From Stenotrophomonas sp. SAU14A_NAIMI4_8 (GTDB lineage: Bacteria; Pseudomonadota; Gammaproteobacteria; Xanthomonadales; Xanthomonadaceae), in contig NZ_CP025999.1 of assembly GCF_003086695.1 (NCBI RefSeq), forward strand, positions 1,777,680 through 1,841,679: DNA of 64,000 nucleotides, read 5' to 3'. Shown piece after piece: positions 1-64,000 of this stretch (the first letter of the stretch is position 1; every line of letters starts with the position of its first letter). The notes beneath the pieces were generated by a model. The model was not told the DNA's origin and searched no databases. It saw only the letters and a program-made list of their open reading frames with translations. Position numbers and translations under genes: made by a program.

Positions 1-1
1 C

Positions 2-1465
2 TTCATTCCCACCCAGGACAAGCTGTACCTGATTGCCGGTGTGAAGCTGCCGGAAGGCTCGTCGATCGCGCGTACCGATGAAATGCTGCGCAAGGTCGCC
101 AAGATCGCCCAGGAAACCGATGGCGTGGCCCACACCATCTCGTTCCCGGGTCTGAACGCGCTGCAGTTCACCAACACGCCCAACACCGGCGTGGCCTTCA
201 TCCCGCTCAAGCCGTTCAACGAGCGCCACGGCCGTACCGCCGCGCAGATCAATGCCGAGATCAACCAGAAGATCGCCGGCCTGCAGGAAGGCTTCGCGTT
301 CTCGATGATGCCGCCGCCGATCCTCGGCCTGGGCAACGGCAACGGCTACCAGATGTTCATCGAAGACCGCGGCAACCTGGGCTATGGCGCCCTGCAGAAT
401 GCGGTGCAGTCGATGCAGGGTGCAGTGGCACAGACCCCGGGCATGGCGTTCCCGATCACCAGCTACCAGGCCAACGTGCCGCAGCTGGATGCGGAAGTGG
501 ACCGGGTGAAGGCCAAGGCGCAGGGCGTGCAGCTCACCGAGCTGTTCGACACCCTGCAGACCTACCTGGGCTCGGCCTACGTGAACGACTTCAACCAGTT
601 CGGCCGTACCTGGCAGGTGATCGCCCAGGCCGATGGTCCGTTCCGTGAAAGCGTGGAAGACATCGGCAAGCTGCGTACCCGCAACGACCGTGGCGAGATG
701 GTGCCGATCGGTTCGATGGTTACTGTGAAGCAGACCTACGGCCCGGACCCGGTGCTGCGCTTCAACGGCTACCCGGCCGCCGACCTGGCCGGTGAAGCCG
801 ACCCGCGCGTGCTGTCCTCGGCCGAAGCCATGAACAAGCTGACCGAGATCGCCGGCAAGGTGCTGCCGGTGGGCATGACCACCGAATGGACCGACCTGAG
901 CTACCAGCAGGCGACCCAGGGCAAGGCGGCCTTCATCGTCTTCCCGGTGGCGATCATGCTGGCCTTCCTGGTGCTGGCTGCGCTGTACGAAAGCTGGTCG
1001 CTACCGCTGGCGGTGATCCTGATCGTACCGATGACCCTGCTGTCGGCCCTCTTCGGCGTGTGGCTGACCGGCGGTGACAACAACGTGTTCGTGCAGGTGG
1101 GCCTGGTGGTGCTGATGGGCCTGGCGTGCAAGAACGCGATCCTGATCGTCGAGTTCGCCCGCGAGCTGGAAATGGGCGGCAAGGGCATCGTCGAGGCCGC
1201 CCTGGAAGCCTGCCGCCTGCGCCTGCGCCCGATCGTGATGACCTCCATCGCCTTCATCGCCGGCACCGTGCCGCTGGTGCTGTCGCATGGCGCAGGTGCC
1301 GAGGTACGCTCGGTTACCGGCATCACCGTGTTCGCCGGCATGCTGGGCGTGACCCTGTTCGGCCTGTTCCTGACCCCCGTGTTCTACGTCGCCCTGCGCA
1401 AGTTCGTCACCCGCAACGGCGGTGGCCAGCTGGTGCAGCACGGCGAACCGACCATCCATCACTGA
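2..1465 (+). CDS. smeW: RND multidrug efflux transporter, C-terminal half (SmeW/MexF type), cut by window start
   Basis: Inner-membrane proton-driven pump of a tripartite RND efflux system. The open frame runs from base 2 with no start codon, so only the last 487 residues of a protein usually about 1,050 long are present. Visible parts are the second periplasmic porter region, a TM cluster beginning at IVFPVAIMLAFLVLAALYES, and the RND motif around GLACKNAILIVEFA near the C-terminus. Sequence style is closest to MexF/OqxB/SmeW pumps. An SDR gene and an outer-membrane factor follow on the same strand, which is the smeU1-V-W-U2-X order known in S. maltophilia; that operon is linked to chloramphenicol, quinolone and tetracycline efflux. 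The name rests on gene order plus family resemblance; a related MexF-type pump is the alternative. Confidence 0.8.
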   Translation, partial: FIPTQDKLYLIAGVKLPEGSSIARTDEMLRKVAKIAQETDGVAHTISFPGLNALQFTNTPNTGVAFIPLKPFNERHGRTAAQINAEINQKIAGLQEGFAFSMMPPPILGLGNGNGYQMFIEDRGNLGYGALQNAVQSMQGAVAQTPGMAFPITSYQANVPQLDAEVDRVKAKAQGVQLTELFDTLQTYLGSAYVNDFNQFGRTWQVIAQADGPFRESVEDIGKLRTRNDRGEMVPIGSMVTVKQTYGPDPVLRFNGYPAADLAGEADPRVLSSAEAMNKLTEIAGKVLPVGMTTEWTDLSYQQATQGKAAFIVFPVAIMLAFLVLAALYESWSLPLAVILIVPMTLLSALFGVWLTGGDNNVFVQVGLVVLMGLACKNAILIVEFARELEMGGKGIVEAALEACRLRLRPIVMTSIAFIAGTVPLVLSHGAGAEVRSVTGITVFAGMLGVTLFGLFLTPVFYVALRKFVTRNGGGQLVQHGEPTIHH

Positions 1466-1531
1466 CCTGGAAAACAGCGGTTGCGCCGGCCCGGTGCCGG
1501 CGCCCGCTTTCCCCTATCGAGGCATGACCCC

Positions 1532-2269
1532 ATGAACACCCATCAGAACAAGATTGCCCTGGTTACCGGTGCCACCCGCGGCATCGGCCTGGAAACCGTG
1601 CGCCAGCTGGCGCAGGCCGGCGTGCACACGCTGCTGGCCGGTCGCAAGCGCGAAACGGCGGTGGAACAGGCGTTGCAGCTGCAGTCCGAAGGCCTGCCGG
1701 TGGAAGCCATCCAGTTGGACGTGACCGATGCGGCCAGCATTGCCGAAGCCGCCGAACAGGTGCGCCAGCGCCACGGTCGCCTGGACATCCTGGTGAACAA
1801 CGCCGGCATCATGATCGAAAACCCGGCGCAGGCACCGTCCGAGCAGTCGCTCGATACCTGGCGCCGCACCTTCGACACCAACGTATATGCGCTGGTGGCC
1901 GTTACCCAGGCCTTCCTGCCGCTGGTCAAGCAGGCCAAGTCGGGCCGCATCGTCAACGTGTCCAGCATGCTCGGCTCGCAGACCCTGCATGCCGACCCGA
2001 ACTCGGGCATCTACGATTTCAAGATTCCCGCCTACAACGCCTCCAAGGCGGCGGTGAACAGCTGGACCCTGGCCCTGGCCTACGAGCTGCGCAACACGCC
2101 GATCAAGGTCAACACCGTGCACCCCGGTTACGTGAAGACCGACATGAACGGTGGCAACGGCGAAATCGAAATCAGCGAAGGCGCCCGTTCCAGCGTGGAA
2201 ATGGCGCTGATCGGCGAAGCCGGCGCCAGCGGCAGCTTCACCTACCTGGGCGAGGTGCTGCCGTGGTGA
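1532..2269 (+). CDS. smeU2: SDR-family oxidoreductase inside the efflux operon (SmeU2-like)
   Basis: Short-chain dehydrogenase/reductase of 245 residues, expected to be cytoplasmic and NAD(P)H dependent. The Rossmann glycine motif TGATRGIG is at residues 12-19, NNAG at 89-92, serines at 144-145, and the catalytic YNASK has Tyr168 and Lys172, so the active site looks intact. ATG 1532 is preferred over an upstream TTG at 1481 because a GAGG sits about 8 bases before it and the Rossmann strand then starts near residue 7, as is usual. It lies 66 bases after smeW and its stop overlaps the start of the outer-membrane factor gene. SmeU1VWU2X is unusual among RND operons in carrying SDR genes; the substrate here is unknown. 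Confidence 0.82.
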   Translation: MNTHQNKIALVTGATRGIGLETVRQLAQAGVHTLLAGRKRETAVEQALQLQSEGLPVEAIQLDVTDAASIAEAAEQVRQRHGRLDILVNNAGIMIENPAQAPSEQSLDTWRRTFDTNVYALVAVTQAFLPLVKQAKSGRIVNVSSMLGSQTLHADPNSGIYDFKIPAYNASKAAVNSWTLALAYELRNTPIKVNTVHPGYVKTDMNGGNGEIEISEGARSSVEMALIGEAGASGSFTYLGEVLPW

Positions 2270-3678
2270 TCCGTACCTTGGCCGCCGCCGTGTCCAGCCT
2301 GGTGCTGGCTGGCTGCGTGACCGTCGGCCCCAACTACACGGCACCGGTGCAGGAACCGGTGGCCCTGCAGAGCGCGCAGCAGACAGTGTTCAGCACGGCC
2401 GCGCCAGTGGCCAGCTGGTGGGCGCAGTTCGACGATCCGGTGCTGGAAGAGCTGGTGCACGGCGCCCTGTCGGACAACCTGGACCTGCGCGTGGCCGTGG
2501 CCCGCGTCAGCCAGGCCCGCGCGGTGTTCGTGGAAAGCCGCTTCGACCAGGCCCCGCATGTCACCGCCGGTGGCAGCTACGACCGCCGCAAGCAGCCCGA
2601 TGCACAGCAGGGCGGCGAGCGGGTGTTCAGCGAAAGCTACCAGCTCGGCTTCGATGCCGGCTGGGAACTGGATCTGTTCGGCCGCAAGCGCCGCGCCGCC
2701 GAAGCCGCACGTGCCGACCTGGGCGCCGAGCAGGCCAACCTGGCCGACGCGCAGGTGCTGGTGGCGGCCGAAGTGGCGCGCAACTACTTCGAACTGCGTG
2801 GCAGCCAGAAGCGCATCGCGGTGGCCCAGCACACGCTGGAAAACCTGCGCGATACGCAGAAGCTGACCGAAGCGCGCTGGGAACTGGGCGCTGGCAGTGA
2901 ACTGGACGTGCAGAGCAGCCGCGCGCGCCTGAAGGCGATCGAGGCTGACATTCCGCTGCTGGAAGTAGCCGAAGCACAGTCGCGCAACCGTCTGGCCGTG
3001 CTGCTGGGCCAGCGCCCGGAAGTGCTGACCGCGATGCTGGCCCCGCATGACGTGCCGGCATTCGCCAAGGCGCTGCCGCTGGGCGATACCCGCGAGCTGC
3101 TGCGCCAGCGTGCCGACGTGCGCATGGCCGAACGCCGTCTGGCCGCTGCCACCGCGCGGGTAGGCGTGGCTACCGCCGATCTGTTCCCGCGACTGTCGCT
3201 GTCCGGCTTCGTTGGTTTCCTCGGCGGCGATGCCAGCGGCCTGGTCAACGGCAACAACAAGGCGTGGTCGCTCACCCCGTCGATCAGCTGGGCCGCATTC
3301 GACTTCGGCACGGTGAAGGCGCGCCTGCGTGCCAGCAAGGCCGAAGCCGAAGGCGTGGCGGCGCAGTACGAACAGGCCGTGCTGCTGGCCCTGGAAGACA
3401 CCGAAAACGCGCTGACCCGCTATTCCAAGCAGCAGGCGCGTCTGGCCATCGTGGTCGAGCAGGCGAAGGCGGCACGACGTGCCGAATCGCTGGCGCAGAT
3501 CCGCTTCCGCGAAGGTTCGGAAGACTTCCTGACCCTGCTGGATGCGCAGCGCACCCAGTTGGCCGCCGACGATGCCCTGGCTGCGGCCGAGGCGGAAGTG
3601 AATGTCAGTGTGGTCGGTGTCTACAAGGCACTTGGCGGTTGGGGCCAGGCGCCGCAGCCGGCGGTGGCCAGCCGCTGA
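2263..3678 (+). CDS. smeX: Outer-membrane efflux lipoprotein (SmeX, OprM/NodT family)
   Basis: Outer-membrane channel for the RND pump, 471 residues, typical length for the OMF family. The N-terminus is a lipoprotein signal peptide with lipobox LAGC (Cys18), followed by VTVGPNY, a common start of mature NodT/OprM lipoproteins. Two OEP repeats rich in long Ala/Glu/Arg helices follow. The GTG start overlaps the stop of the SDR gene by 7 bases (or 4 if the next in-frame GTG is used), so translation is probably coupled. Position after smeW and smeU2 supports assignment as SmeX. It ends the operon; a hairpin follows at 3689-3730. Confidence 0.85.
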   Translation: MVIRTLAAAVSSLVLAGCVTVGPNYTAPVQEPVALQSAQQTVFSTAAPVASWWAQFDDPVLEELVHGALSDNLDLRVAVARVSQARAVFVESRFDQAPHVTAGGSYDRRKQPDAQQGGERVFSESYQLGFDAGWELDLFGRKRRAAEAARADLGAEQANLADAQVLVAAEVARNYFELRGSQKRIAVAQHTLENLRDTQKLTEARWELGAGSELDVQSSRARLKAIEADIPLLEVAEAQSRNRLAVLLGQRPEVLTAMLAPHDVPAFAKALPLGDTRELLRQRADVRMAERRLAAATARVGVATADLFPRLSLSGFVGFLGGDASGLVNGNNKAWSLTPSISWAAFDFGTVKARLRASKAEAEGVAAQYEQAVLLALEDTENALTRYSKQQARLAIVVEQAKAARRAESLAQIRFREGSEDFLTLLDAQRTQLAADDALAAAEAEVNVSVVGVYKALGGWGQAPQPAVASR

Positions 3679-3688
3679 CAGCAGGCGA

Positions 3689-3730
3689 GGGCATCACGTC
3701 GTATCCAGCGTGGCTGGCGGCGTGATGCCC
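3689..3730 (+). terminator. Nested hairpin after smeX
   Basis: GGGCATCACG at 3689-3698 pairs with CGTGATGCCC at 3721-3730, and a 5-bp inner hairpin (CCAGC/GCTGG, 3705-3717) lies in the loop. No T-run follows, so it may be a weak terminator or an mRNA 3' end stabiliser for the sme operon. Confidence 0.4.
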
Positions 3731-3841
3731 GCGCACTGCACGGTCTGGCGGCAACGCCTGTCGGTGCCATGTCGTTTCTGACTCTGCCGGAATCTGCCTG
3801 CGCGGTGTACCTAGTGGGACACCCCCCAGCAAGGACCGGCG

Positions 3842-4105
3842 ATGCGTGACGAGAAGCGATCCACCCAGCGGATGCTGTTTGGCGATCCCGGCCTGCCTGG
3901 GGCAGGGCTGTCGGTGGCGGTGGTGGTGCTGATGGTGCTGGCCGCGCTGACCGGCGCCGTGGGTTTCATGCGGCTGCCCGATTCCATGCTCGGCGTCGGC
4001 CTGATCTGCGTGGCCCTGTTCCTGGCGGTGGCCGCACGCATCTTCCAGGCGCGCGACCAGCACCAGGCCCTGTTCCGTCTGCTGGACAAGCGCCCCCCGC
4101 CCTGA
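3842..4105 (+). CDS. Small two-TM inner-membrane protein, unknown function
   Basis: 87 residues. A short charged N-terminus is followed by two hydrophobic segments (about residues 22-41 and 48-64) and a basic, proline-ending tail (DKRPPP). AAGGA about 7 bases before the ATG supports this start. It stands alone between the sme operon (plus strand) and a convergent minus-strand gene ending at 4122. I recognise no family; two TM segments with short loops suggest a small membrane protein, and nothing points to a specific role. Confidence 0.6.
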   Translation: MRDEKRSTQRMLFGDPGLPGAGLSVAVVVLMVLAALTGAVGFMRLPDSMLGVGLICVALFLAVAARIFQARDQHQALFRLLDKRPPP

Positions 4106-4121
4106 GCAGGGGGCGTATCGG

Positions 4122-4976
4122 TCAGGGTGTCGGCCAGTCCAGTTCCACCACCAGCGGGAAGTGGTCCGACGGCAGCACGCCGCCGATGCGGCGGTCGTCG
4201 GTGGTGAAGCTGCGGGCGTGGAAGCCGCGCACCAGCACCCAGTCCAGCTGCGTGGTGGCCGTGCCGGTGAAATCATGGAAGGTCTTGCGCGGCCCCTTCG
4301 GTGCTGCCACCTGGGTGCGGGTGTCCTGCAGCACGCGGGTGAAGGCCTGGTAGGTGCCGCTGCCCGGTTCGCTGTTGAAGTCGCCGGTCAGCACCACCGG
4401 CAGATCCGCCGGCAGGCCGGCCACGCGCTGGGCGATCAGTTCGGCGCCCTTCTGCCGGCGCGGCTCATCCTCGTCGCGGTAGGGCAGGTGGGTGTCCATG
4501 AAGTAGAAGCGGCGGCCGTCGTCCAGGCGGCGGAACAGCGCCCAGGTGACCATGCGCGGGTACAGGTTGCCCCAGGTGATGCTGCCTGCCACGTCCGGGG
4601 TGTCCGACAGCCAGAAGTCGCCGGACTGCTCGATCGCCAGTACTTTGCTGTCGTAGAACACGCCCATGTGCTCGTCGCCGTCGCCGCCGCGGCGGCCCTT
4701 GCCGAACCAGCGGTAGCCGGGCAGATGCTCGGCCAGATAGCTGGCCTGTTCCGGCACCAGTTCCTGGGTGCCGATCACCGCCGGGTGGGCCTCAAGGATG
4801 ACCTTGACCATCGCATCGCGGCGGTCCGGCCAGCGCTTGCCCGGCTCGGTATCGGCCGGCGTGCGCACGTTGAACGACATGACTTTCAGGGGTGCCGGGC
4901 TGGCAGCCCAGGCGGCGGCCGGCAGGGCCAGGGCCAACAGCGCGCAGAGCGCGGTGCGGCGGACGTGCTGCAACAT
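4122..4976 (-). CDS. Exported endonuclease/exonuclease/phosphatase (EEP) family hydrolase
   Basis: 284-residue metal-dependent phosphodiesterase-fold protein. Signal peptide with an AAWAAS cleavage region near residue 24, so periplasmic or secreted. EEP motifs appear in order: VMSFNVR, IGTQE (metal-binding Glu), DTHLPYR, TGDFNSEP, LDWVLV and the C-terminal SDHFPLV with the catalytic Asp-His. ATG 4976 is chosen over 5030 because it has GGAGGG upstream and begins directly with the signal peptide. Family members hydrolyse sugar phosphates, nucleic acids or phospholipids; the substrate cannot be read from sequence. It ends 17 bases from the convergent small membrane protein gene. Confidence 0.85.
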   Translation of the reverse strand: MLQHVRRTALCALLALALPAAAWAASPAPLKVMSFNVRTPADTEPGKRWPDRRDAMVKVILEAHPAVIGTQELVPEQASYLAEHLPGYRWFGKGRRGGDGDEHMGVFYDSKVLAIEQSGDFWLSDTPDVAGSITWGNLYPRMVTWALFRRLDDGRRFYFMDTHLPYRDEDEPRRQKGAELIAQRVAGLPADLPVVLTGDFNSEPGSGTYQAFTRVLQDTRTQVAAPKGPRKTFHDFTGTATTQLDWVLVRGFHARSFTTDDRRIGGVLPSDHFPLVVELDWPTP

Positions 4977-5074
4977 CGTGGAATCCCTCCATTCCATGAA
5001 AACGATTCCAGAGGATCGCACGGATGGCATCCCGCGGATATGCCGGGTGTGGCCGCTGGCGGCCGGCAGGGGCT

Positions 5075-7108
5075 TCAGTCGCGTGGGGCGTCGTGCGCCT
5101 GCATGTCCTCGTGCAGGATGCGCCGCAGCTCGACGATGGCCGGTGTCGCTTCCTGCACGCTGTGGCCGGACACGATCACCTTTTCAGACTGCGCATGCGG
5201 CAGGTGCGAGCTCCAGTAGGGCACCAGGCCATCGCTGCTGTCCTGCAGCGGGCCCTGCGCGCTGGAGCGGGCAATGATGGAGTGGTAGCGCACCTTCGGC
5301 GCCATCGGCAGGTCGGTCACCGCCTTGATGAAGGCATCGTCCTTGTCCAGGTTCTGGATGCTGTTCATGCGGTAACCGTGCTTGTCATCGTTGCGTTCGA
5401 TCTGGCCGTCGTTGGCCAGGCTGGCCACGTCTTCCAGCACGGTCAACGGCAGGCGCACGAACTTGCCGATCCATCGGCCCAGGCGGGTGCCGGCCACATC
5501 GGTGCCGCGGTGCGGGGTGGCGATGAACACTACCCGCGAAATCTCCGGTTCCGGCTGGAAATTCAGCAGCGGTGCGCCGCGCGTGCGCAGCAGCTCGCGC
5601 TGCACCGGCGACATCTGCGCAGTGTCCAGCAGGGTCTGCACCAGATGGTCGCCAGATGAGGAAACCAACAGCCGCGAGATCACCCCGCCCATGCTGTGCG
5701 CGACCACCACCATGTCGTGCGAGGCCACATCCTTGCCGCCCGGATCGAAGTGCGCCAGCACATCGTCCAGCGTATGCCGGATCGCATCATGGCTGAGCGC
5801 GATCGGCATGTTGGTAGGGTAGTAGAACTGCCAGATCTGGAAGTCGCGACGGATCTCCTCGTCGCGCATCAGTTCATTGGCCACGTTCACCCACGCTTCC
5901 GGGCTGCTGGCCAGGCCGTGGATCATCAGCAGCACGCGCCGGTCCGGGTCGAACGGCTGCATCATGAACAGATGCGGGCGCTCGATGCCGCCCTTGCCAC
6001 CGAACAGCGAGCGCAACGACTGCCGGCTGAAATTGGAGCGCGCCAGCCACAGCGCATAGCCGGCGGTGAAGTTGGCCGCCAGCGGCACCTGTTCGCCATG
6101 CAGCTGCACTTCGGACACCTGATAGGGGTCGTGGATTTCCAGCGTGGGCGCGTTGTCGTGCAGCACTTCCCACAGGTTGGCGCCGGCAAAGCGCAGCAGC
6201 ACCGTCATCGACGGCGAGGGCATCTCGCTCCAGTCGCGCACGGTGGTGGCGGCAGCCGCCTGCGGACTGCCCGGCGCTGCCGCCGGCGCAGCAGCAGGCT
6301 GCTCGCTGGGGTCGGCCATCACCGCCACCAGCTCGGCACCGAAGCCATCGCGGCGGTGCACGCTGCGCAGGGTGCCGGTGAAGGACATCGACGCGGCCGG
6401 CACCAGCTCGACCAGTTGCCGGCCATCCTGGGTGGCACCGTCGGCATCGGGCGCCAGCACGAATGTCCACGGCCCCACCTGCAAGCGCGAACGGTCGCTG
6501 CCGGCGTCGCCGCGCGAATACACCTCGAACAGCATCACCGAGGCTTCCTGCACGGCCAGGTTGTAGTAATCGCGCACCTGGGTCTGGCGGTCTTCGAAGC
6601 CGCGCTGGTTGGCGGTGCGCTCGGTGAAGAACAGATACGCGTAGGCCTGGCGGGCCACCTGCATCCACGCATCCAGGCGTGGCTGGAAGCCGGCATCGAG
6701 CGGGGCCAGCGGCTGCGTCGGCGTCGCCGCACGTGCCGCGGCCGGGGATTCGCGCTTGGGCGCGGGCAGGCTCATCGCATACTGCAGCCACAGTTCGGCC
6801 AGGCTGGAACGCTTGTCTTCCTCGCGCACCACGATGCTCGCTTCCATTGCCTCGATGCACGCCGGGCCCGGCTTGGCGCATGCGGTTTCGTCGAGCCCGG
6901 CCACGCGCAGCGTTTCCCAGGTGGCCGCACTCAGCTTGCCGCTGGTCAGGATGTCACCGCGCTTGAGCGCGATGTACTGGCCCGGGGTGACCGTACCCAC
7001 CTGCACCGACGGGCCGAACTGGCGCAGCGTGGCGCAGCCGTTCAGCAGCAGCAGGGCGGTGGCGGCCAGCGCCATGTGGCGAACGACGGTGAAACCCGGT
7101 AATGCCAT
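5075..7108 (-). CDS. Large lipoprotein alpha/beta-hydrolase (lipase-like)
   Basis: 677-residue predicted lipoprotein: signal peptide with lipobox LNGC (Cys25). The N-terminal ~380 residues are of unknown type and include an Ala/Pro-rich linker near residue 275. An alpha/beta-hydrolase domain follows, with the oxyanion region LMIHGLASSPEAW and the nucleophile elbow AHSMGG (Ser near residue 472). A late GHSVQE is a candidate for the catalytic His. AGGAGG five bases before the ATG fixes the start. The layout suggests a membrane-anchored lipase or esterase facing the periplasm or cell surface. It is divergent from the ICMT-like gene at 7217, with about 110 bases between them. Confidence 0.82.
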   Translation of the reverse strand: MALPGFTVVRHMALAATALLLLNGCATLRQFGPSVQVGTVTPGQYIALKRGDILTSGKLSAATWETLRVAGLDETACAKPGPACIEAMEASIVVREEDKRSSLAELWLQYAMSLPAPKRESPAAARAATPTQPLAPLDAGFQPRLDAWMQVARQAYAYLFFTERTANQRGFEDRQTQVRDYYNLAVQEASVMLFEVYSRGDAGSDRSRLQVGPWTFVLAPDADGATQDGRQLVELVPAASMSFTGTLRSVHRRDGFGAELVAVMADPSEQPAAAPAAAPGSPQAAAATTVRDWSEMPSPSMTVLLRFAGANLWEVLHDNAPTLEIHDPYQVSEVQLHGEQVPLAANFTAGYALWLARSNFSRQSLRSLFGGKGGIERPHLFMMQPFDPDRRVLLMIHGLASSPEAWVNVANELMRDEEIRRDFQIWQFYYPTNMPIALSHDAIRHTLDDVLAHFDPGGKDVASHDMVVVAHSMGGVISRLLVSSSGDHLVQTLLDTAQMSPVQRELLRTRGAPLLNFQPEPEISRVVFIATPHRGTDVAGTRLGRWIGKFVRLPLTVLEDVASLANDGQIERNDDKHGYRMNSIQNLDKDDAFIKAVTDLPMAPKVRYHSIIARSSAQGPLQDSSDGLVPYWSSHLPHAQSEKVIVSGHSVQEATPAIVELRRILHEDMQAHDAPRD

Positions 7109-7216
7109 GCAGTCCTCCTGCGCAGTGGCGCCACTCTAGCCGGAGCGGCGTCAACGCGGAAGAAAGTGGCGGCGTGTGTGACACTGCGGGCCTTGCGCTG
7201 ACGCCTGGGGAAGCCG

Positions 7217-7672
7217 ATGCACCTGCTGGAAACCCGCATTCCGCCCCCGCTGGTCATGCTGCTGTGCGGCCTGGCGGGGTGGGCGCTGGACGGCCTGCTG
7301 CCCGGGTGGCCACTGCCTGTGCCGGCCTGGGCAGCGGTTTCCATCGGCGTGCTGGGCCTGCTGTTGAACCTGCTGCCGAAGTGGACCTTCGGCCGCGTGC
7401 GCACCACGGTGAATCCCCTGCGGCCGGCGTCGACCACGGTGCTGGTGACCAGCGGCATCTATCGCTACAGCCGCAACCCCATGTACCTGGGCCAGGCGCT
7501 GGTGCTGCTGGGCGCGATGCTGCTGCTGCGCAACGCGCTGGCGCTGCTGGTGGTGCCGTTGTTCGTGGCGTGGATCACCCGCCTGCAGATCGTGCCGGAA
7601 GAGCGCGCGCTGGCCGCGCGCTTTGGTGCCCGCTACGCGGCATTCCGCAGCCAGGTGCGGCGCTGGATGTAG
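7217..7672 (+). CDS. Isoprenylcysteine carboxyl methyltransferase (ICMT/PEMT)-like membrane protein
   Basis: 151-residue polytopic membrane protein. TM segments lie at about residues 10-28, 38-55 and 92-120. The family signature runs TTVNPLRPASTTVLVTSG then IYRYSRNPMYLG (residues 81-92), and PEERALAARFG near the C-terminus supplies the conserved Glu and Arg of the SAM/substrate region. Bacterial members are usually called isoprenylcysteine methyltransferase-like, although bacteria lack prenylated CaaX proteins; they may methylate lipids or other amphipathic molecules. The gene is a single unit, convergent with the minus-strand gene ending at 7691. Confidence 0.75.
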   Translation: MHLLETRIPPPLVMLLCGLAGWALDGLLPGWPLPVPAWAAVSIGVLGLLLNLLPKWTFGRVRTTVNPLRPASTTVLVTSGIYRYSRNPMYLGQALVLLGAMLLLRNALALLVVPLFVAWITRLQIVPEERALAARFGARYAAFRSQVRRWM

Positions 7673-7690
7673 GCGCCGTGCCGCGCAGGG

Positions 7691-8170
7691 TTACGGGGAG
7701 ATCTGGCAGCTGACCGCGGCCGAATAGCCCTCGTAATCGTCGGCCGCGCCCACGTGCTGGGTGTGGCGGGCATCGACCTTGCGGATGTAGGACGGCGCCT
7801 CGGTGTCGGCATCATCGTTCACCGTGGTGACCGACAGACTGCGGCCAACCTGCGCGGCGGTGATGCCCTGCAGGTACACGTGGATGCTCTTCTGCCCGCC
7901 GGCAATCACGCTGACATCGGCACTGGTCACGCTGCCGCCCAGCAGCGCCACTTTGCCGCCCTTGGGCTGGAACACGCCACCCGGAACCGGGGTCAGCCCG
8001 GCCGCGCGCAGCGCCTGTTCGGCCTGGGCGTGGGTGAAATCGGAACCGGGCCGGCAGGCCAGCAGGGTTTCCAGGGCGGCGGTGGGCTTGGCGGCGGGCG
8101 CGGCGGTGGCTGTGGTGGTGGTGGCGACAGTGGCCAGGGCGAGCAGCAGGGCGGGCAGGTGGAGGTTCAT
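7691..8170 (-). CDS. Secreted or periplasmic protein of unknown function
   Basis: 159 residues with a Sec signal peptide (LLLALATVATTTTATAAPA, cleavage near residue 24). The mature part of about 135 residues starts with a conserved-looking LETLLACRPGSDFTHAQAEQ and ends in a Cys-containing tail (SAAVSCQISP). Two cysteines in the mature chain could form a disulfide. I do not recognise a named family. It lies between a convergent ICMT-like gene and the ssrA terminator. Confidence 0.6.
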   Translation of the reverse strand: MNLHLPALLLALATVATTTTATAAPAAKPTAALETLLACRPGSDFTHAQAEQALRAAGLTPVPGGVFQPKGGKVALLGGSVTSADVSVIAGGQKSIHVYLQGITAAQVGRSLSVTTVNDDADTEAPSYIRKVDARHTQHVGAADDYEGYSAAVSCQISP

Positions 8171-8271
8171 TGCAGATCCTTCTGGGGTGGCCGGGCAGGG
8201 CGTGTGGCCGTTGGTTCTGCAGTGTGCGGCAGGTGCGGGTGGGCTGTCACCGCGGGGAGGGACGCGGAAAC

Positions 8272-8309
8272 AAAAAAGCCGAAACCCCTTGCTAGGAGAT
8301 CCGGCTTCT
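8272..8309 (-). terminator. Rho-independent terminator of ssrA
   Basis: On the minus strand AAGCCG...CGGCTT closes a stem directly followed by a run of six T, about 25 bases after the tmRNA 3' CCA. Confidence 0.8.
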
Positions 8310-8333
8310 TGCGGCCTCGACAGGCCATACAGA

Positions 8334-8687
8334 TGGTGGAGGTGGGCGGAATTGAACCGCCGTCCGAAGGCACTCCATCCCCAGCACTACATGCTTAGCT
8401 CACCGTTGGATCTCGCCCCCGAGCAGCACGGTGTGCAAAGCGCACCCGGGGACCAGCCTGTTGTGTTCTAGTGCCGGACTGACAGGCAGCCGCCCAGCGC
8501 GATTCCATGATAGTGACTCTACACCGCGAGCATGGACACAAGCGGTTTCGAGGCTTAGGCCTTAAGCGGCCAGAGCGTAGTTGTCGTCGTTGGCAACTAG
8601 AGTTTTGCAGCTGGATTTACGAGGAAAGCTACCCCCTCGGCATGCGCCAGGCGACTTCACAACCCCCGTCGAAACCAATGCACCCCC
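8334..8687 (-). ncRNA. ssrA: Transfer-messenger RNA (tmRNA)
   Basis: About 354 nt. The 5' end GGGGGUG pairs with the 3' CACCUCC before ACCA, forming the alanyl acceptor stem with one G-U pair. The 3' arm carries the T-loop GGUUCAAUUCC, and GUUUCGACGG lies just inside the 5' stem as in other tmRNAs. The tag reading frame (8594 down to 8562) encodes ANDDNYALAA then TAA, which directs tagged proteins to ClpXP-type proteases. tmRNA with SmpB (encoded 1.1 kb away) rescues stalled ribosomes. Ends are placed by base pairing and are good to a base or two. Confidence 0.96.
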
Positions 8688-8915
8688 GGTTTCTACAGTG
8701 CTGCAAGGTACAAGGCCGGTTCCGTGTTGCCACGGCACAAGCCTGCCCAACGCCTGTAATGCTACGGCAAAAATGCTGAACCGTCACCTTTGCCGGTTTT
8801 TCAATCCGCAACAGGTTGTAGAGCCTTTGTCATAGCGGATTGCTAACTTCCCGGGCACGAAATTGCGACACACTGGCAGCGACCATCCGAGCCAGGATCG
8901 ACACGGAGACAGTGG

Positions 8916-9488
8916 GTGACCGAAGCCAAGCAACAGCGCAGCCTGCGACAACTGGTCGGGCCGGTGGGTGCCGACTACCAGCGCCGGGCGGTGCCGCCGG
9001 TTTGGGTGTGGGCGGTCATGGCGATGCTGCTGGCGGCCACCTGGCTGAGTGAGTTGCCGGCCACGGCCGCGGCGGCGCTGGTGGCCAGTGCGGTGGTGGT
9101 GCATTGGCCGCAGCGCGGGCGCATGCACTGGCTGGGCTGGCGGTTGCCGGCGCTGGCCGTGCTGGCGGCCCTGCTGTGGGGGCCGGACGTGCTGGCGCAA
9201 TGGTTCGAGCATGGGCTGGCGTTGACCCTGATGTCGCTGGCCAGCCTGAGCATGGGCGTGCATGTGTGGCAGTCGCGGCAGACCGCGCGGCAGCTGCAGG
9301 GTGCGGCCGATGCCCTGGACGATGCGCAGCTGATGTCGCTGCTGCCGGCCGACGCGGCGCGCCTGGCCCAGCAGTGGCGCGCCGGCGATGACCGCCATGC
9401 GCCGGAACTGGCGGTGGTGATGCACCTGGCGGTGATGCATGCGGCGCTGGCGCCGCGCCTGGGCGGGCGGGGCATGCTGGCCGGTTGA
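8916..9488 (+). CDS. Inner-membrane protein of unknown function
   Basis: 190 residues starting at GTG, with GGAG about 7 bases upstream. Three hydrophobic stretches near residues 28-46, 49-62 and 75-92 and a fourth around 100-115 indicate a polytopic membrane protein. The soluble C-terminal third is Ala/Leu rich (AADALDDAQLMSLLPADAARL). No family recognised. It is followed by the dense REP cluster at 9501-9741. Confidence 0.6.
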   Translation: MTEAKQQRSLRQLVGPVGADYQRRAVPPVWVWAVMAMLLAATWLSELPATAAAALVASAVVVHWPQRGRMHWLGWRLPALAVLAALLWGPDVLAQWFEHGLALTLMSLASLSMGVHVWQSRQTARQLQGAADALDDAQLMSLLPADAARLAQQWRAGDDRHAPELAVVMHLAVMHAALAPRLGGRGMLAG

Positions 9489-9500
9489 CCGGGGCGGGGG

Positions 9501-9741
9501 GTAGAGTCGAGCTTGCTCGACTGCTCCACGCCCTGGGTAGAGTCGAGCTTGCTCGACTGATCGGTCCGCCACAGTCGAGCAAGCTCGACTCTACGAAGCG
9601 AGGCAACAGCAGTCGAGCAAGCTTGACTCTACGAAGCGAGGCAACAGCAGTCGAGCAAGCTCGACTCTACGACGCGAGGCAACAGCAGTCGAGCAAGCTC
9701 GACTCTACCAGGCAGGGCAGCCGAGCATGGCTCGGCTCTAC
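9501..9741 (+). repeat. Cluster of seven REP (SMAG-type) palindromes
   Basis: Two plus-oriented copies of GTAGAGTCGAGCTTGCTCGA (9501, 9537) are followed by four reversed copies (about 9572, 9610, 9648, 9687) and one diverged reversed copy with core GCCGAGCATGGCTCGGC (9719-9741). The spacer between reversed copies (GAAGCGAGGCAACAGCA) is itself repeated, giving a tandem array with a 38-39 bp period. The head motif GTAG marks the S. maltophilia SMAG family. The array lies between a plus-strand gene and the convergent smpB 3' end. Confidence 0.9.
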
Positions 9742-9758
9742 GGGGGCGGGGCGGTGCT

Positions 9759-10262
9759 TCAGGCGTCGCGGTTGCCGCGGCGCATCACGCGCTGCTTTTC
9801 GATGGCCCAGTCGCGGTCCTTGGCGGCATCGCGCTTGTCGTGGGTCTGCTTGCCCTTGGCCAGCGCCACTTCCAGCTTGATCTTGTTCTTGCTCCAGTAC
9901 ATGGCGGTGGGCACGATCGTGTAGCCATCGCGCTCGACCTTGCCGACCAGCTTGTCGATCTCGCTCCGGTGCAGCAGCAGCTTGCGCTCGCGGCGGTCGT
10001 TGGCCACCACGTGGGTCGAGGCCTGGATCAACGGGGTGATCTGCGCGCCGATCAGGAAGATCTCGCCCTGCTTCACGTACGCGTAGGCGTCGATGATGTT
10101 GCCGCGCCCGGCGCGGATCGACTTCACCTCCCAGCCCTGCAGGGCCAAGCCCGCCTCGAAGCGCTCTTCGATGTGGTACTCGTGGCGGGCACGCTTGTTC
10201 AACGCGATGGTCTTGTTGGCCGTCGCGTTCTTTGCTTTATCCTTGCCGCTGTTCTTGCTCAT
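9759..10262 (-). CDS. smpB: SsrA-binding protein SmpB
   Basis: 167 residues; partner of tmRNA in trans-translation. Diagnostic segments are [34 protein letters not shown] (near residue 45) and the basic C-terminal tail ending in [12 protein letters not shown], which enters the ribosomal mRNA channel. ATG 10262 gives the standard length; the longer upstream frame overlaps the divergent ratA gene and is not used. The REP cluster lies immediately 3'. Neighbouring ratA-rnfH-bamE-fur is the conserved order in xanthomonads and many other gammaproteobacteria. Confidence 0.97.
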
Positions 10263-10319
10263 TTCCGTATTGTCTCCGATTCGGGCCCGCCCGGTCGATT
10301 GCCGAAACGTTCCGTCTTT

Positions 10320-10745
10320 ATGCCTACTATCCGCCGCAGCGCCCTGGTCGAACATTCCTCCGCCCGCATGTTCGATCTCGTCAACGACGTGCAGGCCTAT
10401 CCGCGCCGCTTCCGCTGGTGTTCCGATGCCCGCATCCTGGAACAGGGCGAGGACCGGCTGGTGGCCCGCCTGGACCTGGGCCTTGGCTCGTTCAGCACCT
10501 GGTTCCAGACCGAAAACACCCTGCAGCGCCCGCACAGCATTGATATGCAGCTGCGCGACGGCCCGTTCAAGCAGCTGCACGGCCGCTGGGAGTTCCATGC
10601 CCTGGCCGAGGATGCCTGCAAGGTGACCCTGACCCTGGAATTCGAACCCAGCTCACGCCTGCTCGGGCCGGCGCTGGCCATCGGCTTCCAGGGGCTGGCC
10701 GATCGCATGGTCAACGATTTCGTGCGCGTGGCCGACGAGGGCTGA
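10320..10745 (+). CDS. ratA: RatA/COQ10-family START-domain protein
   Basis: 141 residues forming one SRPBCC/START-like domain (polyketide cyclase/COQ10 family). Recognisable parts are [20 protein letters not shown] at the N-terminus and [18 protein letters not shown] at the C-terminal helix. E. coli RatA was described as a toxin blocking 70S assembly; homologues resemble the ubiquinone-binding protein COQ10, so the toxin role is not assured. It is divergent from smpB (57 bases between the starts) and followed 3 bases later by rnfH, the classic ratA-rnfH pair. Confidence 0.9.
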
Positions 10746-10748
10746 GCG

Positions 10749-11006
10749 ATGATCGAGGTCGAGGTGGTGCTGGCCTGGCCGCAGCGCGTGCTGGCGCGCC
10801 GGCTGCAACTGGAAGAGGGCGCCACCGTGGCCGATGCGGTCGCTGCCGCCGCGCTGGAAGGCAGTGCCGACTGCCCTGCGCTGGCCGTGCATGGCGTGCT
10901 GGCCCGCCCGCAGCAGGTGCTGCACGACGGCGACCGGGTGGAACTGCTGCGCCCGCTGCTGGCCGACCCCAAGGACAACCGGCGCAAGCGCGCACGCGGC
11001 GACTGA
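10749..11006 (+). CDS. rnfH: RnfH family ubiquitin-like protein
   Basis: 85 residues with the beta-grasp fold of RnfH/YfjF (UPF0125): IEVEVVLAWPQRVLARRLQL, then EEGATVADAV and DGDRVELLRPLLADPKDNRR, and a very basic tail. It starts 3 bases after ratA ends and is likely co-translated. The function is unresolved; the family is named after rnf electron-transport loci but this gene sits with ratA in most genomes. Confidence 0.92.
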   Translation: MIEVEVVLAWPQRVLARRLQLEEGATVADAVAAAALEGSADCPALAVHGVLARPQQVLHDGDRVELLRPLLADPKDNRRKRARGD

Positions 11007-11007
11007 A

Positions 11008-11031
11008 CCGCGCCACCGCCAGGCGGCGCGG
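11008..11031. terminator. Bidirectional hairpin between rnfH and bamE
   Basis: CCGCGCC pairs with GGCGCGG across a short loop in the 36-base gap between convergent rnfH and bamE. There is no T-run, so termination strength is uncertain. Confidence 0.4.
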
Positions 11032-11042
11032 CCAAGCGGGGC

Positions 11043-11432
11043 TCAGCGGCCCTTCTTCTTGTCCTTCGGCAGGTTGCGGCCGAACTGGCGCACGGTCTGC
11101 TGGGCCAGGGCCTTGTCGTTGGCCGGGAAGTAATCGCCTTCCCAACGGGTGACCACGTCGTTTTCGAAGTACACGGTGAAGTTCTTCACTTCGGTACGGC
11201 CGAGGCGGTTCACGCGCTCGCTGGAGGTGTAGTCCCAGCGCTGGGCATGGAAGGGATCGGGCACCGAGGGCGTGCCCAGCAGCGCATTCACCTGCTGCTT
11301 GCTCTGGCCGACCTGCAGCTTGGCAACGGCGTCCTCGCGGATCAGGTTGCCCTGGTAGATCGGTTGCTTGTAGATGATGCCGCACCCGGTGGTGGACAGA
11401 GCGATGGTGGCGACCAGCAGGAGATTGCGCAT
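11043..11432 (-). CDS. bamE: Outer-membrane assembly lipoprotein BamE
   Basis: 129 residues; accessory lipoprotein of the BAM complex. Signal peptide with lipobox STTGC (Cys17), followed by YKQPIYQGNLI, the SmpA/OmlA hallmark, then VAKLQVGQSKQQVNALLGTP and a beta-rich domain ending YFENDVVTRWEGDYFP. The C-terminal extension KDKKKGR is basic. It is divergent from fur (103 bases between the starts), an arrangement shared by Pseudomonas and Xanthomonas. Confidence 0.96.
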   Translation of the reverse strand: MRNLLLVATIALSTTGCGIIYKQPIYQGNLIREDAVAKLQVGQSKQQVNALLGTPSVPDPFHAQRWDYTSSERVNRLGRTEVKNFTVYFENDVVTRWEGDYFPANDKALAQQTVRQFGRNLPKDKKKGR

Positions 11433-11535
11433 CGGAAAGGGCGTTTGGGGAAATCGAACCGATGATACACTCCCGGCGTGCCACCGCGACCCAATCCGAG
11501 GCAGCTGGCGCTAAATCGCCAATGAACGGAGACCT

Positions 11536-11943
11536 ATGGAAACCCACGACCTGCGCAAAGTCGGCCTGAAGGTGACCCATCCGCGGATGCGGATCCTGGC
11601 GCTGCTCGAGCAGCGCAATGCCCAGCACCACATGACCGCCGAAGACATCTACCGCCAGCTGCTGGAGCACGGCGACGAGATCGGCCTGGCCACGGTGTAC
11701 CGGGTGCTGACCCAGTTCGAGGCCGCCGGCCTGGTGCTGAAGCACAACTTCGAAGGCGGCCAGGCCGTCTACGAGCTGGACCGCGGCGGCCACCACGACC
11801 ACATGGTCGATGTGGACAGCGGCAAGATCATCGAGTTCGAAAGCCACGAAATCGAAGAGCTGCAGCGCAAGATCGCGGCCGAGCATGGCTACGAGCTGGA
11901 AGAGCATTCGCTGGTGCTGTACGTGCGCAAGAAGCGCAAGTAA
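11536..11943 (+). CDS. fur: Ferric uptake regulator Fur
   Basis: 135 residues; Fe(II)-dependent repressor. The winged-helix domain includes KVTHPRMRILALLE, MTAEDIYRQL and the recognition helix GLATVYRVLTQFEAAG. The metal and dimer domain has HHDHMVDVDSGKIIEF and EEHSLVLYVRKKRK. The protein contains no cysteine at all, so the CxxC structural zinc site of E. coli Fur is absent; pseudomonad Fur proteins also lack the full Cys4 set. Metal ligands His, Asp and Glu around HHDH are kept. Preceded by GGAGA and followed by a strong terminator at 11973. Confidence 0.96.
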   Translation: METHDLRKVGLKVTHPRMRILALLEQRNAQHHMTAEDIYRQLLEHGDEIGLATVYRVLTQFEAAGLVLKHNFEGGQAVYELDRGGHHDHMVDVDSGKIIEFESHEIEELQRKIAAEHGYELEEHSLVLYVRKKRK

Positions 11944-11972
11944 CGGTTTCCCGCCTGCTGAGATGTGCGAAG

Positions 11973-11997
11973 ACCCCGGGCCTGGCCCGGGGTTTTT
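11973..11997 (+). terminator. Rho-independent terminator of fur
   Basis: ACCCCGGGC pairs with GCCCGGGGT across a tiny loop, followed by TTTTT, 30 bases after the fur stop codon. Confidence 0.9.
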
Positions 11998-12008
11998 CGT
12001 TGCTTACG

Positions 12009-12032
12009 GTAGATCCACGCCATGCGTGGATG
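12009..12032 (+). repeat. SMAG-type REP (GTAGATCCACGC class)
   Basis: GTAGATCCACGCC followed by ATGCGTGGATG forms a near-perfect 24-base palindrome with the GTAG head. Confidence 0.85.
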
Positions 12033-12046
12033 GACCTGCCGACCCC

Positions 12047-12086
12047 GGGGTCAGATCCCTTTCCGCCAGGAAAGGGCTCTGACCCC
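12047..12086. repeat. GGGGTC-type palindrome overlapping the esterase 3' end
   Basis: GGGGTCAGATCCCTTTCC and GGAAAGGGCTCTGACCCC are inverted around a 4-base loop with a single internal mismatch. The same palindrome family recurs at 23666-23704 and 42215-42253. The minus-strand GDSL esterase stop codon (12053-12051) lies inside its left arm. Confidence 0.85.
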
Positions 12087-13316
12087 CGTCCCCCCATGCG
12101 TGGATGGACCTGCCAGAACGCCCAGATCCACCGCCTCGGCCATGGCCCGGTTGCCGGCATCGCCGGGGTGCAGGTGGTCGCCCGAATCGTAGGCTGCGGC
12201 CATCCGTGACGGTTGCGCCGGGTCGCGCAGGGCGGCATCCAGGTCGATCACCGCATCGAACGGGCTGTCGGTGCGCAGCCAGGCGTTCAGCTGCTGGCGC
12301 AGGGCGTCCTTTTCCGGCTGGTAGTAGTCCTGCAGCGGGGTGCCCGGCAGCGCGCCGGCAAATGGCGGCAGGGTGGCGCCAAAGATGCGCACGCCGCGCG
12401 CATGGGCCCGTCGCGCCAGGGCGCGGTAGCCGGCCTGCAGCTCGGCCAGCGTCGGTCGGGGCTGGTCACGGGCGAACGCGGTGCCCGGCCAACTGATGTC
12501 GTTGATGCCGATCAGCACGATCACGCTGGCGGTGCCGGGCAGGTCCAGCACATCGCGCTGGAGGCGGGCGAGGGCGGACAGACCCATGCCATCACGCAGC
12601 AGGCGCCCCCCGGAGATTCCCGCATTGACCACGGCCACCCCGTGCGGCGCCAGGCGCGCGGCCAGATGGTCGGTCCAGCGCTGGTCGGCGTCCAGGCTGG
12701 CGGTGGCCCCGTCGGTGATCGAATCGCCGATCACCACCACGCTGCGTGCCGCGGACGGGGCCGCGACCTCGATGCCGCTGACGAACAGGCGCGCGGTGGT
12801 GGTGCTGGCGCCGTGCAGGGCGCTGGCCAGACTCTGGTCACCGGGGGTGATCCAGCTGGTCTGCCGGCCGTCCCAGTGGAAGGTCTGCAGCGGCGTCGGT
12901 CCAGCTACGTACACGCTCACCTGCAGTGCCTGCTGATCGGCGGTGGTCAGTGGCAGCGGGTCGCTCAACCGGTCCTGGCCGGGGCCGATCACGACGTCGG
13001 GTTGCCCATCGAAGGCCAGCGGCAACGGCGTCGCACCGGGCTGGCTGGCCACGCTGGCCCGGTCGATCCGCAGCGGCTGGCGGCCGTGGGCATTGCTCAG
13101 GCGCACCCGCAGTGCGCTGCCGCCCAGGCTCAGGCGCAGTGTCTGGCGGAAGGTCTGGTCGTGCAGGCTGGCCGGAATGAGGGTGGGGAACAGGAAGTCC
13201 TCGCCCCAGACCGGCTGCGGGCTGGCCTGCCAACTGGCCACCCAATGGGGCTGGGCGGGGCCCGCGTGGGCGGAAAGCGACAGCAGGGCGGCGGCGGCAA
13301 GCAGGTAGCGGTGCAT
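12051..13316 (-). CDS. Exported SGNH/GDSL-family esterase
   Basis: 421 residues with a signal peptide (YLLAAAALLSLSAHAGPA). SGNH blocks are complete: block I VVIGDSITDG (Ser nucleophile), block II region VVNAGISGGRLL, block III IGINDI (Asn), and block V DSGDHLHPGDAGNRAM (Asp-His). The N-terminal ~180 residues form a beta-rich domain seen in secreted GDSL hydrolases. ATG 13316 is chosen because it starts directly with the signal peptide. The last ~20 residues (GPSTHGGTG then VRALSWRKGI) are encoded by the GGGGTC-type palindrome and REP remnants, so the C-terminus looks extended by repeat DNA. It is divergent from a LysR gene that may control it. Confidence 0.88.
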   Translation of the reverse strand: MHRYLLAAAALLSLSAHAGPAQPHWVASWQASPQPVWGEDFLFPTLIPASLHDQTFRQTLRLSLGGSALRVRLSNAHGRQPLRIDRASVASQPGATPLPLAFDGQPDVVIGPGQDRLSDPLPLTTADQQALQVSVYVAGPTPLQTFHWDGRQTSWITPGDQSLASALHGASTTTARLFVSGIEVAAPSAARSVVVIGDSITDGATASLDADQRWTDHLAARLAPHGVAVVNAGISGGRLLRDGMGLSALARLQRDVLDLPGTASVIVLIGINDISWPGTAFARDQPRPTLAELQAGYRALARRAHARGVRIFGATLPPFAGALPGTPLQDYYQPEKDALRQQLNAWLRTDSPFDAVIDLDAALRDPAQPSRMAAAYDSGDHLHPGDAGNRAMAEAVDLGVLAGPSTHGGTGVRALSWRKGI

Positions 13317-13409
13317 GGCGGGCGTCCTCGGAAGGGGCAGCCAGCGTGGCCGTTGCGCCACCTGTGAACTAGACTGCGTACGGACAATCATCTGTGAACG
13401 GGATTCACC

Positions 13410-14327
13410 ATGGCGCGCCCCGACATCAACCGATCCGGCGAACTGGAAGTGTTCGTGCGGGTGATCGAGACCGGGGGCTTTTCCGCCGCCGCGCGCAGCC
13501 TGGACATGACGCCTTCGGCGGTCAGCAAGCTGGTGGCGCGGCTGGAACAACGGCTGGGCACGCGCCTGCTGCAGCGCTCCACCCGGCAACTGCAGTTGAC
13601 CCCGGAGGGCTGCAGCTTCTACGAGCGCGGCCTGCGCGTGCTGGCCGACCTGGAAGAGGCCGAACGCTGCGCCAGTGCACACGCCGAACCGCGCGGGCGG
13701 CTGCGGCTGAATTCCAACGTGCCGTTCGGGCGCCATTTCCTGCTGCCGCTGCTGCCGGTGTTCCTGCAGGCACACCCGCAGGTGGGGGTGGACCTGAGCC
13801 TGAATGACGAGGTGATCGATCTGCTGGAACAGCGCACCGATGTGGCCGTGCGCGCCGGCCCGCTGAAGAGCTCCAGCCTGGTGGCGCGGCAGCTGGGCGC
13901 GACGCGGATGATGATCGTGGCGGCGCCGTCCTATGCGGCCCGCCACGGCCTGCCTGCCGACGCCGATGCGTTGCTGTCACACAACCGGCTGGACATCGGC
14001 CATGCGCGGACGCTGCAGGGCTGGCCGCTGCTGCACGACGGCCAGCAGGTGCGGGTGCCGACCCAGGGCAACCTGCGCGCCAGCAATGGCGACGCGCTGC
14101 GCCAGCTGGTGCTGGGCGGTCTGGGCATGGCGCGGCTGGCGGCCTTCCAGGTACGCGACGACCTGGCTGCCGGGCGTCTGCTGCCGGTGCTGGAAGAGGC
14201 CAACCCCGGCGATCTGGAAGAAGTGCACGCCGTGTTCGTGGGGCAGGGCGGCTACCTGCCGCTGCGGGTGCGCGCGCTGCTGGATTTCCTGGTGGAACAC
14301 GTGGATCTGGCCAAACCCTTGGCCTGA
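13410..14327 (+). CDS. LysR-family transcriptional regulator
   Basis: 305 residues. N-terminal winged helix-turn-helix: LEVFVRVIETGGFSAAARSL then MTPSAVSKLVARLEQRLGTR (about residues 12-60). The substrate-binding domain begins near residue 90 (GRLRLNSNVPFGRHFLLPLL). Resembles the DhcR/PA2206-type subgroup of LysR regulators. Divergent from the GDSL esterase with 93 bases between starts, the usual layout for a LysR regulator and its target. The inducer is unknown. Confidence 0.88.
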   Translation: MARPDINRSGELEVFVRVIETGGFSAAARSLDMTPSAVSKLVARLEQRLGTRLLQRSTRQLQLTPEGCSFYERGLRVLADLEEAERCASAHAEPRGRLRLNSNVPFGRHFLLPLLPVFLQAHPQVGVDLSLNDEVIDLLEQRTDVAVRAGPLKSSSLVARQLGATRMMIVAAPSYAARHGLPADADALLSHNRLDIGHARTLQGWPLLHDGQQVRVPTQGNLRASNGDALRQLVLGGLGMARLAAFQVRDDLAAGRLLPVLEEANPGDLEEVHAVFVGQGGYLPLRVRALLDFLVEHVDLAKPLA

Positions 14328-14339
14328 CCCGACGCCCCG

Positions 14340-14393
14340 GTAGATCCACGCCATGCGTGGATGATCCCAGTAGATCCACGCCATGCGTGGATG
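14340..14393 (+). repeat. Two tandem SMAG-type REPs
   Basis: Two direct copies (14340-14363 and 14370-14393) of GTAGATCCACGCC plus ATGCGTGGATG, 6 bases apart, between the LysR gene and the convergent recN 3' end. Confidence 0.88.
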
Positions 14394-14400
14394 TGTGCGC

Positions 14401-16077
14401 TCAGCCGAGCAAGCTCGACGCGACCAACAGCTTGCGCGCGGCCGCGCGTGCTTCCTTGCTCACTTCCACCCCGCCCAGCATGCGCGCCAGTTCTTCCTCG
14501 CGGGCCTTGTTGTCCAGCTTCTCCACCGCGCTCTGGGTCATGCCTTCCACCGGCGCCTTGCTGACCCGGTAATGGGCGTGGCCCTTGGAAGCGACCTGGG
14601 GCAGATGGGTAACACACAGCACCTGGCGCTTCTCGCCCAGTGCGCGCAGCTTCTGGCCGACGATGTCGGCCACGGCGCCGCCAATGCCCGAATCCACTTC
14701 GTCGAACACCATGGTCGGCACGGCGTCCAGATCCAGCGCGGCCACTTCGATGGCCAGCGAGATGCGCGACAGTTCACCACCGGAGGCCACCTTGCGCAGG
14801 GCGCGCGGCGGCTGGCCGGCGTTGGCGGCAACCAGGAATTCGACGCGCTCGGCGCCCTGCGGGTCGGGCTTGCCGGCGTCCTGCGGTTCCAGTTCGATCA
14901 GGAACTGGCCGCCGCCCATGCCCAGCTCGGCAATGATGCCGGTGGTGGTGGCCGACAGTTCCGCAGCGGCCTTGCGCCGGCTGGCGGTCAGTACCTCGGC
15001 CTGCACCCGCCAGGCGGCCACGGCCTTGTCGATCTCGCCGGCCAGGCGCTGCAGGCGCTCATCGGCGCCACGCAGCTGTTCCACTTCGGCATGCATGCGC
15101 TCGCGCTGCGCGCCCAGCTCGTCCATCGGCACGCGGTGCTTGCGCGCCAGGTCGTGCAGGCGGCCCAGGCGGCGCTCGTTCTCTTCGAACTGTTCCGGGT
15201 CGGCGTCCAGGTCGTCGTGCACCCGGTCCAGCAGCGACAAGGCTTCGTGCAGCTGGATCGAGGCGTTCTCGATCAGGCCGTCCACCTCGCCCAGGCGCGC
15301 GTCGTGTTCGATCAGGCGCGACAGGTCGTGGCGCACCTGCTGCAGCAGGTCCAGCGCGGAACTGCCGTCGTCGCCGTTGAGCTGGTTGCTGGCGGCCTGG
15401 CAGGCGGTCAGCAGGGCGCTGGCATGGGCCTGGCGGCGGTGGCTGGCGCCGAGGGCGGCAATCGATTCCGGCTCCAGATCCTCGCGGTCCAGCTCGCGCA
15501 GCTGGTGTTCCAGGAAGCCGATGCGGTCGCTGACGTCGCCCTGTTGCGACAGCGCCAGCGATTCGTCCACCAGCGCCTGCCAGGTAGCGGCAGTACGGCG
15601 CACCTGGCGGCGGGCCTCTTCGTTGTTGGCGAAGGCGTCCAGCAGGGCCAGCTGCGACGGCCGCGCCAGCAGCGCCTGCTGTTCGTGCTGGCCATGGATT
15701 TCCACCAGGTGCGCGGCCAGATCGCCCAGCTGCGCCAGGGTGACCGGGCGACCGTTGATCCAGGCGCGCGAGCCGCCATCGGCGCGGATGACCCGCCGCA
15801 GCTGGCATTGCTCGTCATCGTCCAGCTCGTTGTCGGCCAGCCATTGGCGCGCGGCCTGCAGCTGGTCCAGGGCGAATTCGGCCGACAGCTCGGCGCGGGC
15901 GGCGCCGTGGCGGACCACGCCGCTGTCGGCGCGCAGGCCGGACAGGAAGCCCAGTGCGTCGACCATCAGCGACTTGCCGGCGCCGGTCTCGCCTGAAACG
16001 ACAGTCATGCCGGGCCCGAATTCCAGTTCGGTGGCGCGGACGACGGCGAAATCCTTGATCGAAAGATGTCTGAGCAT
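14401..16077 (-). CDS. recN: DNA repair protein RecN
   Basis: 558-residue SMC-like ATPase acting in double-strand break repair. Walker A is SGETGAGKS (about residues 29-37). Long coiled-coil arms carry RHDLSRLIEHD and LHDLARKHRVPMDELGAQ. The signature ASGGELSRISLAIE and Walker B VFDEVDSGIGG are near the C-terminus. Length matches the family. The final residues SSLLG and the stop are formed by a sequence matching the REP core GAGCAAGCTCG. hrcA is divergent, as is common in this group. Confidence 0.96.
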   Translation of the reverse strand: MLRHLSIKDFAVVRATELEFGPGMTVVSGETGAGKSLMVDALGFLSGLRADSGVVRHGAARAELSAEFALDQLQAARQWLADNELDDDEQCQLRRVIRADGGSRAWINGRPVTLAQLGDLAAHLVEIHGQHEQQALLARPSQLALLDAFANNEEARRQVRRTAATWQALVDESLALSQQGDVSDRIGFLEHQLRELDREDLEPESIAALGASHRRQAHASALLTACQAASNQLNGDDGSSALDLLQQVRHDLSRLIEHDARLGEVDGLIENASIQLHEALSLLDRVHDDLDADPEQFEENERRLGRLHDLARKHRVPMDELGAQRERMHAEVEQLRGADERLQRLAGEIDKAVAAWRVQAEVLTASRRKAAAELSATTTGIIAELGMGGGQFLIELEPQDAGKPDPQGAERVEFLVAANAGQPPRALRKVASGGELSRISLAIEVAALDLDAVPTMVFDEVDSGIGGAVADIVGQKLRALGEKRQVLCVTHLPQVASKGHAHYRVSKAPVEGMTQSAVEKLDNKAREEELARMLGGVEVSKEARAAARKLLVASSLLG

Positions 16078-16137
16078 GGGTAATGGGGTGTCTGCAGCCG
16101 CGCAACGCTAGCACGCGCGGCGGGGTGGTCCAATGAC

Positions 16138-16166
16138 TTGCCAAGGCGACGCACCGCCATTATCTA
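16138..16166 (+). promoter_or_regulatory. Sigma-70 type promoter of hrcA
   Basis: TTGCCA (16138-16143), a 17-base spacer, then TATCTA (16161-16166). It lies just before the hrcA ATG at 16193, and an upstream ATG at 16133 would fall before this promoter, which supports the shorter HrcA. I found no CIRCE inverted repeat here. Confidence 0.6.
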
Positions 16167-16192
16167 GTGTCCGTGTCTCACAGGTTGATTCC

Positions 16193-17257
16193 ATGCACGG
16201 TTCCGCTGACCAGCTTGCCCCGCGTGCGCGCCATCTGCTGCGCACGCTGATCGCGCGTTACATCCAGGACGGTGAGCCGGTGGGCTCGCAGACACTGGCG
16301 CGCGTGGCCGGGCTGGAAGTCAGTCCGGCCACCATCCGCAACATCCTGGGCGACCTGGAAGACCTGGGCCTGCTGGCCTCGCCGCATACCTCGGCCGGGC
16401 GCATTCCAACCGCCCATGGCTACCGGGTGTTCGTCGACAGCCTGCTGCAGATGCAGCCGCCGGGCGAGGGCGAGCTGGCCCGCCTGCGCCTGGAACTGGC
16501 CGGCGGCGGCAGCACCCAGGCCCTGCTGGGCAGCGCTTCGGAGCTGCTGTCGGCCATGAGCCATTTCGTCGGTGTGGTCAGCGCGCCGCGGCGCGAGCAG
16601 TTCGCCTTCCGGCAGATCGATTTCGTGGCCCTGGACGGGCGCCGGGTGCTGGCCATCCTGGTGTTTGCCGACAATGAAGTGCAGAACCGGGTGATCGAGA
16701 CCCGCCAGGACTTCGCCCCGGGCCAGCTGGAACAGGTCGCCAATTACCTGAACGCGCATTTCGCCGGCCTGCCGCTGGCCGAGATCCGCACCCGCCTGCT
16801 GCTGGAGCTGCGCGATGCCCGTTCCGAGCTGGAGCAGCTGCTGGCGCACAGCATCGAGCTGGCCGAGCAAGCCCTGCAGCCGCCGGCCGACGACATGCTG
16901 GTGGCCGGGCAGACCCGGCTGATGGGGGTGCAGGACCTGTCCGACCTGGAGCGGCTGCGCGAGCTGTTCGAGCTGTTTTCCAGCAAGCGCGAGATCCTGC
17001 AGCTGCTGGAACGGACCATCCAGGCCCCGGGCGTGCGCATCTTCATTGGCGAAGAGACCGGCATGATGCCGCTGCAGGGCGTCTCGCTGGTCACCGCGCC
17101 CTATACCGCCAATGGCCAGGTGCTGGGCGTGCTGGGGGTGATCGGGCCCAAGCGCATGGCCTACGACCGCATGATTCCACTGGTGCAGGCCACCGCCGAC
17201 GTGCTGGGCGCGGCCTTTTCGCCGTCCGGACGCGCCCCGGGCACATCCGACGCTTGA
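16193..17257 (+). CDS. hrcA: Heat-inducible transcription repressor HrcA
   Basis: 354 residues. The N-terminal winged helix includes ARHLLRTLIARYIQDGEPVG, LEVSPATIRNILGDLEDLG and SPHTSAGRIPTAHGYRVFVD, all typical of HrcA. The C-terminal dimer region ends IGPKRMAYDRMIPLVQATAD, a family hallmark. ATG 16193 agrees with xanthomonad homologues and with the promoter at 16138-16166. It opens the hrcA-grpE-dnaK-dnaJ cluster; HrcA normally binds CIRCE operators with GroEL as co-factor, but no clear CIRCE copy is visible in this window, so targets may lie elsewhere (for example groESL). Confidence 0.95.
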   Translation: MHGSADQLAPRARHLLRTLIARYIQDGEPVGSQTLARVAGLEVSPATIRNILGDLEDLGLLASPHTSAGRIPTAHGYRVFVDSLLQMQPPGEGELARLRLELAGGGSTQALLGSASELLSAMSHFVGVVSAPRREQFAFRQIDFVALDGRRVLAILVFADNEVQNRVIETRQDFAPGQLEQVANYLNAHFAGLPLAEIRTRLLLELRDARSELEQLLAHSIELAEQALQPPADDMLVAGQTRLMGVQDLSDLERLRELFELFSSKREILQLLERTIQAPGVRIFIGEETGMMPLQGVSLVTAPYTANGQVLGVLGVIGPKRMAYDRMIPLVQATADVLGAAFSPSGRAPGTSDA

Positions 17258-17279
17258 AACGCAGCATCCCGCCCACACT
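17253..17279 (+). promoter_or_regulatory. Candidate sigma-32 promoter of grpE
   Basis: CTTGAAA (17253-17259) overlaps the hrcA stop codon. After 12 bases, CCCACACT (17272-17279) partly matches the sigma-32 -10 element. The -35 match is full, the -10 match weak. Confidence 0.45.
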
Positions 17280-17320
17280 AGGGTGGGTGGAGGCGGGCTG
17301 TGACCGCCAGGGACCCAGAC

Positions 17321-17836
17321 ATGAACCACGAAAACCCCGATATCGAATCCCAGCAGAGCGCGGCCGATGCAGCGGCTGCGGCCGGCGTGAGTGACGAAAC
17401 CGAGCGCCTGCGCGCCGAGATCGAGCAGATCAAGGCCGACGCCCTGCGTGAACGCGCCGATCTGGACAACCAGCGCAAGCGTGTGGCCCGCGACATCGAG
17501 CAGGCCCGCAAGTTCGCCAACGAAAAGCTGCTGGGCGAGCTGCTGCCGGTGTTCGACAGCCTGGATGCCGGCCTGAAGGCCGCTGGCGATGACGCCCATC
17601 CGCTGCGCGAGGGCCTGGAGCTGACCTACAAGCAGCTGCTGAAGGTCGCCGCCGACAATGGCCTGGTCCTGCTGGACCCGACCGGCCAGCCGTTCAACCC
17701 GGAACACCACCAGGCCATCAGCCAGGTGCCGACCCCCGGCGCCGCCCCCGGCAGCGTGGTCACCGTGTTCCAGAAGGGCTACCTGCTGAACGAGCGCCTG
17801 CTGCGGCCGGCGCTGGTGGTGGTGGCCGCCGACTGA
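17321..17836 (+). CDS. grpE: Nucleotide exchange factor GrpE
   Basis: 171 residues; releases ADP from DnaK. A variable acidic N-terminus is followed by a coiled coil ([20 protein letters not shown]) and the conserved core [20 protein letters not shown] then [15 protein letters not shown]. The C-terminal beta domain contains [10 protein letters not shown] and [16 protein letters not shown] 17321 (AGGGA 7 bases upstream) matches xanthomonad GrpE. A GTG at 17300 with GGAGG upstream would add 7 residues and cannot be excluded. Confidence 0.95.
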
Positions 17837-17857
17837 CCCGGCGTCCGAGGCGAACGG

Positions 17858-17880
17858 CCGCCGGGCATGGCCCGGCGCTA
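17858..17880 (-). repeat. REP-type palindrome (GCCGGGC class) between grpE and dnaK
   Basis: CCGGGCATGGCCCGGCG followed by CTAC, the reverse of the GTAG head. Confidence 0.8.
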
Positions 17881-17930
17881 CCCGCCCCCGCAATGTTTTC
17901 CAGGCGCTGAACACAGCGTTCGGGGGATGG

Positions 17931-17959
17931 CTTGAATGTTCCACGAGCCTCCCCCACAT
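17931..17959 (+). promoter_or_regulatory. Sigma-32 heat-shock promoter of dnaK
   Basis: CTTGAAT (17931-17937), 14-base spacer, then CCCCACAT (17952-17959), close to the sigma-32 consensus CTTGAAA - CCCCATNT. It lies 65 bases before the dnaK start, so dnaK-dnaJ can be induced separately from hrcA-grpE. Confidence 0.7.
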
Positions 17960-18023
17960 CCCATTCATCCACCGGCACAACGGCCGGACTGAACCCAACA
18001 AGCATTCTTCAGGAGTCTCCCCC

Positions 18024-19946
18024 ATGGGCAAGATCATTGGTATCGACCTCGGCACCACCAACTCGTGCGTGGCGATCATGGACGGCGGCAAGGCCCGCGT
18101 CATCGAGAATTCGGAAGGCGATCGCACCACCCCGTCGATCGTCGCCTACACCAAGGACGGCGAAGTGCTGGTCGGTGCCTCGGCCAAGCGCCAGGCCGTG
18201 ACCAACCCCAAGAACACCTTCTACGCGGTGAAGCGCCTGATCGGCCGCAAGTTCACCGACGCCGAAGTGCAGAAGGACATCGCCCACGTCCCGTACAGCA
18301 TCCTGGCCCATGACAATGGCGATGCCTGGGTGGCCACCAGCGACGGCAAGAAGATGGCCCCGCAGGAAATCTCGGCCAAGGTGCTGGAAAAGATGAAGAA
18401 GACCGCCGAGGACTTCCTCGGTGAGAAGGTCACCGAAGCGGTCATCACCGTGCCGGCCTACTTCAACGACAGCCAGCGCCAGGCGACCAAGGACGCCGGC
18501 CGCATCGCCGGTCTGGACGTCAAGCGCATCATCAACGAGCCCACCGCGGCCGCGCTGGCCTATGGCCTGGACAAGGGTGACAACAAGGATCGCAAGATCG
18601 TGGTGTACGACCTGGGCGGCGGCACCTTCGACGTCTCGGTGATCGAAATCGCCAACGTCGATGGTGAAAAGCAGTTCGAAGTGCTGGCCACCAACGGCGA
18701 CACCTTCCTGGGCGGCGAAGACTTCGACAACCGCGTCATCGAATACCTGGTTGAAGAGTTCAACAAGGACCAGGGCATCGACCTGCGCAAGGATCCGCTG
18801 GCCCTGCAGCGCCTGAAGGACGCCGCCGAGCGCGCCAAGATCGAGCTGTCCAGCGCCCAGCAGACCGAAGTGAACCTGCCGTACGTCACGGCCGACGCCT
18901 CCGGTCCGAAGCACCTGAACATCAAGCTGACCCGCGCCAAGCTGGAAGCGCTGGTGGAAGACCTGATCAAGAAGTCGATCGAGCCGTGCCGCGTGGCCCT
19001 GAACGATGCCGGCCTGCGTTCGAGCGACATCAGTGAAGTGATCCTGGTCGGTGGCCAGACCCGCATGCCGAAGGTGCAGCAGGCGGTGACCGAGTTCTTC
19101 GGCAAGGAACCGCGCAAGGACGTCAACCCGGACGAAGCCGTGGCACTGGGTGCGGCGATCCAGGGCGGCGTGCTGGGCGGCGACGTGAAGGACGTGCTGC
19201 TGCTGGACGTGACCCCGCTGTCGCTGGGCATCGAAACCATGGGCGGCGTGTTCACCAAGATCATCGAAAAGAACACCACCATCCCGACCAAGGCTTCGCA
19301 GGTGTTCTCCACCGCCGAGGACAACCAGTCGGCCGTGACCGTGCACGTGCTGCAGGGTGAGCGCGAACAGGCCCGCTTCAACAAGTCGCTGGCCAAGTTC
19401 GACCTGTCCGGCATCGAGCCGGCCCCGCGAGGCCTGCCGCAGGTGGAAGTGTCCTTCGACATCGACGCCAACGGCATCCTGCACGTGTCGGCCAAGGACA
19501 AGAAGACCAACAAGGAACAGAAGGTCGAGATCAAGGCCGGTTCGGGTCTGTCCGAGGAAGAAATCGCGCGCATGGTGGCCGATGCCGAAGCCAACCGCGA
19601 AGAAGACAAGAAGTTCCAGGAACTGGTGCAGGCCCGTAACCAGGCCGATGCCCTGATCCACGGCACCCGCAGCGCCATCACCGAGCACGGCAGCAAGGTG
19701 GGCGGCGATGTCATCGGCAAGGTGGAAGCGGCCCTGGCCGATCTGGAAACCGCGATGAAGGGCGACGACAAGGCACAGATCGAAGCCAAGTCGAAGGTGC
19801 TGGAAGAAGCCGGCCAGGCGCTGTTCGCCGCTGCTTCGGCCGACCAGGGCGGTGCCCCGGGTGCCGACGCCGGCAACGCGGGCAAGGCGCAGGACGACGT
19901 GGTGGACGCCGAGTTCACCGAAGTCAAGGACGACAAGAAGTCCTGA
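18024..19946 (+). CDS. dnaK: Chaperone DnaK (Hsp70)
   Basis: 640 residues, standard length. ATPase domain signatures: [17 protein letters not shown] (phosphate 1), [15 protein letters not shown] (phosphate 2) and [15 protein letters not shown] (adenosine motif). The linker [15 protein letters not shown] near residue 390 precedes the substrate-binding domain, and an acidic C-terminal tail ends [11 protein letters not shown], the EEVD-like bacterial end. AGGAG precedes the ATG by 9 bases. Works with DnaJ and GrpE, both adjacent. Confidence 0.98.
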
Positions 19947-19958
19947 TCCGGACCGACA

Positions 19959-19983
19959 CGGGGCGCTGCCTGGCAGCGTCCCG
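19959..19983 (+). terminator. Hairpin after dnaK
   Basis: GGGGCGCTGC pairs with GCAGCGTCCC (10 bp with one G-T) 13 bases after the dnaK stop. A second hairpin, AAGAGCGGA/TTCCGCTCTT, follows at about 20035-20056. Without strong T-runs they may attenuate rather than end transcription into dnaJ. Confidence 0.5.
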
Positions 19984-20100
19984 TTGTCGCATCAGGGTCC
20001 TGACCGCCACCCGGCGTGTCGGGGCGCCCGACGCAAGAGCGGACCTGGTTCCGCTCTTCCGCTTTGACGAATCCCGACTTTCCGGAAGCTGATCCACCCT

Positions 20101-21228
20101 ATGAGCAAGCGCGATTACTACGAAGTGCTGGGCGTTGCCCGCACCGCCACCGACGAAGAGCTGAAGAAGGCCTACCGTCGCTGCGCGATGAAATTCCATC
20201 CGGACCGCAACCCGGGTGATGCGGCGGCCGAAGCCTCCTTCAAGGAGTGCAAGGAAGCCTACGAAACGCTGTCCGACGGCAACAAGCGCCGCATGTACGA
20301 TGCCCACGGCCACGCCGCGTTCGAGCACGGCATGGGCGGTGGCGGTGGTCCGGGCGGCCCGGACATGAACGATATCTTCGGCGATATCTTCGGCAATATT
20401 TTCGGTGGCGGCGGTGCGGGCCCGCGCCAGGCCCGTCGCGGTGCCGACATCGGCTACGTGATGGAGCTGGACCTGGAAGAAGCGGTGCGTGGCGTCGAGC
20501 GCCGCATCGAGATTCCGACCCTGGCCGAGTGCGGCGACTGCGATGGCAGTGGCTCGGAAGACGGCAAGGTCGAGACCTGCAACGTCTGCCATGGCCGTGG
20601 CCAGGTGCGCATCCAGCGCGGCATCTTCGCCATGCAGCAGGCCTGCCACAACTGCAACGGCCGCGGCCAGATCATCGCCAAGCCGTGCAAGACCTGCCAC
20701 GGCAACGGCCGGGTGGAAGAAGACAAGGTGCTGTCGGTGAAGGTGCCGGCCGGCGTCGATACCGGTGACCGTATCCGCCTGTCCGGCGAAGGCGAAGCCG
20801 GTCCGGCCGGTACGCCGCCGGGCGACCTGTACGTGGAAGTGCGCGTGCGCGAGCATGCGATCTTCCAGCGCGACGGCGACGACCTGCACTGCGAAGTGCC
20901 GATCCGCATTTCGCAGGCCGCGCTGGGCGATACCGTGCGCGTGGCCACCCTGGGCGGCGAAGCGGAAATCCGCATTCCGGCCGAAACCCAGACCGGCAAG
21001 CTGTTCCGCCTGCGCGGCAAGGGCGTGCGTTCGGTGCGCAGCCGCAGCGAAGGCGACCTGTACTGCCGCGTGGTGGTGGAAACCCCGGTGAACCTGACCG
21101 CCGACCAGCGCAAGCTGCTGGAGCAGTTCGAGGCAACCTTCAACGGCGAAGACGCGCGCAAGCACTCGCCGAAGTCGGCCACCTTCATGGACGGTGTAAA
21201 GGGCTTCTGGGACCGGATGACGTCCTGA
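20101..21228 (+). CDS. dnaJ: Chaperone DnaJ (Hsp40)
   Basis: 375 residues, class A J-protein. The J domain (residues 1-70) has [20 protein letters not shown] and the HPD tripeptide. A Gly/Phe-rich linker ([20 protein letters not shown]) follows. Four zinc-finger repeats are intact: [24 protein letters not shown] and CKTCHGNG. The C-terminal substrate-binding domains end near GVKGFWDRM. It delivers clients to DnaK and stimulates its ATPase. Confidence 0.98.
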
Positions 21229-21252
21229 GGATTCACCGCAGACGGTGAACGG

Positions 21253-21276
21253 TAACGCCGGGCCATGCCCGGCGTT
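21253..21276 (+). terminator. Terminator of the dnaK-dnaJ unit, made from a REP-like palindrome
   Basis: AACGCCGGGC/GCCCGGCGTT forms a 10-bp stem with a CAT loop followed by TTTCTGTTTG, 25 bases after dnaJ. The core matches the GCCGGGC REP class. Confidence 0.75.
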
Positions 21277-21303
21277 TCTGTTTGTGGACATCGCACGCAT
21301 TCC

Positions 21304-21366
21304 GCCGGGCATGGCCCGGCGCTACCAGGGGACTGTTCTCAGGTAGATCCACGCCATGCGTGGATG
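21304..21366. repeat. Two REP elements of different classes
   Basis: A reversed GCCGGGC-class copy (21304-21326, ending in CTAC) and a forward GTAGATCCACGC-class copy (21343-21366) sit between dnaJ and the convergent AraC gene. Confidence 0.85.
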
Positions 21367-21378
21367 TGGTTCGAGGGA

Positions 21379-22176
21379 TCAACGGAAAAACGCCGCCGGC
21401 GTCTGCCCCAGCTGCCGCTTGAACATGCTGGTGAACGCGCTGGGGCTGTCATAGCCCATCGCCAGCGCCACATCGATCACCTTTTCGCCCACCGCCAGGC
21501 GCTCCATCGCCGCCAGCAGGCGGGCCTGCTGCCGCCATTGGCCGAAGGTCATGCCCAGCTCGCTGGCGAAATGGCGCTGGATGGTTTTCACGTCCACCGC
21601 CAGCGCCTGCGCCCAGTCCTGCAGCGTGGCCTCGTCGCCGGGGTGCTTCTGGATGTGCTGGCAGATGCGCTGCAGGCGCGGGTCGGCCGGCGTTGGCAGG
21701 TGCAGCGGCAGCACATCCATGCGATGCAGTTCGTCCAGCAGCAGGCGCACCACGCGGCCGTCGCGGCTGTCGTCTTCGTGCTCGCCCTGGATCTGGCTGG
21801 CCGCGTGCAGCAGTTCGCGCAGCAGTGGCGCCACCTGCACCGCGAACGGTTCGGTGGCCAGCTGCGGGGCGAAGGCAGGATCGATATACAGGCTGCGCAT
21901 GTGCACATCGGCAATGCAGTCCACCCCGTGCGCCATGCCGGCCGGCATCCAGATCGCGCGGGTGGACGGTACCACCCAGCGGCCCACTTCCGAGCGCACC
22001 ACCATCAGGCCCGACATGGCATAGACCAGCTGGTGGCGGCGATGCCGGTGCGGCGACACCCGGGTGCCGGCGGGATAGTCCTTCACCCGGCAGGTCACCG
22101 GCCGGTGGCCGGGCACCTCGTTCCAGGGCGCGGACTCCCGGATCGCGCAGGGGGTGTCCTTTTTGCGATATGGCAT
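21379..22176 (-). CDS. AraC-family transcriptional regulator
   Basis: 265 residues. The N-terminal cupin-like sensor includes SPHRHRRHQLVYAMSGLMVV and IWMPAGMAHGVDC; the C-terminal double helix-turn-helix spans LQDWAQALAVDVKTIQRHFA and VIDVALAMGYDSPSAFTSMF. This organisation is the NimR/YdfF-like group that often controls a neighbouring exporter. It is divergent from the Fsr-type MFS gene (72 bases between the starts), so regulation of that pump is likely. ATG 22176 gives the usual length for the group. Confidence 0.88.
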   Translation of the reverse strand: MPYRKKDTPCAIRESAPWNEVPGHRPVTCRVKDYPAGTRVSPHRHRRHQLVYAMSGLMVVRSEVGRWVVPSTRAIWMPAGMAHGVDCIADVHMRSLYIDPAFAPQLATEPFAVQVAPLLRELLHAASQIQGEHEDDSRDGRVVRLLLDELHRMDVLPLHLPTPADPRLQRICQHIQKHPGDEATLQDWAQALAVDVKTIQRHFASELGMTFGQWRQQARLLAAMERLAVGEKVIDVALAMGYDSPSAFTSMFKRQLGQTPAAFFR

Positions 22177-22248
22177 GACCAGAACGCGGCGGAAGGGAAG
22201 GGACGGGCACCGTAGCATGCGTGGCTCGCCCCATCCTGACTGCGCACC

Positions 22249-23448
22249 ATGTCCAGCCTGGCTTCCCCGGTTCCACGCACCCGCAGCACGTCCCCGGGCG
22301 TGCTGGCGGCGATTTCCACCTCCCACGTGGTCAACGACATGATGCAGTCGCTGATCCTGGCCATCTATCCGGTCATCAAGGGCGGTTTCAACCTCAGCTT
22401 CACCCAGATCGGCCTGATCACGCTCACCTATCAGCTGACTGCGTCGATCTTCCAGCCGCTGGTGGGCCTGGCCACCGACCGCAAGCCGGCGCCGTATTCG
22501 CTGCCGATCGGCATGGCCTCGACCCTGTGCGGCATGCTGCTGCTGGGCTTCGCACCGAACTACGCCATGGTGCTGCTGGCCGCGGCGCTGGTGGGCGTCG
22601 GCTCGGCCATCTTCCACCCGGAAGCCTCACGCATCGCGCGCCTGGCGTCGGGCGGCCGTCATGGCTTCGCGCAATCGGTGTTCCAGGTCGGCGGCAATTT
22701 CGGTACCGCGCTGGGCCCGCTGATCGCCGCGGCGGTGATCGTGCCGTACGGCCAGCACGCCGCCTCGTGGTTTGCCGGCGCGGCGCTGATCGGCATTGCC
22801 CTGCTGACCTATGTCAGCCGCTGGTACGCGTTGCACTTGGGTACGCCGCGGCCGGCCGGGCAGGGCCCGGTCGCCCCGCGTCATCCCCGGCGCACGGTGG
22901 CGCGGGTGATGGCCATCCTGCTGGTGCTGATCTTCAGCAAGTACTTCTACATGGCCAGCATCGGCAGCTACTTCACCTTCTATCTGATCCACCATTTCGG
23001 AATTCCGGTGGCGCAGGCGCAGCTGCATCTGTTCGCGTTCCTGGTGGCATCGGCGGCGGGTGGCTTCCTGGGCGGGCCGCTGGGTGACCGCATTGGCCGC
23101 AAGCCGATCATCTGGGCCTCGATCCTGGGCGTGGCGCCGTTCGCGCTGGCGTTGCCGCATGCCGATCTGTTGTGGACCACGGTGCTGGCGGTGCTGATCG
23201 GTTTCGTGCTGTCGTCGGCGTTCTCGGCCATCGTGGTCTATGCGCAGGAAATGATGCCGCACCGGATCGGCATGGTGTCGGGGTTGTTCTTCGGTTTTGC
23301 CTTCGGCATGGGCGGGCTGGGTGCGGCGGTGCTGGGCCTGCTGGCGGACAAGACCAGCATTGAGTTCGTCTACCAGTTGACCGCGTTCCTGCCGCTGCTG
23401 GGCATCGTCGCCGCCTGGCTGCCACCGTCGCGGCCGGCTGCACACTGA
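22249..23448 (+). CDS. MFS efflux transporter, fosmidomycin-resistance (Fsr) type
   Basis: 399 residues with twelve predicted TM segments. The Fsr group shows in AAISTSHVVNDMMQSLILAI near the N-terminus, IGLITLTYQLTASIFQPLVG, and FHPEASRIARLASGGRHGFA in the first half. Members export fosmidomycin or other small molecules. The divergent AraC-type gene probably controls expression. The stop codon is only 15 bases before the first non-coding island. Confidence 0.88.
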   Translation: MSSLASPVPRTRSTSPGVLAAISTSHVVNDMMQSLILAIYPVIKGGFNLSFTQIGLITLTYQLTASIFQPLVGLATDRKPAPYSLPIGMASTLCGMLLLGFAPNYAMVLLAAALVGVGSAIFHPEASRIARLASGGRHGFAQSVFQVGGNFGTALGPLIAAAVIVPYGQHAASWFAGAALIGIALLTYVSRWYALHLGTPRPAGQGPVAPRHPRRTVARVMAILLVLIFSKYFYMASIGSYFTFYLIHHFGIPVAQAQLHLFAFLVASAAGGFLGGPLGDRIGRKPIIWASILGVAPFALALPHADLLWTTVLAVLIGFVLSSAFSAIVVYAQEMMPHRIGMVSGLFFGFAFGMGGLGAAVLGLLADKTSIEFVYQLTAFLPLLGIVAAWLPPSRPAAH

Positions 23449-23529
23449 GGGGGAGGGTTGTTTGCAGGGCTTGCAGCCCTGCACCTGCTTGGAGCAACGT
23501 CAACGTCAAAAGCGGGCATTCCGTGGGAT

Positions 23530-23631
23530 GGCGGGGTGGGTCCGGTTGAGGGGGACGCTGCAAGTACGTCCCTGTAAGCTCGGTCGCCGCATCCATGCGG
23601 CTCACGCCCCCTCAACCGGACCCACCCCGCC
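23530..23631 (+). repeat. Long stem-loop with 52-nt core, copy 1
   Basis: Arms of 25 bp pair perfectly (23530-23554 with 23607-23631; left arm begins GGCGGGGTGGGTCCGG). The 52-nt core starts ACGCTGCAAGTACGT and contains an inner hairpin GCCGCAT-CC-ATGCGGC (23586-23601). The flank ATTCCGTGGGATGG precedes it; TTCGACAGTTTCCTGCGATC follows. Confidence 0.9.
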
Positions 23632-23665
23632 TTCGACAGTTTCCTGCGATCTGTCGGAACCACAC

Positions 23666-23704
23666 GGGGTCGGATCCCGTTGCTGCGCAACGGGCTCCGA
23701 CCCC
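23666..23704. repeat. GGGGTC-type palindrome, island 1
   Basis: GGGGTCGGATCCCGTTGC and GCAACGGGCTCCGACCCC flank a TGC loop; 18-bp arms with one internal mismatch at the same place as in the 12047 and 42215 copies. Confidence 0.85.
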
Positions 23705-23732
23705 ATTTTGAATGTCGATATTTGACAGGTTT

Positions 23733-23823
23733 CATCCACGCATGGCGTGGATCTACTGTGTCGACCAAGGTCGACACCTACCAACAGCCGCGCGTCTTAG
23801 TAGATCCACGCCATGCGTGGATG
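23733..23823. repeat. REP trio in the centre of island 1
   Basis: A reversed GTAGATCCACGC-class copy (23733-23756), a GTGTCGACCAAGGTCGACAC copy (23758-23782, ending ACCTACC), and a forward GTAGATCCACGC-class copy (23800-23823). The motif ATTCCTTCGATATCCGACAG follows, as beside the REPs of island 3. Confidence 0.85.
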
Positions 23824-23881
23824 AATTCCTTCGATATCCGACAGATGTGCCGACCAACAGCACGCGGAATGTGTGAGAGGT

Positions 23882-23979
23882 GGGGCGGTGTGGGTGGGCA
23901 GGACCGCAGGCGCCATGGATGGCGCCTACGAGCCTCCATGGATGGATTCACGGCGTGTCCTGCCCACCCACACCGCCCC
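23882..23979 (-). repeat. Long stem-loop with 52-nt core, copy 2
   Basis: Arms of 23 bp pair perfectly (23882-23904 with 23957-23979; arm begins GGGGCGGTGTGGGTGGGC). Core again 52 nt; inner hairpin AGGCGCCAT-GG-ATGGCGCCT (23908-23927). Read on the minus strand the core starts ACGCCG and is preceded by ATTCCGGGGGATGG, so this copy is inverted relative to copy 1. Confidence 0.9.
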
Positions 23980-24090
23980 GCCATCCCCCGGAATGCGGCT
24001 GTTGCTGTTGCTTTGGCTGTTGCCGTTGCTTTGAAGCAGGTGCAGGGCTGCAAGCCCTGCCGAAAACTCCCTTGGGCGTAGAATGCGGGG

Positions 24091-24999
24091 ATGAGCGAAT
24101 CCCTCGAAAACCACTTGCTCCACGGTCGTCGCCAGCGGCCCGACGGGCCCTCGCCGATCGACGTCATTTCGGTCCAGTCGCAACTGGTCTACGGCCACGC
24201 CGGCAACAGCGCCGCGGTGCCGCCGATGCGTGCGCTGGGCCTTCGCGTGGCCGAAGTGCCGACCGTCCTGCTCAGCAACGCGCCGTTCTACGACACCACC
24301 CGCGGCCGCGTGCTGCCCGCTGACTGGTTCGCCGACCTGCTGCAAGGTGCCGCCGAACGTGGCCTGCCGAAACGGGCGAAGATGCTGGTCTCGGGCTACT
24401 TCGGCAGCGCCGCCAATGGCGCGGCGTTCGCCGACTGGCTGGACACCCTGCTGCCCGCCTGCCCGCAACTGCGCTACTGCCTGGACCCGGTGATCGGCGA
24501 TACCCATACCGGTCCCTACGTGGAGCCGGGGCTGGAAGCCATCTTCGCCGAACGGCTGCTGCCGCACGCCTGGCTGGTCACGCCCAATGCCTTCGAGCTG
24601 AATCGCTTGACCGGCATGCCCGCGCTGGCCGAGGCCGATGCCATTGCCGCCGCGCGCACGCTGCTTGATCGCGGCCCGCAATGGGTGATCGCGCACAGCG
24701 TTGGCGGCAACCCGGGCGAACTGGTCACCCTGGCCGTGGGCCGTGAGGAAACCTGGCGCTGGACCTCGCCGCTGCTGCCGGTGGATGTGGCCGGCACCGG
24801 CGATGTGCTGATGGCCCTGGTCGTGTCGTTCCTGCTGCGTGGTGAATCGATGCAGCAGGCGATCTCGCGTGCCGTGGCCGGCACCCATGCGGCGCTCGAG
24901 GCGACGCTGGCGCAGGGCTTCGAGGAGTTCGATGTGATTGCCGCGGCCCCGGCTGCGCTGGCCGACGGCGCCCGCTTCCAGGCCGAACGGCTGGCATGA
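24091..24999 (+). CDS. pdxY: Pyridoxal kinase PdxY
   Basis: 302-residue ribokinase-fold enzyme that phosphorylates pyridoxal with ATP in the PLP salvage pathway. Features: VISVQSQLVYGHAGNSAAVP near residue 25 (substrate lid), LRYCLDPVIGD, TPNAFELNRLTG, and the anion-hole motif VAGTGDVLMA with the catalytic Asp. The start lies 30 bases after island 1. The stop overlaps the next gene (ATGA), so pdxY and tyrA are probably co-translated. Confidence 0.94.
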   Translation: MSESLENHLLHGRRQRPDGPSPIDVISVQSQLVYGHAGNSAAVPPMRALGLRVAEVPTVLLSNAPFYDTTRGRVLPADWFADLLQGAAERGLPKRAKMLVSGYFGSAANGAAFADWLDTLLPACPQLRYCLDPVIGDTHTGPYVEPGLEAIFAERLLPHAWLVTPNAFELNRLTGMPALAEADAIAAARTLLDRGPQWVIAHSVGGNPGELVTLAVGREETWRWTSPLLPVDVAGTGDVLMALVVSFLLRGESMQQAISRAVAGTHAALEATLAQGFEEFDVIAAAPAALADGARFQAERLA

Positions 25000-26120
25000 C
25001 CGCTTCGCAGGCACGCACGCCGCGCACGGTCGGCATCGTTGGCAGCGCCGGCGCCTACGGGCGCTGGCTGACCCGTTTCTTCCAGCAGCACATGCAGCTG
25101 CAGGTGATCGGCCACGACCCGGCCGACCCCACCTCACATTCGCCGGAGCAGCTGCTGGCACAGGCCGACGTGCTGGTGTTCTCCGCACCGATCCGGCATA
25201 CGCCGGCGCTGATTGCCCGCTACGTGGAACAGTCGGGCGGGCGCGAGGCCGGGCGCCTGTGGCTGGACGTGACCTCGGTGAAGGAAGCACCGGTACAGGC
25301 GATGCTGGCCTCGCAGGCCGAGGTGGTCGGGCTGCACCCGATGACCGCGCCGCCGAAGGCGCCCACGCTGAAAGGCCGGGTGATGGTGGTCTGCGAGGCG
25401 CGGCTGCAGCAGTGGCAGCCGTGGGTGGATGCGCTGTGCAGCGCCCTTCAGGCCGAGTGCGTGCGCGCCACGCCGCAGCACCACGACCAGATGATGGCGC
25501 TGGTGCAGGCGATGGTGCATGCCACCCATCTGGCCCAAGCCGGCGTGCTGCGCGAATACCAGCCGCAGTTGGGTGACCTGGCGGCGATGATGCCGTATCG
25601 CTCGGCGTCCTTCGAGCTGGATACGGCGATCATTTCGCGCATCCTGTCGTTGAACCCGTCCATCTACGAGGACATCCAGTTCGGCAACCCGTATGTGGCG
25701 CCGATGCTGGAAAAGCTGGTCGGTCATCTGCAGCGCCTGCAGCAGCAGGTGGGGCAGGGCGACGATGCGGCGCGCGGTGCGTTCCGTGAGCAGTCGTTGG
25801 CGGCCAACCACGCGGCGTTCGGCGAGCCCGCGCTGGCGGCGGGCAACTACACCTTCGAACGGGTGGGTTACCTGCTGGCCGACCTGACCGAGCGCAACGC
25901 GCTGTCGGTGCACCTGCCGGAAGATCGCCCCGGCTCGCTGCGCGAACTGCTGAACGTGTTCGAGCAGCATGGCATCAGCCTGGCGTCGATCCATTCCTCG
26001 CGCACGCCGGCCGGCGAAGTGCACTTCCGCATCGGCTTCGTGGCCGGCAGTGACGTCGCTGCCATCGCCCTGGCGGCGGCGGACGTGGATGCCAGTGGCA
26101 TCGGCCGGGTGCTGGCCTAG
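24996..26120 (+). CDS. tyrA: Prephenate dehydrogenase with C-terminal ACT domain
   Basis: 374 residues; converts prephenate to 4-hydroxyphenylpyruvate in tyrosine synthesis. NAD-binding motif GIVGSAGAYGRWL near the N-terminus, the family motif VGLHPMTAP (catalytic His), and helical dimer residues DQMMALVQAMVHATHLAQAG. An ACT-like regulatory domain (about residues 300-374, LPEDRPGSLRELLNVFEQHG) suggests feedback control by tyrosine. Overlaps pdxY by 4 bases. Confidence 0.92.
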   Translation: MTASQARTPRTVGIVGSAGAYGRWLTRFFQQHMQLQVIGHDPADPTSHSPEQLLAQADVLVFSAPIRHTPALIARYVEQSGGREAGRLWLDVTSVKEAPVQAMLASQAEVVGLHPMTAPPKAPTLKGRVMVVCEARLQQWQPWVDALCSALQAECVRATPQHHDQMMALVQAMVHATHLAQAGVLREYQPQLGDLAAMMPYRSASFELDTAIISRILSLNPSIYEDIQFGNPYVAPMLEKLVGHLQRLQQQVGQGDDAARGAFREQSLAANHAAFGEPALAAGNYTFERVGYLLADLTERNALSVHLPEDRPGSLRELLNVFEQHGISLASIHSSRTPAGEVHFRIGFVAGSDVAAIALAAADVDASGIGRVLA

Positions 26121-26126
26121 TCGTAT

Positions 26127-26172
26127 TCATCCACAGGGGATGTGGATGGTTTCTGCGTAAAGGTGTGGATAA
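26127..26172. promoter_or_regulatory. Cluster of DnaA-box-like sequences
   Basis: TCATCCACA (26127-26135), TGTGGATGG (26141-26149) and TGTGGATAA (26164-26172). The third is a perfect reverse TTATCCACA box; the others differ by one and two bases. An AT-richer stretch (GGCGAAAAATTGGCC) follows. No replication gene is nearby. Confidence 0.45.
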
Positions 26173-26237
26173 CCGCGCGCAGCCCTTGGCAGGCAATGCT
26201 GTCAAGACGATTGGCGAAAAATTGGCCACACATTTTT

Positions 26238-26293
26238 GTAGCGTCGAGCCATGCTCGACGCATCCCCCGTGTCGACCAAGGTCGACATCTACC
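26238..26293 (+). repeat. Two REP-type palindromes
   Basis: GTAGCGTCGAGCC-ATGCTCGACGC (26238-26261) and GTGTCGACCAAGGTCGACAT ending CTACC (26269-26293), between tyrA and a small convergent gene. Confidence 0.8.
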
Positions 26294-26326
26294 GGTCACC
26301 GGGCCGGGCCATGCCGGGCGGCCCGA

Positions 26327-26521
26327 TCAGATCGTCAGGTGCAGTTCGCCACCGGTGGTGGTGAATTCGCGGCCGTTGCGTACCAGGTGCCGGCCATCGT
26401 CCAGTTCGTAGCGCGGGGTGGCTTCGGACGCATGCCCGCTGCCATCGGCATCGGGCTTGAATTCGATGATGACATGGGTTTCGCCGTGGCTGTCCACGGC
26501 GGGAAACTGACGGAACGACAT
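26327..26521 (-). CDS. Small protein of unknown function (64 residues)
   Basis: Begins MSFRQFPAVDSHGETHVIIE and ends GREFTTTGGELHLTI. Strong AGGAG seven bases before the ATG (26521), and a hydrophilic, foldable composition with several beta-strand-like segments. The longer frame to 26656 runs into the ABC transporter gene and is rejected. Homologous small proteins occur widely in xanthomonads as uncharacterised genes, as far as I know. No role can be assigned. Confidence 0.7.
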   Translation of the reverse strand: MSFRQFPAVDSHGETHVIIEFKPDADGSGHASEATPRYELDDGRHLVRNGREFTTTGGELHLTI

Positions 26522-26591
26522 CGCCCAGCTCCTGCATGCAGCCGGTTCGCTGCGATTCCAGCGTGGGCTGCCCCCCGTTAGCGGGGCGTCA

Positions 26592-28364
26592 TCAATCGAT
26601 GAACTGCAGGCGCGCCAGTTCAGCGTACAGGCCGCCTTCGGCCAACAGCTGCGCATGGGTGCCTTCGGCCACGATGCGGCCGTGGTCCATCACCACGATG
26701 CGATCGGCCTTGAGCACGGTGGCCAGGCGATGTGCGATCACCAGCGTGGTCCGCCCGGCCATCAGGCGTTCCAGTGCCTGCTGTACGCCATGTTCGCTCT
26801 GCGCGTCCAGCGCGCTGGTGGCTTCGTCCAGCAGCAGGATCGGTGCATCCTTCAACAACGCACGGGCAATGGCTACGCGCTGCTGCTGGCCGCCGGAAAG
26901 GCGGGCACCGCGCTCGCCCAGTTCGCTGTCGTAACCCTGCGGCAGGGCGCGCAGGAAGGCATCGGCTTCGGCGGCGCGGGCGGCGTCTTCCACCTCGGCA
27001 TCGCTGGCCTGCAGGCGGCCGTAACGGATGTTGTCGCGCGCGCTGGCAGCGAACAGCGTGGGCTGCTGCGGCACCAGTGCCAACTGCGCGCGCAGCGCGG
27101 CCGGGTCGGTTTCGCGCACGTCGATGCCGTCCACGCAGACGCGGCCCTGTTCGGGGTCGTGGAAGCGCAGCAGCATCGACAGCACCGTACTCTTGCCGGC
27201 GCCGGAGGGACCGACCAGGGCCACGGTTTCGCCGGGGCGCACGTGCATGCTGAAGTGGTCCAGTGCGGCCTGGTCAGGCCGCTGCGGGTAGTGGAACACC
27301 ACATCGTTGAACTGGATCTCGCCGCGCAGCGGCTGCGGCAGCGCACGCGGCTGCGCGGGCGCGCGGATTTCGATGTCTTCCTGCAGCAGCTCGCCAATGC
27401 GGCCCATGCCGCCGGCGGCACGCTGCAGTTCGTTCCACACTTCGGCCAGCGCGCCCACCGAACCGCCACCGATCAGGGCATACAGCACGAACTGGCCCAA
27501 GGTGCCGGCGCTGAGGCGGCCGGCGATGACATCGTGGGCGCCGAGCCACAGCACACCCACGATGGCGCCGAAGATCAGCAGGATGGCGCTGGCGGTGACC
27601 AGCGACTGCGCACCGATGCGCCGGCGCGCGGCACCGATGGCATCGGCCAGTGCGTGGTCGAAGCGGCCGCGTTCGTATGGCTCGCGTGCATGCGCCTGCA
27701 CCGTGCGCACCGCGCCCAGGGTTTCGCTGGCCAGGCTGTTGGCATCGGCAATGCGGTCCTGGCTGTTGCGCGCCACCGTGCGCAGCTTGCGTGCGCCGAT
27801 GATGATCGGCAGCACCGCCAGCGGAATGCCCAGCAGTGACCATGCGGCCAGCCGTGGGCTGGTGACGAACAGCATGCCCAGGCTGCCGACCACGGTCACG
27901 CTGCTGCGCAGGGCGACGGACATGGTGGAGCCGACCACGCTGCGCAGCAGCTCGCTGTCGGCGGTCAGCCGCGAGACCAGTTCGCCGCTGCGGCTGCGGT
28001 CGTGGAAACCGGCGCCCAGCTGGATCAGGTGTGCGTACAGCTTGCTGCGCAGGTCGGCCACCACTTTTTCGCCCAGCAGCGATACAAAGTAGAAGCGTGC
28101 GGCAGTGGCCAGGGCCATCACCACGGCCACCAGCATCAACAGGGCGAAGGCGCGGTTGATCTGGCCGCCGCTGCTGAAACCATGGTCGATCATCTGCTTG
28201 ACCGCCGGCGGCAGGCTGAGCGTGGCCGCCGAGGAGATGGCCAGCGCCACCAGCCAGGCACTGAACAGGCCGCGGTGGCGACGCACGAAGGGCCACAGCG
28301 TGCGCAGGCTGCCCAGGCGGCGCAGCGGCGGGGTCGAGGCGGTGGCGTCGTCCTTGTCAGTCAT
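26592..28364 (-). CDS. ABC exporter, fused permease and ATPase (MsbA/LmrA-like)
   Basis: 590-residue half-transporter. Six TM helices lie within residues 25-320 (ABC_membrane type I exporter fold). The nucleotide-binding domain has Walker A VGPSGAGKSTVL, Q-loop LALVPQQPTLFA, signature LSGGQQQRVAIARALL, Walker B ILLLDEATSALD and the H-loop VIAHRLATV. It should act as a homodimer exporting lipid or drug-like substrates. The ATG at 28364 overlaps the preceding yigZ-like stop by 8 bases, implying translational coupling. The substrate is unknown. Confidence 0.92.
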   Translation of the reverse strand: MTDKDDATASTPPLRRLGSLRTLWPFVRRHRGLFSAWLVALAISSAATLSLPPAVKQMIDHGFSSGGQINRAFALLMLVAVVMALATAARFYFVSLLGEKVVADLRSKLYAHLIQLGAGFHDRSRSGELVSRLTADSELLRSVVGSTMSVALRSSVTVVGSLGMLFVTSPRLAAWSLLGIPLAVLPIIIGARKLRTVARNSQDRIADANSLASETLGAVRTVQAHAREPYERGRFDHALADAIGAARRRIGAQSLVTASAILLIFGAIVGVLWLGAHDVIAGRLSAGTLGQFVLYALIGGGSVGALAEVWNELQRAAGGMGRIGELLQEDIEIRAPAQPRALPQPLRGEIQFNDVVFHYPQRPDQAALDHFSMHVRPGETVALVGPSGAGKSTVLSMLLRFHDPEQGRVCVDGIDVRETDPAALRAQLALVPQQPTLFAASARDNIRYGRLQASDAEVEDAARAAEADAFLRALPQGYDSELGERGARLSGGQQQRVAIARALLKDAPILLLDEATSALDAQSEHGVQQALERLMAGRTTLVIAHRLATVLKADRIVVMDHGRIVAEGTHAQLLAEGGLYAELARLQFID

Positions 28365-28953
28365 GCAGGTCGTCGTTGTAGATGCGGATACGATCACGGG
28401 TGGCGTCGCGCAGGCGCGTTTTCAATGCTTCCACCTGCTCTGCGGGCAATTCCACCCGCAGCCGCACACCGTGGCTGTCGAACTGTTCATCGCGTTTTTC
28501 GGCCCCGTGCGCGGGCAGGGCAGCGTGCAGGGCGCCCAGATCCTCGAAAGCGGCGGCCAGTTGCAGCCGTGCCAGTTCCACCAGGGGCTGGCGTGGCGCG
28601 GTGCGCAGGCATTCTGCGGCAGTACCGCCATAGGCGCGTACCAGGCCGCCGGCGCCCAGCTTGATGCCGCCGTACCAGCGCGTGACCACCACCACCACCC
28701 GATCAAAGCCCTGGCCATCAATGGCGGCCAGGATCGGCCGCCCGGCCGTGCCGGCGGGCTCGCCATCATCGCTGGACCGGTAATCCTGGCCGTGCCGGTA
28801 GGCCCAGCAGTTGTGGGTGGCGTCGGCCACGGCGACCTGCTGCAGGAACGCCAACGCCGCCGCGGCACTGTCGATGGGCGCGGCATGGGCGGTGAAGCGG
28901 CTGTGCTTGATCTCCAGCGTATGGCTGACGGGCTGGGCGAGGGTATCGGGCAT
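28357..28953 (-). CDS. YigZ/IMPACT family protein
   Basis: 198 residues. The UPF0029 signature is RWYGGIKLGAGGLVRAYGG, preceded by HNCWAYRHG and SSDDGEPAGTAGRPIL. The C-terminal ~65 residues form the second small domain. IMPACT homologues in eukaryotes modulate the GCN1-GCN2 stress pathway; the bacterial role is not settled. ATG 28953 gives the usual start (MPDTLAQPVSHTLEIK). First gene of a two-gene unit with the ABC exporter. Confidence 0.9.
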   Translation of the reverse strand: MPDTLAQPVSHTLEIKHSRFTAHAAPIDSAAAALAFLQQVAVADATHNCWAYRHGQDYRSSDDGEPAGTAGRPILAAIDGQGFDRVVVVVTRWYGGIKLGAGGLVRAYGGTAAECLRTAPRQPLVELARLQLAAAFEDLGALHAALPAHGAEKRDEQFDSHGVRLRVELPAEQVEALKTRLRDATRDRIRIYNDDLHD

Positions 28954-28987
28954 TGCACGCATTCTACGGCGTTGCCACCGGCTTGCC

Positions 28988-29923
28988 TCAGTCGTCCAGC
29001 AGCGGGCGCAGATCCTTGGGCAGGCGCGATTCCGGGTATTGCTGCAGGTAGCGCTCCAGGCTGATGCGGGCCAGGTCGCGCTGGCCGGCATCGCGGCGCT
29101 CGCGGATCTTCTGCAGCCACTGCCGGCGCGGCAGTTTCGCGTCGGCCAGTACTTCAGCGTGTACGTCCTGTGCGCTCAGTCCGGCATCGCTGGAGCGACG
29201 CAGCATCACCCCGGGCGCGCGGGCGGCGGGCGCACTGGCCGGCGCCGGGCTGGCCTTGAAGGCGGCCGGTGCTTCGCGCTGCTGTTGGCGTGCGGCGGCT
29301 GCCGGTGCTGCTTCGGCGGCCATCTCGGCGCTGTCCGCTGCGGCGGCTTCCGCTGCAGGCGCGGGCGCGGCGTACGCCACGGGCGCCGGCGGTGCTGGCG
29401 GTGCCGGTGGCGCAACAACATTTTTGGCGACCGGTGCGGCCGCCGGTTGCGGTTCGGGTGCTGCCGGCGCGGGCGCCATCTGCGGTGCAGGCGCGGCCTG
29501 GGCCGGTGGTGGGGGCGGCAGGGTCGCCGGTTCGGCGGCGCGGTCGACCACCGCAGGCTCAGCCGCGGGCGCTGCGGCGTCTGCGGCTGCGTGTTCGGCC
29601 TGTGCCGGTGCAGTGGCTTCCATCGGTGGCGGTGCAGGGGGTTCCGGCCGCATCTGCCAGGCAATGCCCACGGCCAGCACGGTCGAGGCGGCAATGCCGA
29701 ACACCGCCGGCCAGCGCCCGCCCTTGCGCACACGCCGGGCCCGATCAGCCGGCTGCGGCGTTGCGGCGGCGCCCTGTGCCGGGGCCGCCGTGTCCTGCAC
29801 CGCGGCGCGTGCAGCGGCCAGGATGGTCGCGTCCAGCGATGCCGGCGGCGCCTGTTCGCTGCGGCGCCCCAGCAGGCCGGCCAGTGCGCGCTCTTCCGGG
29901 GTCAGTGGATCGTCTCGGTTCAT
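28988..29923 (-). CDS. Membrane-anchored partner of the ECF sigma factor (anti-sigma-like)
   Basis: 311 residues. A cytoplasmic N-terminal region (DPLTPEERALAGLLGRRSEQ) is followed by a single TM segment near residues 72-90 (PAVFGIAASTVLAVGIAW). A ~150-residue Ala/Pro-rich linker comes next, then a compact C-terminal helical domain (QWLQKIRERRDAGQRDLARI). It overlaps the sigma gene stop-start by 4 bases. Topology and coupling resemble anti-sigma factors, yet no ZAS zinc motif or RskA domain is evident, so this is inferred. The linker is long enough to cross part of the periplasm. Confidence 0.72.
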   Translation of the reverse strand: MNRDDPLTPEERALAGLLGRRSEQAPPASLDATILAAARAAVQDTAAPAQGAAATPQPADRARRVRKGGRWPAVFGIAASTVLAVGIAWQMRPEPPAPPPMEATAPAQAEHAAADAAAPAAEPAVVDRAAEPATLPPPPPAQAAPAPQMAPAPAAPEPQPAAAPVAKNVVAPPAPPAPPAPVAYAAPAPAAEAAAADSAEMAAEAAPAAAARQQQREAPAAFKASPAPASAPAARAPGVMLRRSSDAGLSAQDVHAEVLADAKLPRRQWLQKIRERRDAGQRDLARISLERYLQQYPESRLPKDLRPLLDD

Positions 29924-30543
29924 GCGTTCAGTCCCGCACGCAGCTTGTCCATCGCATAGCGCAGCCGCGATTTCACGGTCTCCCGGCCAACGCCGGTGAT
30001 CTGGCCGATCTCCTCCAGGCTCAGTTCCTGTTCCAGCCGCAGTTGCAGCACTTCGCGCTGTTCGGGCGGCAGGTCTTCCATCGCGCGCTGGATACGCCGG
30101 CGCTGCTCGAATTCAGACAGTTCAGCTTCCGGCGTGTGCCCATCTTCCAGTGCTGCCAGGCGCAGGTCGGCATCGGCCGGTGCGGCGGGCCGGTGGCGCG
30201 CCGCGCGCCAGTGGTCGTTCAGCCGGTTGTGGGCGATGCGGAACAGCCATGTGCTGAATGCGGCATCAGGCTGCCAACCGGCGCGCGCGCTGATCACCCG
30301 TTGCCAGACGTCCTGGAAGATCTCCTCGGCCAGCGCGTTGTCGCGCAGTTGCCGCAGCAGGAAACCGAACAGGCGCTTGCGATGCCGCGCATACAGGCTT
30401 TCGAACGCATGCAGGTCGCCACCGGCCCAGGCCAGCATCAAGGCTTCGTCGGTTGGCAGGGCGGCGGCGTCCACGCTGCACAGAGTAAGCGCTGCGGGCG
30501 GTGGCGCATAGCCGGTGGCAGGCAGGGGCAGGGCAGCGTTCAA
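29920..30543 (-). CDS. ECF-type RNA polymerase sigma factor
   Basis: 207 residues as drawn from a TTG start. Region 2: ALMLAWAGGDLHAFESLYAR, AEEIFQDVWQRVI and FSTWLFRIAHNRLNDHWRA. Region 4: LPPEQREVLQLRLEQELSLE and the HTH IGQITGVGRETVKSRLRYAM. No good Shine-Dalgarno is visible at the TTG; a GTG at 30474 would give a more typical N-terminus, so the start is uncertain. Operon with the anti-sigma-like gene (4-base overlap). Confidence 0.88.
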   Translation of the reverse strand: MNAALPLPATGYAPPPAALTLCSVDAAALPTDEALMLAWAGGDLHAFESLYARHRKRLFGFLLRQLRDNALAEEIFQDVWQRVISARAGWQPDAAFSTWLFRIAHNRLNDHWRAARHRPAAPADADLRLAALEDGHTPEAELSEFEQRRRIQRAMEDLPPEQREVLQLRLEQELSLEEIGQITGVGRETVKSRLRYAMDKLRAGLNA

Positions 30544-30662
30544 AGGGCGCGTTGCGTTCGAAGGTGCACGCGATAACGGCCCGCCATGCGAATCGGGGTT
30601 GTTGGGCTTCCATTGCCCCCCCGGTGGCGCGCTATGCTCGGTGACTCAGGGGAGGCGCTGCG

Positions 30663-33539
30663 TTGCAGTGCCAAGAGAGCGTGATTTTGTCCATGCAAGC
30701 CGAACGCGTGCAGCCGCAATCACCACACGAGGCCGTGCTGAGCACGGCGCTGGTGCGCGCGCTGCATGCGCTGCTGCCCGCGGAAGCCAGCGTGCGCGTG
30801 GGCTGGGACGACCCGCAGCTGGGCCGCGGCCAGGACGCGTGGCCGGCCGCTGGCGGGGCCGGGGCGGTGCTGTGGTCTTCGCCCTGCGCGGTCGATGCCG
30901 GCTGCCAGCAGTGGGACCACGACGGCGCGCAGTTGCGGTTGCAGGTGCAAGGCGCCGATCCCGCACCGGCGTGGTGGGACATGGCGCGGCAGTCGATGGA
31001 ACTGGCCCTGCAGCGCGGCCGCCAGGCCGGGCAGATCCGCGCGCTGGAACAGGCCGAGCGCCTGCAGCAGGCGCTGTTCCAGATTGCCGACCTGGCCGGT
31101 GCCGATCTGGAAATGGGCGAAATGCTGCGCCACGTGCACGGCGTGCTGGGATCGCTGATGTACGCCGAGAACTGCTACATCGTGGAATACGACGATGTGC
31201 GCCGGCAGATCCGCTTCCTGTACTTCGCCGACCAGCTGGACGATTTCGTTGCCGATCCGGCGCGTGCCTACGCCGCCGATGACATGCCACACAGCCTGAC
31301 GGTGGCGCTGCTGCAGCATGGGCGGCCGCTCAGTGGCCCCTCGCGCGCCCTGTTGGCGCAGGTGGGCGGGCTGGAGCACGACCCGCAGCGCGGCCCGGAA
31401 AGCGAGGACTGGCTGGGCGTGCCGATGCTGCGCGACGGCCGGGTCTGCGGTGCCATCGTGGTGCAGAGCTATGAAGCCGGCGCGCGCTATGGCGAGGCCG
31501 AGCGCGCGCTGCTGGGTTTCGTGGCCCAGCACGTGCAGACGGCCATGGACCGGCGCCAGGCGCAGGTGCGGCTGGAGCAGCAGGTGGAGCGCCGCACCCT
31601 GGAACTGCAGCGGGCCAACCGCAGCCTGCAGGATGAAGTGTCCGAGCGCCGCCGCGCCGAGCAGCTGCAGACCGCGCTGTACAACATTGCCGAACTGGCC
31701 ATGTCCGCCGAAAGCTTGGCGCAGTTCTACGGCCAGGTGCACGGGGTGGTCGGGCGCCTGCTGGATGCGCGCAATTTCTACATCGCGCTGGTCAACGCCC
31801 GCGGCAATGGACTGGATTTCGTCTATTCGGTGGACGAGCACAACGCCAGCCGGGCACCGCGCGCCTTCAGCCACGGCCTGACCGAGTACGTGGTACGCCA
31901 CCGCTGCCCGCTGCTGGCCTCGCGCGCGCAGATCGATGCGCTGCTGGACGCCGGCGAGGTGCGCGAGCATGGCGCGCGTTCGCAGTGCTGGCTGGGCGTA
32001 CCGCTGCTGCGCGATGACGAAGTAGTGGGCGCCATCGTGGTGCAGAGCTACAGCGCGCAGATCTCCTTCAGCGTGCACGACCAGCGCCTGCTGACCTTCG
32101 TGGCGCAGAACATCGGCACCGGGCTGGCCCGCCAGCGCGACCAGCAGAACCTGCGGCTGGCCCACGCCGAGCTGGAAAAGCGCGTGGAAGAGCGCACCCG
32201 CGAACTGGCCGAGGTGAACGACAAACTGCTGGGCCAGATTGCCGAGCGCCTGCGCGCCGAGCAGCGGCTGACCCACCAGGCCATGCACGATGCGCTGACC
32301 GGCCTGCCCAACCGCCTGCACCTGCTGGACCGCCTGCAGGACGCACTGGCGCGTGCGCGGCGCGAGGGCGGCCCGGTGTTCGCGGTGCTGTTCCTGGACC
32401 TGGACCGCTTCAAGCTGGTGAACGACAGCATCGGCCACGCCGCCGGCGACCGCATGCTGGTGGAAGTGGCCAAGCGCATCGTTTCCATGGCCGGTGACAA
32501 CGACGTGGTGGCGCGGCTGGGTGGCGACGAATTCGCCGTGCTGCTGGAATGCCCCAGCGGTCTGTCGCAGGCCCTGGAGTTCGGCCAGCGGCTGCTGCTG
32601 GCGCTGCAGGAATCGGTCTGGATTGCCGGGCGCGAGCTGTTCCCGTCCGGCAGCCTGGGCATTGCCCTGTGGAACAGCCACTACCGCACCGGTGAAGAGC
32701 TGCTGCGCGATGCCGATGCGGCCATGTACCGCGCCAAGGCGCAGGGCCACGACCGCTGCGCGATCTTCGACGAGGACATGCGCGAGCAGGCCATGCGCAG
32801 CCTGGACCTGGAAGCGGACCTGCGGCGGGCGATCAACAACCGCGATTTCGTGCCGTTCTACCAGCCCATCGTGCGCCTGACCGACGGCGAAGTGGTCGGC
32901 CACGAAGCGCTGCTGCGCTGGCAGCACGAGCGCCGTGGCCTGCTGCTGCCCGGCGCGTTCCTGGAGCTGGGCGAAGAAAGTGGCCTGATCGAGCAGGTCG
33001 ACTGGCTGATCTACGAACAGGTGATCGCCGGCCTGGCCGATGGCGGCCGCGGCTATGTGTCGGTGAACGTGTCACCGCGGCATTTCCGCTCGGCCGATTT
33101 CAGTGCGCGCCTGTTCGGCCTGCTGGAAGCCTGCGATGCCGATCCGCGGCGCCTGCGCCTGGAGATCACCGAAGTGGCGCTGCTGGACGATGGCCCGCAT
33201 ACGCTGCGCACGCTGAAGGGCCTGCGCGAGCGCGGCATCCAGGTACAGCTGGACGATTTCGGTACCGGCTTCTCGGCGCTGTCCTACCTGCACCGGTTCC
33301 CGATCAGCACGTTGAAGATCGACCAGAGCTTCATTGCCGGCCTGCACGGGCCGGAAGCGCAGAGCACGCGCGCGCTGGTGGAAGGCGTGTTGTCGCTGGC
33401 GCGCACGCTGGGCATTGAAACCATCGGCGAAGGCATCGAAACCGAGCCGCAGCGGCAGAGCCTGCTGGAGCTGGGCTGCGATTACGGCCAGGGCTACCTG
33501 CTGGGGCGCCCGGCGCCGTGGACGCGCGCGGTGGCCTGA
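30663..33539 (+). CDS. GAF-GAF-GGDEF-EAL cyclic-di-GMP turnover protein
   Basis: 958 residues. Two similar GAF-like sensors, recognisable by WLGVPMLRDGRVCGAIVVQS (near residue 258) and WLGVPLLRDDEVVGAIVVQS (near 443), each followed by a coiled coil (EERTRELAEVN type). The diguanylate cyclase domain carries intact LGGDEF; the upstream I-site position reads GDND rather than RxxD, so product inhibition may be lost. The EAL domain is complete: HEALLRW, VNVSPRHF, LRLEITEV, DDFGTGFSAL, LKIDQSFI and YGQGYLLGRP. The TTG start is chosen because GGGGAGG lies 7 bases upstream; an ATG at 30693 is possible. It may make or degrade c-di-GMP depending on the GAF ligand. Confidence 0.92.
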   Translation: MQCQESVILSMQAERVQPQSPHEAVLSTALVRALHALLPAEASVRVGWDDPQLGRGQDAWPAAGGAGAVLWSSPCAVDAGCQQWDHDGAQLRLQVQGADPAPAWWDMARQSMELALQRGRQAGQIRALEQAERLQQALFQIADLAGADLEMGEMLRHVHGVLGSLMYAENCYIVEYDDVRRQIRFLYFADQLDDFVADPARAYAADDMPHSLTVALLQHGRPLSGPSRALLAQVGGLEHDPQRGPESEDWLGVPMLRDGRVCGAIVVQSYEAGARYGEAERALLGFVAQHVQTAMDRRQAQVRLEQQVERRTLELQRANRSLQDEVSERRRAEQLQTALYNIAELAMSAESLAQFYGQVHGVVGRLLDARNFYIALVNARGNGLDFVYSVDEHNASRAPRAFSHGLTEYVVRHRCPLLASRAQIDALLDAGEVREHGARSQCWLGVPLLRDDEVVGAIVVQSYSAQISFSVHDQRLLTFVAQNIGTGLARQRDQQNLRLAHAELEKRVEERTRELAEVNDKLLGQIAERLRAEQRLTHQAMHDALTGLPNRLHLLDRLQDALARARREGGPVFAVLFLDLDRFKLVNDSIGHAAGDRMLVEVAKRIVSMAGDNDVVARLGGDEFAVLLECPSGLSQALEFGQRLLLALQESVWIAGRELFPSGSLGIALWNSHYRTGEELLRDADAAMYRAKAQGHDRCAIFDEDMREQAMRSLDLEADLRRAINNRDFVPFYQPIVRLTDGEVVGHEALLRWQHERRGLLLPGAFLELGEESGLIEQVDWLIYEQVIAGLADGGRGYVSVNVSPRHFRSADFSARLFGLLEACDADPRRLRLEITEVALLDDGPHTLRTLKGLRERGIQVQLDDFGTGFSALSYLHRFPISTLKIDQSFIAGLHGPEAQSTRALVEGVLSLARTLGIETIGEGIETEPQRQSLLELGCDYGQGYLLGRPAPWTRAVA

Positions 33540-33558
33540 GCCGCCGCGCGCGGGTACA

Positions 33559-34152
33559 TCAACGCAGCGCGGCGCGGCGCTTTTCGTCGATCCACTTCGA
33601 GGCCTGGGCCGGCTGGTAGTTCTTCATCCAGACCAGCATTTCCTCGATGTCCGAGCCGTACCACAGGTCCTGGCGCTGTTCCGGGTGCAGGAAGCGCTCT
33701 TCGACCATGCGATCGATCATGCCGATCAGCGGCGCGTAGAAGCCGTCCACGTCCAGGAAGGCACAGGGCTTGTTGCCGATGCCCAGCTGGCGCCAGGTCA
33801 GCATTTCGAAGATTTCTTCCATGGTGCCGAAGCCGCCGGGCAGGGCGACGAAGCCGTCGGACAGATCGAACATGCGCGACTTGCGCTCGTGCATGGAACC
33901 GACGATTTCCAGTTCGGTCAGGCCACGGTGGGCCACTTCCCAGTCGGCCAGCTGGCGCGGAATCACGCCGGTCACTTCGCCGCCGGCGGCCAGCACCGCA
34001 TTGGCCACGGTGCCCATCAGGCCGACGTTGCCGCCGCCATACACCAGGCGCATGCCGTCACGGGCGATGCGGTCGCCCAGCGCGATGGCGCGTTCGGTAT
34101 AGGCCGGCTTGCTGCCGGCGTTGGAGCCACAGTAGACGCAGATCGACTTCAT
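33559..34152 (-). CDS. LOG family protein (TIGR00730, nucleotide 5'-monophosphate phosphoribohydrolase type)
   Basis: 197 residues with the lysine-decarboxylase-like Rossmann fold misnomer family. Motifs: CVYCGSNAG at the N-terminus, YGGGNVGLMG and the active-site PGGFGTMEEIFE with the catalytic Glu. Plant LOG enzymes release active cytokinins from nucleotides; bacterial homologues share this hydrolase chemistry. No decarboxylase activity should be inferred. Convergent with the GGDEF-EAL gene. Confidence 0.9.
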   Translation of the reverse strand: MKSICVYCGSNAGSKPAYTERAIALGDRIARDGMRLVYGGGNVGLMGTVANAVLAAGGEVTGVIPRQLADWEVAHRGLTELEIVGSMHERKSRMFDLSDGFVALPGGFGTMEEIFEMLTWRQLGIGNKPCAFLDVDGFYAPLIGMIDRMVEERFLHPEQRQDLWYGSDIEEMLVWMKNYQPAQASKWIDEKRRAALR

Positions 34153-34174
34153 GGTGTGCCTGTCTCTTGATGCG

Positions 34175-34222
34175 GAAACGAAAACGCCCCGCCGGCAACC
34201 GGTTCAGCGGTTGCGGGCGGGG
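34175..34222 (-). terminator. Terminator after the class III aminotransferase gene
   Basis: CCCCGCCGGCAACCG (34187-34201) pairs with CGGTTGCGGGCGGGG (34208-34222) with one mismatch. On the minus strand it is followed by CGTTTTCGTTT. It lies 196 bases after the aminotransferase stop and just before the LOG gene. Confidence 0.75.
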
Positions 34223-34285
34223 TGTGTGGTGATTATGAGGCCTTGGGCGGGGTTGTGCCCGACTGCGCGCTGTCCACCCTGCTTT

Positions 34286-34400
34286 GTAGAGTCGAGCTTG
34301 CTCGACTGAGGTTCGTCCGGATATCGGCAAAAACCAGTCGAGCAAGCTCGACTCTACCAAGGCGGGCGGCAACGGCGCAGTCGAGCAAGCTCGACTCTAC
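34286..34400. repeat. Three SMAG-type REPs
   Basis: One forward GTAGAGTCGAGCTTGCTCGA copy (34286-34309) and two reversed copies (34335-34357 and 34379-34400), same class as the 9501-9741 cluster. Confidence 0.88.
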
Positions 34401-34417
34401 GAACGCGGGGCGTTGCC

Positions 34418-35914
34418 TTACGCGGCGGCGGCCTGCTGGCGGCGCGGGCCTTCACGCAGGGCGCGGCCGACCATGCCCACCAGCAGGTCCAGCTCGTCGC
34501 TGTCCATGCCGAAGTGCGGGGTGAAGCGCAGCGAGTTCTCGCCGCCGTGGATCACGTTGATGCCGTGCTGGCGCAGCCATTCCTCGGTGGAGTGGGCGCC
34601 ATAGCACTTGAACTGCGGGGCCAGTTCGCACGAGAACAGCAGGCCGGTGCCCTGCACCTTGGTGATCAGTCCGCCCAGCTCGTTCTTCAGCTGCTCCAGC
34701 TTGCGCACGGCTTCGGCACCGCGTTCGGCGATGTTGGCGCGTACCTGCGGGGTCAGCTGGGCCAGGGTGGCGCAGGCCACGTCCAGCGCCCGCGGGTTGC
34801 TGGTCATGGTGTTGCCATAGATGCCCTTGCGGTACAGCTGGGCGGCATGTTCGGTCACCGCCAGCACCGAGAGCGGGTACTGGGCCGCGTTCAGCGCCTT
34901 GGAATAGGTTTCCATGTCCGGCGGATCCAGGCCTTCGAAGCCGGGGTAGTCGACCACCGACAGCACGCCATGGGCGCGCAGGCCGGCCTGGATCGAATCG
35001 AGCAGCAGCAGGCTGCCGTGGGCACGGGTCAGTTCGCGGGCCAGGGCATAGAAGGCCGGCGGCACCGAGCGGCCCGGGTCGCCTTCACCCATCACCGGCT
35101 CCAGGAACACCGCCTCGATGAACCACTGGTTGCGCGCGGCATCGTCGAAGACCTGGCGCAGGGCGGCCTCGTCATAGGGCGCTACGGTGATCACCGAATC
35201 CTCGCCACGGTAGCTGGCCAGGTGCTGCAGGTAGGTCTTGCGGCTGGAATCGGAATACAGCGCCGGGCGGTCGGTGCGCCCGTGGAAGCTGCCCTTGACG
35301 ACCACCCGCTTGATCGCGGCGCCGGCGTGGCGCGCACCCGGGTCGGTCTGCAGCTTGGCGTTCACATCAGCGATGCGCGCGGCCAGGCCGACCGCTTCCG
35401 AGCCGGAATTCAGGCACATGAAACGGGCATAGGGGCAGCCGCCGCGGCGGTGGCCGACTTCGGCGCGCAGGGCGGTAATGAAGCGCTGCTGCGACAGGCT
35501 GGGGGTCATGATGTTGGCCATCACCTGCGGCCGCGCCATCGCTTCCAGCACGGCATCGGGGGTGTGGCCGAAGCCGAGCATGCCGTAGCCGCCAGCGTCG
35601 TACAGCACCGCGCCCTTCAGGGTGACCACCCACGGGCCGCGTGCAGCCAGTGCCACGTACGGGGTCACCGCATCGTCTGCATAGAAGTTCACGAAGCCGT
35701 CCTGCATGGCCTCGATCTGGGCCTGCTCGTCCTGTGCCAGCAGCGGCCCCAGTTCGCCCTGCACGCGCGCGAATTCCGCTGCGGCGGCGTCCACCGCGGC
35801 AACCAGCTGCGGGTGGCGGTCGGCCAGGGCGGTCAGGGTGGCATCGTCCAGGCCGGTGGTCAGGCGGGTGCCGGGCTGGGTGCGCAGGGGGGCAAGACGT
35901 TCGATGAAGCTCAT
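34418..35914 (-). CDS. Class III PLP-dependent aminotransferase, substrate unknown
   Basis: 498 residues, longer than typical acetylornithine aminotransferases (~400). Fold-type I features: NSGSEAVGLAARIADVNAKL, VVKGSFHGRTDRPA, LLLLDSIQAGLRAHG (PLP-binding Asp) and ETYSKALNAAQYPLSVLA (Schiff-base Lys). The N-terminal ~100 residues are an extension. AGGAG six bases before ATG 35914 fixes the start. Xanthomonad homologues are sometimes annotated as lysine 6-aminotransferase or ornithine-oxo-acid type enzymes; the specificity cannot be told here. Divergent from queA. Confidence 0.85.
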   Translation of the reverse strand: MSFIERLAPLRTQPGTRLTTGLDDATLTALADRHPQLVAAVDAAAAEFARVQGELGPLLAQDEQAQIEAMQDGFVNFYADDAVTPYVALAARGPWVVTLKGAVLYDAGGYGMLGFGHTPDAVLEAMARPQVMANIMTPSLSQQRFITALRAEVGHRRGGCPYARFMCLNSGSEAVGLAARIADVNAKLQTDPGARHAGAAIKRVVVKGSFHGRTDRPALYSDSSRKTYLQHLASYRGEDSVITVAPYDEAALRQVFDDAARNQWFIEAVFLEPVMGEGDPGRSVPPAFYALARELTRAHGSLLLLDSIQAGLRAHGVLSVVDYPGFEGLDPPDMETYSKALNAAQYPLSVLAVTEHAAQLYRKGIYGNTMTSNPRALDVACATLAQLTPQVRANIAERGAEAVRKLEQLKNELGGLITKVQGTGLLFSCELAPQFKCYGAHSTEEWLRQHGINVIHGGENSLRFTPHFGMDSDELDLLVGMVGRALREGPRRQQAAAA

Positions 35915-36057
35915 TGCAGATCTCCTGAAACGATGGTTCACACGGGCCTGAAAATGCAGAACGCGCGTCATCACGCGCGCTTTGGGGCTGGCTCGTGCAG
36001 CGGACTTCCTTCCCGATGCTAGCACTTGTTTTTTTGCGCGATAACCCCGCAGAAACC

Positions 36058-36072
36058 TGCTGCATAGCAGCA
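36058..36072. promoter_or_regulatory. Dyad between divergent aminotransferase and queA genes
   Basis: TGCTGC-ATA-GCAGCA, a perfect 6+6 inverted repeat in the 246-base divergent gap. TACAAT at 36122-36127 could be the queA -10 element, with a poor -35. No binding protein is known. Confidence 0.3.
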
Positions 36073-36160
36073 TAATGCCCGACGTTCGCCACGATGCGCG
36101 CTGCCTGGCCGATGCTGGACGTACAATGCGCGCCATTGTCGACCTGATGCCGCCACCGCC

Positions 36161-37192
36161 TTGAAGAAGTCCGATTTCCATTACGACCTGCCGGCCGAAC
36201 TGATTGCCCAGGCGCCGTTGGCCGAGCGTTCGGCCAGCCGCCTGATGGTGGTGCCGCCGGCGCCCGCCGCCTTCACCGATGTGCAGGTGCGCGACCTGCC
36301 GTCGCTGCTGCAGCCGGGCGATCTGCTGGTGTTCAACGATACCCGGGTGATTCCGGCGCGCCTGTTCGGGCAGAAGGCCAGCGGCGGGCGGGTGGAGATC
36401 CTGATCGAGCGCCTGCTGGGCGGCCAGCAGGTGCGGGCCCAGGTGGGCGCCAGCAAGTCGCCCAAGGCCGGCAGCCGCATTGCGCTGGATGCCGGCGGCG
36501 AGGCCGAAGTACTGGGCCGCGATGGCGAGTTCTACCTGCTGCAGTTCCATGTGCCCGAATCGCTGGAGCAGTGGCTGCTGCACGCCGGCCGGCTGCCGCT
36601 GCCGCCGTACATCCAGCGCGAGCCGGGGCAGGATGACCGCGAGCGCTACCAGACCGTGTTCGCCCGCGAAGTGGGCGCCGTGGCCGCACCGACCGCCGGC
36701 CTGCATTTCGATGAAGCCCTGCTGGCGGCGCTGAAGGACAAGGGCGTGGCGTTCGGCCACGTGACCCTGCACGTGGGCGCCGGCACCTTCCAGCCGGTGC
36801 GGGTGGATGACCTGAAGGACCACGTGATGCACCGCGAGTGGCTGAACGTGGGCGCCGAACTGGTGCAGCAGGTGCGGCGCACGCGCGAGGCCGGTGGCCG
36901 GGTGATCGGCGTGGGCACCACCGTGGTGCGCGCGCTGGAAAGCGCGATGCGTGACGGCGAACTGCTGCCGTTCGCCGGCGAGACCCAGATCTTCATCACC
37001 CCGGGTTACCGCATCCGCAGCGTCGATGCGATGGTGACCAACTTCCACCTGCCCGAAAGCACGCTGCTGATGATGATTTCGGCCTTCGCCGGCCGAGAGC
37101 GGGTGTTCGAGGCCTACCAGCACGCGATCGAGCAGCGCTACCGCTTCTTCAGCTACGGCGATGCAATGCTGCTGTTCCCGCAGGCGGGCTGA
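36161..37192 (+). CDS. queA: S-adenosylmethionine:tRNA ribosyltransferase-isomerase QueA
   Basis: 343 residues; transfers the ribosyl moiety of SAM to preQ1-tRNA, forming epoxyqueuosine. Family segments: KKSDFHYDLPAELIAQAPLA at the start, LLVFNDTRVIPARLFG, VAAPTAGLHFDEALL and LHVGAGTFQPVRVDDL. The start is TTG, with no closer ATG in frame, and it matches the conserved N-terminus. It heads the queA-tgt-yajC-secD-secF order common in gammaproteobacteria. Confidence 0.95.
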   Translation: MKKSDFHYDLPAELIAQAPLAERSASRLMVVPPAPAAFTDVQVRDLPSLLQPGDLLVFNDTRVIPARLFGQKASGGRVEILIERLLGGQQVRAQVGASKSPKAGSRIALDAGGEAEVLGRDGEFYLLQFHVPESLEQWLLHAGRLPLPPYIQREPGQDDRERYQTVFAREVGAVAAPTAGLHFDEALLAALKDKGVAFGHVTLHVGAGTFQPVRVDDLKDHVMHREWLNVGAELVQQVRRTREAGGRVIGVGTTVVRALESAMRDGELLPFAGETQIFITPGYRIRSVDAMVTNFHLPESTLLMMISAFAGRERVFEAYQHAIEQRYRFFSYGDAMLLFPQAG

Positions 37193-37197
37193 CGCCT

Positions 37198-37308
37198 GGT
37201 GGGTGCGCACCGTTGGTGCGCACGCCCCGAACCACCCGCGGTAGGTGCGCACCTTGGTGCGCACGCCCCGAACCGCCCAAGGTAGGTGCGCACCTTGGTG
37301 CGCACGCC
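37198..37308 (+). repeat. Three tandem REP-type palindromes
   Basis: GGTGGGTGCGCACCGTTGGT (first copy, 37198) then two copies of GTAGGTGCGCACCTTGGTGC plus GCACGCC (37240, 37281), about 41-bp period, in the queA-tgt gap. Confidence 0.88.
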
Positions 37309-37323
37309 CTGATGGGAGACAAT
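37295..37323 (+). promoter_or_regulatory. Candidate tgt promoter using REP sequence as -35
   Basis: TTGGTG (37295-37300) belongs to the third REP; 17 bases later GACAAT (37318-37323) is a fair -10. The tgt ATG is 30 bases downstream. A short dyad GGCAA-CTAT-TTGCC follows at 37326. Confidence 0.45.
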
Positions 37324-37352
37324 AGGCAACTATTTGCCTGAATGACCGCTCC

Positions 37353-38483
37353 ATGTCCCGACTGCAGTTCCAGCTCCAGACCCGTGACGGCCGTGCCCGC
37401 CGCGGCCGCCTGACCTTCCCGCGTGGCACGGTGGAAACGCCGGCCTTCATGCCGGTGGGTACCTATGGCTCGGTCAAGGGCATCCTGCCGGACCAGGTGC
37501 GCGCGCTGGGCGCGGAAATCATCCTGGGCAACACCTTCCACCTGTACCTGCGCCCGGGCCTGGACATCATTGCCGACCACGGCGGCCTGCACGGCTTCTG
37601 CCGCTGGGACGGCCCGATCCTGACCGATTCGGGTGGCTTCCAGGTGTTCTCGCTGGCCCACCGCCGCAAGATCACCGAGCAGGGCGTGACCTTCGCCTCG
37701 CCCACCGACGGTGCCCGCGTGTTCCTGGGCCCGGAAGAGAGCATGAAGATCCAGAAGGTGCTCGATTCGGACGTGGTGATGATCTTCGACGAGTGCACCC
37801 CGTACCCGGCCACCGAAGAGGTGGCGCGCCGTTCGATGGAACTGAGCCTGCGCTGGGCCCAGCGCAGCCGCAACGCCCATGACGAGCTGGGCAACGACGC
37901 GGCGCTGTTCGGCATCGTGCAGGGTGGGGTGCATACCGACCTGCGCAGCCGCTCGGCCGACGCCCTGCAGGCCATCGGCTTCGACGGCTACGCCATTGGC
38001 GGCTTGGCCGTGGGCGAGCCGGAACACGAGCGCAACGCCATGCTGGACCACCTGGACCCGGAGCTGCCCAGCGACCGCCCGCGCTACCTGATGGGCGTGG
38101 GCCGGCCGGAAGACCTGGTGGAAGGCGTGGCGCGCGGCGTGGACATGTTCGACTGCGTGATGCCGACCCGCAACGCCCGCAACGGCCACTATTTCACCTC
38201 GTTCGGCACCGTACGCATCCGCAATTCGCAGTACGCCCGCGACATGGACCCGATCGAGCCGGGCTGCGGCTGCGTGGCCTGCACCGGCGGCTACACCCGC
38301 TCGTACCTGCGCCACCTGGACCGCTGCAACGAGATGCTGGCGCCCATGCTGGGCACCCTGCACAACCTGTTCTATTACGAAAAACTGATGGCCGACATCC
38401 GCGCGGCCATCGAGGCGGGAACCTTCCAGGCCTTCCGCGAGTCCTTCTATGCGGCCCGTGGGGCGGTGGCGCCCCCGCTGTAA
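37353..38483 (+). CDS. tgt: tRNA-guanine transglycosylase Tgt
   Basis: 376 residues; exchanges guanine-34 for preQ1 in GUN-anticodon tRNAs. TIM-barrel enzyme with [11 protein letters not shown] (catalytic Asp region), [25 protein letters not shown], the nucleophile region [13 protein letters not shown], and the zinc site [18 protein letters not shown] with His in [16 protein letters not shown]. Acts in the step before QueA in queuosine synthesis. Confidence 0.97.
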
Positions 38484-38617
38484 CCCCGTGGTACCCCTGC
38501 CGAACGGCCCAAGGACGAACGTCCGGGGCCGTGGCATACTTCAAGGCTGACCCAGATCCGCGGTCGACACCCCCGCCCGTGAACGGACGGGAGCGCCGCC
38601 CAACCAAAGGACCAACG

Positions 38618-38962
38618 ATGAACCTGCTTGCCTTCCTGATTCCCGCCGCCCACGCCCAGGCCGCCGGCGGCCAACCGCAGGGCATGGGCCTGACCACGCT
38701 GCTGTTCCCGATCATCCTGATCGCCATCATGTACTTCCTGATGATCCGCCCGCAGATGAAGCGGCAGAAGGAGCACAAGGCCATGCTGGAAAAGATCAAG
38801 CGTGGCGACGAAGTGCTGACCAACGGCGGCATCGCCGGCGTGGTCACCGACATCGGCGACAACTTCATCACCATCGAAGTGGCTGACAACGTGCGCATCC
38901 GCGTGCAGAAGGGCGCTGTCGGCAACGTGCTGCCGGCCGGTACCCTGAACTCGGCCAAGTAA
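38618..38962 (+). CDS. yajC: Sec translocon accessory subunit YajC
   Basis: 114 residues with one TM segment (TTLLFPIILIAIMYFLMIRP), then the family motif RPQMKRQKEHKAMLEKIKRG and DEVLTNGGIAGVVTDIGDNF. AAGGA lies 8 bases before ATG 38618; an upstream in-frame ATG at 38531 is rejected. Part of the SecDF-YajC complex aiding protein export. Confidence 0.96.
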   Translation: MNLLAFLIPAAHAQAAGGQPQGMGLTTLLFPIILIAIMYFLMIRPQMKRQKEHKAMLEKIKRGDEVLTNGGIAGVVTDIGDNFITIEVADNVRIRVQKGAVGNVLPAGTLNSAK

Positions 38963-39023
38963 GCCACTCCCTTTCCGATGCACAACCGCGGCGCCGGGGA
39001 TGGCGCCGCGCGGGACCCAAGCA

Positions 39024-40880
39024 ATGCTCGAATTTCCACGCTGGAAGTACGTCGTCATCCTGATTGTACTGGCGCTCAGCACCCTGTACGCGCTGCCCAA
39101 CATCTACCAGAAGGACCCGGCCATCCAGATCACCGCCAACCGTGGCGGGCAGATCGACGATGTGCTGCGCGACCGTGTGCTGGCCGACCTGAAGAAGGCC
39201 GGCATCAACACGATCGGCGCGGAGAAGGAAGGGGAAAGCCTGATCGTCCGCCTGCCGGACCTGAAGACGCAGTCGGCCGCCAGCGATGCGCTGCGCGACA
39301 GCGTGGGCGAGAACTACACCGTGGCCCTGAACCTGGCCTCCACCGTGCCGGACTGGCTGGCCAGCCTGGGCGGTCGCCCGATGGTGCTGGGCCTGGACCT
39401 GCAGGGCGGCGTGCACTTCGTGCTGCAGGTCGACCAGAAGGCTGCGCTGGAAAAGCGCCTGGATGCCTATACCGAAGACGTGCGCAGCACCCTGCGTGAT
39501 GCGCGCATCGCCTACCAGTCGGTGGAACGCCGCGCTGACAACACCATCGTGGCCAACCTGAGTCCGTCGGCTGGCGCCGATGCGGCCAGCCGTGCCCGCG
39601 TGGCGCTGGGCACCGCGCAGCCGACCCTGGGCTATGACGTTTCTGGCAACCGCATCACCGTGACCGTGCCGGACGCGGAGATCGCGCAGATCGCCAACGG
39701 CGCGATCGAGCAGAACATCAACACCCTGCGCAACCGCGTGAACCAGCTGGGCGTGGCCGAGCCGATCATCCAGCGCCAGGGTGCCGACCGCGTGGTCGTG
39801 CAGCTGCCCGGCGTGCAGGACACCGCCGAAGCCAAGCGCATGATCGGTGCCACCGCCACCCTGGAATACCGTGCGGTGGTGGAAGGCAATGCGCAGGACG
39901 CCATCGCTTCGGGCCGCATTCCGCCGGAAGCCAAGGTCTACCAGCAGCGTGATGGCCGCGGCCCGATCCTGCTGAACAAGCGCGTGATCGTGACCGGCGA
40001 CCAGATGGTGGCCGCGCAGGCGGTGACCGATTCGACCAGCGGTTCGCCGGCGGTCAGCGTGACGCTGAACAATGTCGGCGGCCAGCGCATGTTCGACTTC
40101 ACCAGCGCCAACGTGAACAAGCCGATGGCCGTGGTCTACACCGAGCGCGTGCCGACGGTGACCGTGGTCGATGGCCAGGAAGTGCGTGGCTTCAAGGTCA
40201 ACGAGGAAGTGATCTCGGTGGCCAACATCAACGGCGTGTTCGGCAAGAACTTCCAGACCACCGGTCTGCAGAAGAAGGAAGCCGAAGACCTGGCCAAGCT
40301 GCTGAAGTCGGGCTCGCTGGCTGCGCCGATGGACTTCGTGGAAGAGCGCGTGGTCGGCCCCAGCCTGGGCGCCGAGAACGTGAAGAACGGCATCACCGCG
40401 GTGGTCTACGCCTTCCTGTTCACCCTGGTGTTCTTCAGCATCTACTACCGCGTGTTCGGTCTGATCACCTCCATCGCGATGCTGTTCAACCTGCTGATCG
40501 TGGTGGCGGTGATGTCGCTGTTCGGTGCCACCATGACCCTGCCGGGCTTCGCCGGTCTGGCGTTGTCGGTGGGCCTGTCGGTGGACGCCAACGTGCTGAT
40601 CAACGAGCGTATCCGCGAGGAACTGCGTGCCGGCGTGCCGGGCAAGACCGCCATCGTGACCGGTTACGACCGCGCCTCGGGCACCATCCTGGACGCCAAC
40701 CTGACCGGCCTGATCGTGGGCGTGGCCCTGTTCGCCTTCGGCACCGGCCCGCTGAAGGGCTTCGCGCTGACCATGATCATCGGTATTTTCGCCTCCATGT
40801 TCACCGCGATCACCGTGTCGCGCGCGCTGGCGACGCTGATCTACGGCGGTCGCAAGAAGCTCCAGAACGTGGCCATCTGA
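39024..40880 (+). CDS. secD: Protein translocase subunit SecD
   Basis: 618 residues. First TM near residues 7-25 (YVVILIVLALSTLYALPNIY), a large periplasmic domain (P1), the conserved motif GLDLQGGVHFVLQV, and the C-terminal five-TM block with GLALSVGLSVDANVLINERI and the Asp residues used for proton flow. Uses the proton gradient to pull proteins across after SecA. ATG 39024 gives the standard N-terminus; 39000 is a weaker alternative. Confidence 0.96.
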   Translation: MLEFPRWKYVVILIVLALSTLYALPNIYQKDPAIQITANRGGQIDDVLRDRVLADLKKAGINTIGAEKEGESLIVRLPDLKTQSAASDALRDSVGENYTVALNLASTVPDWLASLGGRPMVLGLDLQGGVHFVLQVDQKAALEKRLDAYTEDVRSTLRDARIAYQSVERRADNTIVANLSPSAGADAASRARVALGTAQPTLGYDVSGNRITVTVPDAEIAQIANGAIEQNINTLRNRVNQLGVAEPIIQRQGADRVVVQLPGVQDTAEAKRMIGATATLEYRAVVEGNAQDAIASGRIPPEAKVYQQRDGRGPILLNKRVIVTGDQMVAAQAVTDSTSGSPAVSVTLNNVGGQRMFDFTSANVNKPMAVVYTERVPTVTVVDGQEVRGFKVNEEVISVANINGVFGKNFQTTGLQKKEAEDLAKLLKSGSLAAPMDFVEERVVGPSLGAENVKNGITAVVYAFLFTLVFFSIYYRVFGLITSIAMLFNLLIVVAVMSLFGATMTLPGFAGLALSVGLSVDANVLINERIREELRAGVPGKTAIVTGYDRASGTILDANLTGLIVGVALFAFGTGPLKGFALTMIIGIFASMFTAITVSRALATLIYGGRKKLQNVAI

Positions 40881-40896
40881 CGGGACGACACGCACA

Positions 40897-41877
40897 ATGA
40901 AACTGTTTCCGCTGCACATCCTCCCGAACGACACCAAGATCGACTTCATGCGGTGGCGCCATGTCGCCATGGTGGTCACGATCGCCGTGTTCATTGCCTC
41001 GATCGCCATCATCGGCGTGAAGGGCTTCAACTATGCGCTGGACTTCACTGGCGGCACCCTGATCGAAGCCCGCTTCGACAAAGCGGTGGACGTCGAGGAC
41101 GTCCGTACCAAGCTGGAGCAGAACGGCTTCGACGGCGCGCAGGTGCAGAGCGTGGGTGGCAACACCGACCTTCTGATCCGCCTGGCCCCGCACGGCGAGC
41201 ACGCCCCGGGCACCGGTGGCGCGTCGGCTGAAGACAAGGCCACTGCGGCCGCCGTGGTCAAGGCGGTCTCTTCGGCCGACAACCAGGCCACCGTGCTGCG
41301 CAATGAATTTGTCGGTCCGCAGATCGGCAAGGACCTGGCGATGAACGGCCTGTACGCCACCATCTTCATGCTGGCCGGCTTCCTGATCTACATCGCCGTG
41401 CGCTTCGAGTGGAAGTTCGCCGTGACCGCCAGCATCGTGGCGCTGTTCGACCTGCTGGTCACCGTGGCCTACGTGTCGCTGCTGGGTCGTGAGTTCGACC
41501 TGACGGTGCTGGCCGGCCTGCTGTCGGTGATGGGTTTTGCGATCAACGACATCATCGTGGTGTTCGACCGCGTGCGAGAGAACTTCCGTAGCCTGCGCGT
41601 GGAGCCGATGGAAGTGCTGAACCGTTCGATCAACCAGACGCTGTCGCGTACGGTGATCACCGCGGTGATGTTCTTCCTGTCGGCGCTGGCGCTGTACCTG
41701 TACGGCGGCAGCTCGATGGAAGGTCTGGCCGAGACGCACATGATCGGTGCGGTGATCGTGGTGCTGTCCTCGATCCTGGTGGCCGTGCCGATGCTGACGA
41801 TCGGTTTCCTGCGCGTAAGCAAGCAGGACCTGCTGCCCAAGGCCAAGGACATCGAAGCCCTGGAGCGTCGCCCGTAA
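40897..41877 (+). CDS. secF: Protein translocase subunit SecF
   Basis: 326 residues. Motifs: ALDFTGGTLIEARF after the first TM, and the C-terminal TM block with MGFAINDIIVVFDRVRENF and the RSINQTLSRTVITA segment. It starts 16 bases after secD and ends the Sec operon at a strong terminator. Partner of SecD and YajC. Confidence 0.97.
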   Translation: MKLFPLHILPNDTKIDFMRWRHVAMVVTIAVFIASIAIIGVKGFNYALDFTGGTLIEARFDKAVDVEDVRTKLEQNGFDGAQVQSVGGNTDLLIRLAPHGEHAPGTGGASAEDKATAAAVVKAVSSADNQATVLRNEFVGPQIGKDLAMNGLYATIFMLAGFLIYIAVRFEWKFAVTASIVALFDLLVTVAYVSLLGREFDLTVLAGLLSVMGFAINDIIVVFDRVRENFRSLRVEPMEVLNRSINQTLSRTVITAVMFFLSALALYLYGGSSMEGLAETHMIGAVIVVLSSILVAVPMLTIGFLRVSKQDLLPKAKDIEALERRP

Positions 41878-41902
41878 TCCTTGCGGCACGCAGCACACAG
41901 AG

Positions 41903-41926
41903 AACCCCGCGCAAGCGGGGTTTTTT
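41903..41926 (+). terminator. Rho-independent terminator of the sec operon
   Basis: AACCCCGC-GCAA-GCGGGGTT stem with a run of T (41919-41926) directly after, 25 bases past secF. Island 2 begins 5 bases later. Confidence 0.92.
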
Positions 41927-42008
41927 GTGGGCAGGACTGCGCCCTGCACCTGCTTGGAGCAACGGCAAATGCCAAATCCAAAGCCAGAGCGGCATTCCGT
42001 GGGATGGC

Positions 42009-42106
42009 GGGGCGGTGTGGGTGGGCAGGACACGCCGCAAGTACGTCACTGTAGGCTCGTAGGCGCCATCCATGGCGCCTGCGGTCCTGCCCACCCACAC
42101 CGCCCC
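42009..42106 (+). repeat. Long stem-loop with 52-nt core, copy 3
   Basis: Arms of 23 bp pair perfectly (42009-42031 with 42084-42106) and are identical to copy 2. The 52-nt core begins ACGCCGCAAGTACGTCACTG; inner hairpin AGGCGCCAT-CC-ATGGCGCCT (42061-42080). Confidence 0.9.
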
Positions 42107-42214
42107 ACCTCTGACAGGTTCACGCGGCGGTTGGTAACGGCGCCTGTTGTTCCGCGCGGCTGTTGGTAGGTGTCGACCTTGGTCGGCACATCTTTCGGAT
42201 ACCGAAATCCGTCT

Positions 42215-42253
42215 GGGGTCAGAGCCCGTTGCGGAGCAACGGGATCTGACCCC
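42215..42253. repeat. GGGGTC-type palindrome, island 2
   Basis: GGGGTCAGAGCCCGTTGC and GCAACGGGATCTGACCCC around GGA; same 18-bp arms and same mismatch position as the other two copies, here in opposite orientation. Confidence 0.85.
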
Positions 42254-42290
42254 AGAACGCCGTTCCGACAGATCGCGAAAAACTGTCGAA

Positions 42291-42392
42291 GGCGGGGTGG
42301 GTCCGGTTGCGGGGGTGTCCGCGGCATGGATGCCGCGGCCAAGCCTACACGGACGTACTTGCGGCGTCCCCCGCAACCGGACCCACCCCGCC
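42291..42392 (-). repeat. Long stem-loop with 52-nt core, copy 4
   Basis: Arms of 25 bp pair perfectly (42291-42315 with 42368-42392), differing from copy 1 at one paired position (A/T pair replaced by C/G). Core 52 nt; inner hairpin CCGCGGCAT-GG-ATGCCGCGG (42319-42338). Read on the minus strand the core begins ACGCCGCAAGTACGTCCGTG. Confidence 0.9.
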
Positions 42393-42501
42393 ATCCCCCG
42401 AATAGCCCGCTCTTGAATTTGACGTTGCCATTGCCGTTGCCTCGGCAGGTGCAGGGCTGCAAGCCCTGCAAAAGAGAAACCCCACCCTACGCCTGCGTCG
42501 G

Positions 42502-42530
42502 TTGTGCAATCGCCCCCCGCGCACTACGAT
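42502..42530 (+). promoter_or_regulatory. Candidate fabV promoter
   Basis: TTGTGC (42502-42507), 17-base spacer, TACGAT (42525-42530), 52 bases before the fabV ATG. Confidence 0.45.
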
Positions 42531-42582
42531 CCTGCGGTTCGCGTGCGCCCGCGTGCGCCGCATCTGCCAACCCGAGGTATCC

Positions 42583-43842
42583 ATGGTCATCAAACCGCGC
42601 GTCCGCGGCTTCATCTGCGTCACCACTCATCCGACCGGCTGCGAGGCCGCGGTCAAGCAGCAGATCGACTACATCCGCGCCCGCCCGCCCATCCAGAACG
42701 GCCCCAAGCGCGTGCTGGTCATCGGCGCATCGACCGGCTACGGCCTGGCGGCGCGCATCACCGCGGCCTTCGGCAGCGGCGCGGCCACCCTGGGTATCTT
42801 CTTCGAACGCCCGGGCAGCGAAACCAAGCCGGGCACCGCCGGCTGGTACAACTCGGCCGCCTTCCACAAGTACGCCGACGAAGCCGGCCTGTACGCCAAG
42901 AGCATCAACGGCGATGCCTTCTCCGATGAAGTGAAGGCCAAGACCATCGAGATGATCAAGGCCGACCTGGGCCAGGTCGACCAGGTGGTCTACAGCCTGG
43001 CTGCGCCGCGCCGCAAGCACCCCAAGACCGGTGAGATCATCAGCTCCACGCTGAAGCCGATCGGCGAACAGATCACCCTGCGTGGCCTGGACACCGACAA
43101 GGAAGTGATCACCGAAACCACCCTGCAGCCGGCCACCCCGGAAGAAATCGCCGGCACCGTGGCGGTGATGGGCGGCGAAGACTGGCAGATGTGGATCGAG
43201 GCGCTGGCCGATGCCGGCGTGCTGGCCGACGGCTGCACCACCACCGCCTTCACCTACGTGGGCGAGGAGATCACCCAGGCCATCTACTGGAACGGCTCGA
43301 TTGGTGCCGCCAAGAAGGACCTGGACAACAAGGTGCTGGGCCTGCGCGAATCGCTGGCAAAAATTGGTGGCGACGCGCGCGTGTCGGTGCTGAAGGCGGT
43401 GGTCACCCAGGCCAGCTCGGCCATTCCGACCATGCCGCTGTACCTGTCGCTGCTGTTCAAGGTGATGAAGGCGCAGGGCACGCACGAAGGCTGCATCGAG
43501 CAGCTCGATGTGCTGTACGACATCCTGTACGGCGGCAAGGCTGACGGCGTGGCCGTCGACCGCCTGCGCCACGATCTGGTCGATGGCCAGGGTCGCAAGG
43601 TTGCGCTGGTGGACGAGGAAGGCCGCCTGCGTGCCGACTACAAGGAAATGGCGCCGGAAGTGCAGGGCAAGGTGCTGGAACTGTGGCCGCAGGTGACCAA
43701 CGAGAACCTGTACGAGATCAGCGATCTGGTCGGCTACAAGGCCGATTTCCTGCGCCTGTTCGGTTTTGGCGTGGAAGGCGTGGACTACGAGGCCGACGTC
43801 AATCCGGACGTGAAGATCGCCAACCTGGTCGATCTGACCTGA
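42583..43842 (+). CDS. fabV: Trans-2-enoyl-ACP/CoA reductase FabV
   Basis: 419 residues; NADH-dependent enoyl reductase of the SDR superfamily, used in place of FabI. N-terminal [20 protein letters not shown], the cofactor region [20 protein letters not shown], and [15 protein letters not shown]. The FabV active-site pattern Tyr-(x)8-Lys-Lys is seen in [18 protein letters not shown] followed by AAKKDL. FabV enzymes are typically insensitive to triclosan. GAGG eight bases before ATG 42583 supports the start. Confidence 0.95.
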
Positions 43843-43854
43843 GATCGAAGGTAA

Positions 43855-43919
43855 CGCCGGGCATGGCCCGGCGGATGCCTTGAATGCCGCTGCGCTCGCC
43901 GGGCATGGCCCGGCGCTAC
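43855..43919. repeat. Two REP-type palindromes (GCCGGGC class)
   Basis: CGCCGGGCATGGCCCGGCG at 43855-43873 and again at 43897-43915 followed by CTAC, in the gap between fabV and the convergent FimX-like gene. Confidence 0.82.
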
Positions 43920-43950
43920 CGGTGCAGATCTGCGGCCCGGCGCATGCCGC

Positions 43951-46020
43951 TCAACCGAACTCGAAATTCATCACCGGCAGGGCAGGGCCGACGAAATCAC
44001 CCTGCACGTAATCCACCCCGGCACTGAACAGCAGGGTCATGGAATTGGCGTCGCTGACGAACTCGGCGACGGTGCGGATGCCGGCTTCCTGCGCACGCGC
44101 GGTGATCTGGCTGATCAGGTCGATGTTCTCGCGGGTCGACACCAGGTCGCTGGTGAAGCTGCGGTCCAGCTTCAGCACCTGCGGCTGGAAGTGCGCCAGC
44201 AGCTGGAACGAATCCAGCCCCGAACCGAACTGCTCCAGGCCGATGCGGCAGCCCAGCGGGGCAACTTCGGCCAGGAACTGCTGTGCGGCGCGCAGATGGG
44301 TGAACACCTTGGCCTCGGGCGCGTGCAGCCACAGCCGCTCGCCTGGCACGCCGTGGGCCTGCAGTTCGCGGCGCAAAGTGGCGATCATCTTCGGGTCGTC
44401 GAAGGATTCGGGCGTCACCTTCACCAGCATCTGCGTGGCATGGCCCTCGCGCGCACGCGCGCCGAGCACGCTGATCGCGCGCGACACCACCCAGCGGTTG
44501 ATGTCGGCCAGCAGGCCATGCTCCTCGGCAATGCCGAGGAAGGCCGTGGGGCTGAGCAGCTCGCCGTTGTGTTCCAGGCGCAGGTAGGCCTCGTACAGTT
44601 CCAGCGATTCGCCCTGCAGGTTCAGCACCGGCTGGTAGTGCAGCTGGAAGCCTTCACCGGCCAGGGCTTCGCGGATGCGCGCCACCCAGCGCTGCACGCG
44701 TTCTTCCTCCACACGGTCGGCAGCGGCCGGGTCGAAGATGCGGCAGGTATTGCCCAGCGCGGCGGCGGCCTGTGTGCATTCGCTGGCGCGGGCCAGCACC
44801 TGGCCGATGCTGGCGATTTTTTCGCCCACCTGCACGCCACCCACGCTGACCGTGACCGTGGCCGAGCGCGCACCAATGCTGAACACATGCGCGGCATAGG
44901 CGGCGCGGATGCGTTCGGCCAGCGCTTCGGTCTGCGCATACGGGCCCGACTGCAGCACGGCAAAGCTGTGTTCGCCGAAGCGCGCCAGCTGCGCCTGGTC
45001 GCCCACCACCTCGGCCAGCAGCCCTGCCAGGGCGCCAATCAGGGTGTCGGCCGAGTCCAGGCCGATATCGGGGATCAGGCGGGCGTAGTGGTCCGGCTCG
45101 ACCAGCAGCAGGCCGAACTGGCCTTCGCTGCGGCCGGCCTGGGCCACCGCATCTTCCACCTGCAGCATGAAGGTGGGGCGGTTGAGCAGGCCGGTGACCT
45201 GGTCGCGCTGGCGCAGGTCTTCCACTTCGCGCGCCAGTTCGGTGTCCAGTTCCAGGCGGCGGCGGAACACCACCTGCAGGCAGGCCTCGCCTTCATAGGT
45301 GGCGGCGGTGAATTCCATGGTGGCCGGGAATGCGCTGCCGTCCTGGTGGCGGGCATCCAGCTGGTACTGCGGGGGCGGTGCTTCGCCGCGGCTGAGTGAT
45401 TTCAGCAGCTGCTTGAAGCCATCCACGTGCTGGGCGGCCACCATGTCCAGCAGCGAGATGCCTTCGATGTCGTCGAATTCGTCGTAGCCGAACATGCCCA
45501 GGTAGGCGTCGTTGGCGCGGATGTGCATGCCTTCATGCACGTAGGCGATGGGGTCGCGGGACGAGGCAATGAGCGCGTCGCAGCGGCGTTCGGTCTCGCG
45601 CATCTGTGCTTCGATGCGGCGCAGGCCGCGCCGTGCCTGCAGATCCACCCACTGGTCACGCACCACGGCCAGCAGGTGCTCGTTGCGCTGGCGCAGGGCC
45701 AGGGCGCGCACGCCGTTGCTGCTGGCCTGCACCAGTTCGTCTTCGTCGATGCGGTCGGCCAGCAGCACCAGCGGAATGTCCTTGCCGCTGGCGGCAATGT
45801 GCTGGGCCACCAGCGGCAGGGGGATGCCCTGCGACGGCGAGGCCAGCACCAGGTCGATGGCCTGGCTGGCCAGCACCTGTGACAGTTCGGCCGAATCCTG
45901 TGGGCGCCACGGGCGAACGGCAATGCCGCTGTTGCGCAGGGTGCTGACGATGGCTTCTGCGTTTTCGCCGCTGTCGTCCACGATCAGCAGGCGGATGGTG
46001 ATGTCGTTCGCGTTCTGCAT
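43951..46020 (-). CDS. FimX-like protein: degenerate REC, PAS, GGDEF and EAL domains
   Basis: 689 residues. REC domain at 1-130 (LLIVDDSGENAEAI) where the phosphoacceptor strand reads LVLASPS, with no Asp. PAS domain about 150-265. The GGDEF motif is replaced by GEHSF and the EAL motif by EAY (ELYEAYLRLEHNG), so neither synthesis nor hydrolysis of c-di-GMP is expected. This domain order and degeneracy match FimX, a c-di-GMP receptor acting with PilZ and PilB in type IV pilus extension in Pseudomonas and Xanthomonas. GGGGAG before ATG 46020 supports the start. It is the last gene before the convergent REP pair. Confidence 0.85.
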   Translation of the reverse strand: MQNANDITIRLLIVDDSGENAEAIVSTLRNSGIAVRPWRPQDSAELSQVLASQAIDLVLASPSQGIPLPLVAQHIAASGKDIPLVLLADRIDEDELVQASSNGVRALALRQRNEHLLAVVRDQWVDLQARRGLRRIEAQMRETERRCDALIASSRDPIAYVHEGMHIRANDAYLGMFGYDEFDDIEGISLLDMVAAQHVDGFKQLLKSLSRGEAPPPQYQLDARHQDGSAFPATMEFTAATYEGEACLQVVFRRRLELDTELAREVEDLRQRDQVTGLLNRPTFMLQVEDAVAQAGRSEGQFGLLLVEPDHYARLIPDIGLDSADTLIGALAGLLAEVVGDQAQLARFGEHSFAVLQSGPYAQTEALAERIRAAYAAHVFSIGARSATVTVSVGGVQVGEKIASIGQVLARASECTQAAAALGNTCRIFDPAAADRVEEERVQRWVARIREALAGEGFQLHYQPVLNLQGESLELYEAYLRLEHNGELLSPTAFLGIAEEHGLLADINRWVVSRAISVLGARAREGHATQMLVKVTPESFDDPKMIATLRRELQAHGVPGERLWLHAPEAKVFTHLRAAQQFLAEVAPLGCRIGLEQFGSGLDSFQLLAHFQPQVLKLDRSFTSDLVSTRENIDLISQITARAQEAGIRTVAEFVSDANSMTLLFSAGVDYVQGDFVGPALPVMNFEFG

Positions 46021-46111
46021 GCACTGCTCCCCAATCTGCGAACCTAGATACACGATGCGCGGCGGCACGTCCATGCGCTGGCCCCGGGCGAGCACCGAAC
46101 GGCGATGCGGT

Positions 46112-47296
46112 TCACACCACGCTGCCGGCGGCGTGACCGCTGGCCCACGCCCACTGGAAGTTGTAACCGCCCAGCCAGCCGGTCACATCCAACACCTCGC
46201 CGACGAAATGCAGGCCGGGCACGCGCTTGGATTCGAACGTGGAAGACGACACTTCGGCCGTATCCACCCCGCCCAGGGTGACTTCGGCGGTGCGGTAGCC
46301 TTCGGTGCCGCTGGCCACCAGCGGGAATGCGCCCAGCACCTGCGCGGCCTGGCGCAGCACCGGTTCGTCGAGCTGGCGCACCGGCCGGTCCGGCAGCCAG
46401 TGCTCGCACAGGCGCTGGGCCAGCCGCTTGGGCAGCACCTCGCCCAGCACCGTGCGCAGTTCGGCCGCAGGGCGCTCGCGCTTCATCTGCCGCAGCCACT
46501 CGCCGGCGTCCTGGCCGGGCAGCAGGTCGATTTCCAGGGTGTCGCCGGGCTGCCAGAACGAGGAAATCTGCAGAATGGCCGGCCCGCTGACGCCGCGATG
46601 GGTGAGCAGCATGAAGTTCTGGAAGCTCTTGCCATTGCAGTGCGCCTGCACCGGCAGGGCCACCCCGCTCAGCTCGGCCAGGCGTTCCTGGTGCTTGCCA
46701 CTGAGGGTGAGCGGCACCAGGCCGGCGCGGGTGGGCAGCACGTTGTGGCCGAACTGGCGGGCCAGTTCGTAGCCGAAGCCGGTGGCGCCCAAACTGGGAA
46801 TGGACAGCCCGCCGGTAGCCACCACCAGCGATGCGCAATGGAACAGCCCCTGCGTGGTATGCACGCGGAAGCCATCGCTGGCGTGTTCGATGCGCTCGAT
46901 GCTGCACTGGGTGCGGATCTGCGCGCCCGCGGCCTGGCATTCCTCCACCAGCATCTTCACGATCAGCTTCGATGAGACATCGCAGAACAGCTGGCCCAGC
47001 TCTTTTTCGTGATAGGCGATGCCGTGCTTCTCCACCATGTCGATGAAGTGCCACGGCGAATAGCGGGCCAGCGCTGATTTGCAGAAATGCGGGTTGGCCG
47101 ACAGGAAGTTGGCCGGGGTGGTGCCGGTATTGGTGAAGTTGCAGCGCCCGCCGCCGGACATCAGGATCTTCTTGCCGACCTTGTTGGCGTGGTCCAGCAC
47201 CTGCACCTGGCGCCCGCGGCGGCCGGCGGTGAGCGCGGTCATCAGCCCGGCGGCACCGGCGCCGATGACCACCACGTCGCAGCGGGTAATGCTCAT
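46112..47296 (-). CDS. HI0933/YhiN-family flavoprotein oxidoreductase
   Basis: 394 residues; FAD-binding protein of uncharacterised substrate. FAD motif VVVIGAGAAGLMTALTAGRR at residues 9-28, KILMSGGGRCNFTN near 44-57, LVVATGGLSIPSLGATGFGY in the middle, and the closing FVGEVLDVTGWLGGYNFQWA which is diagnostic for the family. Overlaps the stop of the yaeQ-like gene by 4 bases (ATGA), suggesting a two-gene unit. Confidence 0.92.
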   Translation of the reverse strand: MSITRCDVVVIGAGAAGLMTALTAGRRGRQVQVLDHANKVGKKILMSGGGRCNFTNTGTTPANFLSANPHFCKSALARYSPWHFIDMVEKHGIAYHEKELGQLFCDVSSKLIVKMLVEECQAAGAQIRTQCSIERIEHASDGFRVHTTQGLFHCASLVVATGGLSIPSLGATGFGYELARQFGHNVLPTRAGLVPLTLSGKHQERLAELSGVALPVQAHCNGKSFQNFMLLTHRGVSGPAILQISSFWQPGDTLEIDLLPGQDAGEWLRQMKRERPAAELRTVLGEVLPKRLAQRLCEHWLPDRPVRQLDEPVLRQAAQVLGAFPLVASGTEGYRTAEVTLGGVDTAEVSSSTFESKRVPGLHFVGEVLDVTGWLGGYNFQWAWASGHAAGSVV

Positions 47297-47841
47297 GCCT
47301 TGGCGCGCTTGCGCCAGCTGGGAATCACGTCCAGCTGGATCTGGTCGTTGAGGATCTGCACTTCGCCATCCTGGATGAGCACGCTGAAACGCATGGCGCG
47401 CTGGATCTGCTGGCCCCACTGTTCAACGAAGGTGCCGTCCAGGTCGACCACCGACAGGTTGTCGAAACGGGCCAGGCCCTTGCCCTGCTTGTTCCACCAG
47501 ATATCGGACGCGTTGCCGGCGTAGTTCACCACCTGCACCGACCGGCTGCGGTTGCTGGCCTTGCGGATGCGCGATTCGTCCGGGTGGCCCAGATCGATCC
47601 ACTGCAGGATGTCGCCGGTGTAGTCGTGCTGCCACAGGTCCGGCTCGTCGTCGGTGCTCAGGCCGCGGCCGAACTCCAGGCGGTCATCGGCGTTCAGGGC
47701 GAAGGCCAGCAGGCGCACCATCAGGCGCTCGTCGGTTTCGGACGGGTGCTGGGCCAGGGTCAGGTTGTGGGTCGCGTAGTAGCCGCGATCCATGTCGCTG
47801 ATCTGCAGTTCGGCCTTGCGGATGGTGGCGGTGAGGGCCAT
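47293..47841 (-). CDS. yaeQ: YaeQ family protein
   Basis: 182 residues with a PD-(D/E)XK nuclease-like fold according to family descriptions. Seen: MALTATIRKAELQISDMDRG, HPSETDERLMVRLLAFAL, FGRGLSTDDEPDLWQHDYTG and WIDLGHPDESRIRKASNRSR, all conserved in YaeQ. YaeQ once was reported to act like RfaH, but this is not well established. Couples to the YhiN-like gene. Confidence 0.93.
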   Translation of the reverse strand: MALTATIRKAELQISDMDRGYYATHNLTLAQHPSETDERLMVRLLAFALNADDRLEFGRGLSTDDEPDLWQHDYTGDILQWIDLGHPDESRIRKASNRSRSVQVVNYAGNASDIWWNKQGKGLARFDNLSVVDLDGTFVEQWGQQIQRAMRFSVLIQDGEVQILNDQIQLDVIPSWRKRAKA

Positions 47842-47962
47842 GGGCGTTCCGGGGGCAAAGACCGCCCATGATAGAGGTTTGCTGGCGGGGTGTCCGTGGC
47901 AGGGGTGTCTGCGCGGTGTCAACGGTGGCACTCTGGCCGCGTCTTCCCTGCGTGTGTGTTCG

Positions 47963-48850
47963 ATGAGCCTGCCCAGCCGCCTGCAGCTGCCCCCCGGTGA
48001 CTGGCCGACCCTGCTGGACGGCCTGTGCGCGCGCTTTCCGCGCATTGATCGTGGCCAGTGGCTGGATCGTTTCGGCCGTGGGCGCGTGCAGGATGCGCAG
48101 GGCAGGGCGCTTGCGGCCGACCAGCCGTGGCAGGTCGGGCTGGAGATCGTCTACTTCCGCGAAGTCAGCGCGGAGCCGGACATTCCGTTCAGCGAGACGG
48201 TGCTGTACCAGGACGCGCATCTGCTGGTGGCCGACAAGCCGCACTATCTGCCGGTCACCCCGGCCGGGGGCTATGTGCGCGAGACCCTGCTGGCGCGCCT
48301 GGTGGCACGCACCGGCAATCCCGACCTGGTGCCCCTGCATCGGCTGGATCGGCTGACCGCCGGGCTGGTGCTGTTCTCGCAGCGGCCCGATTCGCGCGAC
48401 GCCTACCAGCGCCTGTTCCGTGAACGGCGCATCGAAAAGATCTACGAGGCACTGGCGCCGGCCCTGCCAGGGCTGCCGTTCCCGCAGCAGCGGTTGAGCC
48501 GGATCGTGCCGGGTGAGCCCTTCTTCCGCATGGCCGAAATGGCGGGCGAGCCGAATGCGCGCACCCGCATCGAGGTGATTGCCGAGCACGGCGCGGCCTG
48601 GCACTACCGGCTGTGGCCGGAAACCGGGCGCAAGCACCAGCTGCGCGTGCACATGGCGGCGCTGGGGGCGCCGATCCTGGGCGATGACCTGTATCCACGG
48701 CTGCAGCCGTCGGCCGATCCGCTGCAGGCGCCGCCGCTGCAACTGCTGGCGCGGGCCCTGGCCTTCCAGGATCCGCTCAGCGGGGAGCCGCGTGTGTTCC
48801 GCAGCGAGCGCTCGCTGCACTGGCCGGCCGGTCCGGTGCCGGGCGCCTGA
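47963..48850 (+). CDS. RluA-family pseudouridine synthase
   Basis: 295 residues. The catalytic motif HRLDRLTAGLVLFS (Asp of HRLDR) and RIEKIYEALAP are typical; the C-terminal ETGRKHQLRVHMAALGAPIL and GDDLYP complete the RsuA/RluA signature. An N-terminal extension of about 80 residues lacks a clear S4 domain. Xanthomonad homologues are annotated as general rRNA or tRNA pseudouridine synthases; the target U is unknown. Divergent from yaeQ (121 bases between the starts). Confidence 0.9.
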   Translation: MSLPSRLQLPPGDWPTLLDGLCARFPRIDRGQWLDRFGRGRVQDAQGRALAADQPWQVGLEIVYFREVSAEPDIPFSETVLYQDAHLLVADKPHYLPVTPAGGYVRETLLARLVARTGNPDLVPLHRLDRLTAGLVLFSQRPDSRDAYQRLFRERRIEKIYEALAPALPGLPFPQQRLSRIVPGEPFFRMAEMAGEPNARTRIEVIAEHGAAWHYRLWPETGRKHQLRVHMAALGAPILGDDLYPRLQPSADPLQAPPLQLLARALAFQDPLSGEPRVFRSERSLHWPAGPVPGA

Positions 48851-48862
48851 TCAGCGCGGCCG

Positions 48863-48904
48863 GGTCACCGCGGCCTGGTCGCCGTGGCTTGGTCACCGTG
48901 GCTT
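48863..48904. repeat. Three tandem 14-bp repeats
   Basis: GGTCACCGCGGCCT, GGTCGCCGTGGCTT and GGTCACCGTGGCTT in direct array. The third unit overlaps the 3' end of the DUF188 gene. Confidence 0.8.
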
Positions 48905-49381
48905 GACCCGGGCCAGCCAGCGGTCCAGTTCGGCCGCGAACAGCTGGCGGTCGCGCGCGCCCAGCGGCGGTGGGCCACCGGTCTGCACGCCCGCACCGCG
49001 CAGTTCCTCCATGAAATTGCGCATGGACAGGCGCTCGGCCATGTTGTTGGCGGTGTACAGCTGGCCGCGCGGGTTCAGCGCCACGGCCTTCTTTTCCAGT
49101 ACCAGCGCCGCCAGCGGGATGTCCTGGGTGACCACCAGGTCACCGGCGGCCACCCGTTCGACGATGGCGCTGTCGGCCACGTCCAGGCCCTGCGGCACTT
49201 GCAGCGAGCGGATCCAGCGTGAGGGTGGGGTGCGCAGCCACTGGTTGGCGACCAGGGTCAGCTCCAGGCCGACCCGTTCGGCGGCCCGGAAAAGGATGTC
49301 GCGAATGACCGTCGGGCAGGCGTCGGCATCGACCCAGATGCGTGGACGGGCGTGTTCAGCGGGGGTTTCAGCTTCAGTCAT
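48893..49381 (-). CDS. YaiI/YqxD family protein (DUF188)
   Basis: 162 residues with a PIN-like fold expected. N-terminal [20 protein letters not shown] carries the acidic DADACP motif, followed by [40 protein letters not shown] and [12 protein letters not shown]-like folds suggest nuclease activity, which is not shown for this family. Convergent with the RluA-family gene. Confidence 0.93.
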
Positions 49382-49683
49382 CAGCCCAGTGTAGGGTAGG
49401 AAAAACCTGAATAGGGACTCGGGTTTAGGCCCGATCTGGGTCCAGCCCTTGTCACGCCTAGCGGGCGGGGCCCTGCCGCTGAATGCCGGGGCTATCGCTT
49501 TTTGCTGAAAACACGCGTATCGTTCGATCCACTGTGTTTGCTAGGGTCACCGTGAATCGTGGCCTGGTGCAGTTGATCTCACGATCCGCTCATCGATCCG
49601 CTTTACCAACGCCTGCAACTCAGTCTCGGCCCCGATTCCCGGTGGCTGCGATTTTTTCAACATGTGTTTCAGGAGTTAGTCAA
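49382..49683 (+). other. 302-base gap with the cold-shock gene leader
   Basis: No gene is supported in this gap between divergent genes. It is AT-richer than its neighbours near 49495-49545 (CGCTTTTTGCTGAAAACAC), where a promoter would be expected, but I cannot pick a clear -35/-10 pair. Cold-shock genes often have leaders longer than 100 bases that refold with temperature, and this gap would allow one. Confidence 0.4.
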
Positions 49684-49893
49684 ATGTCTGATCGTCAGAC
49701 CGGCACCGTCAAGTGGTTCAACGACGCCAAGGGCTTCGGCTTCATCACCCCGGAAAGCGGCCCGGACCTGTTCGTGCACTTCCGTGCCATCCAGGGCACC
49801 GGCTTCAAGACCCTGCAGGAAGGCCAGAAGGTTACCTTCATCGCCGTCCAGGGCCAGAAGGGTATGCAGGCTGACCAGGTGCAGGCGGTCTAA
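49684..49893 (+). CDS. CspA-family cold-shock protein
   Basis: 69 residues, one OB-fold cold-shock domain. RNP1 KGFGFITP and RNP2 LFVHF are intact, preceded by [15 protein letters not shown] lies 8 bases before the ATG. Acts as an RNA chaperone. The strong terminator at 49922 makes it a single-gene unit. Confidence 0.96.
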
Positions 49894-49921
49894 TCCGTCT
49901 GCTACCGTTTGGTAGCCAGAA

Positions 49922-49954
49922 CGCCGGAAGCGAAAGCTTCCGGCGTTTTTTTTT
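49922..49954 (+). terminator. Rho-independent terminator of the cold-shock gene
   Basis: CGCCGGAAGC-GAAA-GCTTCCGGCG, a perfect 10-bp stem with a GNRA tetraloop, followed by nine T. Confidence 0.95.
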
Positions 49955-50010
49955 TGCGAGGTGCATGCATCGCGCGCGGTACGATGCGGGCTTCCCTCAG
50001 GAGTTTCCGC

Positions 50011-50700
50011 ATGCGCATCGTCCACCACCTGGAAAACTCGCGTTCACTGCGCGTGCTGTGGATGCTGGAGGAACTGGGGCTGGACTACGAACTGCGGCGC
50101 TACCCGCGCGATCCGAAGACGCTGCTGGCGCCGCCGGAGCTTCGGCAGATCCATCCGCTGGGCAAGGCGCCGGTGCTGCAGGACGGTGACCAGGTGCTGG
50201 CCGAATCCGGCGCGATCCTGGACTACCTGGTCGACCGCTACGACACCCAGCGCGTGCTGTCGCCGTCGCCGGTGCCGGCCGACAGTGCCGAGCGCATCGC
50301 CTATCGCTACTGGCTGCATTACGCCGAAGGGTCGGCCATGCCGCCGCTGCTGCTGACCCTGGTGGTCGGGCGGATCCGCAGCGCACCGATGCCGTTCTTC
50401 GCCCGCCCGATCGCACGCCGCATCGCCGACAAGGCCGAGCGCAGCTTCATCGGCCCGCAGCGCCGCCTGCATCTGGACTGGATGGAGCGGCGCCTGGCCG
50501 AAAGCCCGTGGTTCGCCGGTGAACGGTTCAGTGCGGCCGACATCCAGATGAGTTTCCCGATCCAGGCCGCGGCCGCCCGTGGCGGCGGGCTGGACGACAA
50601 GCCGGCGTTGCGGGGCTTCCTGGAACGCATCGGCCAGCGCCCGGCCTACCAGCGCGCCGAGGCCCACGGCGGCGCACTGCAGGCCCTGCGCGGCGATTGA
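50011..50700 (+). CDS. Glutathione S-transferase family protein
   Basis: 229 residues. Thioredoxin-like N-terminal domain: MRIVHHLENSRSLRVLWMLE with Ser in the catalytic position, IHPLGKAPVLQDGDQVLAES (cis-Pro and the GSH-binding ES). The all-helical C-terminal domain has GERFSAADIQMSFPIQAA. Similar to yeast GTT1-like bacterial GSTs. CAGGAG lies 7-8 bases before ATG 50011. The gene for SelO follows after 31 bases. Confidence 0.9.
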   Translation: MRIVHHLENSRSLRVLWMLEELGLDYELRRYPRDPKTLLAPPELRQIHPLGKAPVLQDGDQVLAESGAILDYLVDRYDTQRVLSPSPVPADSAERIAYRYWLHYAEGSAMPPLLLTLVVGRIRSAPMPFFARPIARRIADKAERSFIGPQRRLHLDWMERRLAESPWFAGERFSAADIQMSFPIQAAAARGGGLDDKPALRGFLERIGQRPAYQRAEAHGGALQALRGD

Positions 50701-50731
50701 GGCCGGGGCCGACCGCCCCCATCCTGCTGGC

Positions 50732-52297
50732 ATGGATACCCACGCCCCCCGTTTCGACAACCGCCTGTTGACCGCCCTGCCGGGCGACCCCGAATCCGGC
50801 CCACGCCGCCGCGAGGTGCGCGAGGCGGCCTGGTCGTCGGTGCTGCCGACCCCTGTCGCGGCGCCGAGCGTGCTGGCCTGGTCGCCGCAGGTTGCCGCGC
50901 TGCTCGGCTTTGACGCCGCCGATGTGCAGGGCGCCGACTTCGCCCAGGTCTTCGGTGGCAACGCGCTGTACGACGGCATGCAGCCGTGGGCGGCCAACTA
51001 CGGTGGCCACCAGTTCGGCCATTGGGCCGGGCAACTGGGCGACGGGCGCGCGATATCGCTGGGTGAGCTGGTGGCCGCCGACGGGCGCCATTGGGAGCTG
51101 CAGTTGAAGGGCGCCGGGCCCACGCCCTATTCGCGCGGCGCCGATGGTCGCGCCGTGCTGCGCTCGTCCATCCGCGAATTCCTGTGCAGCGAAGCCATGC
51201 ATCACCTGGGCGTGCCGACCACGCGTGCGCTGTCGCTGGTCGGCACCGGCGAGGACGTGGTGCGCGACATGTTCTACGACGGCCACCCGCGCGCCGAGCC
51301 CGGCGCGATCGTCTGCCGCGTGGCGCCGTCGTTCATGCGCTTCGGCACGTTCGAACTGCCTGCCTCGCGCGGCGAGACCACGCTGCTGAAACAACTGGCC
51401 GACGTCTGCATCGCCCGCGATTTCCCTGAACTGCAGGGGGAAGGTGAGGCGCTGTACGGCGACTGGTTCGCGCAGATTGCCGTGCGCACCGCCGAGCTGA
51501 TGGCGCACTGGATGCGTGTCGGCTTCGTGCATGGGGTGATGAACACCGACAACCTGTCCGTGCTCGGCCTGACCATCGATTACGGCCCGTACGGCTGGGT
51601 GGAGGATTACGACCCGGACTGGACGCCCAACACCACCGACGCGCAGGGGCGCCGCTACCGCTTTGGCACCCAGCCGCAGGTGGCGTACTGGAATCTCAAC
51701 CGGCTGGCGCAGGCACTGTCGCCGCTGTTCGCCGATGTGCAGCCGCTGCAGGCCGGATTGGCCGCGTTCCAGTCCACCTTCGTGGCCTGCACGCGGCGCG
51801 ATGCGGCGGCCAAGCTGGGGCTGGCGGCAGCTGACGATGAGGATCTGCAGCTGTACCTGCGCTGGCAGCAACTGCTGCAGGACGGCGGCATGGACATGAC
51901 CTTGGCGTGGCGTGCGTTGATGGGCGTGGATGTGGCCGCGCCGGACGTGGCCGCGCTGGGCGATGTGTATTACGACCAGGCACGCCGACAGGTAGTGCAG
52001 GCGCCGTTGCAGCAGTGGCTGCAGGACTACGCGGCGCGGCTGCGTGTGGACCCGCTGTCGGCCGAAGCACGGCAGGCGAAGATGGCGGCGGCCAATCCGC
52101 TGTACGTGCTGCGCAACTGGCTGGCGCAGGAGGCCATCGATCGCGCCGAGCAGGGCGACCTGGGTGGCGTGCACGCGCTGCAGGAGGTGCTGCGCGATCC
52201 GTACACGCAGCGGCCGGGGCTGGAACATTACGCCGGCAAGCGGCCGGCCTGGGCCGAGCACCGCGCCGGCTGCTCGATGCTGTCCTGCAGTTCGTAG
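50732..52297 (+). CDS. selO: Protein adenylyltransferase SelO (YdiU)
   Basis: 521-residue pseudokinase-fold enzyme that transfers AMP to Ser/Thr/Tyr of redox proteins. Family features: GGHQFGHWAGQLGDGRAISL (nucleotide loop), LQLKGAGPTPYSRGADGRAV, GVPTTRALSLVGTGEDVVRD, VGFVHGVMNTDNLSVLGLTI (HGxxNTDN metal site) and DYGPYG. The C-terminus ends CSMLSCSS; the penultimate Cys position matches the selenocysteine of eukaryotic SelO. Located after a GST gene, consistent with a thiol-redox theme. The stop lies 12 bases before island 3. Confidence 0.95.
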   Translation: MDTHAPRFDNRLLTALPGDPESGPRRREVREAAWSSVLPTPVAAPSVLAWSPQVAALLGFDAADVQGADFAQVFGGNALYDGMQPWAANYGGHQFGHWAGQLGDGRAISLGELVAADGRHWELQLKGAGPTPYSRGADGRAVLRSSIREFLCSEAMHHLGVPTTRALSLVGTGEDVVRDMFYDGHPRAEPGAIVCRVAPSFMRFGTFELPASRGETTLLKQLADVCIARDFPELQGEGEALYGDWFAQIAVRTAELMAHWMRVGFVHGVMNTDNLSVLGLTIDYGPYGWVEDYDPDWTPNTTDAQGRRYRFGTQPQVAYWNLNRLAQALSPLFADVQPLQAGLAAFQSTFVACTRRDAAAKLGLAAADDEDLQLYLRWQQLLQDGGMDMTLAWRALMGVDVAAPDVAALGDVYYDQARRQVVQAPLQQWLQDYAARLRVDPLSAEARQAKMAAANPLYVLRNWLAQEAIDRAEQGDLGGVHALQEVLRDPYTQRPGLEHYAGKRPAWAEHRAGCSMLSCSS

Positions 52298-52394
52298 GGG
52301 TGTTCTCTTGCAGGGCTTGCAGCCCTGCACCTGCGCAATGCAACGGCAACGGCAACGGCGAAAGCAACAGCAACAGCTGCATTCCGTGGATGGC

Positions 52395-52490
52395 GGGGCG
52401 GTGTCGGATTGCGGGGACGCCGCAAGTACGTGCTTGCAGGCTTGGCAGCCGCATCCATGCGGCTGACACCCCGCAATCCGACACCGCCCC
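52395..52490 (+). repeat. Long stem-loop with 52-nt core, copy 5
   Basis: Arms of 22 bp pair perfectly (52395-52416 with 52469-52490; arm begins GGGGCGGTGTCGGATTGC). The 52-nt core begins ACGCCGCAAGTACGTGCTTG; inner hairpin AGCCGCAT-CC-ATGCGGCT (52447-52464). Confidence 0.9.
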
Positions 52491-52536
52491 ACCTTCGACA
52501 GTTTCCCGCGATCTGCTGGAACGGCATTCTGCTCTG

Positions 52537-52727
52537 GTGGGTGTCGACCTTGGTCGACACGGATGAATTCGTTCGATATCTGAAAGATGTGTCGACCAAG
52601 GTCGACACCTACCAACAGCCGGCGCCGACCCCGGAATTGCTTCGGCATGCGTCAGTAGATCCACGCCATGCGTGGATGAGTTCATTCGATATCTGACAGA
52701 TGTGTCGACCAAGGTCGACACCTACCA
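52537..52727. repeat. REP group in the centre of island 3
   Basis: A reversed GTGTCGACC-class copy (52537-52562), a forward one (52587-52613), a GTAGATCCACGC-class copy (52654-52678) and another forward GTGTCGACC copy (52702-52727). Between them the spacer ATTCGTTCGATATCTGAAAG or close variants recurs twice, and each forward GTGTCGACC copy is followed by CTACCAACAGCCG. Confidence 0.85.
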
Positions 52728-52871
52728 ACAGCCGCGCGGGACAATTGGCGCAGATACCAACCGCCCCGCCATCCCACGGATCCCCAGCTTTTGACGTTGC
52801 CGTTGCATTGCGCGGGTGCAGGGCTGCAAGCCCTGCAAAGACCCCCCCCTACAACCAACGTATTACCTATT

Positions 52872-52926
52872 CAGTGCGATATTCGCACGCACAGTCGATT
52901 ACCGCACTTGAATGGTGCAGTGCGAT
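52872..52926 (+). promoter_or_regulatory. Candidate IclR-type (PcaR-like) operator group before the quinate-type genes
   Basis: GTGCGATATTCGCAC (52874-52888, perfect palindrome), a related AGTCGATTACCGCAC (52893-52907) and CAGTGCGATAAAC (52918). They resemble the PcaR site GTTCGATAATCGCAC known in Pseudomonas putida and the motif upstream of pcaI at 58182. About 140 bases before the first gene. Confidence 0.5.
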
Positions 52927-53065
52927 AAACCTAATTTCACTTCCGCAGTTTCATAGCAGTCCAAGCGATCCACCCCTGGCGGGGCGAGGGCAGCATCGGT
53001 CACGGTGCTGAAGCCAGGTGCAGGGGAAGACCGTTGGATCTCTTTCACCTGTGCGGAGTGATCGC

Positions 53066-54577
53066 ATGTGCCGTCGTCTGTCTGTCGTTTCCCTGTCCCT
53101 GCTTGCCCTGCTGCCGTCGCTGGCGCTGGCCTACCAAGCCGAACCCCCGCGTGAAGCGCTGCAGGTGCTGCGTGTCGATCGCTACGCCGACGACAGCAAC
53201 GCCGGCTCGCTGCGCTGGGCCATCAACACCGCCAATGCGACGCCGGGCCGCTACCGCATTGAAATCGATGCGGTGGGCGCGGCGCCGTACGTGATCAAGC
53301 CGGCCTCGCCGCTGCCGGAAATCAAGGGCCCGGTGCAGATCGTCGGCACGCCGTGGGCACGCGACGGCCAGTTCGTGGCCATCGATGGTTCGGCCTACGT
53401 GACCGGCACCGGCACCGATGCCTGCCCGGGTGCCGAGCCGGGCCAGTCCGGCACCAATGTGCGCACCACCACGCTGCCTGGCCTGGTGCTGCGCGATACC
53501 CAGGGCGTTGAACTGACCGGCCTGGAGATCCGCAACTTCTGCATCGGCGTGCTGATCAACCGTGCCAGCCACAGCGAAATCCATGACAACCGCATCGTCG
53601 CCAACAAGGGCGGTGCCGGCATCATGCTCACCGGCGACGATGGCAAGGGCCAGTCCACCGCCACCACCACGGTGCACAACCGTATCGTGCGCAACGTGTT
53701 CCTGGACAACGGCGATGGCCTGGAACTGACCCGCGGCGCGGCCTGGAATCTGGTGGCAGACAATCTGTTCCAGTCCACCAAGGCCAACCCGGAACCCTCG
53801 CAGGGCATCGAGATCCTGTGGGGCAATGACAACAGCGTGGTGCACAACCGCTTCGTCGATTACTCCGATGGCCTGCAGATCAACTGGGGCAACCGCAACT
53901 ACATCGCGGCCAACACCTTCACCGGCAACTCGATCGGGCTCAGCATCACCGGCAGCGGCAACGTGGTCGATGGCAACACCATCACCGGCAACGGCATCGG
54001 CATTGGCGTGCGCCCGCAGCCGGTCAGTGCACCCAACCGCTTCACCGCCAACCGCATCTTCGGCAACGGTCTGCCGATCGAGCGTTGCGAAGCCGGCGGT
54101 GCCTGCGTGAAGGGCCAGCCGCGCGGCGCCATCGTGTTCGGTGTGCCGGGGCTGGAACATGCCAGCTTCGTCGGCTCGCGCGGGCGCGGCGTGGACACCG
54201 ATCCGGCCAAGCGTGCGCGCATCTGCACCGCCGCCGGCCAGGCCGATTGCCAGCCGCTGGCCAACCTGGGCCAGGCGGCGCCGCAACTGGTTGCGGTGCA
54301 GGGCAAGGGCGCCCAGCGCAGCCTGACCGGCAGCTTCCACGGCCAGCCGGACAGCCACTACCAGGTGGAAGTGTTCGGCAACCGTGCGGCCAACGGCAGC
54401 GAAGCCGAGCGCGTGCTGGGCACCGTGCAGGCGCGTACCGACAGCCAGGGCAACGGCACCTTCACCTTCCCCTTGGGCAATGCCGCCGATGCTGCGGATC
54501 TGGGCGGTGTGACCGCCACGGTCACCTCGCCGCAGGGTGCCACGTCCCCCCTGAGCGCGCCGCTGTCGCTGCGCTGA
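53066..54577 (+). CDS. Exported right-handed beta-helix protein in the quinate/pca cluster
   Basis: 503 residues. Signal peptide (VSLSLLALLPSLALAYQA). The middle (about residues 140-330) is a parallel beta-helix with repeated Asn-rich rungs such as HNRIVRNVFLDNGDGLEL, HNRFVDYSDGLQINWGN and GNTITGNGIGIGV, like NosD/PbH1 or pectate-lyase-like folds. The C-terminal ~100 residues are beta-rich (TGSFHGQPDSHYQVEVFGNR). GGAG 8 bases before ATG 53066 fixes the start. It begins a four-gene run with a porin, an exported dehydroquinate dehydratase and an aromatic transporter, so a periplasmic role in hydroaromatic uptake or breakdown is inferred. No catalytic assignment is possible from sequence alone. 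Confidence 0.8.
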   Translation: MCRRLSVVSLSLLALLPSLALAYQAEPPREALQVLRVDRYADDSNAGSLRWAINTANATPGRYRIEIDAVGAAPYVIKPASPLPEIKGPVQIVGTPWARDGQFVAIDGSAYVTGTGTDACPGAEPGQSGTNVRTTTLPGLVLRDTQGVELTGLEIRNFCIGVLINRASHSEIHDNRIVANKGGAGIMLTGDDGKGQSTATTTVHNRIVRNVFLDNGDGLELTRGAAWNLVADNLFQSTKANPEPSQGIEILWGNDNSVVHNRFVDYSDGLQINWGNRNYIAANTFTGNSIGLSITGSGNVVDGNTITGNGIGIGVRPQPVSAPNRFTANRIFGNGLPIERCEAGGACVKGQPRGAIVFGVPGLEHASFVGSRGRGVDTDPAKRARICTAAGQADCQPLANLGQAAPQLVAVQGKGAQRSLTGSFHGQPDSHYQVEVFGNRAANGSEAERVLGTVQARTDSQGNGTFTFPLGNAADAADLGGVTATVTSPQGATSPLSAPLSLR

Positions 54578-54599
54578 TCACCTTTCCGAGACCCTGACC

Positions 54600-55895
54600 A
54601 TGATTCCTGCAAAGCCTGTTTCCCTGACCGTGCTGGCCGCCGCGATGGCCCTGCTGCCGGCGGTCGCCAGCGCGCAATCCAGCAACCGCTATGCGGGCAA
54701 GACGCTCACCGGTGACTGGGGCGGTACCCGCACCGATCTGTACGAGCGCGGCATCGCCTTCCGCGGTGACTACGTGGGCGAGGCCATGGGCGTGGTGGAT
54801 GGCGGCTACGGGGAAACCGGCGCCCACTATGCGCAGCAGGTGCGCGTGGGCATGGACCTGGACATGGGCAAGCTGGCCGGCTGGGACGGCGGTGCCTTCC
54901 ACTTCACGCTCAATGACCGGCGTGGCCGCAGTACCTCGGCCGATCTGGTCGGCAACCGCTTCCCGATCCAGGAAGCCTACGGCGGCCAGTACACCCGGCT
55001 GACCGAACTGAGCTACGACCAGACCTTCAACGGTGGCCAGTCGTACTACAAGCTGGGCTACTACGCGATGGGCAACCAGTTCGGCCTGCACAGCCTGCTG
55101 ACCCATTTCGTCAACGCGGCGTTCTGCGCGCACCCGCTGGCGATGTCCGGCAACAGCGGCTGGTACAACTACCCGGTGGCGCGCTGGGGCGGTGAAGTGG
55201 CGCAGCAGGTCAGCCCGGCGCTGAACGTGCGCACCGGCTGGTTCCAGGTGAACCCGAACCTGGGTGGCAACATCGAACGCAATGCGTTCCGCCCGTTCGC
55301 CTCCGGTACCACCGGTTCGCTGTTCCCGGTGGAAGTGACCTGGACCCCGGCCAAGGGCAGCCGCTACGCCGGCGTCTACAAGTTTGGCGGCTACTACGAC
55401 ACCTCGCGCGTGGACCAGCGCGGCCTGGATACCTCGCCCACCACCGGCCGCCACGGCGCCTACGTGCTGGCCGAGCAGCGCCTGACCCAGGAGTCGGCCG
55501 ACCCCAGCCGCGGCCTGACGGCCTTCGCGCAGTATATGGTGTCCGACGCCGATACCGCGCAGATCAAGCGCTGGTATGCAGTGGGTGGCGTGTACCAGGG
55601 CATCGGTTCGCGCGCGCAGGACAGCATCGCGCTGGGTTACGTGGGCGCCGACATCAACGACCGCCTGGTGGATGCGCGCCGCGCTTCGCTGGCCGCCGGT
55701 GGCGTGCCCGTGGATTCGCCGCTGTACAACCTCAGCCAGGCCGAGGAGCTGTTCGAACTGTCCTACAGCTTCCAGGTGAATCCGTGGCTGATGATCCGCC
55801 CCGACGTGCAGTACATCGTCAATCCCGGCACGTTCAATTACAGCGGCACCGACAACGCCTGGGCCGTGGGTGTCCAGGCCAAGGTGACCTTCTGA
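54600..55895 (+). CDS. Carbohydrate-selective porin, OprB family
   Basis: 431-residue outer-membrane beta-barrel. Signal peptide ending VASAQSS; start of the mature part LTGDWGGTRTDLYERGIAFR is the OprB hallmark. The C-terminus ends AWAVGVQAKVTF with the terminal Phe used for BAM recognition. Porins of this type let sugars or polyols through; in Acinetobacter a porin-like gene (quiX) sits with the quinate genes. Placed 22 bases after the beta-helix gene, so a role in quinate or shikimate entry is likely. Its stop overlaps the next ATG (TGATG). Confidence 0.9.
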   Translation: MIPAKPVSLTVLAAAMALLPAVASAQSSNRYAGKTLTGDWGGTRTDLYERGIAFRGDYVGEAMGVVDGGYGETGAHYAQQVRVGMDLDMGKLAGWDGGAFHFTLNDRRGRSTSADLVGNRFPIQEAYGGQYTRLTELSYDQTFNGGQSYYKLGYYAMGNQFGLHSLLTHFVNAAFCAHPLAMSGNSGWYNYPVARWGGEVAQQVSPALNVRTGWFQVNPNLGGNIERNAFRPFASGTTGSLFPVEVTWTPAKGSRYAGVYKFGGYYDTSRVDQRGLDTSPTTGRHGAYVLAEQRLTQESADPSRGLTAFAQYMVSDADTAQIKRWYAVGGVYQGIGSRAQDSIALGYVGADINDRLVDARRASLAAGGVPVDSPLYNLSQAEELFELSYSFQVNPWLMIRPDVQYIVNPGTFNYSGTDNAWAVGVQAKVTF

Positions 55896-56782
55896 TGGCC
55901 GCGCGCCCCTTCCACGCCCTGGTGACTGCCATGCGCATTCCGTTTGCTTCCCTTGTCCTCGCCGGTGCGCTGTGCACCTCCCCCGTACTGGCCCTGGCCG
56001 CACCGCCACCGGCGGTGCTGCAGGTGGGCTCGCTGCGCATCGGCGAGGGCAGCCCGCGCACCATCGTGCCGATCACCGGTGCCAGTGCCGAACTCGCCCT
56101 GCAGCAGGCCGTGGCCATCGCCGCCAGCACGCACACCGATCTGGCCGAATGGCGCATCGATTACCTGGATATCGCCACCGATGGCAGCAAGCTGGTGGCG
56201 CTGGGCAAGCGCATCCAGGCCACGCTGGGCGGCAAGCCGATGATCGTCACCTTCCGTACCAAGGCCGAAGGCGGTGCGAAGGCGATCAGTGACCGCGACT
56301 ACGGCGCGCTGTACGCCACGCTGCTGCGTGGTGGCTTTGCCCAGCTGATCGATGTGGAAATGTTCCGCGACCCGAACGTGGTGCAGGCGCTGGTGGCACA
56401 GGCGCACAAGGCGGGGGTGAAGGTGGTGATGTCCAACCACGATTTCCAGGCCACGCCGCCGCGCGAGGAGATCGTCGCGCGCCTGCTGAAGCAGCAGGCG
56501 ATGGGCGCGGACGTGCTGAAGATCGCGGTGATGCCGCGCGACGCCGGCGATGTGCTGGCCCTGCTCGATGCCACCTGGCAGGTGCGCCAGCGCAGTGACA
56601 AGCCGCTGCTGACCATGTCGATGGGCGGCACCGGCGTGGTCTCGCGACTGGCCGGGGAAACCTTCGGCCAGGCCCTGACCTTCGGCATGATCGGCACGCC
56701 GTCGGCGCCGGGCCAGGTTGAAGTCGAACAACTGCAGGACGTCCTGCAGGTCATCCACGCTTCCAGCCAGGCCGGTCGCTGA
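55895..56782 (+). CDS. aroD: Exported type I 3-dehydroquinate dehydratase (QuiB-like)
   Basis: 295 residues, or 283 if the second ATG (55931) is used. A Sec signal peptide (LVLAGALCTSPVLALAAPP) precedes the catalytic domain, so the enzyme is predicted to be periplasmic. Type I active-site residues are present: EWRIDYL (Glu/Arg), VVMSNHDF (His), DVLKIAVMP (Schiff-base Lys) and MSMGGTGVVSRLAGE (Arg). Turns 3-dehydroquinate into 3-dehydroshikimate. In Acinetobacter the exported paralogue is QuiB, serving quinate catabolism; the neighbours here point the same way. Confidence 0.92.
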   Translation: MAARPFHALVTAMRIPFASLVLAGALCTSPVLALAAPPPAVLQVGSLRIGEGSPRTIVPITGASAELALQQAVAIAASTHTDLAEWRIDYLDIATDGSKLVALGKRIQATLGGKPMIVTFRTKAEGGAKAISDRDYGALYATLLRGGFAQLIDVEMFRDPNVVQALVAQAHKAGVKVVMSNHDFQATPPREEIVARLLKQQAMGADVLKIAVMPRDAGDVLALLDATWQVRQRSDKPLLTMSMGGTGVVSRLAGETFGQALTFGMIGTPSAPGQVEVEQLQDVLQVIHASSQAGR

Positions 56783-56834
56783 GACCACCACGCCGGATGT
56801 TCCGCCGCTTCACGCTGTTGCAGGAAACCGCACC

Positions 56835-58154
56835 ATGAGCCACGCCCCCGCCGCTGCACCGCCGCTCGTCCTGGAACGGATGAGTCCCTTCCAGTGGACC
56901 GCCATCGCCATCTGCGTGCTGCTGAACATGCTCGATGGCTTCGACGTGATGGTCATGGCCTTCACCGCGCCGCACGTGTCGGCGGACTGGGAACTGTCGG
57001 GCAAGGTGCTGGGGCTGATGCTCAGTGCCGGCCTGGTCGGCATGGCGCTGGGCTCGTTCCTGCTGGCGCCGCTGGCTGACCGCTGGGGCCGGCGGCCGAT
57101 GATCGTGTGCTGCCTGCTGATCCTGACCACGGGCATGGCGCTGTCGGCGCTGGCCGGCAACGCCTGGCAGCTGGGCGCGCTGCGCGTGTTCACCGGCATC
57201 GGCATTGGCGGCATGCTGGCCGGTGTGGGGGTGATCACCGCCGAATATGCCAACGCCAAGTGGCGCAGCACCGCCGTGGCCCTGCAGGCAACCGGCTATC
57301 CCATCGGCGCCACTGCCGGTGGGGTGCTGGCGGCGTGGATGCTGCAGCACTGGTCCTGGCACAGCGTGTTCCTGATCGGTGCTGCAGCCTCGTTGCTGTG
57401 CATTCCGCTGGTGCTCAAGTGCCTGCCCGAATCGCTGGATTTCCTGGTGGCACGGCGCCCGGCCGATGCGCTGCCGCGCTTGAACGCGCTGCTGTCGCGC
57501 ATGCAGATGCCGGCGCTGCAGGCGCTGCCGCCGGCACCGGTGCGCGAGGGCCAGCCGCAGGGCTACGCCGCGCTGTTCGTGGGCGATCTGCGCCGTGTCG
57601 CGCTGCTGATCGCGCTGGCGTTCTTCCTGCACATGTTCGCGTTCTACTTCGTGCTGAGCTGGACCCCGAAGCTGCTGGTTTCTGCAGGTGTTTCGGCGCA
57701 GCAGGGCATTACCGGCGGCGTGCTGCTGAACCTGGGCGGCATCGTCGGTGGCAGTCTGTTCGGCTGGCTGGCCTCGCGCTGGTCGCTGTCCCGCCTGACC
57801 GCCGGCGCGCTGCTGCTGGCGATGGTGGCAATGCTGGGCTTCGCTGCGTTCAACACGCAGTTGAATGTGGCCTTCCCGCTGGCATTCGTGATCGGCGCCG
57901 CGCTGTTCGCCGCCATGGCAGGACTGTACGCCGCCGCACCGGTGGTGTTCGCCGCACAGGTGCGCACCACCGGCCTGGGTTGGGCCATCGGCATCGGCCG
58001 GGTCGGCGCCATCCTGTCGCCGCTCACCGTGGGCGTGCTGGTGGATGGCCATTGGCCGCCGTCGGCGCTGTATGTGCTGTGCGCACTGCCGCTGCTGCTG
58101 GCCGCCTGGGCGTGCCTGGGCCTGCGCGTGGGCGTGGGCCAGAACCGGCGTTGA
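56835..58154 (+). CDS. MFS aromatic acid:H+ symporter (PcaK-like)
   Basis: 439 residues with twelve TM segments. AAHS family marks: LLNMLDGFDVMVMAFTAPHV in TM1 with the functional Asp residues, LADRWGRRPMIV between TM2 and TM3, and GIGGMLAGVGVITAEYANAK. PcaK homologues import protocatechuate or 4-hydroxybenzoate; the position between the dehydroquinate dehydratase gene and pcaI suggests protocatechuate or 3-dehydroshikimate formed in the periplasm as substrate. Start ATG 56835 with CAGGAAA upstream. Confidence 0.88.
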   Translation: MSHAPAAAPPLVLERMSPFQWTAIAICVLLNMLDGFDVMVMAFTAPHVSADWELSGKVLGLMLSAGLVGMALGSFLLAPLADRWGRRPMIVCCLLILTTGMALSALAGNAWQLGALRVFTGIGIGGMLAGVGVITAEYANAKWRSTAVALQATGYPIGATAGGVLAAWMLQHWSWHSVFLIGAAASLLCIPLVLKCLPESLDFLVARRPADALPRLNALLSRMQMPALQALPPAPVREGQPQGYAALFVGDLRRVALLIALAFFLHMFAFYFVLSWTPKLLVSAGVSAQQGITGGVLLNLGGIVGGSLFGWLASRWSLSRLTAGALLLAMVAMLGFAAFNTQLNVAFPLAFVIGAALFAAMAGLYAAAPVVFAAQVRTTGLGWAIGIGRVGAILSPLTVGVLVDGHWPPSALYVLCALPLLLAAWACLGLRVGVGQNRR

Positions 58155-58181
58155 ACCGCCTTCCGGAGTCATGCAGGCAAT

Positions 58182-58219
58182 GTGCGATTATCGGATTGAA
58201 GGGCCGAATATCGGATTGA
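58182..58219 (+). promoter_or_regulatory. Candidate PcaR-like operator of the pca operon
   Basis: GTGCGATTATCGGAT (58182-58196) matches the reverse of GTTCGATAATCGCAC at 13 of 15 positions. ATCGGATTGA occurs twice exactly 20 bases apart (58190 and 58210), that is on the same helix face. It lies 107-144 bases before the pcaI GTG. Confidence 0.55.
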
Positions 58220-58325
58220 CCGGGAAGGGGCCTGTGCGCACCATGTCCGCGTCATGTTTTCCCGTCGCAGTGGCCGTGCGCCGCGCTGGTCGGTACCAGC
58301 GAAGGGCAGGGCAAGGAGCAATGCA

Positions 58326-59006
58326 GTGATCGACAAGACCGTGGCCAGCGCCGAAGCAGCGGTGGCCGATATCCACGATGGGGCTACCGTGATGATCGGT
58401 GGCTTCGGCACCGCCGGCATGCCCGACGAGCTGATCGATGCGCTGATCGCGCAGGGCGCGCGCGAGCTGACCATCATCAACAACAATGCGGGCAACGGCG
58501 ATACCGGCCTGGCCGCGCTGATCAAGCACAAGCGCGTGCGCCGCATCGTCTGTTCGTTCCCGCGCCAGTCCGATTCGCAGCATTTCGATGCGGCCTACCG
58601 CGCCGGTGAAATCGAGCTGGAACTGGTGCCGCAGGGCAACCTGGCCGCGCGCATCCACGCGGCCGGTTCCGGCCTGGGTGCCATCTTCACCCCCACCGGT
58701 TACGGCACCGAACTTGCCCAGGGCAAGGAAACGCGCGAGATCGATGGCCGCCACTACGTGCTGGAATATCCGCTGCACGCCGACTTCGCCCTGATCAAGG
58801 CCGACCGCGGCGACCGCTGGGGCAACCTGGTCTACCGCAAGACTGCGCGCAACTTCGGCCCGCTGATGGCGATGGCCGCGCGCTGCGCGATCGTGCAGGT
58901 GCGTGAGGTGGTGGCGCTGGGCGAACTGGACCCGGAAGCGGTGGTGACGCCGGGCATCTTCGTGCAGCGCGTGGTGCCGGTGGCCGCAGCAGGAGTAAAG
59001 GCATGA
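58326..59006 (+). CDS. pcaI: 3-oxoadipate CoA-transferase subunit A
   Basis: 226 residues; with PcaJ transfers CoA from succinyl-CoA to 3-oxoadipate. Family A-subunit features: ATVMIGGFGTAGMPDELIDA, TIINNNAGNGDTGLAALI, GEIELELVPQGNLAARIHAA and IFTPTGYGTELAQGKETREI. GTG start chosen because AAGGAG lies 7 bases upstream. Overlaps pcaJ by 4 bases. First gene of the pcaIJFHGBD run. Confidence 0.95.
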   Translation: MIDKTVASAEAAVADIHDGATVMIGGFGTAGMPDELIDALIAQGARELTIINNNAGNGDTGLAALIKHKRVRRIVCSFPRQSDSQHFDAAYRAGEIELELVPQGNLAARIHAAGSGLGAIFTPTGYGTELAQGKETREIDGRHYVLEYPLHADFALIKADRGDRWGNLVYRKTARNFGPLMAMAARCAIVQVREVVALGELDPEAVVTPGIFVQRVVPVAAAGVKA

Positions 59007-59650
59007 ACAAGCTCAGCCGCGAACAGATGGCCGCGCGCGTGGCCCGCGATATTCCCGAAGGTGCCTACGTGAACCTGGGCATCGGCCTGCCGACCACGGT
59101 GGCCAACTTCCTGCCGGCCGACAAGGAAATCTTCCTGCAGTCGGAAAACGGCCTGCTCGGCATGGGCCCGGCGCCGGCGCCCGGCCACGAAGACCCGGAC
59201 CTGATCAATGCCGGCAAGCAGCCGGTCACCCTGCTTATCGGGGGGTGCTATTTCCACCATGCCGACTCGTTCGCGATGATGCGTGGTGGCCACCTGGACA
59301 TCTGCGTGCTGGGCGCCTTCCAGGTGTCGGTGCACGGTGACCTGGCCAACTGGAGCACCGGTGCGGCCGACGCCATTCCCGCCGTGGGCGGCGCCATGGA
59401 CCTGGCTATCGGCGCCAAGCAGGTCTTCGTGATGATGGACCTGTTCACCAAGAAGGGTGAAAGCAAGCTGGTGGCCGACTGCAGCTACCCGCTTACCGGC
59501 CTGCGCTGCGTATCGCGCGTGTATACCGATGTGGCCGTGTTCGACCTCGGCCCCGACGGCGCCACCGTGCTGGAGATGGTGGAGGGCATGGACATCGCAC
59601 AACTGCGTGAACTGACCGGCCTGCCGCTGGCACTGGCCGAAGGAGCCTGA
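59003..59650 (+). CDS. pcaJ: 3-oxoadipate CoA-transferase subunit B
   Basis: 215 residues. [15 protein letters not shown] and the active-site [11 protein letters not shown], whose Glu forms the covalent CoA thioester intermediate, then [19 protein letters not shown] and [17 protein letters not shown]. Start overlaps the pcaI stop (ATGA), as expected for a stoichiometric subunit pair. Confidence 0.96.
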
Positions 59651-59651
59651 G

Positions 59652-60866
59652 ATGAGCCTGCACGAGACCTACATCGTCGATGGCATCCGTACCCCGATCG
59701 GCCGCTACGGCGGCGCGCTGTCCGGCGTGCGTGCCGATGACCTGGGCGCGATTCCGCTGAAGGCCCTGCTGGCGCGCCATCCGCAGCTGGACCCGGCGCT
59801 GATCGAGGATGTCTACCTGGGCTGCGCCAACCAGGCCGGCGAAGACAACCGCAACGTGGCACGCATGAGCCTGCTGCTGGCGGGCCTGCCGGTAACCGTG
59901 CCGGGCAGCACGATCAACCGCCTGTGCGGTTCGGGGCTGGATGCCATCGGCACCGTGGCGCGCGGCATCGCTGCGGGCGAGCTGGGCCTGGCCATTGCCG
60001 GCGGCGTCGAATCGATGTCGCGCGCACCGTTCGTGATGGGCAAGGCGGCCTCGCCGTTCGCCCGCGACCAGCAGATCGAAGACACCACCATGGGCTGGCG
60101 CTTCATCAACCCGCGCCTGCGTGAACTGCATGGCGTGGAAACGATGGGCCAGACCGCCGAGAACGTGGCCGAGCGCTACGGCATCAGCCGCGACGACCAG
60201 GATGCGTTCGCCCTGCGCAGCCAGCAGCGCACTGCCGCAGCGCAGGCGCGTGGCTTCTTCGCCGGAGAGATCGTGGCGGTGGACGTGCCGGGCCGCAAGC
60301 GCGGCGAGACCGTGACCGTCGACCGCGATGAACACCCGCGTGGCGATACCACCGCCGAAGCACTGGCCAAACTGAAGCCGTTGTTCCGCCAGCCGGGCAC
60401 GGTGACCGCCGGCAACGCGTCGGGCATCAACGACGGCGCGGCCGCACTGCTGCTGGCCTCGGGCGCACAGGTCAAGGCGCTGGGGCTGACCCCGCGCGCG
60501 CGCATCCTCGGCTTCGCCAGCGCTGGCGTGGAGCCGGCCATCATGGGGATGGGCCCGGTGCCGGCCAGCCAGAAGCTGATGGCACGGTTGGGCCTGTCGA
60601 TCACCGATTTCGATGCCATCGAACTGAACGAAGCCTTCGCCTCGCAGGGCCTGGCCTGCATGCGCCAGCTGGGCCTTGCCGACGATGCCGCACACGTGAA
60701 CCCCAACGGCGGTGCCATTGCGCTGGGCCATCCGCTGGGCATGAGCGGTGCGCGCCTGGCGCTGACCCTGCTGCGCCAGCTGGAAGCCAGCGGCGGCCGG
60801 CGCGGCCTGGCCACCATGTGCATCGGCGTGGGGCAGGGCGTGGCCCTGGCCATCGAGCGCGTGTGA
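59652..60866 (+). CDS. pcaF: Beta-ketoadipyl-CoA thiolase
   Basis: 404 residues; splits 3-oxoadipyl-CoA into succinyl-CoA and acetyl-CoA. Nucleophilic Cys in [13 protein letters not shown] (about residue 92), then [20 protein letters not shown] with the His and the second Cys region [17 protein letters not shown]. It begins 1 base after the pcaJ stop codon. Sequence is closer to PcaF than to biosynthetic acetyl-CoA acetyltransferases through [11 protein letters not shown] and its pca context. Confidence 0.95.
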
Positions 60867-60944
60867 CCCCCTCGCATTCCGTAATCTGCCCGTAACCAGC
60901 ATGACAGCCGCGGCCCTCGGGCCGCTCGCCAACAGGAGTACGCC

Positions 60945-61655
60945 ATGAGCGATCCCACCGAACTGCGCGGCTACCGCAAGCCGTATCCCGGCAGCCAGCC
61001 GCCGCGCATCCACCTGCCGTATGCCAGCACCGCCAAGCGCGGCCCCGGCACCGATCCGATTGCCATTCCGGTCACCCTTTCCGAAGTGACGGGCCCCAGC
61101 ATCAACCGCATCACCCTGGGCGCGCATGCCGCCGATCTGACCGCTGGCTTCCCCGGCCAGCCGCTGGGTGAGCGCATCATCGTCAGTGGCCGCGTGCTGG
61201 ACGAGAACGGTCGGCCGGTGCGCAATTCGGTGGTCGAGGTGTGGCAGTGCAACGCCGCCGGGCGCTACCTGCACAAGGGCGACCAGCACGACGCGCCGCT
61301 GGACCCGAACTTCAAGGGCACCGGCCAGGTGCTGACCGACAGCGAAGGCCGCTACCGCTTCACCACCATCAAGCCGGGCGCCTACCCGTGGCGCAACCAC
61401 TACAACGCCTGGCGGCCGGCGCATATCCATTTCTCGCTGCACGGCGAAGGCATCGGCCAGCGCCTGGTTACGCAGATGTACTTCCCCAACGATCCGCTGC
61501 TGGCGTTCGATCCCATCTACAACTGCGTGGATGACGCCAAGGCGCGGGAGCGCATGGTGTCCTCGTTCGACTGGGAAACCACCGCGAATGAATTTGCGCT
61601 GGGCTATCGTTTCGACATCGTATTGCGCGGTCGCAAGATGACCGTGTGGGAGTAA
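60945..61655 (+). CDS. pcaH: Protocatechuate 3,4-dioxygenase beta subunit
   Basis: 236 residues; iron-bearing subunit of the intradiol ring-cleaving enzyme. GERIIVSGRVLDENGRPVRN and VVEVWQCNAAGRYLHKGDQH are typical, and YPWRNHYNAWRPAHIHFS holds the Tyr and paired His of the Fe(III) site. AGGAG lies 8 bases upstream of the ATG. Opens protocatechuate to 3-carboxy-cis,cis-muconate together with PcaG. Confidence 0.97.
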   Translation: MSDPTELRGYRKPYPGSQPPRIHLPYASTAKRGPGTDPIAIPVTLSEVTGPSINRITLGAHAADLTAGFPGQPLGERIIVSGRVLDENGRPVRNSVVEVWQCNAAGRYLHKGDQHDAPLDPNFKGTGQVLTDSEGRYRFTTIKPGAYPWRNHYNAWRPAHIHFSLHGEGIGQRLVTQMYFPNDPLLAFDPIYNCVDDAKARERMVSSFDWETTANEFALGYRFDIVLRGRKMTVWE

Positions 61656-61659
61656 GACC

Positions 61660-62223
61660 ATGAGCTTCCAATCCACTCCGTGGCAGACCGTCGGCCCGTA
61701 CTACCGGCTGGGCCTGGAGCCGCTGTACCGCGTCGAGATCGCGCCGGCGCAGGCGCAGGGCGAACGCGTGCAGGTGCAGGGCCAGGTGTTCGATGGCGAG
61801 GGCGTACCGGTGTCCGATGCCGTGCTGGAAATCTGGCAGGCCGACGCGCAGGGCATCTACGCGCACGCCGAAGACCCGCGCCGCGACGACCACGATCCCA
61901 GCTTCGATGGCTGGGGCCGCGTGCCGACTGACGACCAGGGCCGCTTTGCGTTCACCACCGTCAAGCCGGGCCGCGTGCCGGGGCTGCGCGGTGAAGCGCA
62001 GGCGCCGCACCTGGTGGTGCTGGTGTTCATGCGCGGCCTGCTGCAGGCCACCCGCGCGCGCATCTACTTCAGTGACGAAGCCAGCAATGGCGACGATGCC
62101 ATCCTGGCGCTGGTGCCGGCCGAGCGCCGCCACACCCTGGTCGCGCAGGCGCAGGGCCAGGGCGTGTACCACTGGGACGTGCGCATGCAGGGCCCTGACG
62201 AAACCGTGTTCTTTGCCTACTGA
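61660..62223 (+). CDS. pcaG: Protocatechuate 3,4-dioxygenase alpha subunit
   Basis: 187 residues. TPWQTVGPYYRLGLEP at the N-terminus (active-site lining loop), VLEIWQADAQGIYAHAEDPR and LVVLVFMRGLLQATRARIYF. Lacks the iron ligands, as expected for the alpha subunit. It starts 4 bases after pcaH ends. Confidence 0.96.
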   Translation: MSFQSTPWQTVGPYYRLGLEPLYRVEIAPAQAQGERVQVQGQVFDGEGVPVSDAVLEIWQADAQGIYAHAEDPRRDDHDPSFDGWGRVPTDDQGRFAFTTVKPGRVPGLRGEAQAPHLVVLVFMRGLLQATRARIYFSDEASNGDDAILALVPAERRHTLVAQAQGQGVYHWDVRMQGPDETVFFAY

Positions 62224-62301
62224 ATGCCCGGGCTGTCGCTTGCCCACGCCGGTCACCGCCGGCGCGGGTAAGCTGGGACAACCCTGGAAGGATCTTCCTT
62301 G

Positions 62302-63645
62302 ATGAACCAGACTCCTTCGCTGCTTGGCGGCCTGTTCGGCGAGCCTGCCGTGGACGCGGTGTTCACCGATGTGGCGCGGCTGCAGGCCATGCTGGACGTG
62401 GAGGCGGCGCTGGCCCGCGCGCAGGCGCGCTGCGGGGTGATTCCGCAGGCGGCGGTGGCCCCCATCGAGGCGGCCTGCAATGCAGGCCATTACGATGTGA
62501 GCGCGCTGTCGGCCGCCACCGCGTTGTCCGGGAACCCGGCCATCCCGCTGGTGAAGGCACTGACCGCGCAGGTCAAGGCCAACGACGCCGAGGCGGCGCG
62601 CTGGGTGCACTGGGGCGCGACCAGCCAGGACATCATCGACACCGGTGCGGTGCTGCAGTTGCGCGCCGCGCGTGAGCACGTGCTGTCGCGCCTGCAGACG
62701 CTGTGCACGGCGCTGGCGCAGCTGGCTGATGCCGAGCGCGATACCGGACTGCCGGGCCGCACCTTGTTGCAGCAGGCGGTGCCGGTCACCTTCGGGCTGA
62801 AGGCCGCCGGCTGGCTTGATGCTCTGCAACGCAGTCAGCGCCGCCTGCAGACCCTGGGCGAAGACACCCTGGTGCTGCAGTTCGGTGGTGCCGCCGGCAC
62901 CTTGGCCTCGCTGCAGCACCGTGGCCTGGACGTTGCCCAGGCGCTGGGCGAGGAACTGCAGTTGCCAGTGCCGGCACTGCCCTGGCACACCGCCCGCGAT
63001 CGCGTGGCCGAGCTGGGCAGCGCATTCGCATTGCTGACCGGCAGCCTGGGCAAGATCGCCACCGACATCGTGCTGTTGATGCAGTCCGAAGTGGCCGAGG
63101 CGTTCGAACCGGCAGGCGAGGGCAAGGGCGGATCGTCGGCCATGCCGCACAAGCGCAACCCGGTGGGCTGCGTGGCTGCCATTGCTGCCGCGACCCGTGT
63201 GCCGGGCCTGCTGTCCACGCTGTACAGCGCCATGCCGCAACCGCACGAACGTGCGGCCGGGCAGTGGCATGCCGAATGGGAAACCGTGCCGGAGATCGTG
63301 CGCCTGTGTGCCGGCAGCCTGGCCCAGGTCACCGTGGTGGTGCAGGGCCTGCAACTGGATCGCGCGCGCATGCTGCAGCACCTGGACAGCCATGGCGGCC
63401 TGCTCTATGCCGAAGCCGTGGCGGTCACCCTCGGCGAGCGCATCGGCAAGGCCGCCGCGCATGCGCTGGTGGAACAGGCGGCGCAGCGCGCACTGGGCCA
63501 ATCGCAGCACCTGCGTGCGGTACTGGCGCAGATGCCCGAGGTGACCGCGCAGCTTTCCGCTGAACAACTCGATGCCTTGTTCGCCGCCGACAGTTGGCGC
63601 GGCATGGCCGATACCTGGATCGACCGCGTGCTTGCACGCGCCTGA
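62302..63645 (+). CDS. pcaB: 3-carboxy-cis,cis-muconate cycloisomerase
   Basis: 447 residues of the fumarase/aspartase superfamily. The signature GKGGSSAMPHKRNPVG is intact (about residues 272-287), with WVHWGATSQDIIDTG near 97 and LPGRTLLQQAVPVTFG around 150. Converts carboxymuconate to 4-carboxymuconolactone. AAGGA 9 bases before ATG 62302; an adjacent TTG at 62299 is not needed. Confidence 0.95.
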   Translation: MNQTPSLLGGLFGEPAVDAVFTDVARLQAMLDVEAALARAQARCGVIPQAAVAPIEAACNAGHYDVSALSAATALSGNPAIPLVKALTAQVKANDAEAARWVHWGATSQDIIDTGAVLQLRAAREHVLSRLQTLCTALAQLADAERDTGLPGRTLLQQAVPVTFGLKAAGWLDALQRSQRRLQTLGEDTLVLQFGGAAGTLASLQHRGLDVAQALGEELQLPVPALPWHTARDRVAELGSAFALLTGSLGKIATDIVLLMQSEVAEAFEPAGEGKGGSSAMPHKRNPVGCVAAIAAATRVPGLLSTLYSAMPQPHERAAGQWHAEWETVPEIVRLCAGSLAQVTVVVQGLQLDRARMLQHLDSHGGLLYAEAVAVTLGERIGKAAAHALVEQAAQRALGQSQHLRAVLAQMPEVTAQLSAEQLDALFAADSWRGMADTWIDRVLARA

Positions 63646-63671
63646 TCCCCACGCATTCCGCTGGAGCCAGC

Positions 63672-64000
63672 ATGCCGTTTCTCGAGCTTCCACAGCATCG
63701 CCTGCACTACCAGACCGAGGGCCGTGAAGACGGCCCCTGGCTGACCTTCTGCAATTCGCTGGGCACCGACCTGGGCATGTGGGCGGCGCAGGTACAGGCG
63801 CTGTCGGCGCAGTACCGCATCCTGCGCTATGACCGCCGCGGCCATGGCCAGTCCAGCGCGCCGCCTGGCCTGTACAGCGTGGCCGAGCTGGGCGCCGACG
63901 TGCTGGCGTTGTGGGATCACCTGGGCATCGAGCGCAGCCACTTCTGCGGGCTGTCCATCGGCGGGCTGACCGGCCAGTGGCTGGGCGTGCATGCCGGCAA
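63672..64000 (+). CDS. pcaD: 3-oxoadipate enol-lactonase, N-terminal part, cut by window end
   Basis: The first 109 residues of an alpha/beta-hydrolase of about 260. MPFLELPQHRLHYQTEGRED, FCNSLGTDLGMWAAQVQALS (oxyanion region), LRYDRRGHGQS and the nucleophile elbow FCGLSIGGLTGQW with catalytic Ser are visible. Starts 26 bases after pcaB. Would hydrolyse 3-oxoadipate enol-lactone; a pcaC gene probably follows outside the window. Confidence 0.93.
   Translation, partial: MPFLELPQHRLHYQTEGREDGPWLTFCNSLGTDLGMWAAQVQALSAQYRILRYDRRGHGQSSAPPGLYSVAELGADVLALWDHLGIERSHFCGLSIGGLTGQWLGVHAG

Follow-up and report, generated by a model that had tools for sequence, protein, structure and literature searches.

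Dispersed stem-loop repeats of Stenotrophomonas with two hairpins matching the CsrA/RsmA consensus, a possible scattered sponge

Each of the classical sponge RNAs CsrB/RsmB, RsmY and RsmZ comes from one gene and carries many GGA sites. The stem-loop repeat of Stenotrophomonas sp. SAU14A_NAIMI4_8 has GGA hairpins of the same consensus, but differs in offering two sites in each of about a hundred elements. With the CsrB model there is no match above the cut-off in this genome, and the control genomes included a positive; the RsmZ and RsmY models also give no match above the cut-off, absences that are weak because none of the control genomes was positive. Homologues of the CsrB/RsmZ type are reported as absent from Xanthomonas genomes (PMC7694677). 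The same source describes RsmU of Xanthomonas campestris, an RsmA-binding RNA derived from a 3' untranslated region and known from one locus, in Xanthomonas only. RsmU comes from the same bacterial family, but differs from the repeat in being a single locus; this comparison is by description only.

Two Rfam families are closer. Ysr224 (RF02770) is multi-copy in Yersinia ruckeri, where the copies are expressed with differing profiles (PMC12112432). Judged by overlapping matches, Ysr224 is the same element as the stem-loop, read from the opposite strand. Its matches in Yersinia similis (126.5 bits) and Pectobacterium (73.3 bits; gathering threshold 70), at loci L261 and L287, both overlap the opposite strand of stem-loops, to which the model built here gives 65.2 and 58.6 bits. 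Rfam models that other strand and a different structure, and the three copies from the Stenotrophomonas genome that were seen against the Ysr224 model reach 22.1–32.9 bits, under the gathering score. TwoAYGGAY (RF01731) has its sources in the human gut, gamma-Proteobacteria and Clostridiales (PMC2864571). It was earlier proposed to bind CsrA, a proposal that in 2014 was awaiting validation (PMC4333381), and it belongs to the same Rfam clan as CsrB. In the model alignment, its likeness to the repeat lies in two GGA hexaloop hairpins upon an outer stem, on the same strand. At E up to 10, 10 of the 11 TwoAYGGAY matches listed in the Stenotrophomonas genome fall on copies of the repeat, although only 10 of the roughly 108 copies are among the matches listed. 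The best of them, at 40.3 bits, is below the gathering score of 43 (150 of 270 candidates scored), and at gathering level there is no match in 20 diverse loci. The initial annotation had recognised no named family for the stem-loops, a view that has to be given up in the face of Ysr224 and of the sub-threshold match to TwoAYGGAY. In the open-access literature searched, we saw no report of TwoAYGGAY being repeated a hundred times in one genome nor, in the main texts, any of such repeats as CsrA/RsmA sites.

Mobile intergenic repeats are the other group to be compared. REP/BIME sequences with their RAYT genes and TIR repeats are intergenic, palindromic, high in copy number and often in opposed pairs (PMC3733652), and the stem-loop is like them in all of these respects. 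A REP is defined by a GTAG or GTGG head followed by a short palindrome (PMC2817692, PMC3686654); the stem-loop has no such head, begins G-rich and is about 100 nt long, and we rejected this identity. A RAYT- or TIRYT-associated repeat was rejected as well: in its own genome five genes for Y1 (HUH) transposases were found, and the stem-loop adjoins none of them. What matches near these genes is adjoining REP or TIR sequence, or amounts to 17 nt at E 0.05. The TIR family of Stenotrophomonas maltophilia K279a gene 4509 is described as not self-complementary (PMC3733652), and on this description alone the stem-loop may be distinct from it. The conserved terminal inverted repeats of a MITE are not seen, the arms being the most variable part of the element and the core loops the most conserved. 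A phage or plasmid element was also set aside; copy 3 has no match in either a phage or a plasmid collection.

Paired structure and constrained strand

The window, a stretch of 64,000 nt, contains five copies (Table 1), and they lie where the initial annotation had placed them, with the perfect arms and the core length that it gave. Also present are the compensated change from A/T to C/G between copies 1 and 4, the core start shared by four of the five and CATCCATG in all five. It distinguished three arm types; across the family there are far more than three. Strands in Table 1 are those on which the hairpin loops read GGA, here called the GGA strand.

Table 1. Stem-loop copies, their hairpin loops and the composites that hold them, in window coordinates.
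Feature	Position	GGA strand	Loop sequence	Remarks
Copy 1 stem-loop	23530..23631	-		25-bp arms, 52-nt core
Copy 1 loop A	23590..23597	-	CATGGATG	
Copy 1 loop B	23567..23574	-	CAGGGACG	
Copy 2 stem-loop	23882..23979	+		23-bp arms, 52-nt core
Copy 2 loop A	23914..23921	+	CATGGATG	
Copy 2 loop B	23937..23944	+	CATGGATG	
Copy 3 stem-loop	42009..42106	-		23-bp arms, 52-nt core
Copy 3 loop A	42067..42074	-	CATGGATG	
Copy 3 loop B	42044..42051	-	CAGTGACG	GGA lost
Copy 4 stem-loop	42291..42392	+		25-bp arms, 52-nt core
Copy 4 loop A	42325..42332	+	CATGGATG	
Copy 4 loop B	42348..42355	+	CACGGACG	
Copy 5 stem-loop	52395..52490	-		22-bp arms, 52-nt core; nearby partner not matched
Copy 5 loop A	52452..52459	-	CATGGATG	
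Copy 5 loop B	52429..52436	-	CAAGCACG	GGA lost
Composite with head-to-head copies 1 and 2	23464..24060	none		outer palindromes GCAGGGC..GCCCTGC at 23464-23482 and 24042-24060
Composite with head-to-head copies 3 and 4	41929..42469	none		left edge approximate, by eye; right outer palindrome 42451-42469, left one degenerate
Composite with copy 5	52310..52836	none		outer palindromes 52310-52328 and 52818-52836; single stem-loop matched inside

On either strand, the five window copies fold with z-scores of -8.3 to -10.8 against shuffles, 0 of 200 shuffles folding as well in each case, and with folding energies of -75 to -84 kcal/mol. Covariation was counted in 30 copies from the same genome. Of the 35 extracted, five were set aside: two that duplicate window copies, two whose sequence is already in the set and one in which part is deleted. 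The named structure is paired in 97.4% of cells and double changes occur at 28 of the 41 pairs, a result matched by none of 500 shuffles; the counts tilt toward the structure because it was drawn from the same sequences. When the partner is shifted by 1–3 columns, pairing is only 38–47%. Stem covariation is also present at one orthologous locus. The central proposal of the initial annotation, that a folded structure is under selection or is being corrected, has good support from this covariation, and this is the part of its overall interpretation that stands beside the lost claim about named families. It also predicted that many more copies would have arms that covary around a core of 52 nt; this is borne out by 103 of the 108 copies in the genome, which are in register with such a core; the five out of register were dropped from the register analysis.

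The mismatches in the arms differ between the strands. Read on the GGA strand, they comprise 27 G.U and 7 A.C (pairs 0–21 of 103 copies; one-sided binomial 0.0004, for a pair-21 limit chosen after the counts were known and copies that are not independent) besides 29 of other types. The ratio is 15 to 7 when each position-and-pair type is counted once. Distant copies have 30 G.U and 8 A.C in their outer stem, with two rows ending at contig ends dropped. The constrained strand appears to be the reverse of the one read in the initial annotation. No GGA loops are visible on the strand read there, so the likely protein partner was overlooked.

Hairpin loops and the CsrA/RsmA consensus

On the GGA strand, the core contains two hairpins whose loops fit CANGGAYG, which is the RsmA consensus of Pseudomonas aeruginosa (PMC7705225). 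Within the genome, the fit holds for loop A in all 108 copies and for loop B in 101 of them; in the window, GGA is missing from loop B in two of the five. At 0.17 bit, the N of loop B has the lowest value among the 52 core positions, next to positions with 1.7–1.8 bits. The N of loop A is almost invariant, being T in 106 of 108 copies, and therefore a variable N can be seen within this genome in loop B only. Among distant copies (35 distinct places, three genera, two other families), CANGGAYG is present in loop A at 29 and in loop B at 34, and GGA is in both loops at all 35.

In a test outside the model built here, a pattern for the loop-B half only gave 133 usable sites, and the best hairpin was sought in the 40 nt upstream of each, a stretch that the pattern leaves out. 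The loop of that hairpin contains GGA at 115 of the 133 sites and fits CANGGAYG at 82, and at 106 of the 115 its GGA is 19–21 nt from the GGA of loop B. In control stretches 260–300 nt upstream (125, yielding 105 hairpins), GGA is in 8 of the hairpins. The spacing from GGA to GGA is 20 nt in the coordinates of copy 2, which is within the range of 10–63 nt over which CsrA bridges two sites, with an optimum above 18 (PMC7652899). The hairpins selected by SELEX have mostly no more than 4 contiguous pairs (PMC7652899); loop A stands on a longer stem of 7 bp, and this counts against a CsrA reading. CsrA has one match in the Stenotrophomonas genome, and 58 of 61 genomes have one.

It might be supposed that the acting strand is instead that of Ysr224, the one read in the initial annotation, and that the element is an ordinary sRNA whose inverted structure yields the GGA loops on the other strand as a side effect. 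The Rfam annotation is on that strand and the Y. ruckeri copies are expressed, but the loop constraint reads CANGGAYG on the GGA strand only, the arm mismatches favour wobble pairs there, and it is there that TwoAYGGAY lies, in the clan of CsrB. We give this supposition very little credence.

Spread and genomic setting

The genome contains 108 full-length copies, a count that omits one low-quality match (L009:1163-1340). Within the genus, 28 of 37 genomes have matches to the family, and a sample of 274 genomes from across the class contains 43 with matches; both figures count this genome. All 108 copies are outside called genes, as called by a small codon model trained on the window, and they are dispersed and embedded in mosaics with REPs. 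GTAG-type REPs lie between copies 1 and 2, for example, and the layout of that composite is found again at other loci. Neighbouring copies less than 1.5 kb apart are head-to-head in 35 of 37 cases.

Divergent gene pairs contain 8 of the 70 copies that have a partner and 4 of the 38 that are solitary, compared to 9 of the 43 element-free gene pairs of the window (25 co-directional, 9 convergent, 9 divergent), which are the sole and a small baseline for pair classes. Together with the position outside genes and the folding energies, these figures favour a 3'-end element, in which a very stable stem would stop or protect transcripts as many REPs do and the loops would be incidental. However, it is the loops that are most conserved while the arms vary freely. 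Solitary copies between co-directional genes have no orientation preference, the GGA strand running with the genes in 10 and against them in 9, which is also a misfit with selection for sense copies in 3' untranslated regions. Among the flanks listed, no run of T was seen by eye directly behind the stem. A 3'-end element is accordingly a doubtful explanation, to which we assign a low probability.

The perfection of the arms has another possible source. Template-switch correction during replication can yield perfect arms with high arm diversity. The combination seen here is as expected from that mechanism, and would suit a DNA-level element, that is, a mobile or recombination hairpin with loops recognised by a single-stranded DNA enzyme. 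The scatter of copies within REP mosaics, the head-to-head neighbours and the inserts in the hairpin loops of some orthologous copies point the same way. On the other side, none of the five Y1 genes found adjoins a stem-loop, and occupied sites are common to strains with 85–91% gene identity. Among the top 25 clusters listed of open frames around 80 diverse loci, compared without annotation, the biggest related one covers 6 loci, all in Xanthomonas, and is followed by clusters of 5, 5 and 4; a conserved neighbour gene was set aside as an explanation. A DNA-level element also leaves the two CANGGAYG loops and the asymmetry of G.U over A.C unexplained, and on balance we think it unlikely, if somewhat less so than a 3'-end element. 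At nine more distant Stenotrophomonas loci (L304-L312), there is no element match and the second flanking gene was also not found; hence, an insertion junction or a clean empty site cannot be read from them.

Proposed role as dispersed CsrA/RsmA-binding RNA

What the analysis shows is the pairing, the consensus of the loops, their constant spacing, the spread of the family and a csrA gene in the same genome. We consider it probable that the repeats are dispersed RNA elements that bind RsmA/CsrA. Since the two hairpins closely match the docking sites of these proteins, the repeats may serve as a scattered sponge, which is the least certain step. We infer that copies are transcribed here, that RsmA/CsrA binds them and that binding is the target of selection. 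Each copy would encode a structured RNA on the GGA strand, in which a long, freely varying stem displays two hairpins with putative RsmA/CsrA sites in their loops, and pairing would be all that is required of the arms. With 20 nt between the GGAs, one CsrA dimer could clamp both loops. Transcripts through the roughly hundred intergenic copies would then offer many two-site docking points, and RsmA/CsrA could be titrated, whether locally, at the mRNA that carries a copy, or cell-wide, by a sponge. The annotation of Ysr224 on the other strand, the losses of GGA from loop B and the lack of an orientation preference are points against a CsrA reading, and reading the listed flanks by eye identified no promoter.

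More speculatively, a mobile or once-mobile RNA element of gammaproteobacteria may be spreading CsrA/RsmA docking sites, and in Stenotrophomonas about a hundred elements may have replaced the classical sponges. If the scattered elements did take the place of sponge RNAs, the total read-through of intergenic repeats would set the level of free regulator, and since copies face each other, one would be in sense whichever neighbour is transcribed. We hold this only tentatively, well short of the proposal that the elements bind RsmA/CsrA.

If RsmA/CsrA does bind these elements, what appears to be genomic clutter would be a large array of scattered sites for a protein that regulates metabolism, motility and biofilm globally. 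Ysr224 and TwoAYGGAY, which Rfam now files apart and on opposite strands, would be united, and the CsrA proposal made for TwoAYGGAY (PMC4333381) would come to cover numerous genera of gammaproteobacteria. There would be consequences for RsmA control in the Xanthomonadaceae too, because homologues of the CsrB/RsmZ type are reported missing from Xanthomonas (PMC7694677).

The stem-loop and its paired structure

The initial annotation described five stem-loops in the window, each with two perfectly complementary arms around a 52-nt core. This holds up, and the case for it is stronger than first claimed: all five are found at the claimed positions and with perfect arms of the claimed lengths (table). 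Each copy, on each strand, folds with a z of -8.3 to -10.8 relative to shuffled sequence, and 0 of 200 shuffles is as good. By whole-genome BLAST, all 40 of the scored candidates are copies of the stem-loop. A covariance model built from 30 copies (R1) has 127 matches in the organism's own genome, counting weak and opposite-strand ones. In the fetched stretches, 109 cmsearch matches have E of 1e-9 or less, and these, minus one odd match, are the 108 copies used here. The core is 52 nt and in register in 103 of the 108, and none lies inside a gene as called by our in-house script.

Coordinates of features in the window
Feature	Position	Strand	Remarks
tmRNA	8334-8687	minus	gathering-level Rfam search
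GTAGAGTCGAGCTTGCTCGACTG palindromes	9501-9709		clustered, both orientations
Composite	23464-24060		carries copies 1 and 2
Stem-loop copy 1	23530-23631		arms 25 bp
Repeat similar to GGGGTCAG...	23666-23704		adjoins copy 1
Stem-loop copy 2	23882-23979		arms 23 bp
Stem-loop copy 3	42009-42106		arms 23 bp
Repeat similar to GGGGTCAG...	42215-42253		adjoins copy 4
Stem-loop copy 4	42291-42392		arms 25 bp
Composite	52310-52836		outer palindromes at both ends; one stem-loop match only
Stem-loop copy 5	52395-52490		arms 22 bp

Covariation was examined in 30 of 35 extracted copies. The named structure is paired in 97.4% of cells (shuffles, 80.3%) and 28 of its 41 pairs have changed on both sides (shuffles, 17.6), values attained by 0 of 500 shuffles, although the structure was derived from the same sequences and the counts are biased in its favor. 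Pairing falls to 38-47% when the partner is slid. At a single locus traced through relatives, both copy 1 (the window copy and six orthologues) and copy 2 (seven sequences) have paired arm changes, with some pairs broken. Two of the copy 2 sequences have quite different arms, which may reflect replacement rather than stepwise change. Four orthologous stretches were excluded from this comparison: L300, cut through by a contig end, and L296, L297 and L303, orthologues of the composite carrying copies 1 and 2, where inserts of nested hairpins are seen by eye in the stem-loop hairpin loops. In L297, one copy apparently has them in both of its loops, and the L296 insert itself forms additional hairpins, of which two have AGGAC or AGGACA as their loops.

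The mismatches have a strand. The C.A mismatches frequent in the arms on the strand initially read are G.U wobbles on its reverse, here called the GGA strand. On that strand, the 103 in-register copies have 27 G.U versus 7 A.C at pairs 0 to 21 (one-sided binomial 0.0004), a limit chosen after the counts were known; over all 25 pairs, there are 49 G.U, 9 A.C and 29 other mismatches in 2575 cells. Counting each position-and-pair type once leaves a weak 15 versus 7. The outer stem of distant copies has 30 G.U, 8 A.C and 15 others. This asymmetry backs the GGA strand as support, not proof, because the copies share ancestry.

The core loops and RsmA/CsrA

On the GGA strand, the two core hairpins (loops A and B) match CANGGAYG in 108 of 108 and 101 of 108 copies, respectively. 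CANGGAYG is the Pseudomonas aeruginosa RsmA consensus and resembles the Escherichia coli SELEX and CLIP consensus (PMC7705225). In loop A, 106 of 108 copies have T at the N; in loop B, all four bases occur, and the position carries 0.17 bit, the lowest of the 52 in the core, between neighbors at 1.7 to 1.8 bits. At 35 distinct places in three genera of two other families, the match holds in loop A at 29 and in loop B at 34, with GGA in both loops at all 35.

Independently of R1, a pattern for the loop B half was scanned across genomes of 84,980 species, giving at least 120 stretches with mostly gammaproteobacterial titles. Within the 40 nt upstream, which the pattern does not cover, the best hairpin has GGA in its loop at 115 of 133 sites and lacks it at 18, the sites including several from Stenotrophomonas and Xanthomonas and not all being independent. 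That loop matches CANGGAYG at 82 of the 133, and its GGA lies 19-21 nt from that of loop B in 106 of the 115. In 125 control stretches, GGA is in the loop of 8 of 105 hairpins. CsrA bridging is described for sites 10-63 nt apart, with an optimum above 18 (PMC7652899).

A putative RsmA/CsrA-binding RNA is the best explanation of these sequence features. Counting against it, GGA is missing from loop B in two of the five window copies, and the stem below loop A is long, unlike that of most SELEX hairpins (compare PMC7652899).

Arrangement of the copies

Neighbors within 1.5 kb are head-to-head in 35 of 37 cases, with GGA strands outward. None of the 35 head-to-head partnerships has a 5' arm identity >0.9, versus 4.0 expected on re-pairing (p 0.005), though the mean shows no clear reduction (p 0.09). 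Avoidance of a long perfect inverted repeat would be one explanation. Solitary copies between co-directional genes have no preferred GGA-strand orientation, 10 running with and 9 against transcription, a result that also counts against the RsmA/CsrA explanation. The mosaics around head-to-head pairs contain outer palindromes, short CAACGG-like runs and GTAG REPs; copy 5 seems to have lost its partner. A second flank type (L016, L020, L024, L026 and other loci), with CCGTGGC on one side and CCACGAGGGGC plus CCGTTGGC on the other, differs from the GCAGGGC palindrome flanks of the window. In L031:1296-2236, a Y1 transposase gene lies between self-complementary GGGGTCAG... repeats, which resemble the TIRs of TIRYT genes as named in PMC3733652.

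Distribution and known families

R1 matches occur in 32 of 61 genomes (the own genome and 60 relatives): 28 of 37 within the genus, 14 of them with at least 64 matches, plus 4 of 24 from the rest of the order. Two genomes from another family have 38 and 46 matches, and two more have 3 and 9. A class-wide sample has a match in 43 of 274 genomes, own included. An AT-rich Saccharophagus MAG has four tandem stem-loops on one strand, ~180 nt apart (L188:3107-3750). CsrA is matched in 58 of the 61 genomes, once in the own genome, by what we take from its protein sequence to be an intact CsrA. Models of RsmZ, CsrB and RsmY gave nothing over cut-off in the own genome; of the three, only the CsrB model exceeded its cut-off in a control genome.

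At gathering level, Rfam found only tmRNA in the window and neither Ysr224 nor TwoAYGGAY at 20 diverse loci. L145:2563-2816 has a group I intron match (67.5 bits). Ysr224 (RF02770) scores 126.5 bits in Yersinia similis and 73.3 in Pectobacterium, and R1 matches the same places on the opposite strand. The Rfam strand is the reverse of the GGA strand, which counts against RsmA/CsrA binding. Ysr224 is among the 20 most prevalent sRNAs in one list (PMC9029176); in Y. ruckeri, it has multiple copies and is expressed (PMC12112432). TwoAYGGAY (RF01731) reaches 40.3 bits on own-genome copies, under its threshold of 43; among the matches listed in that genome, 10 of 11 are on stem-loop copies, in every case on the GGA strand. 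TwoAYGGAY and CsrB belong to one clan, CL00106, and a CsrA role for TwoAYGGAY was suggested for Clostridia and termed work in progress (PMC4333381).

Rfam already offers glimpses of this kind of element under two names, and the stem-loop is a divergent branch of it with a very high copy number. Its copies might together form a distributed sponge, a bold and testable extension of the predicted RsmA/CsrA binding.
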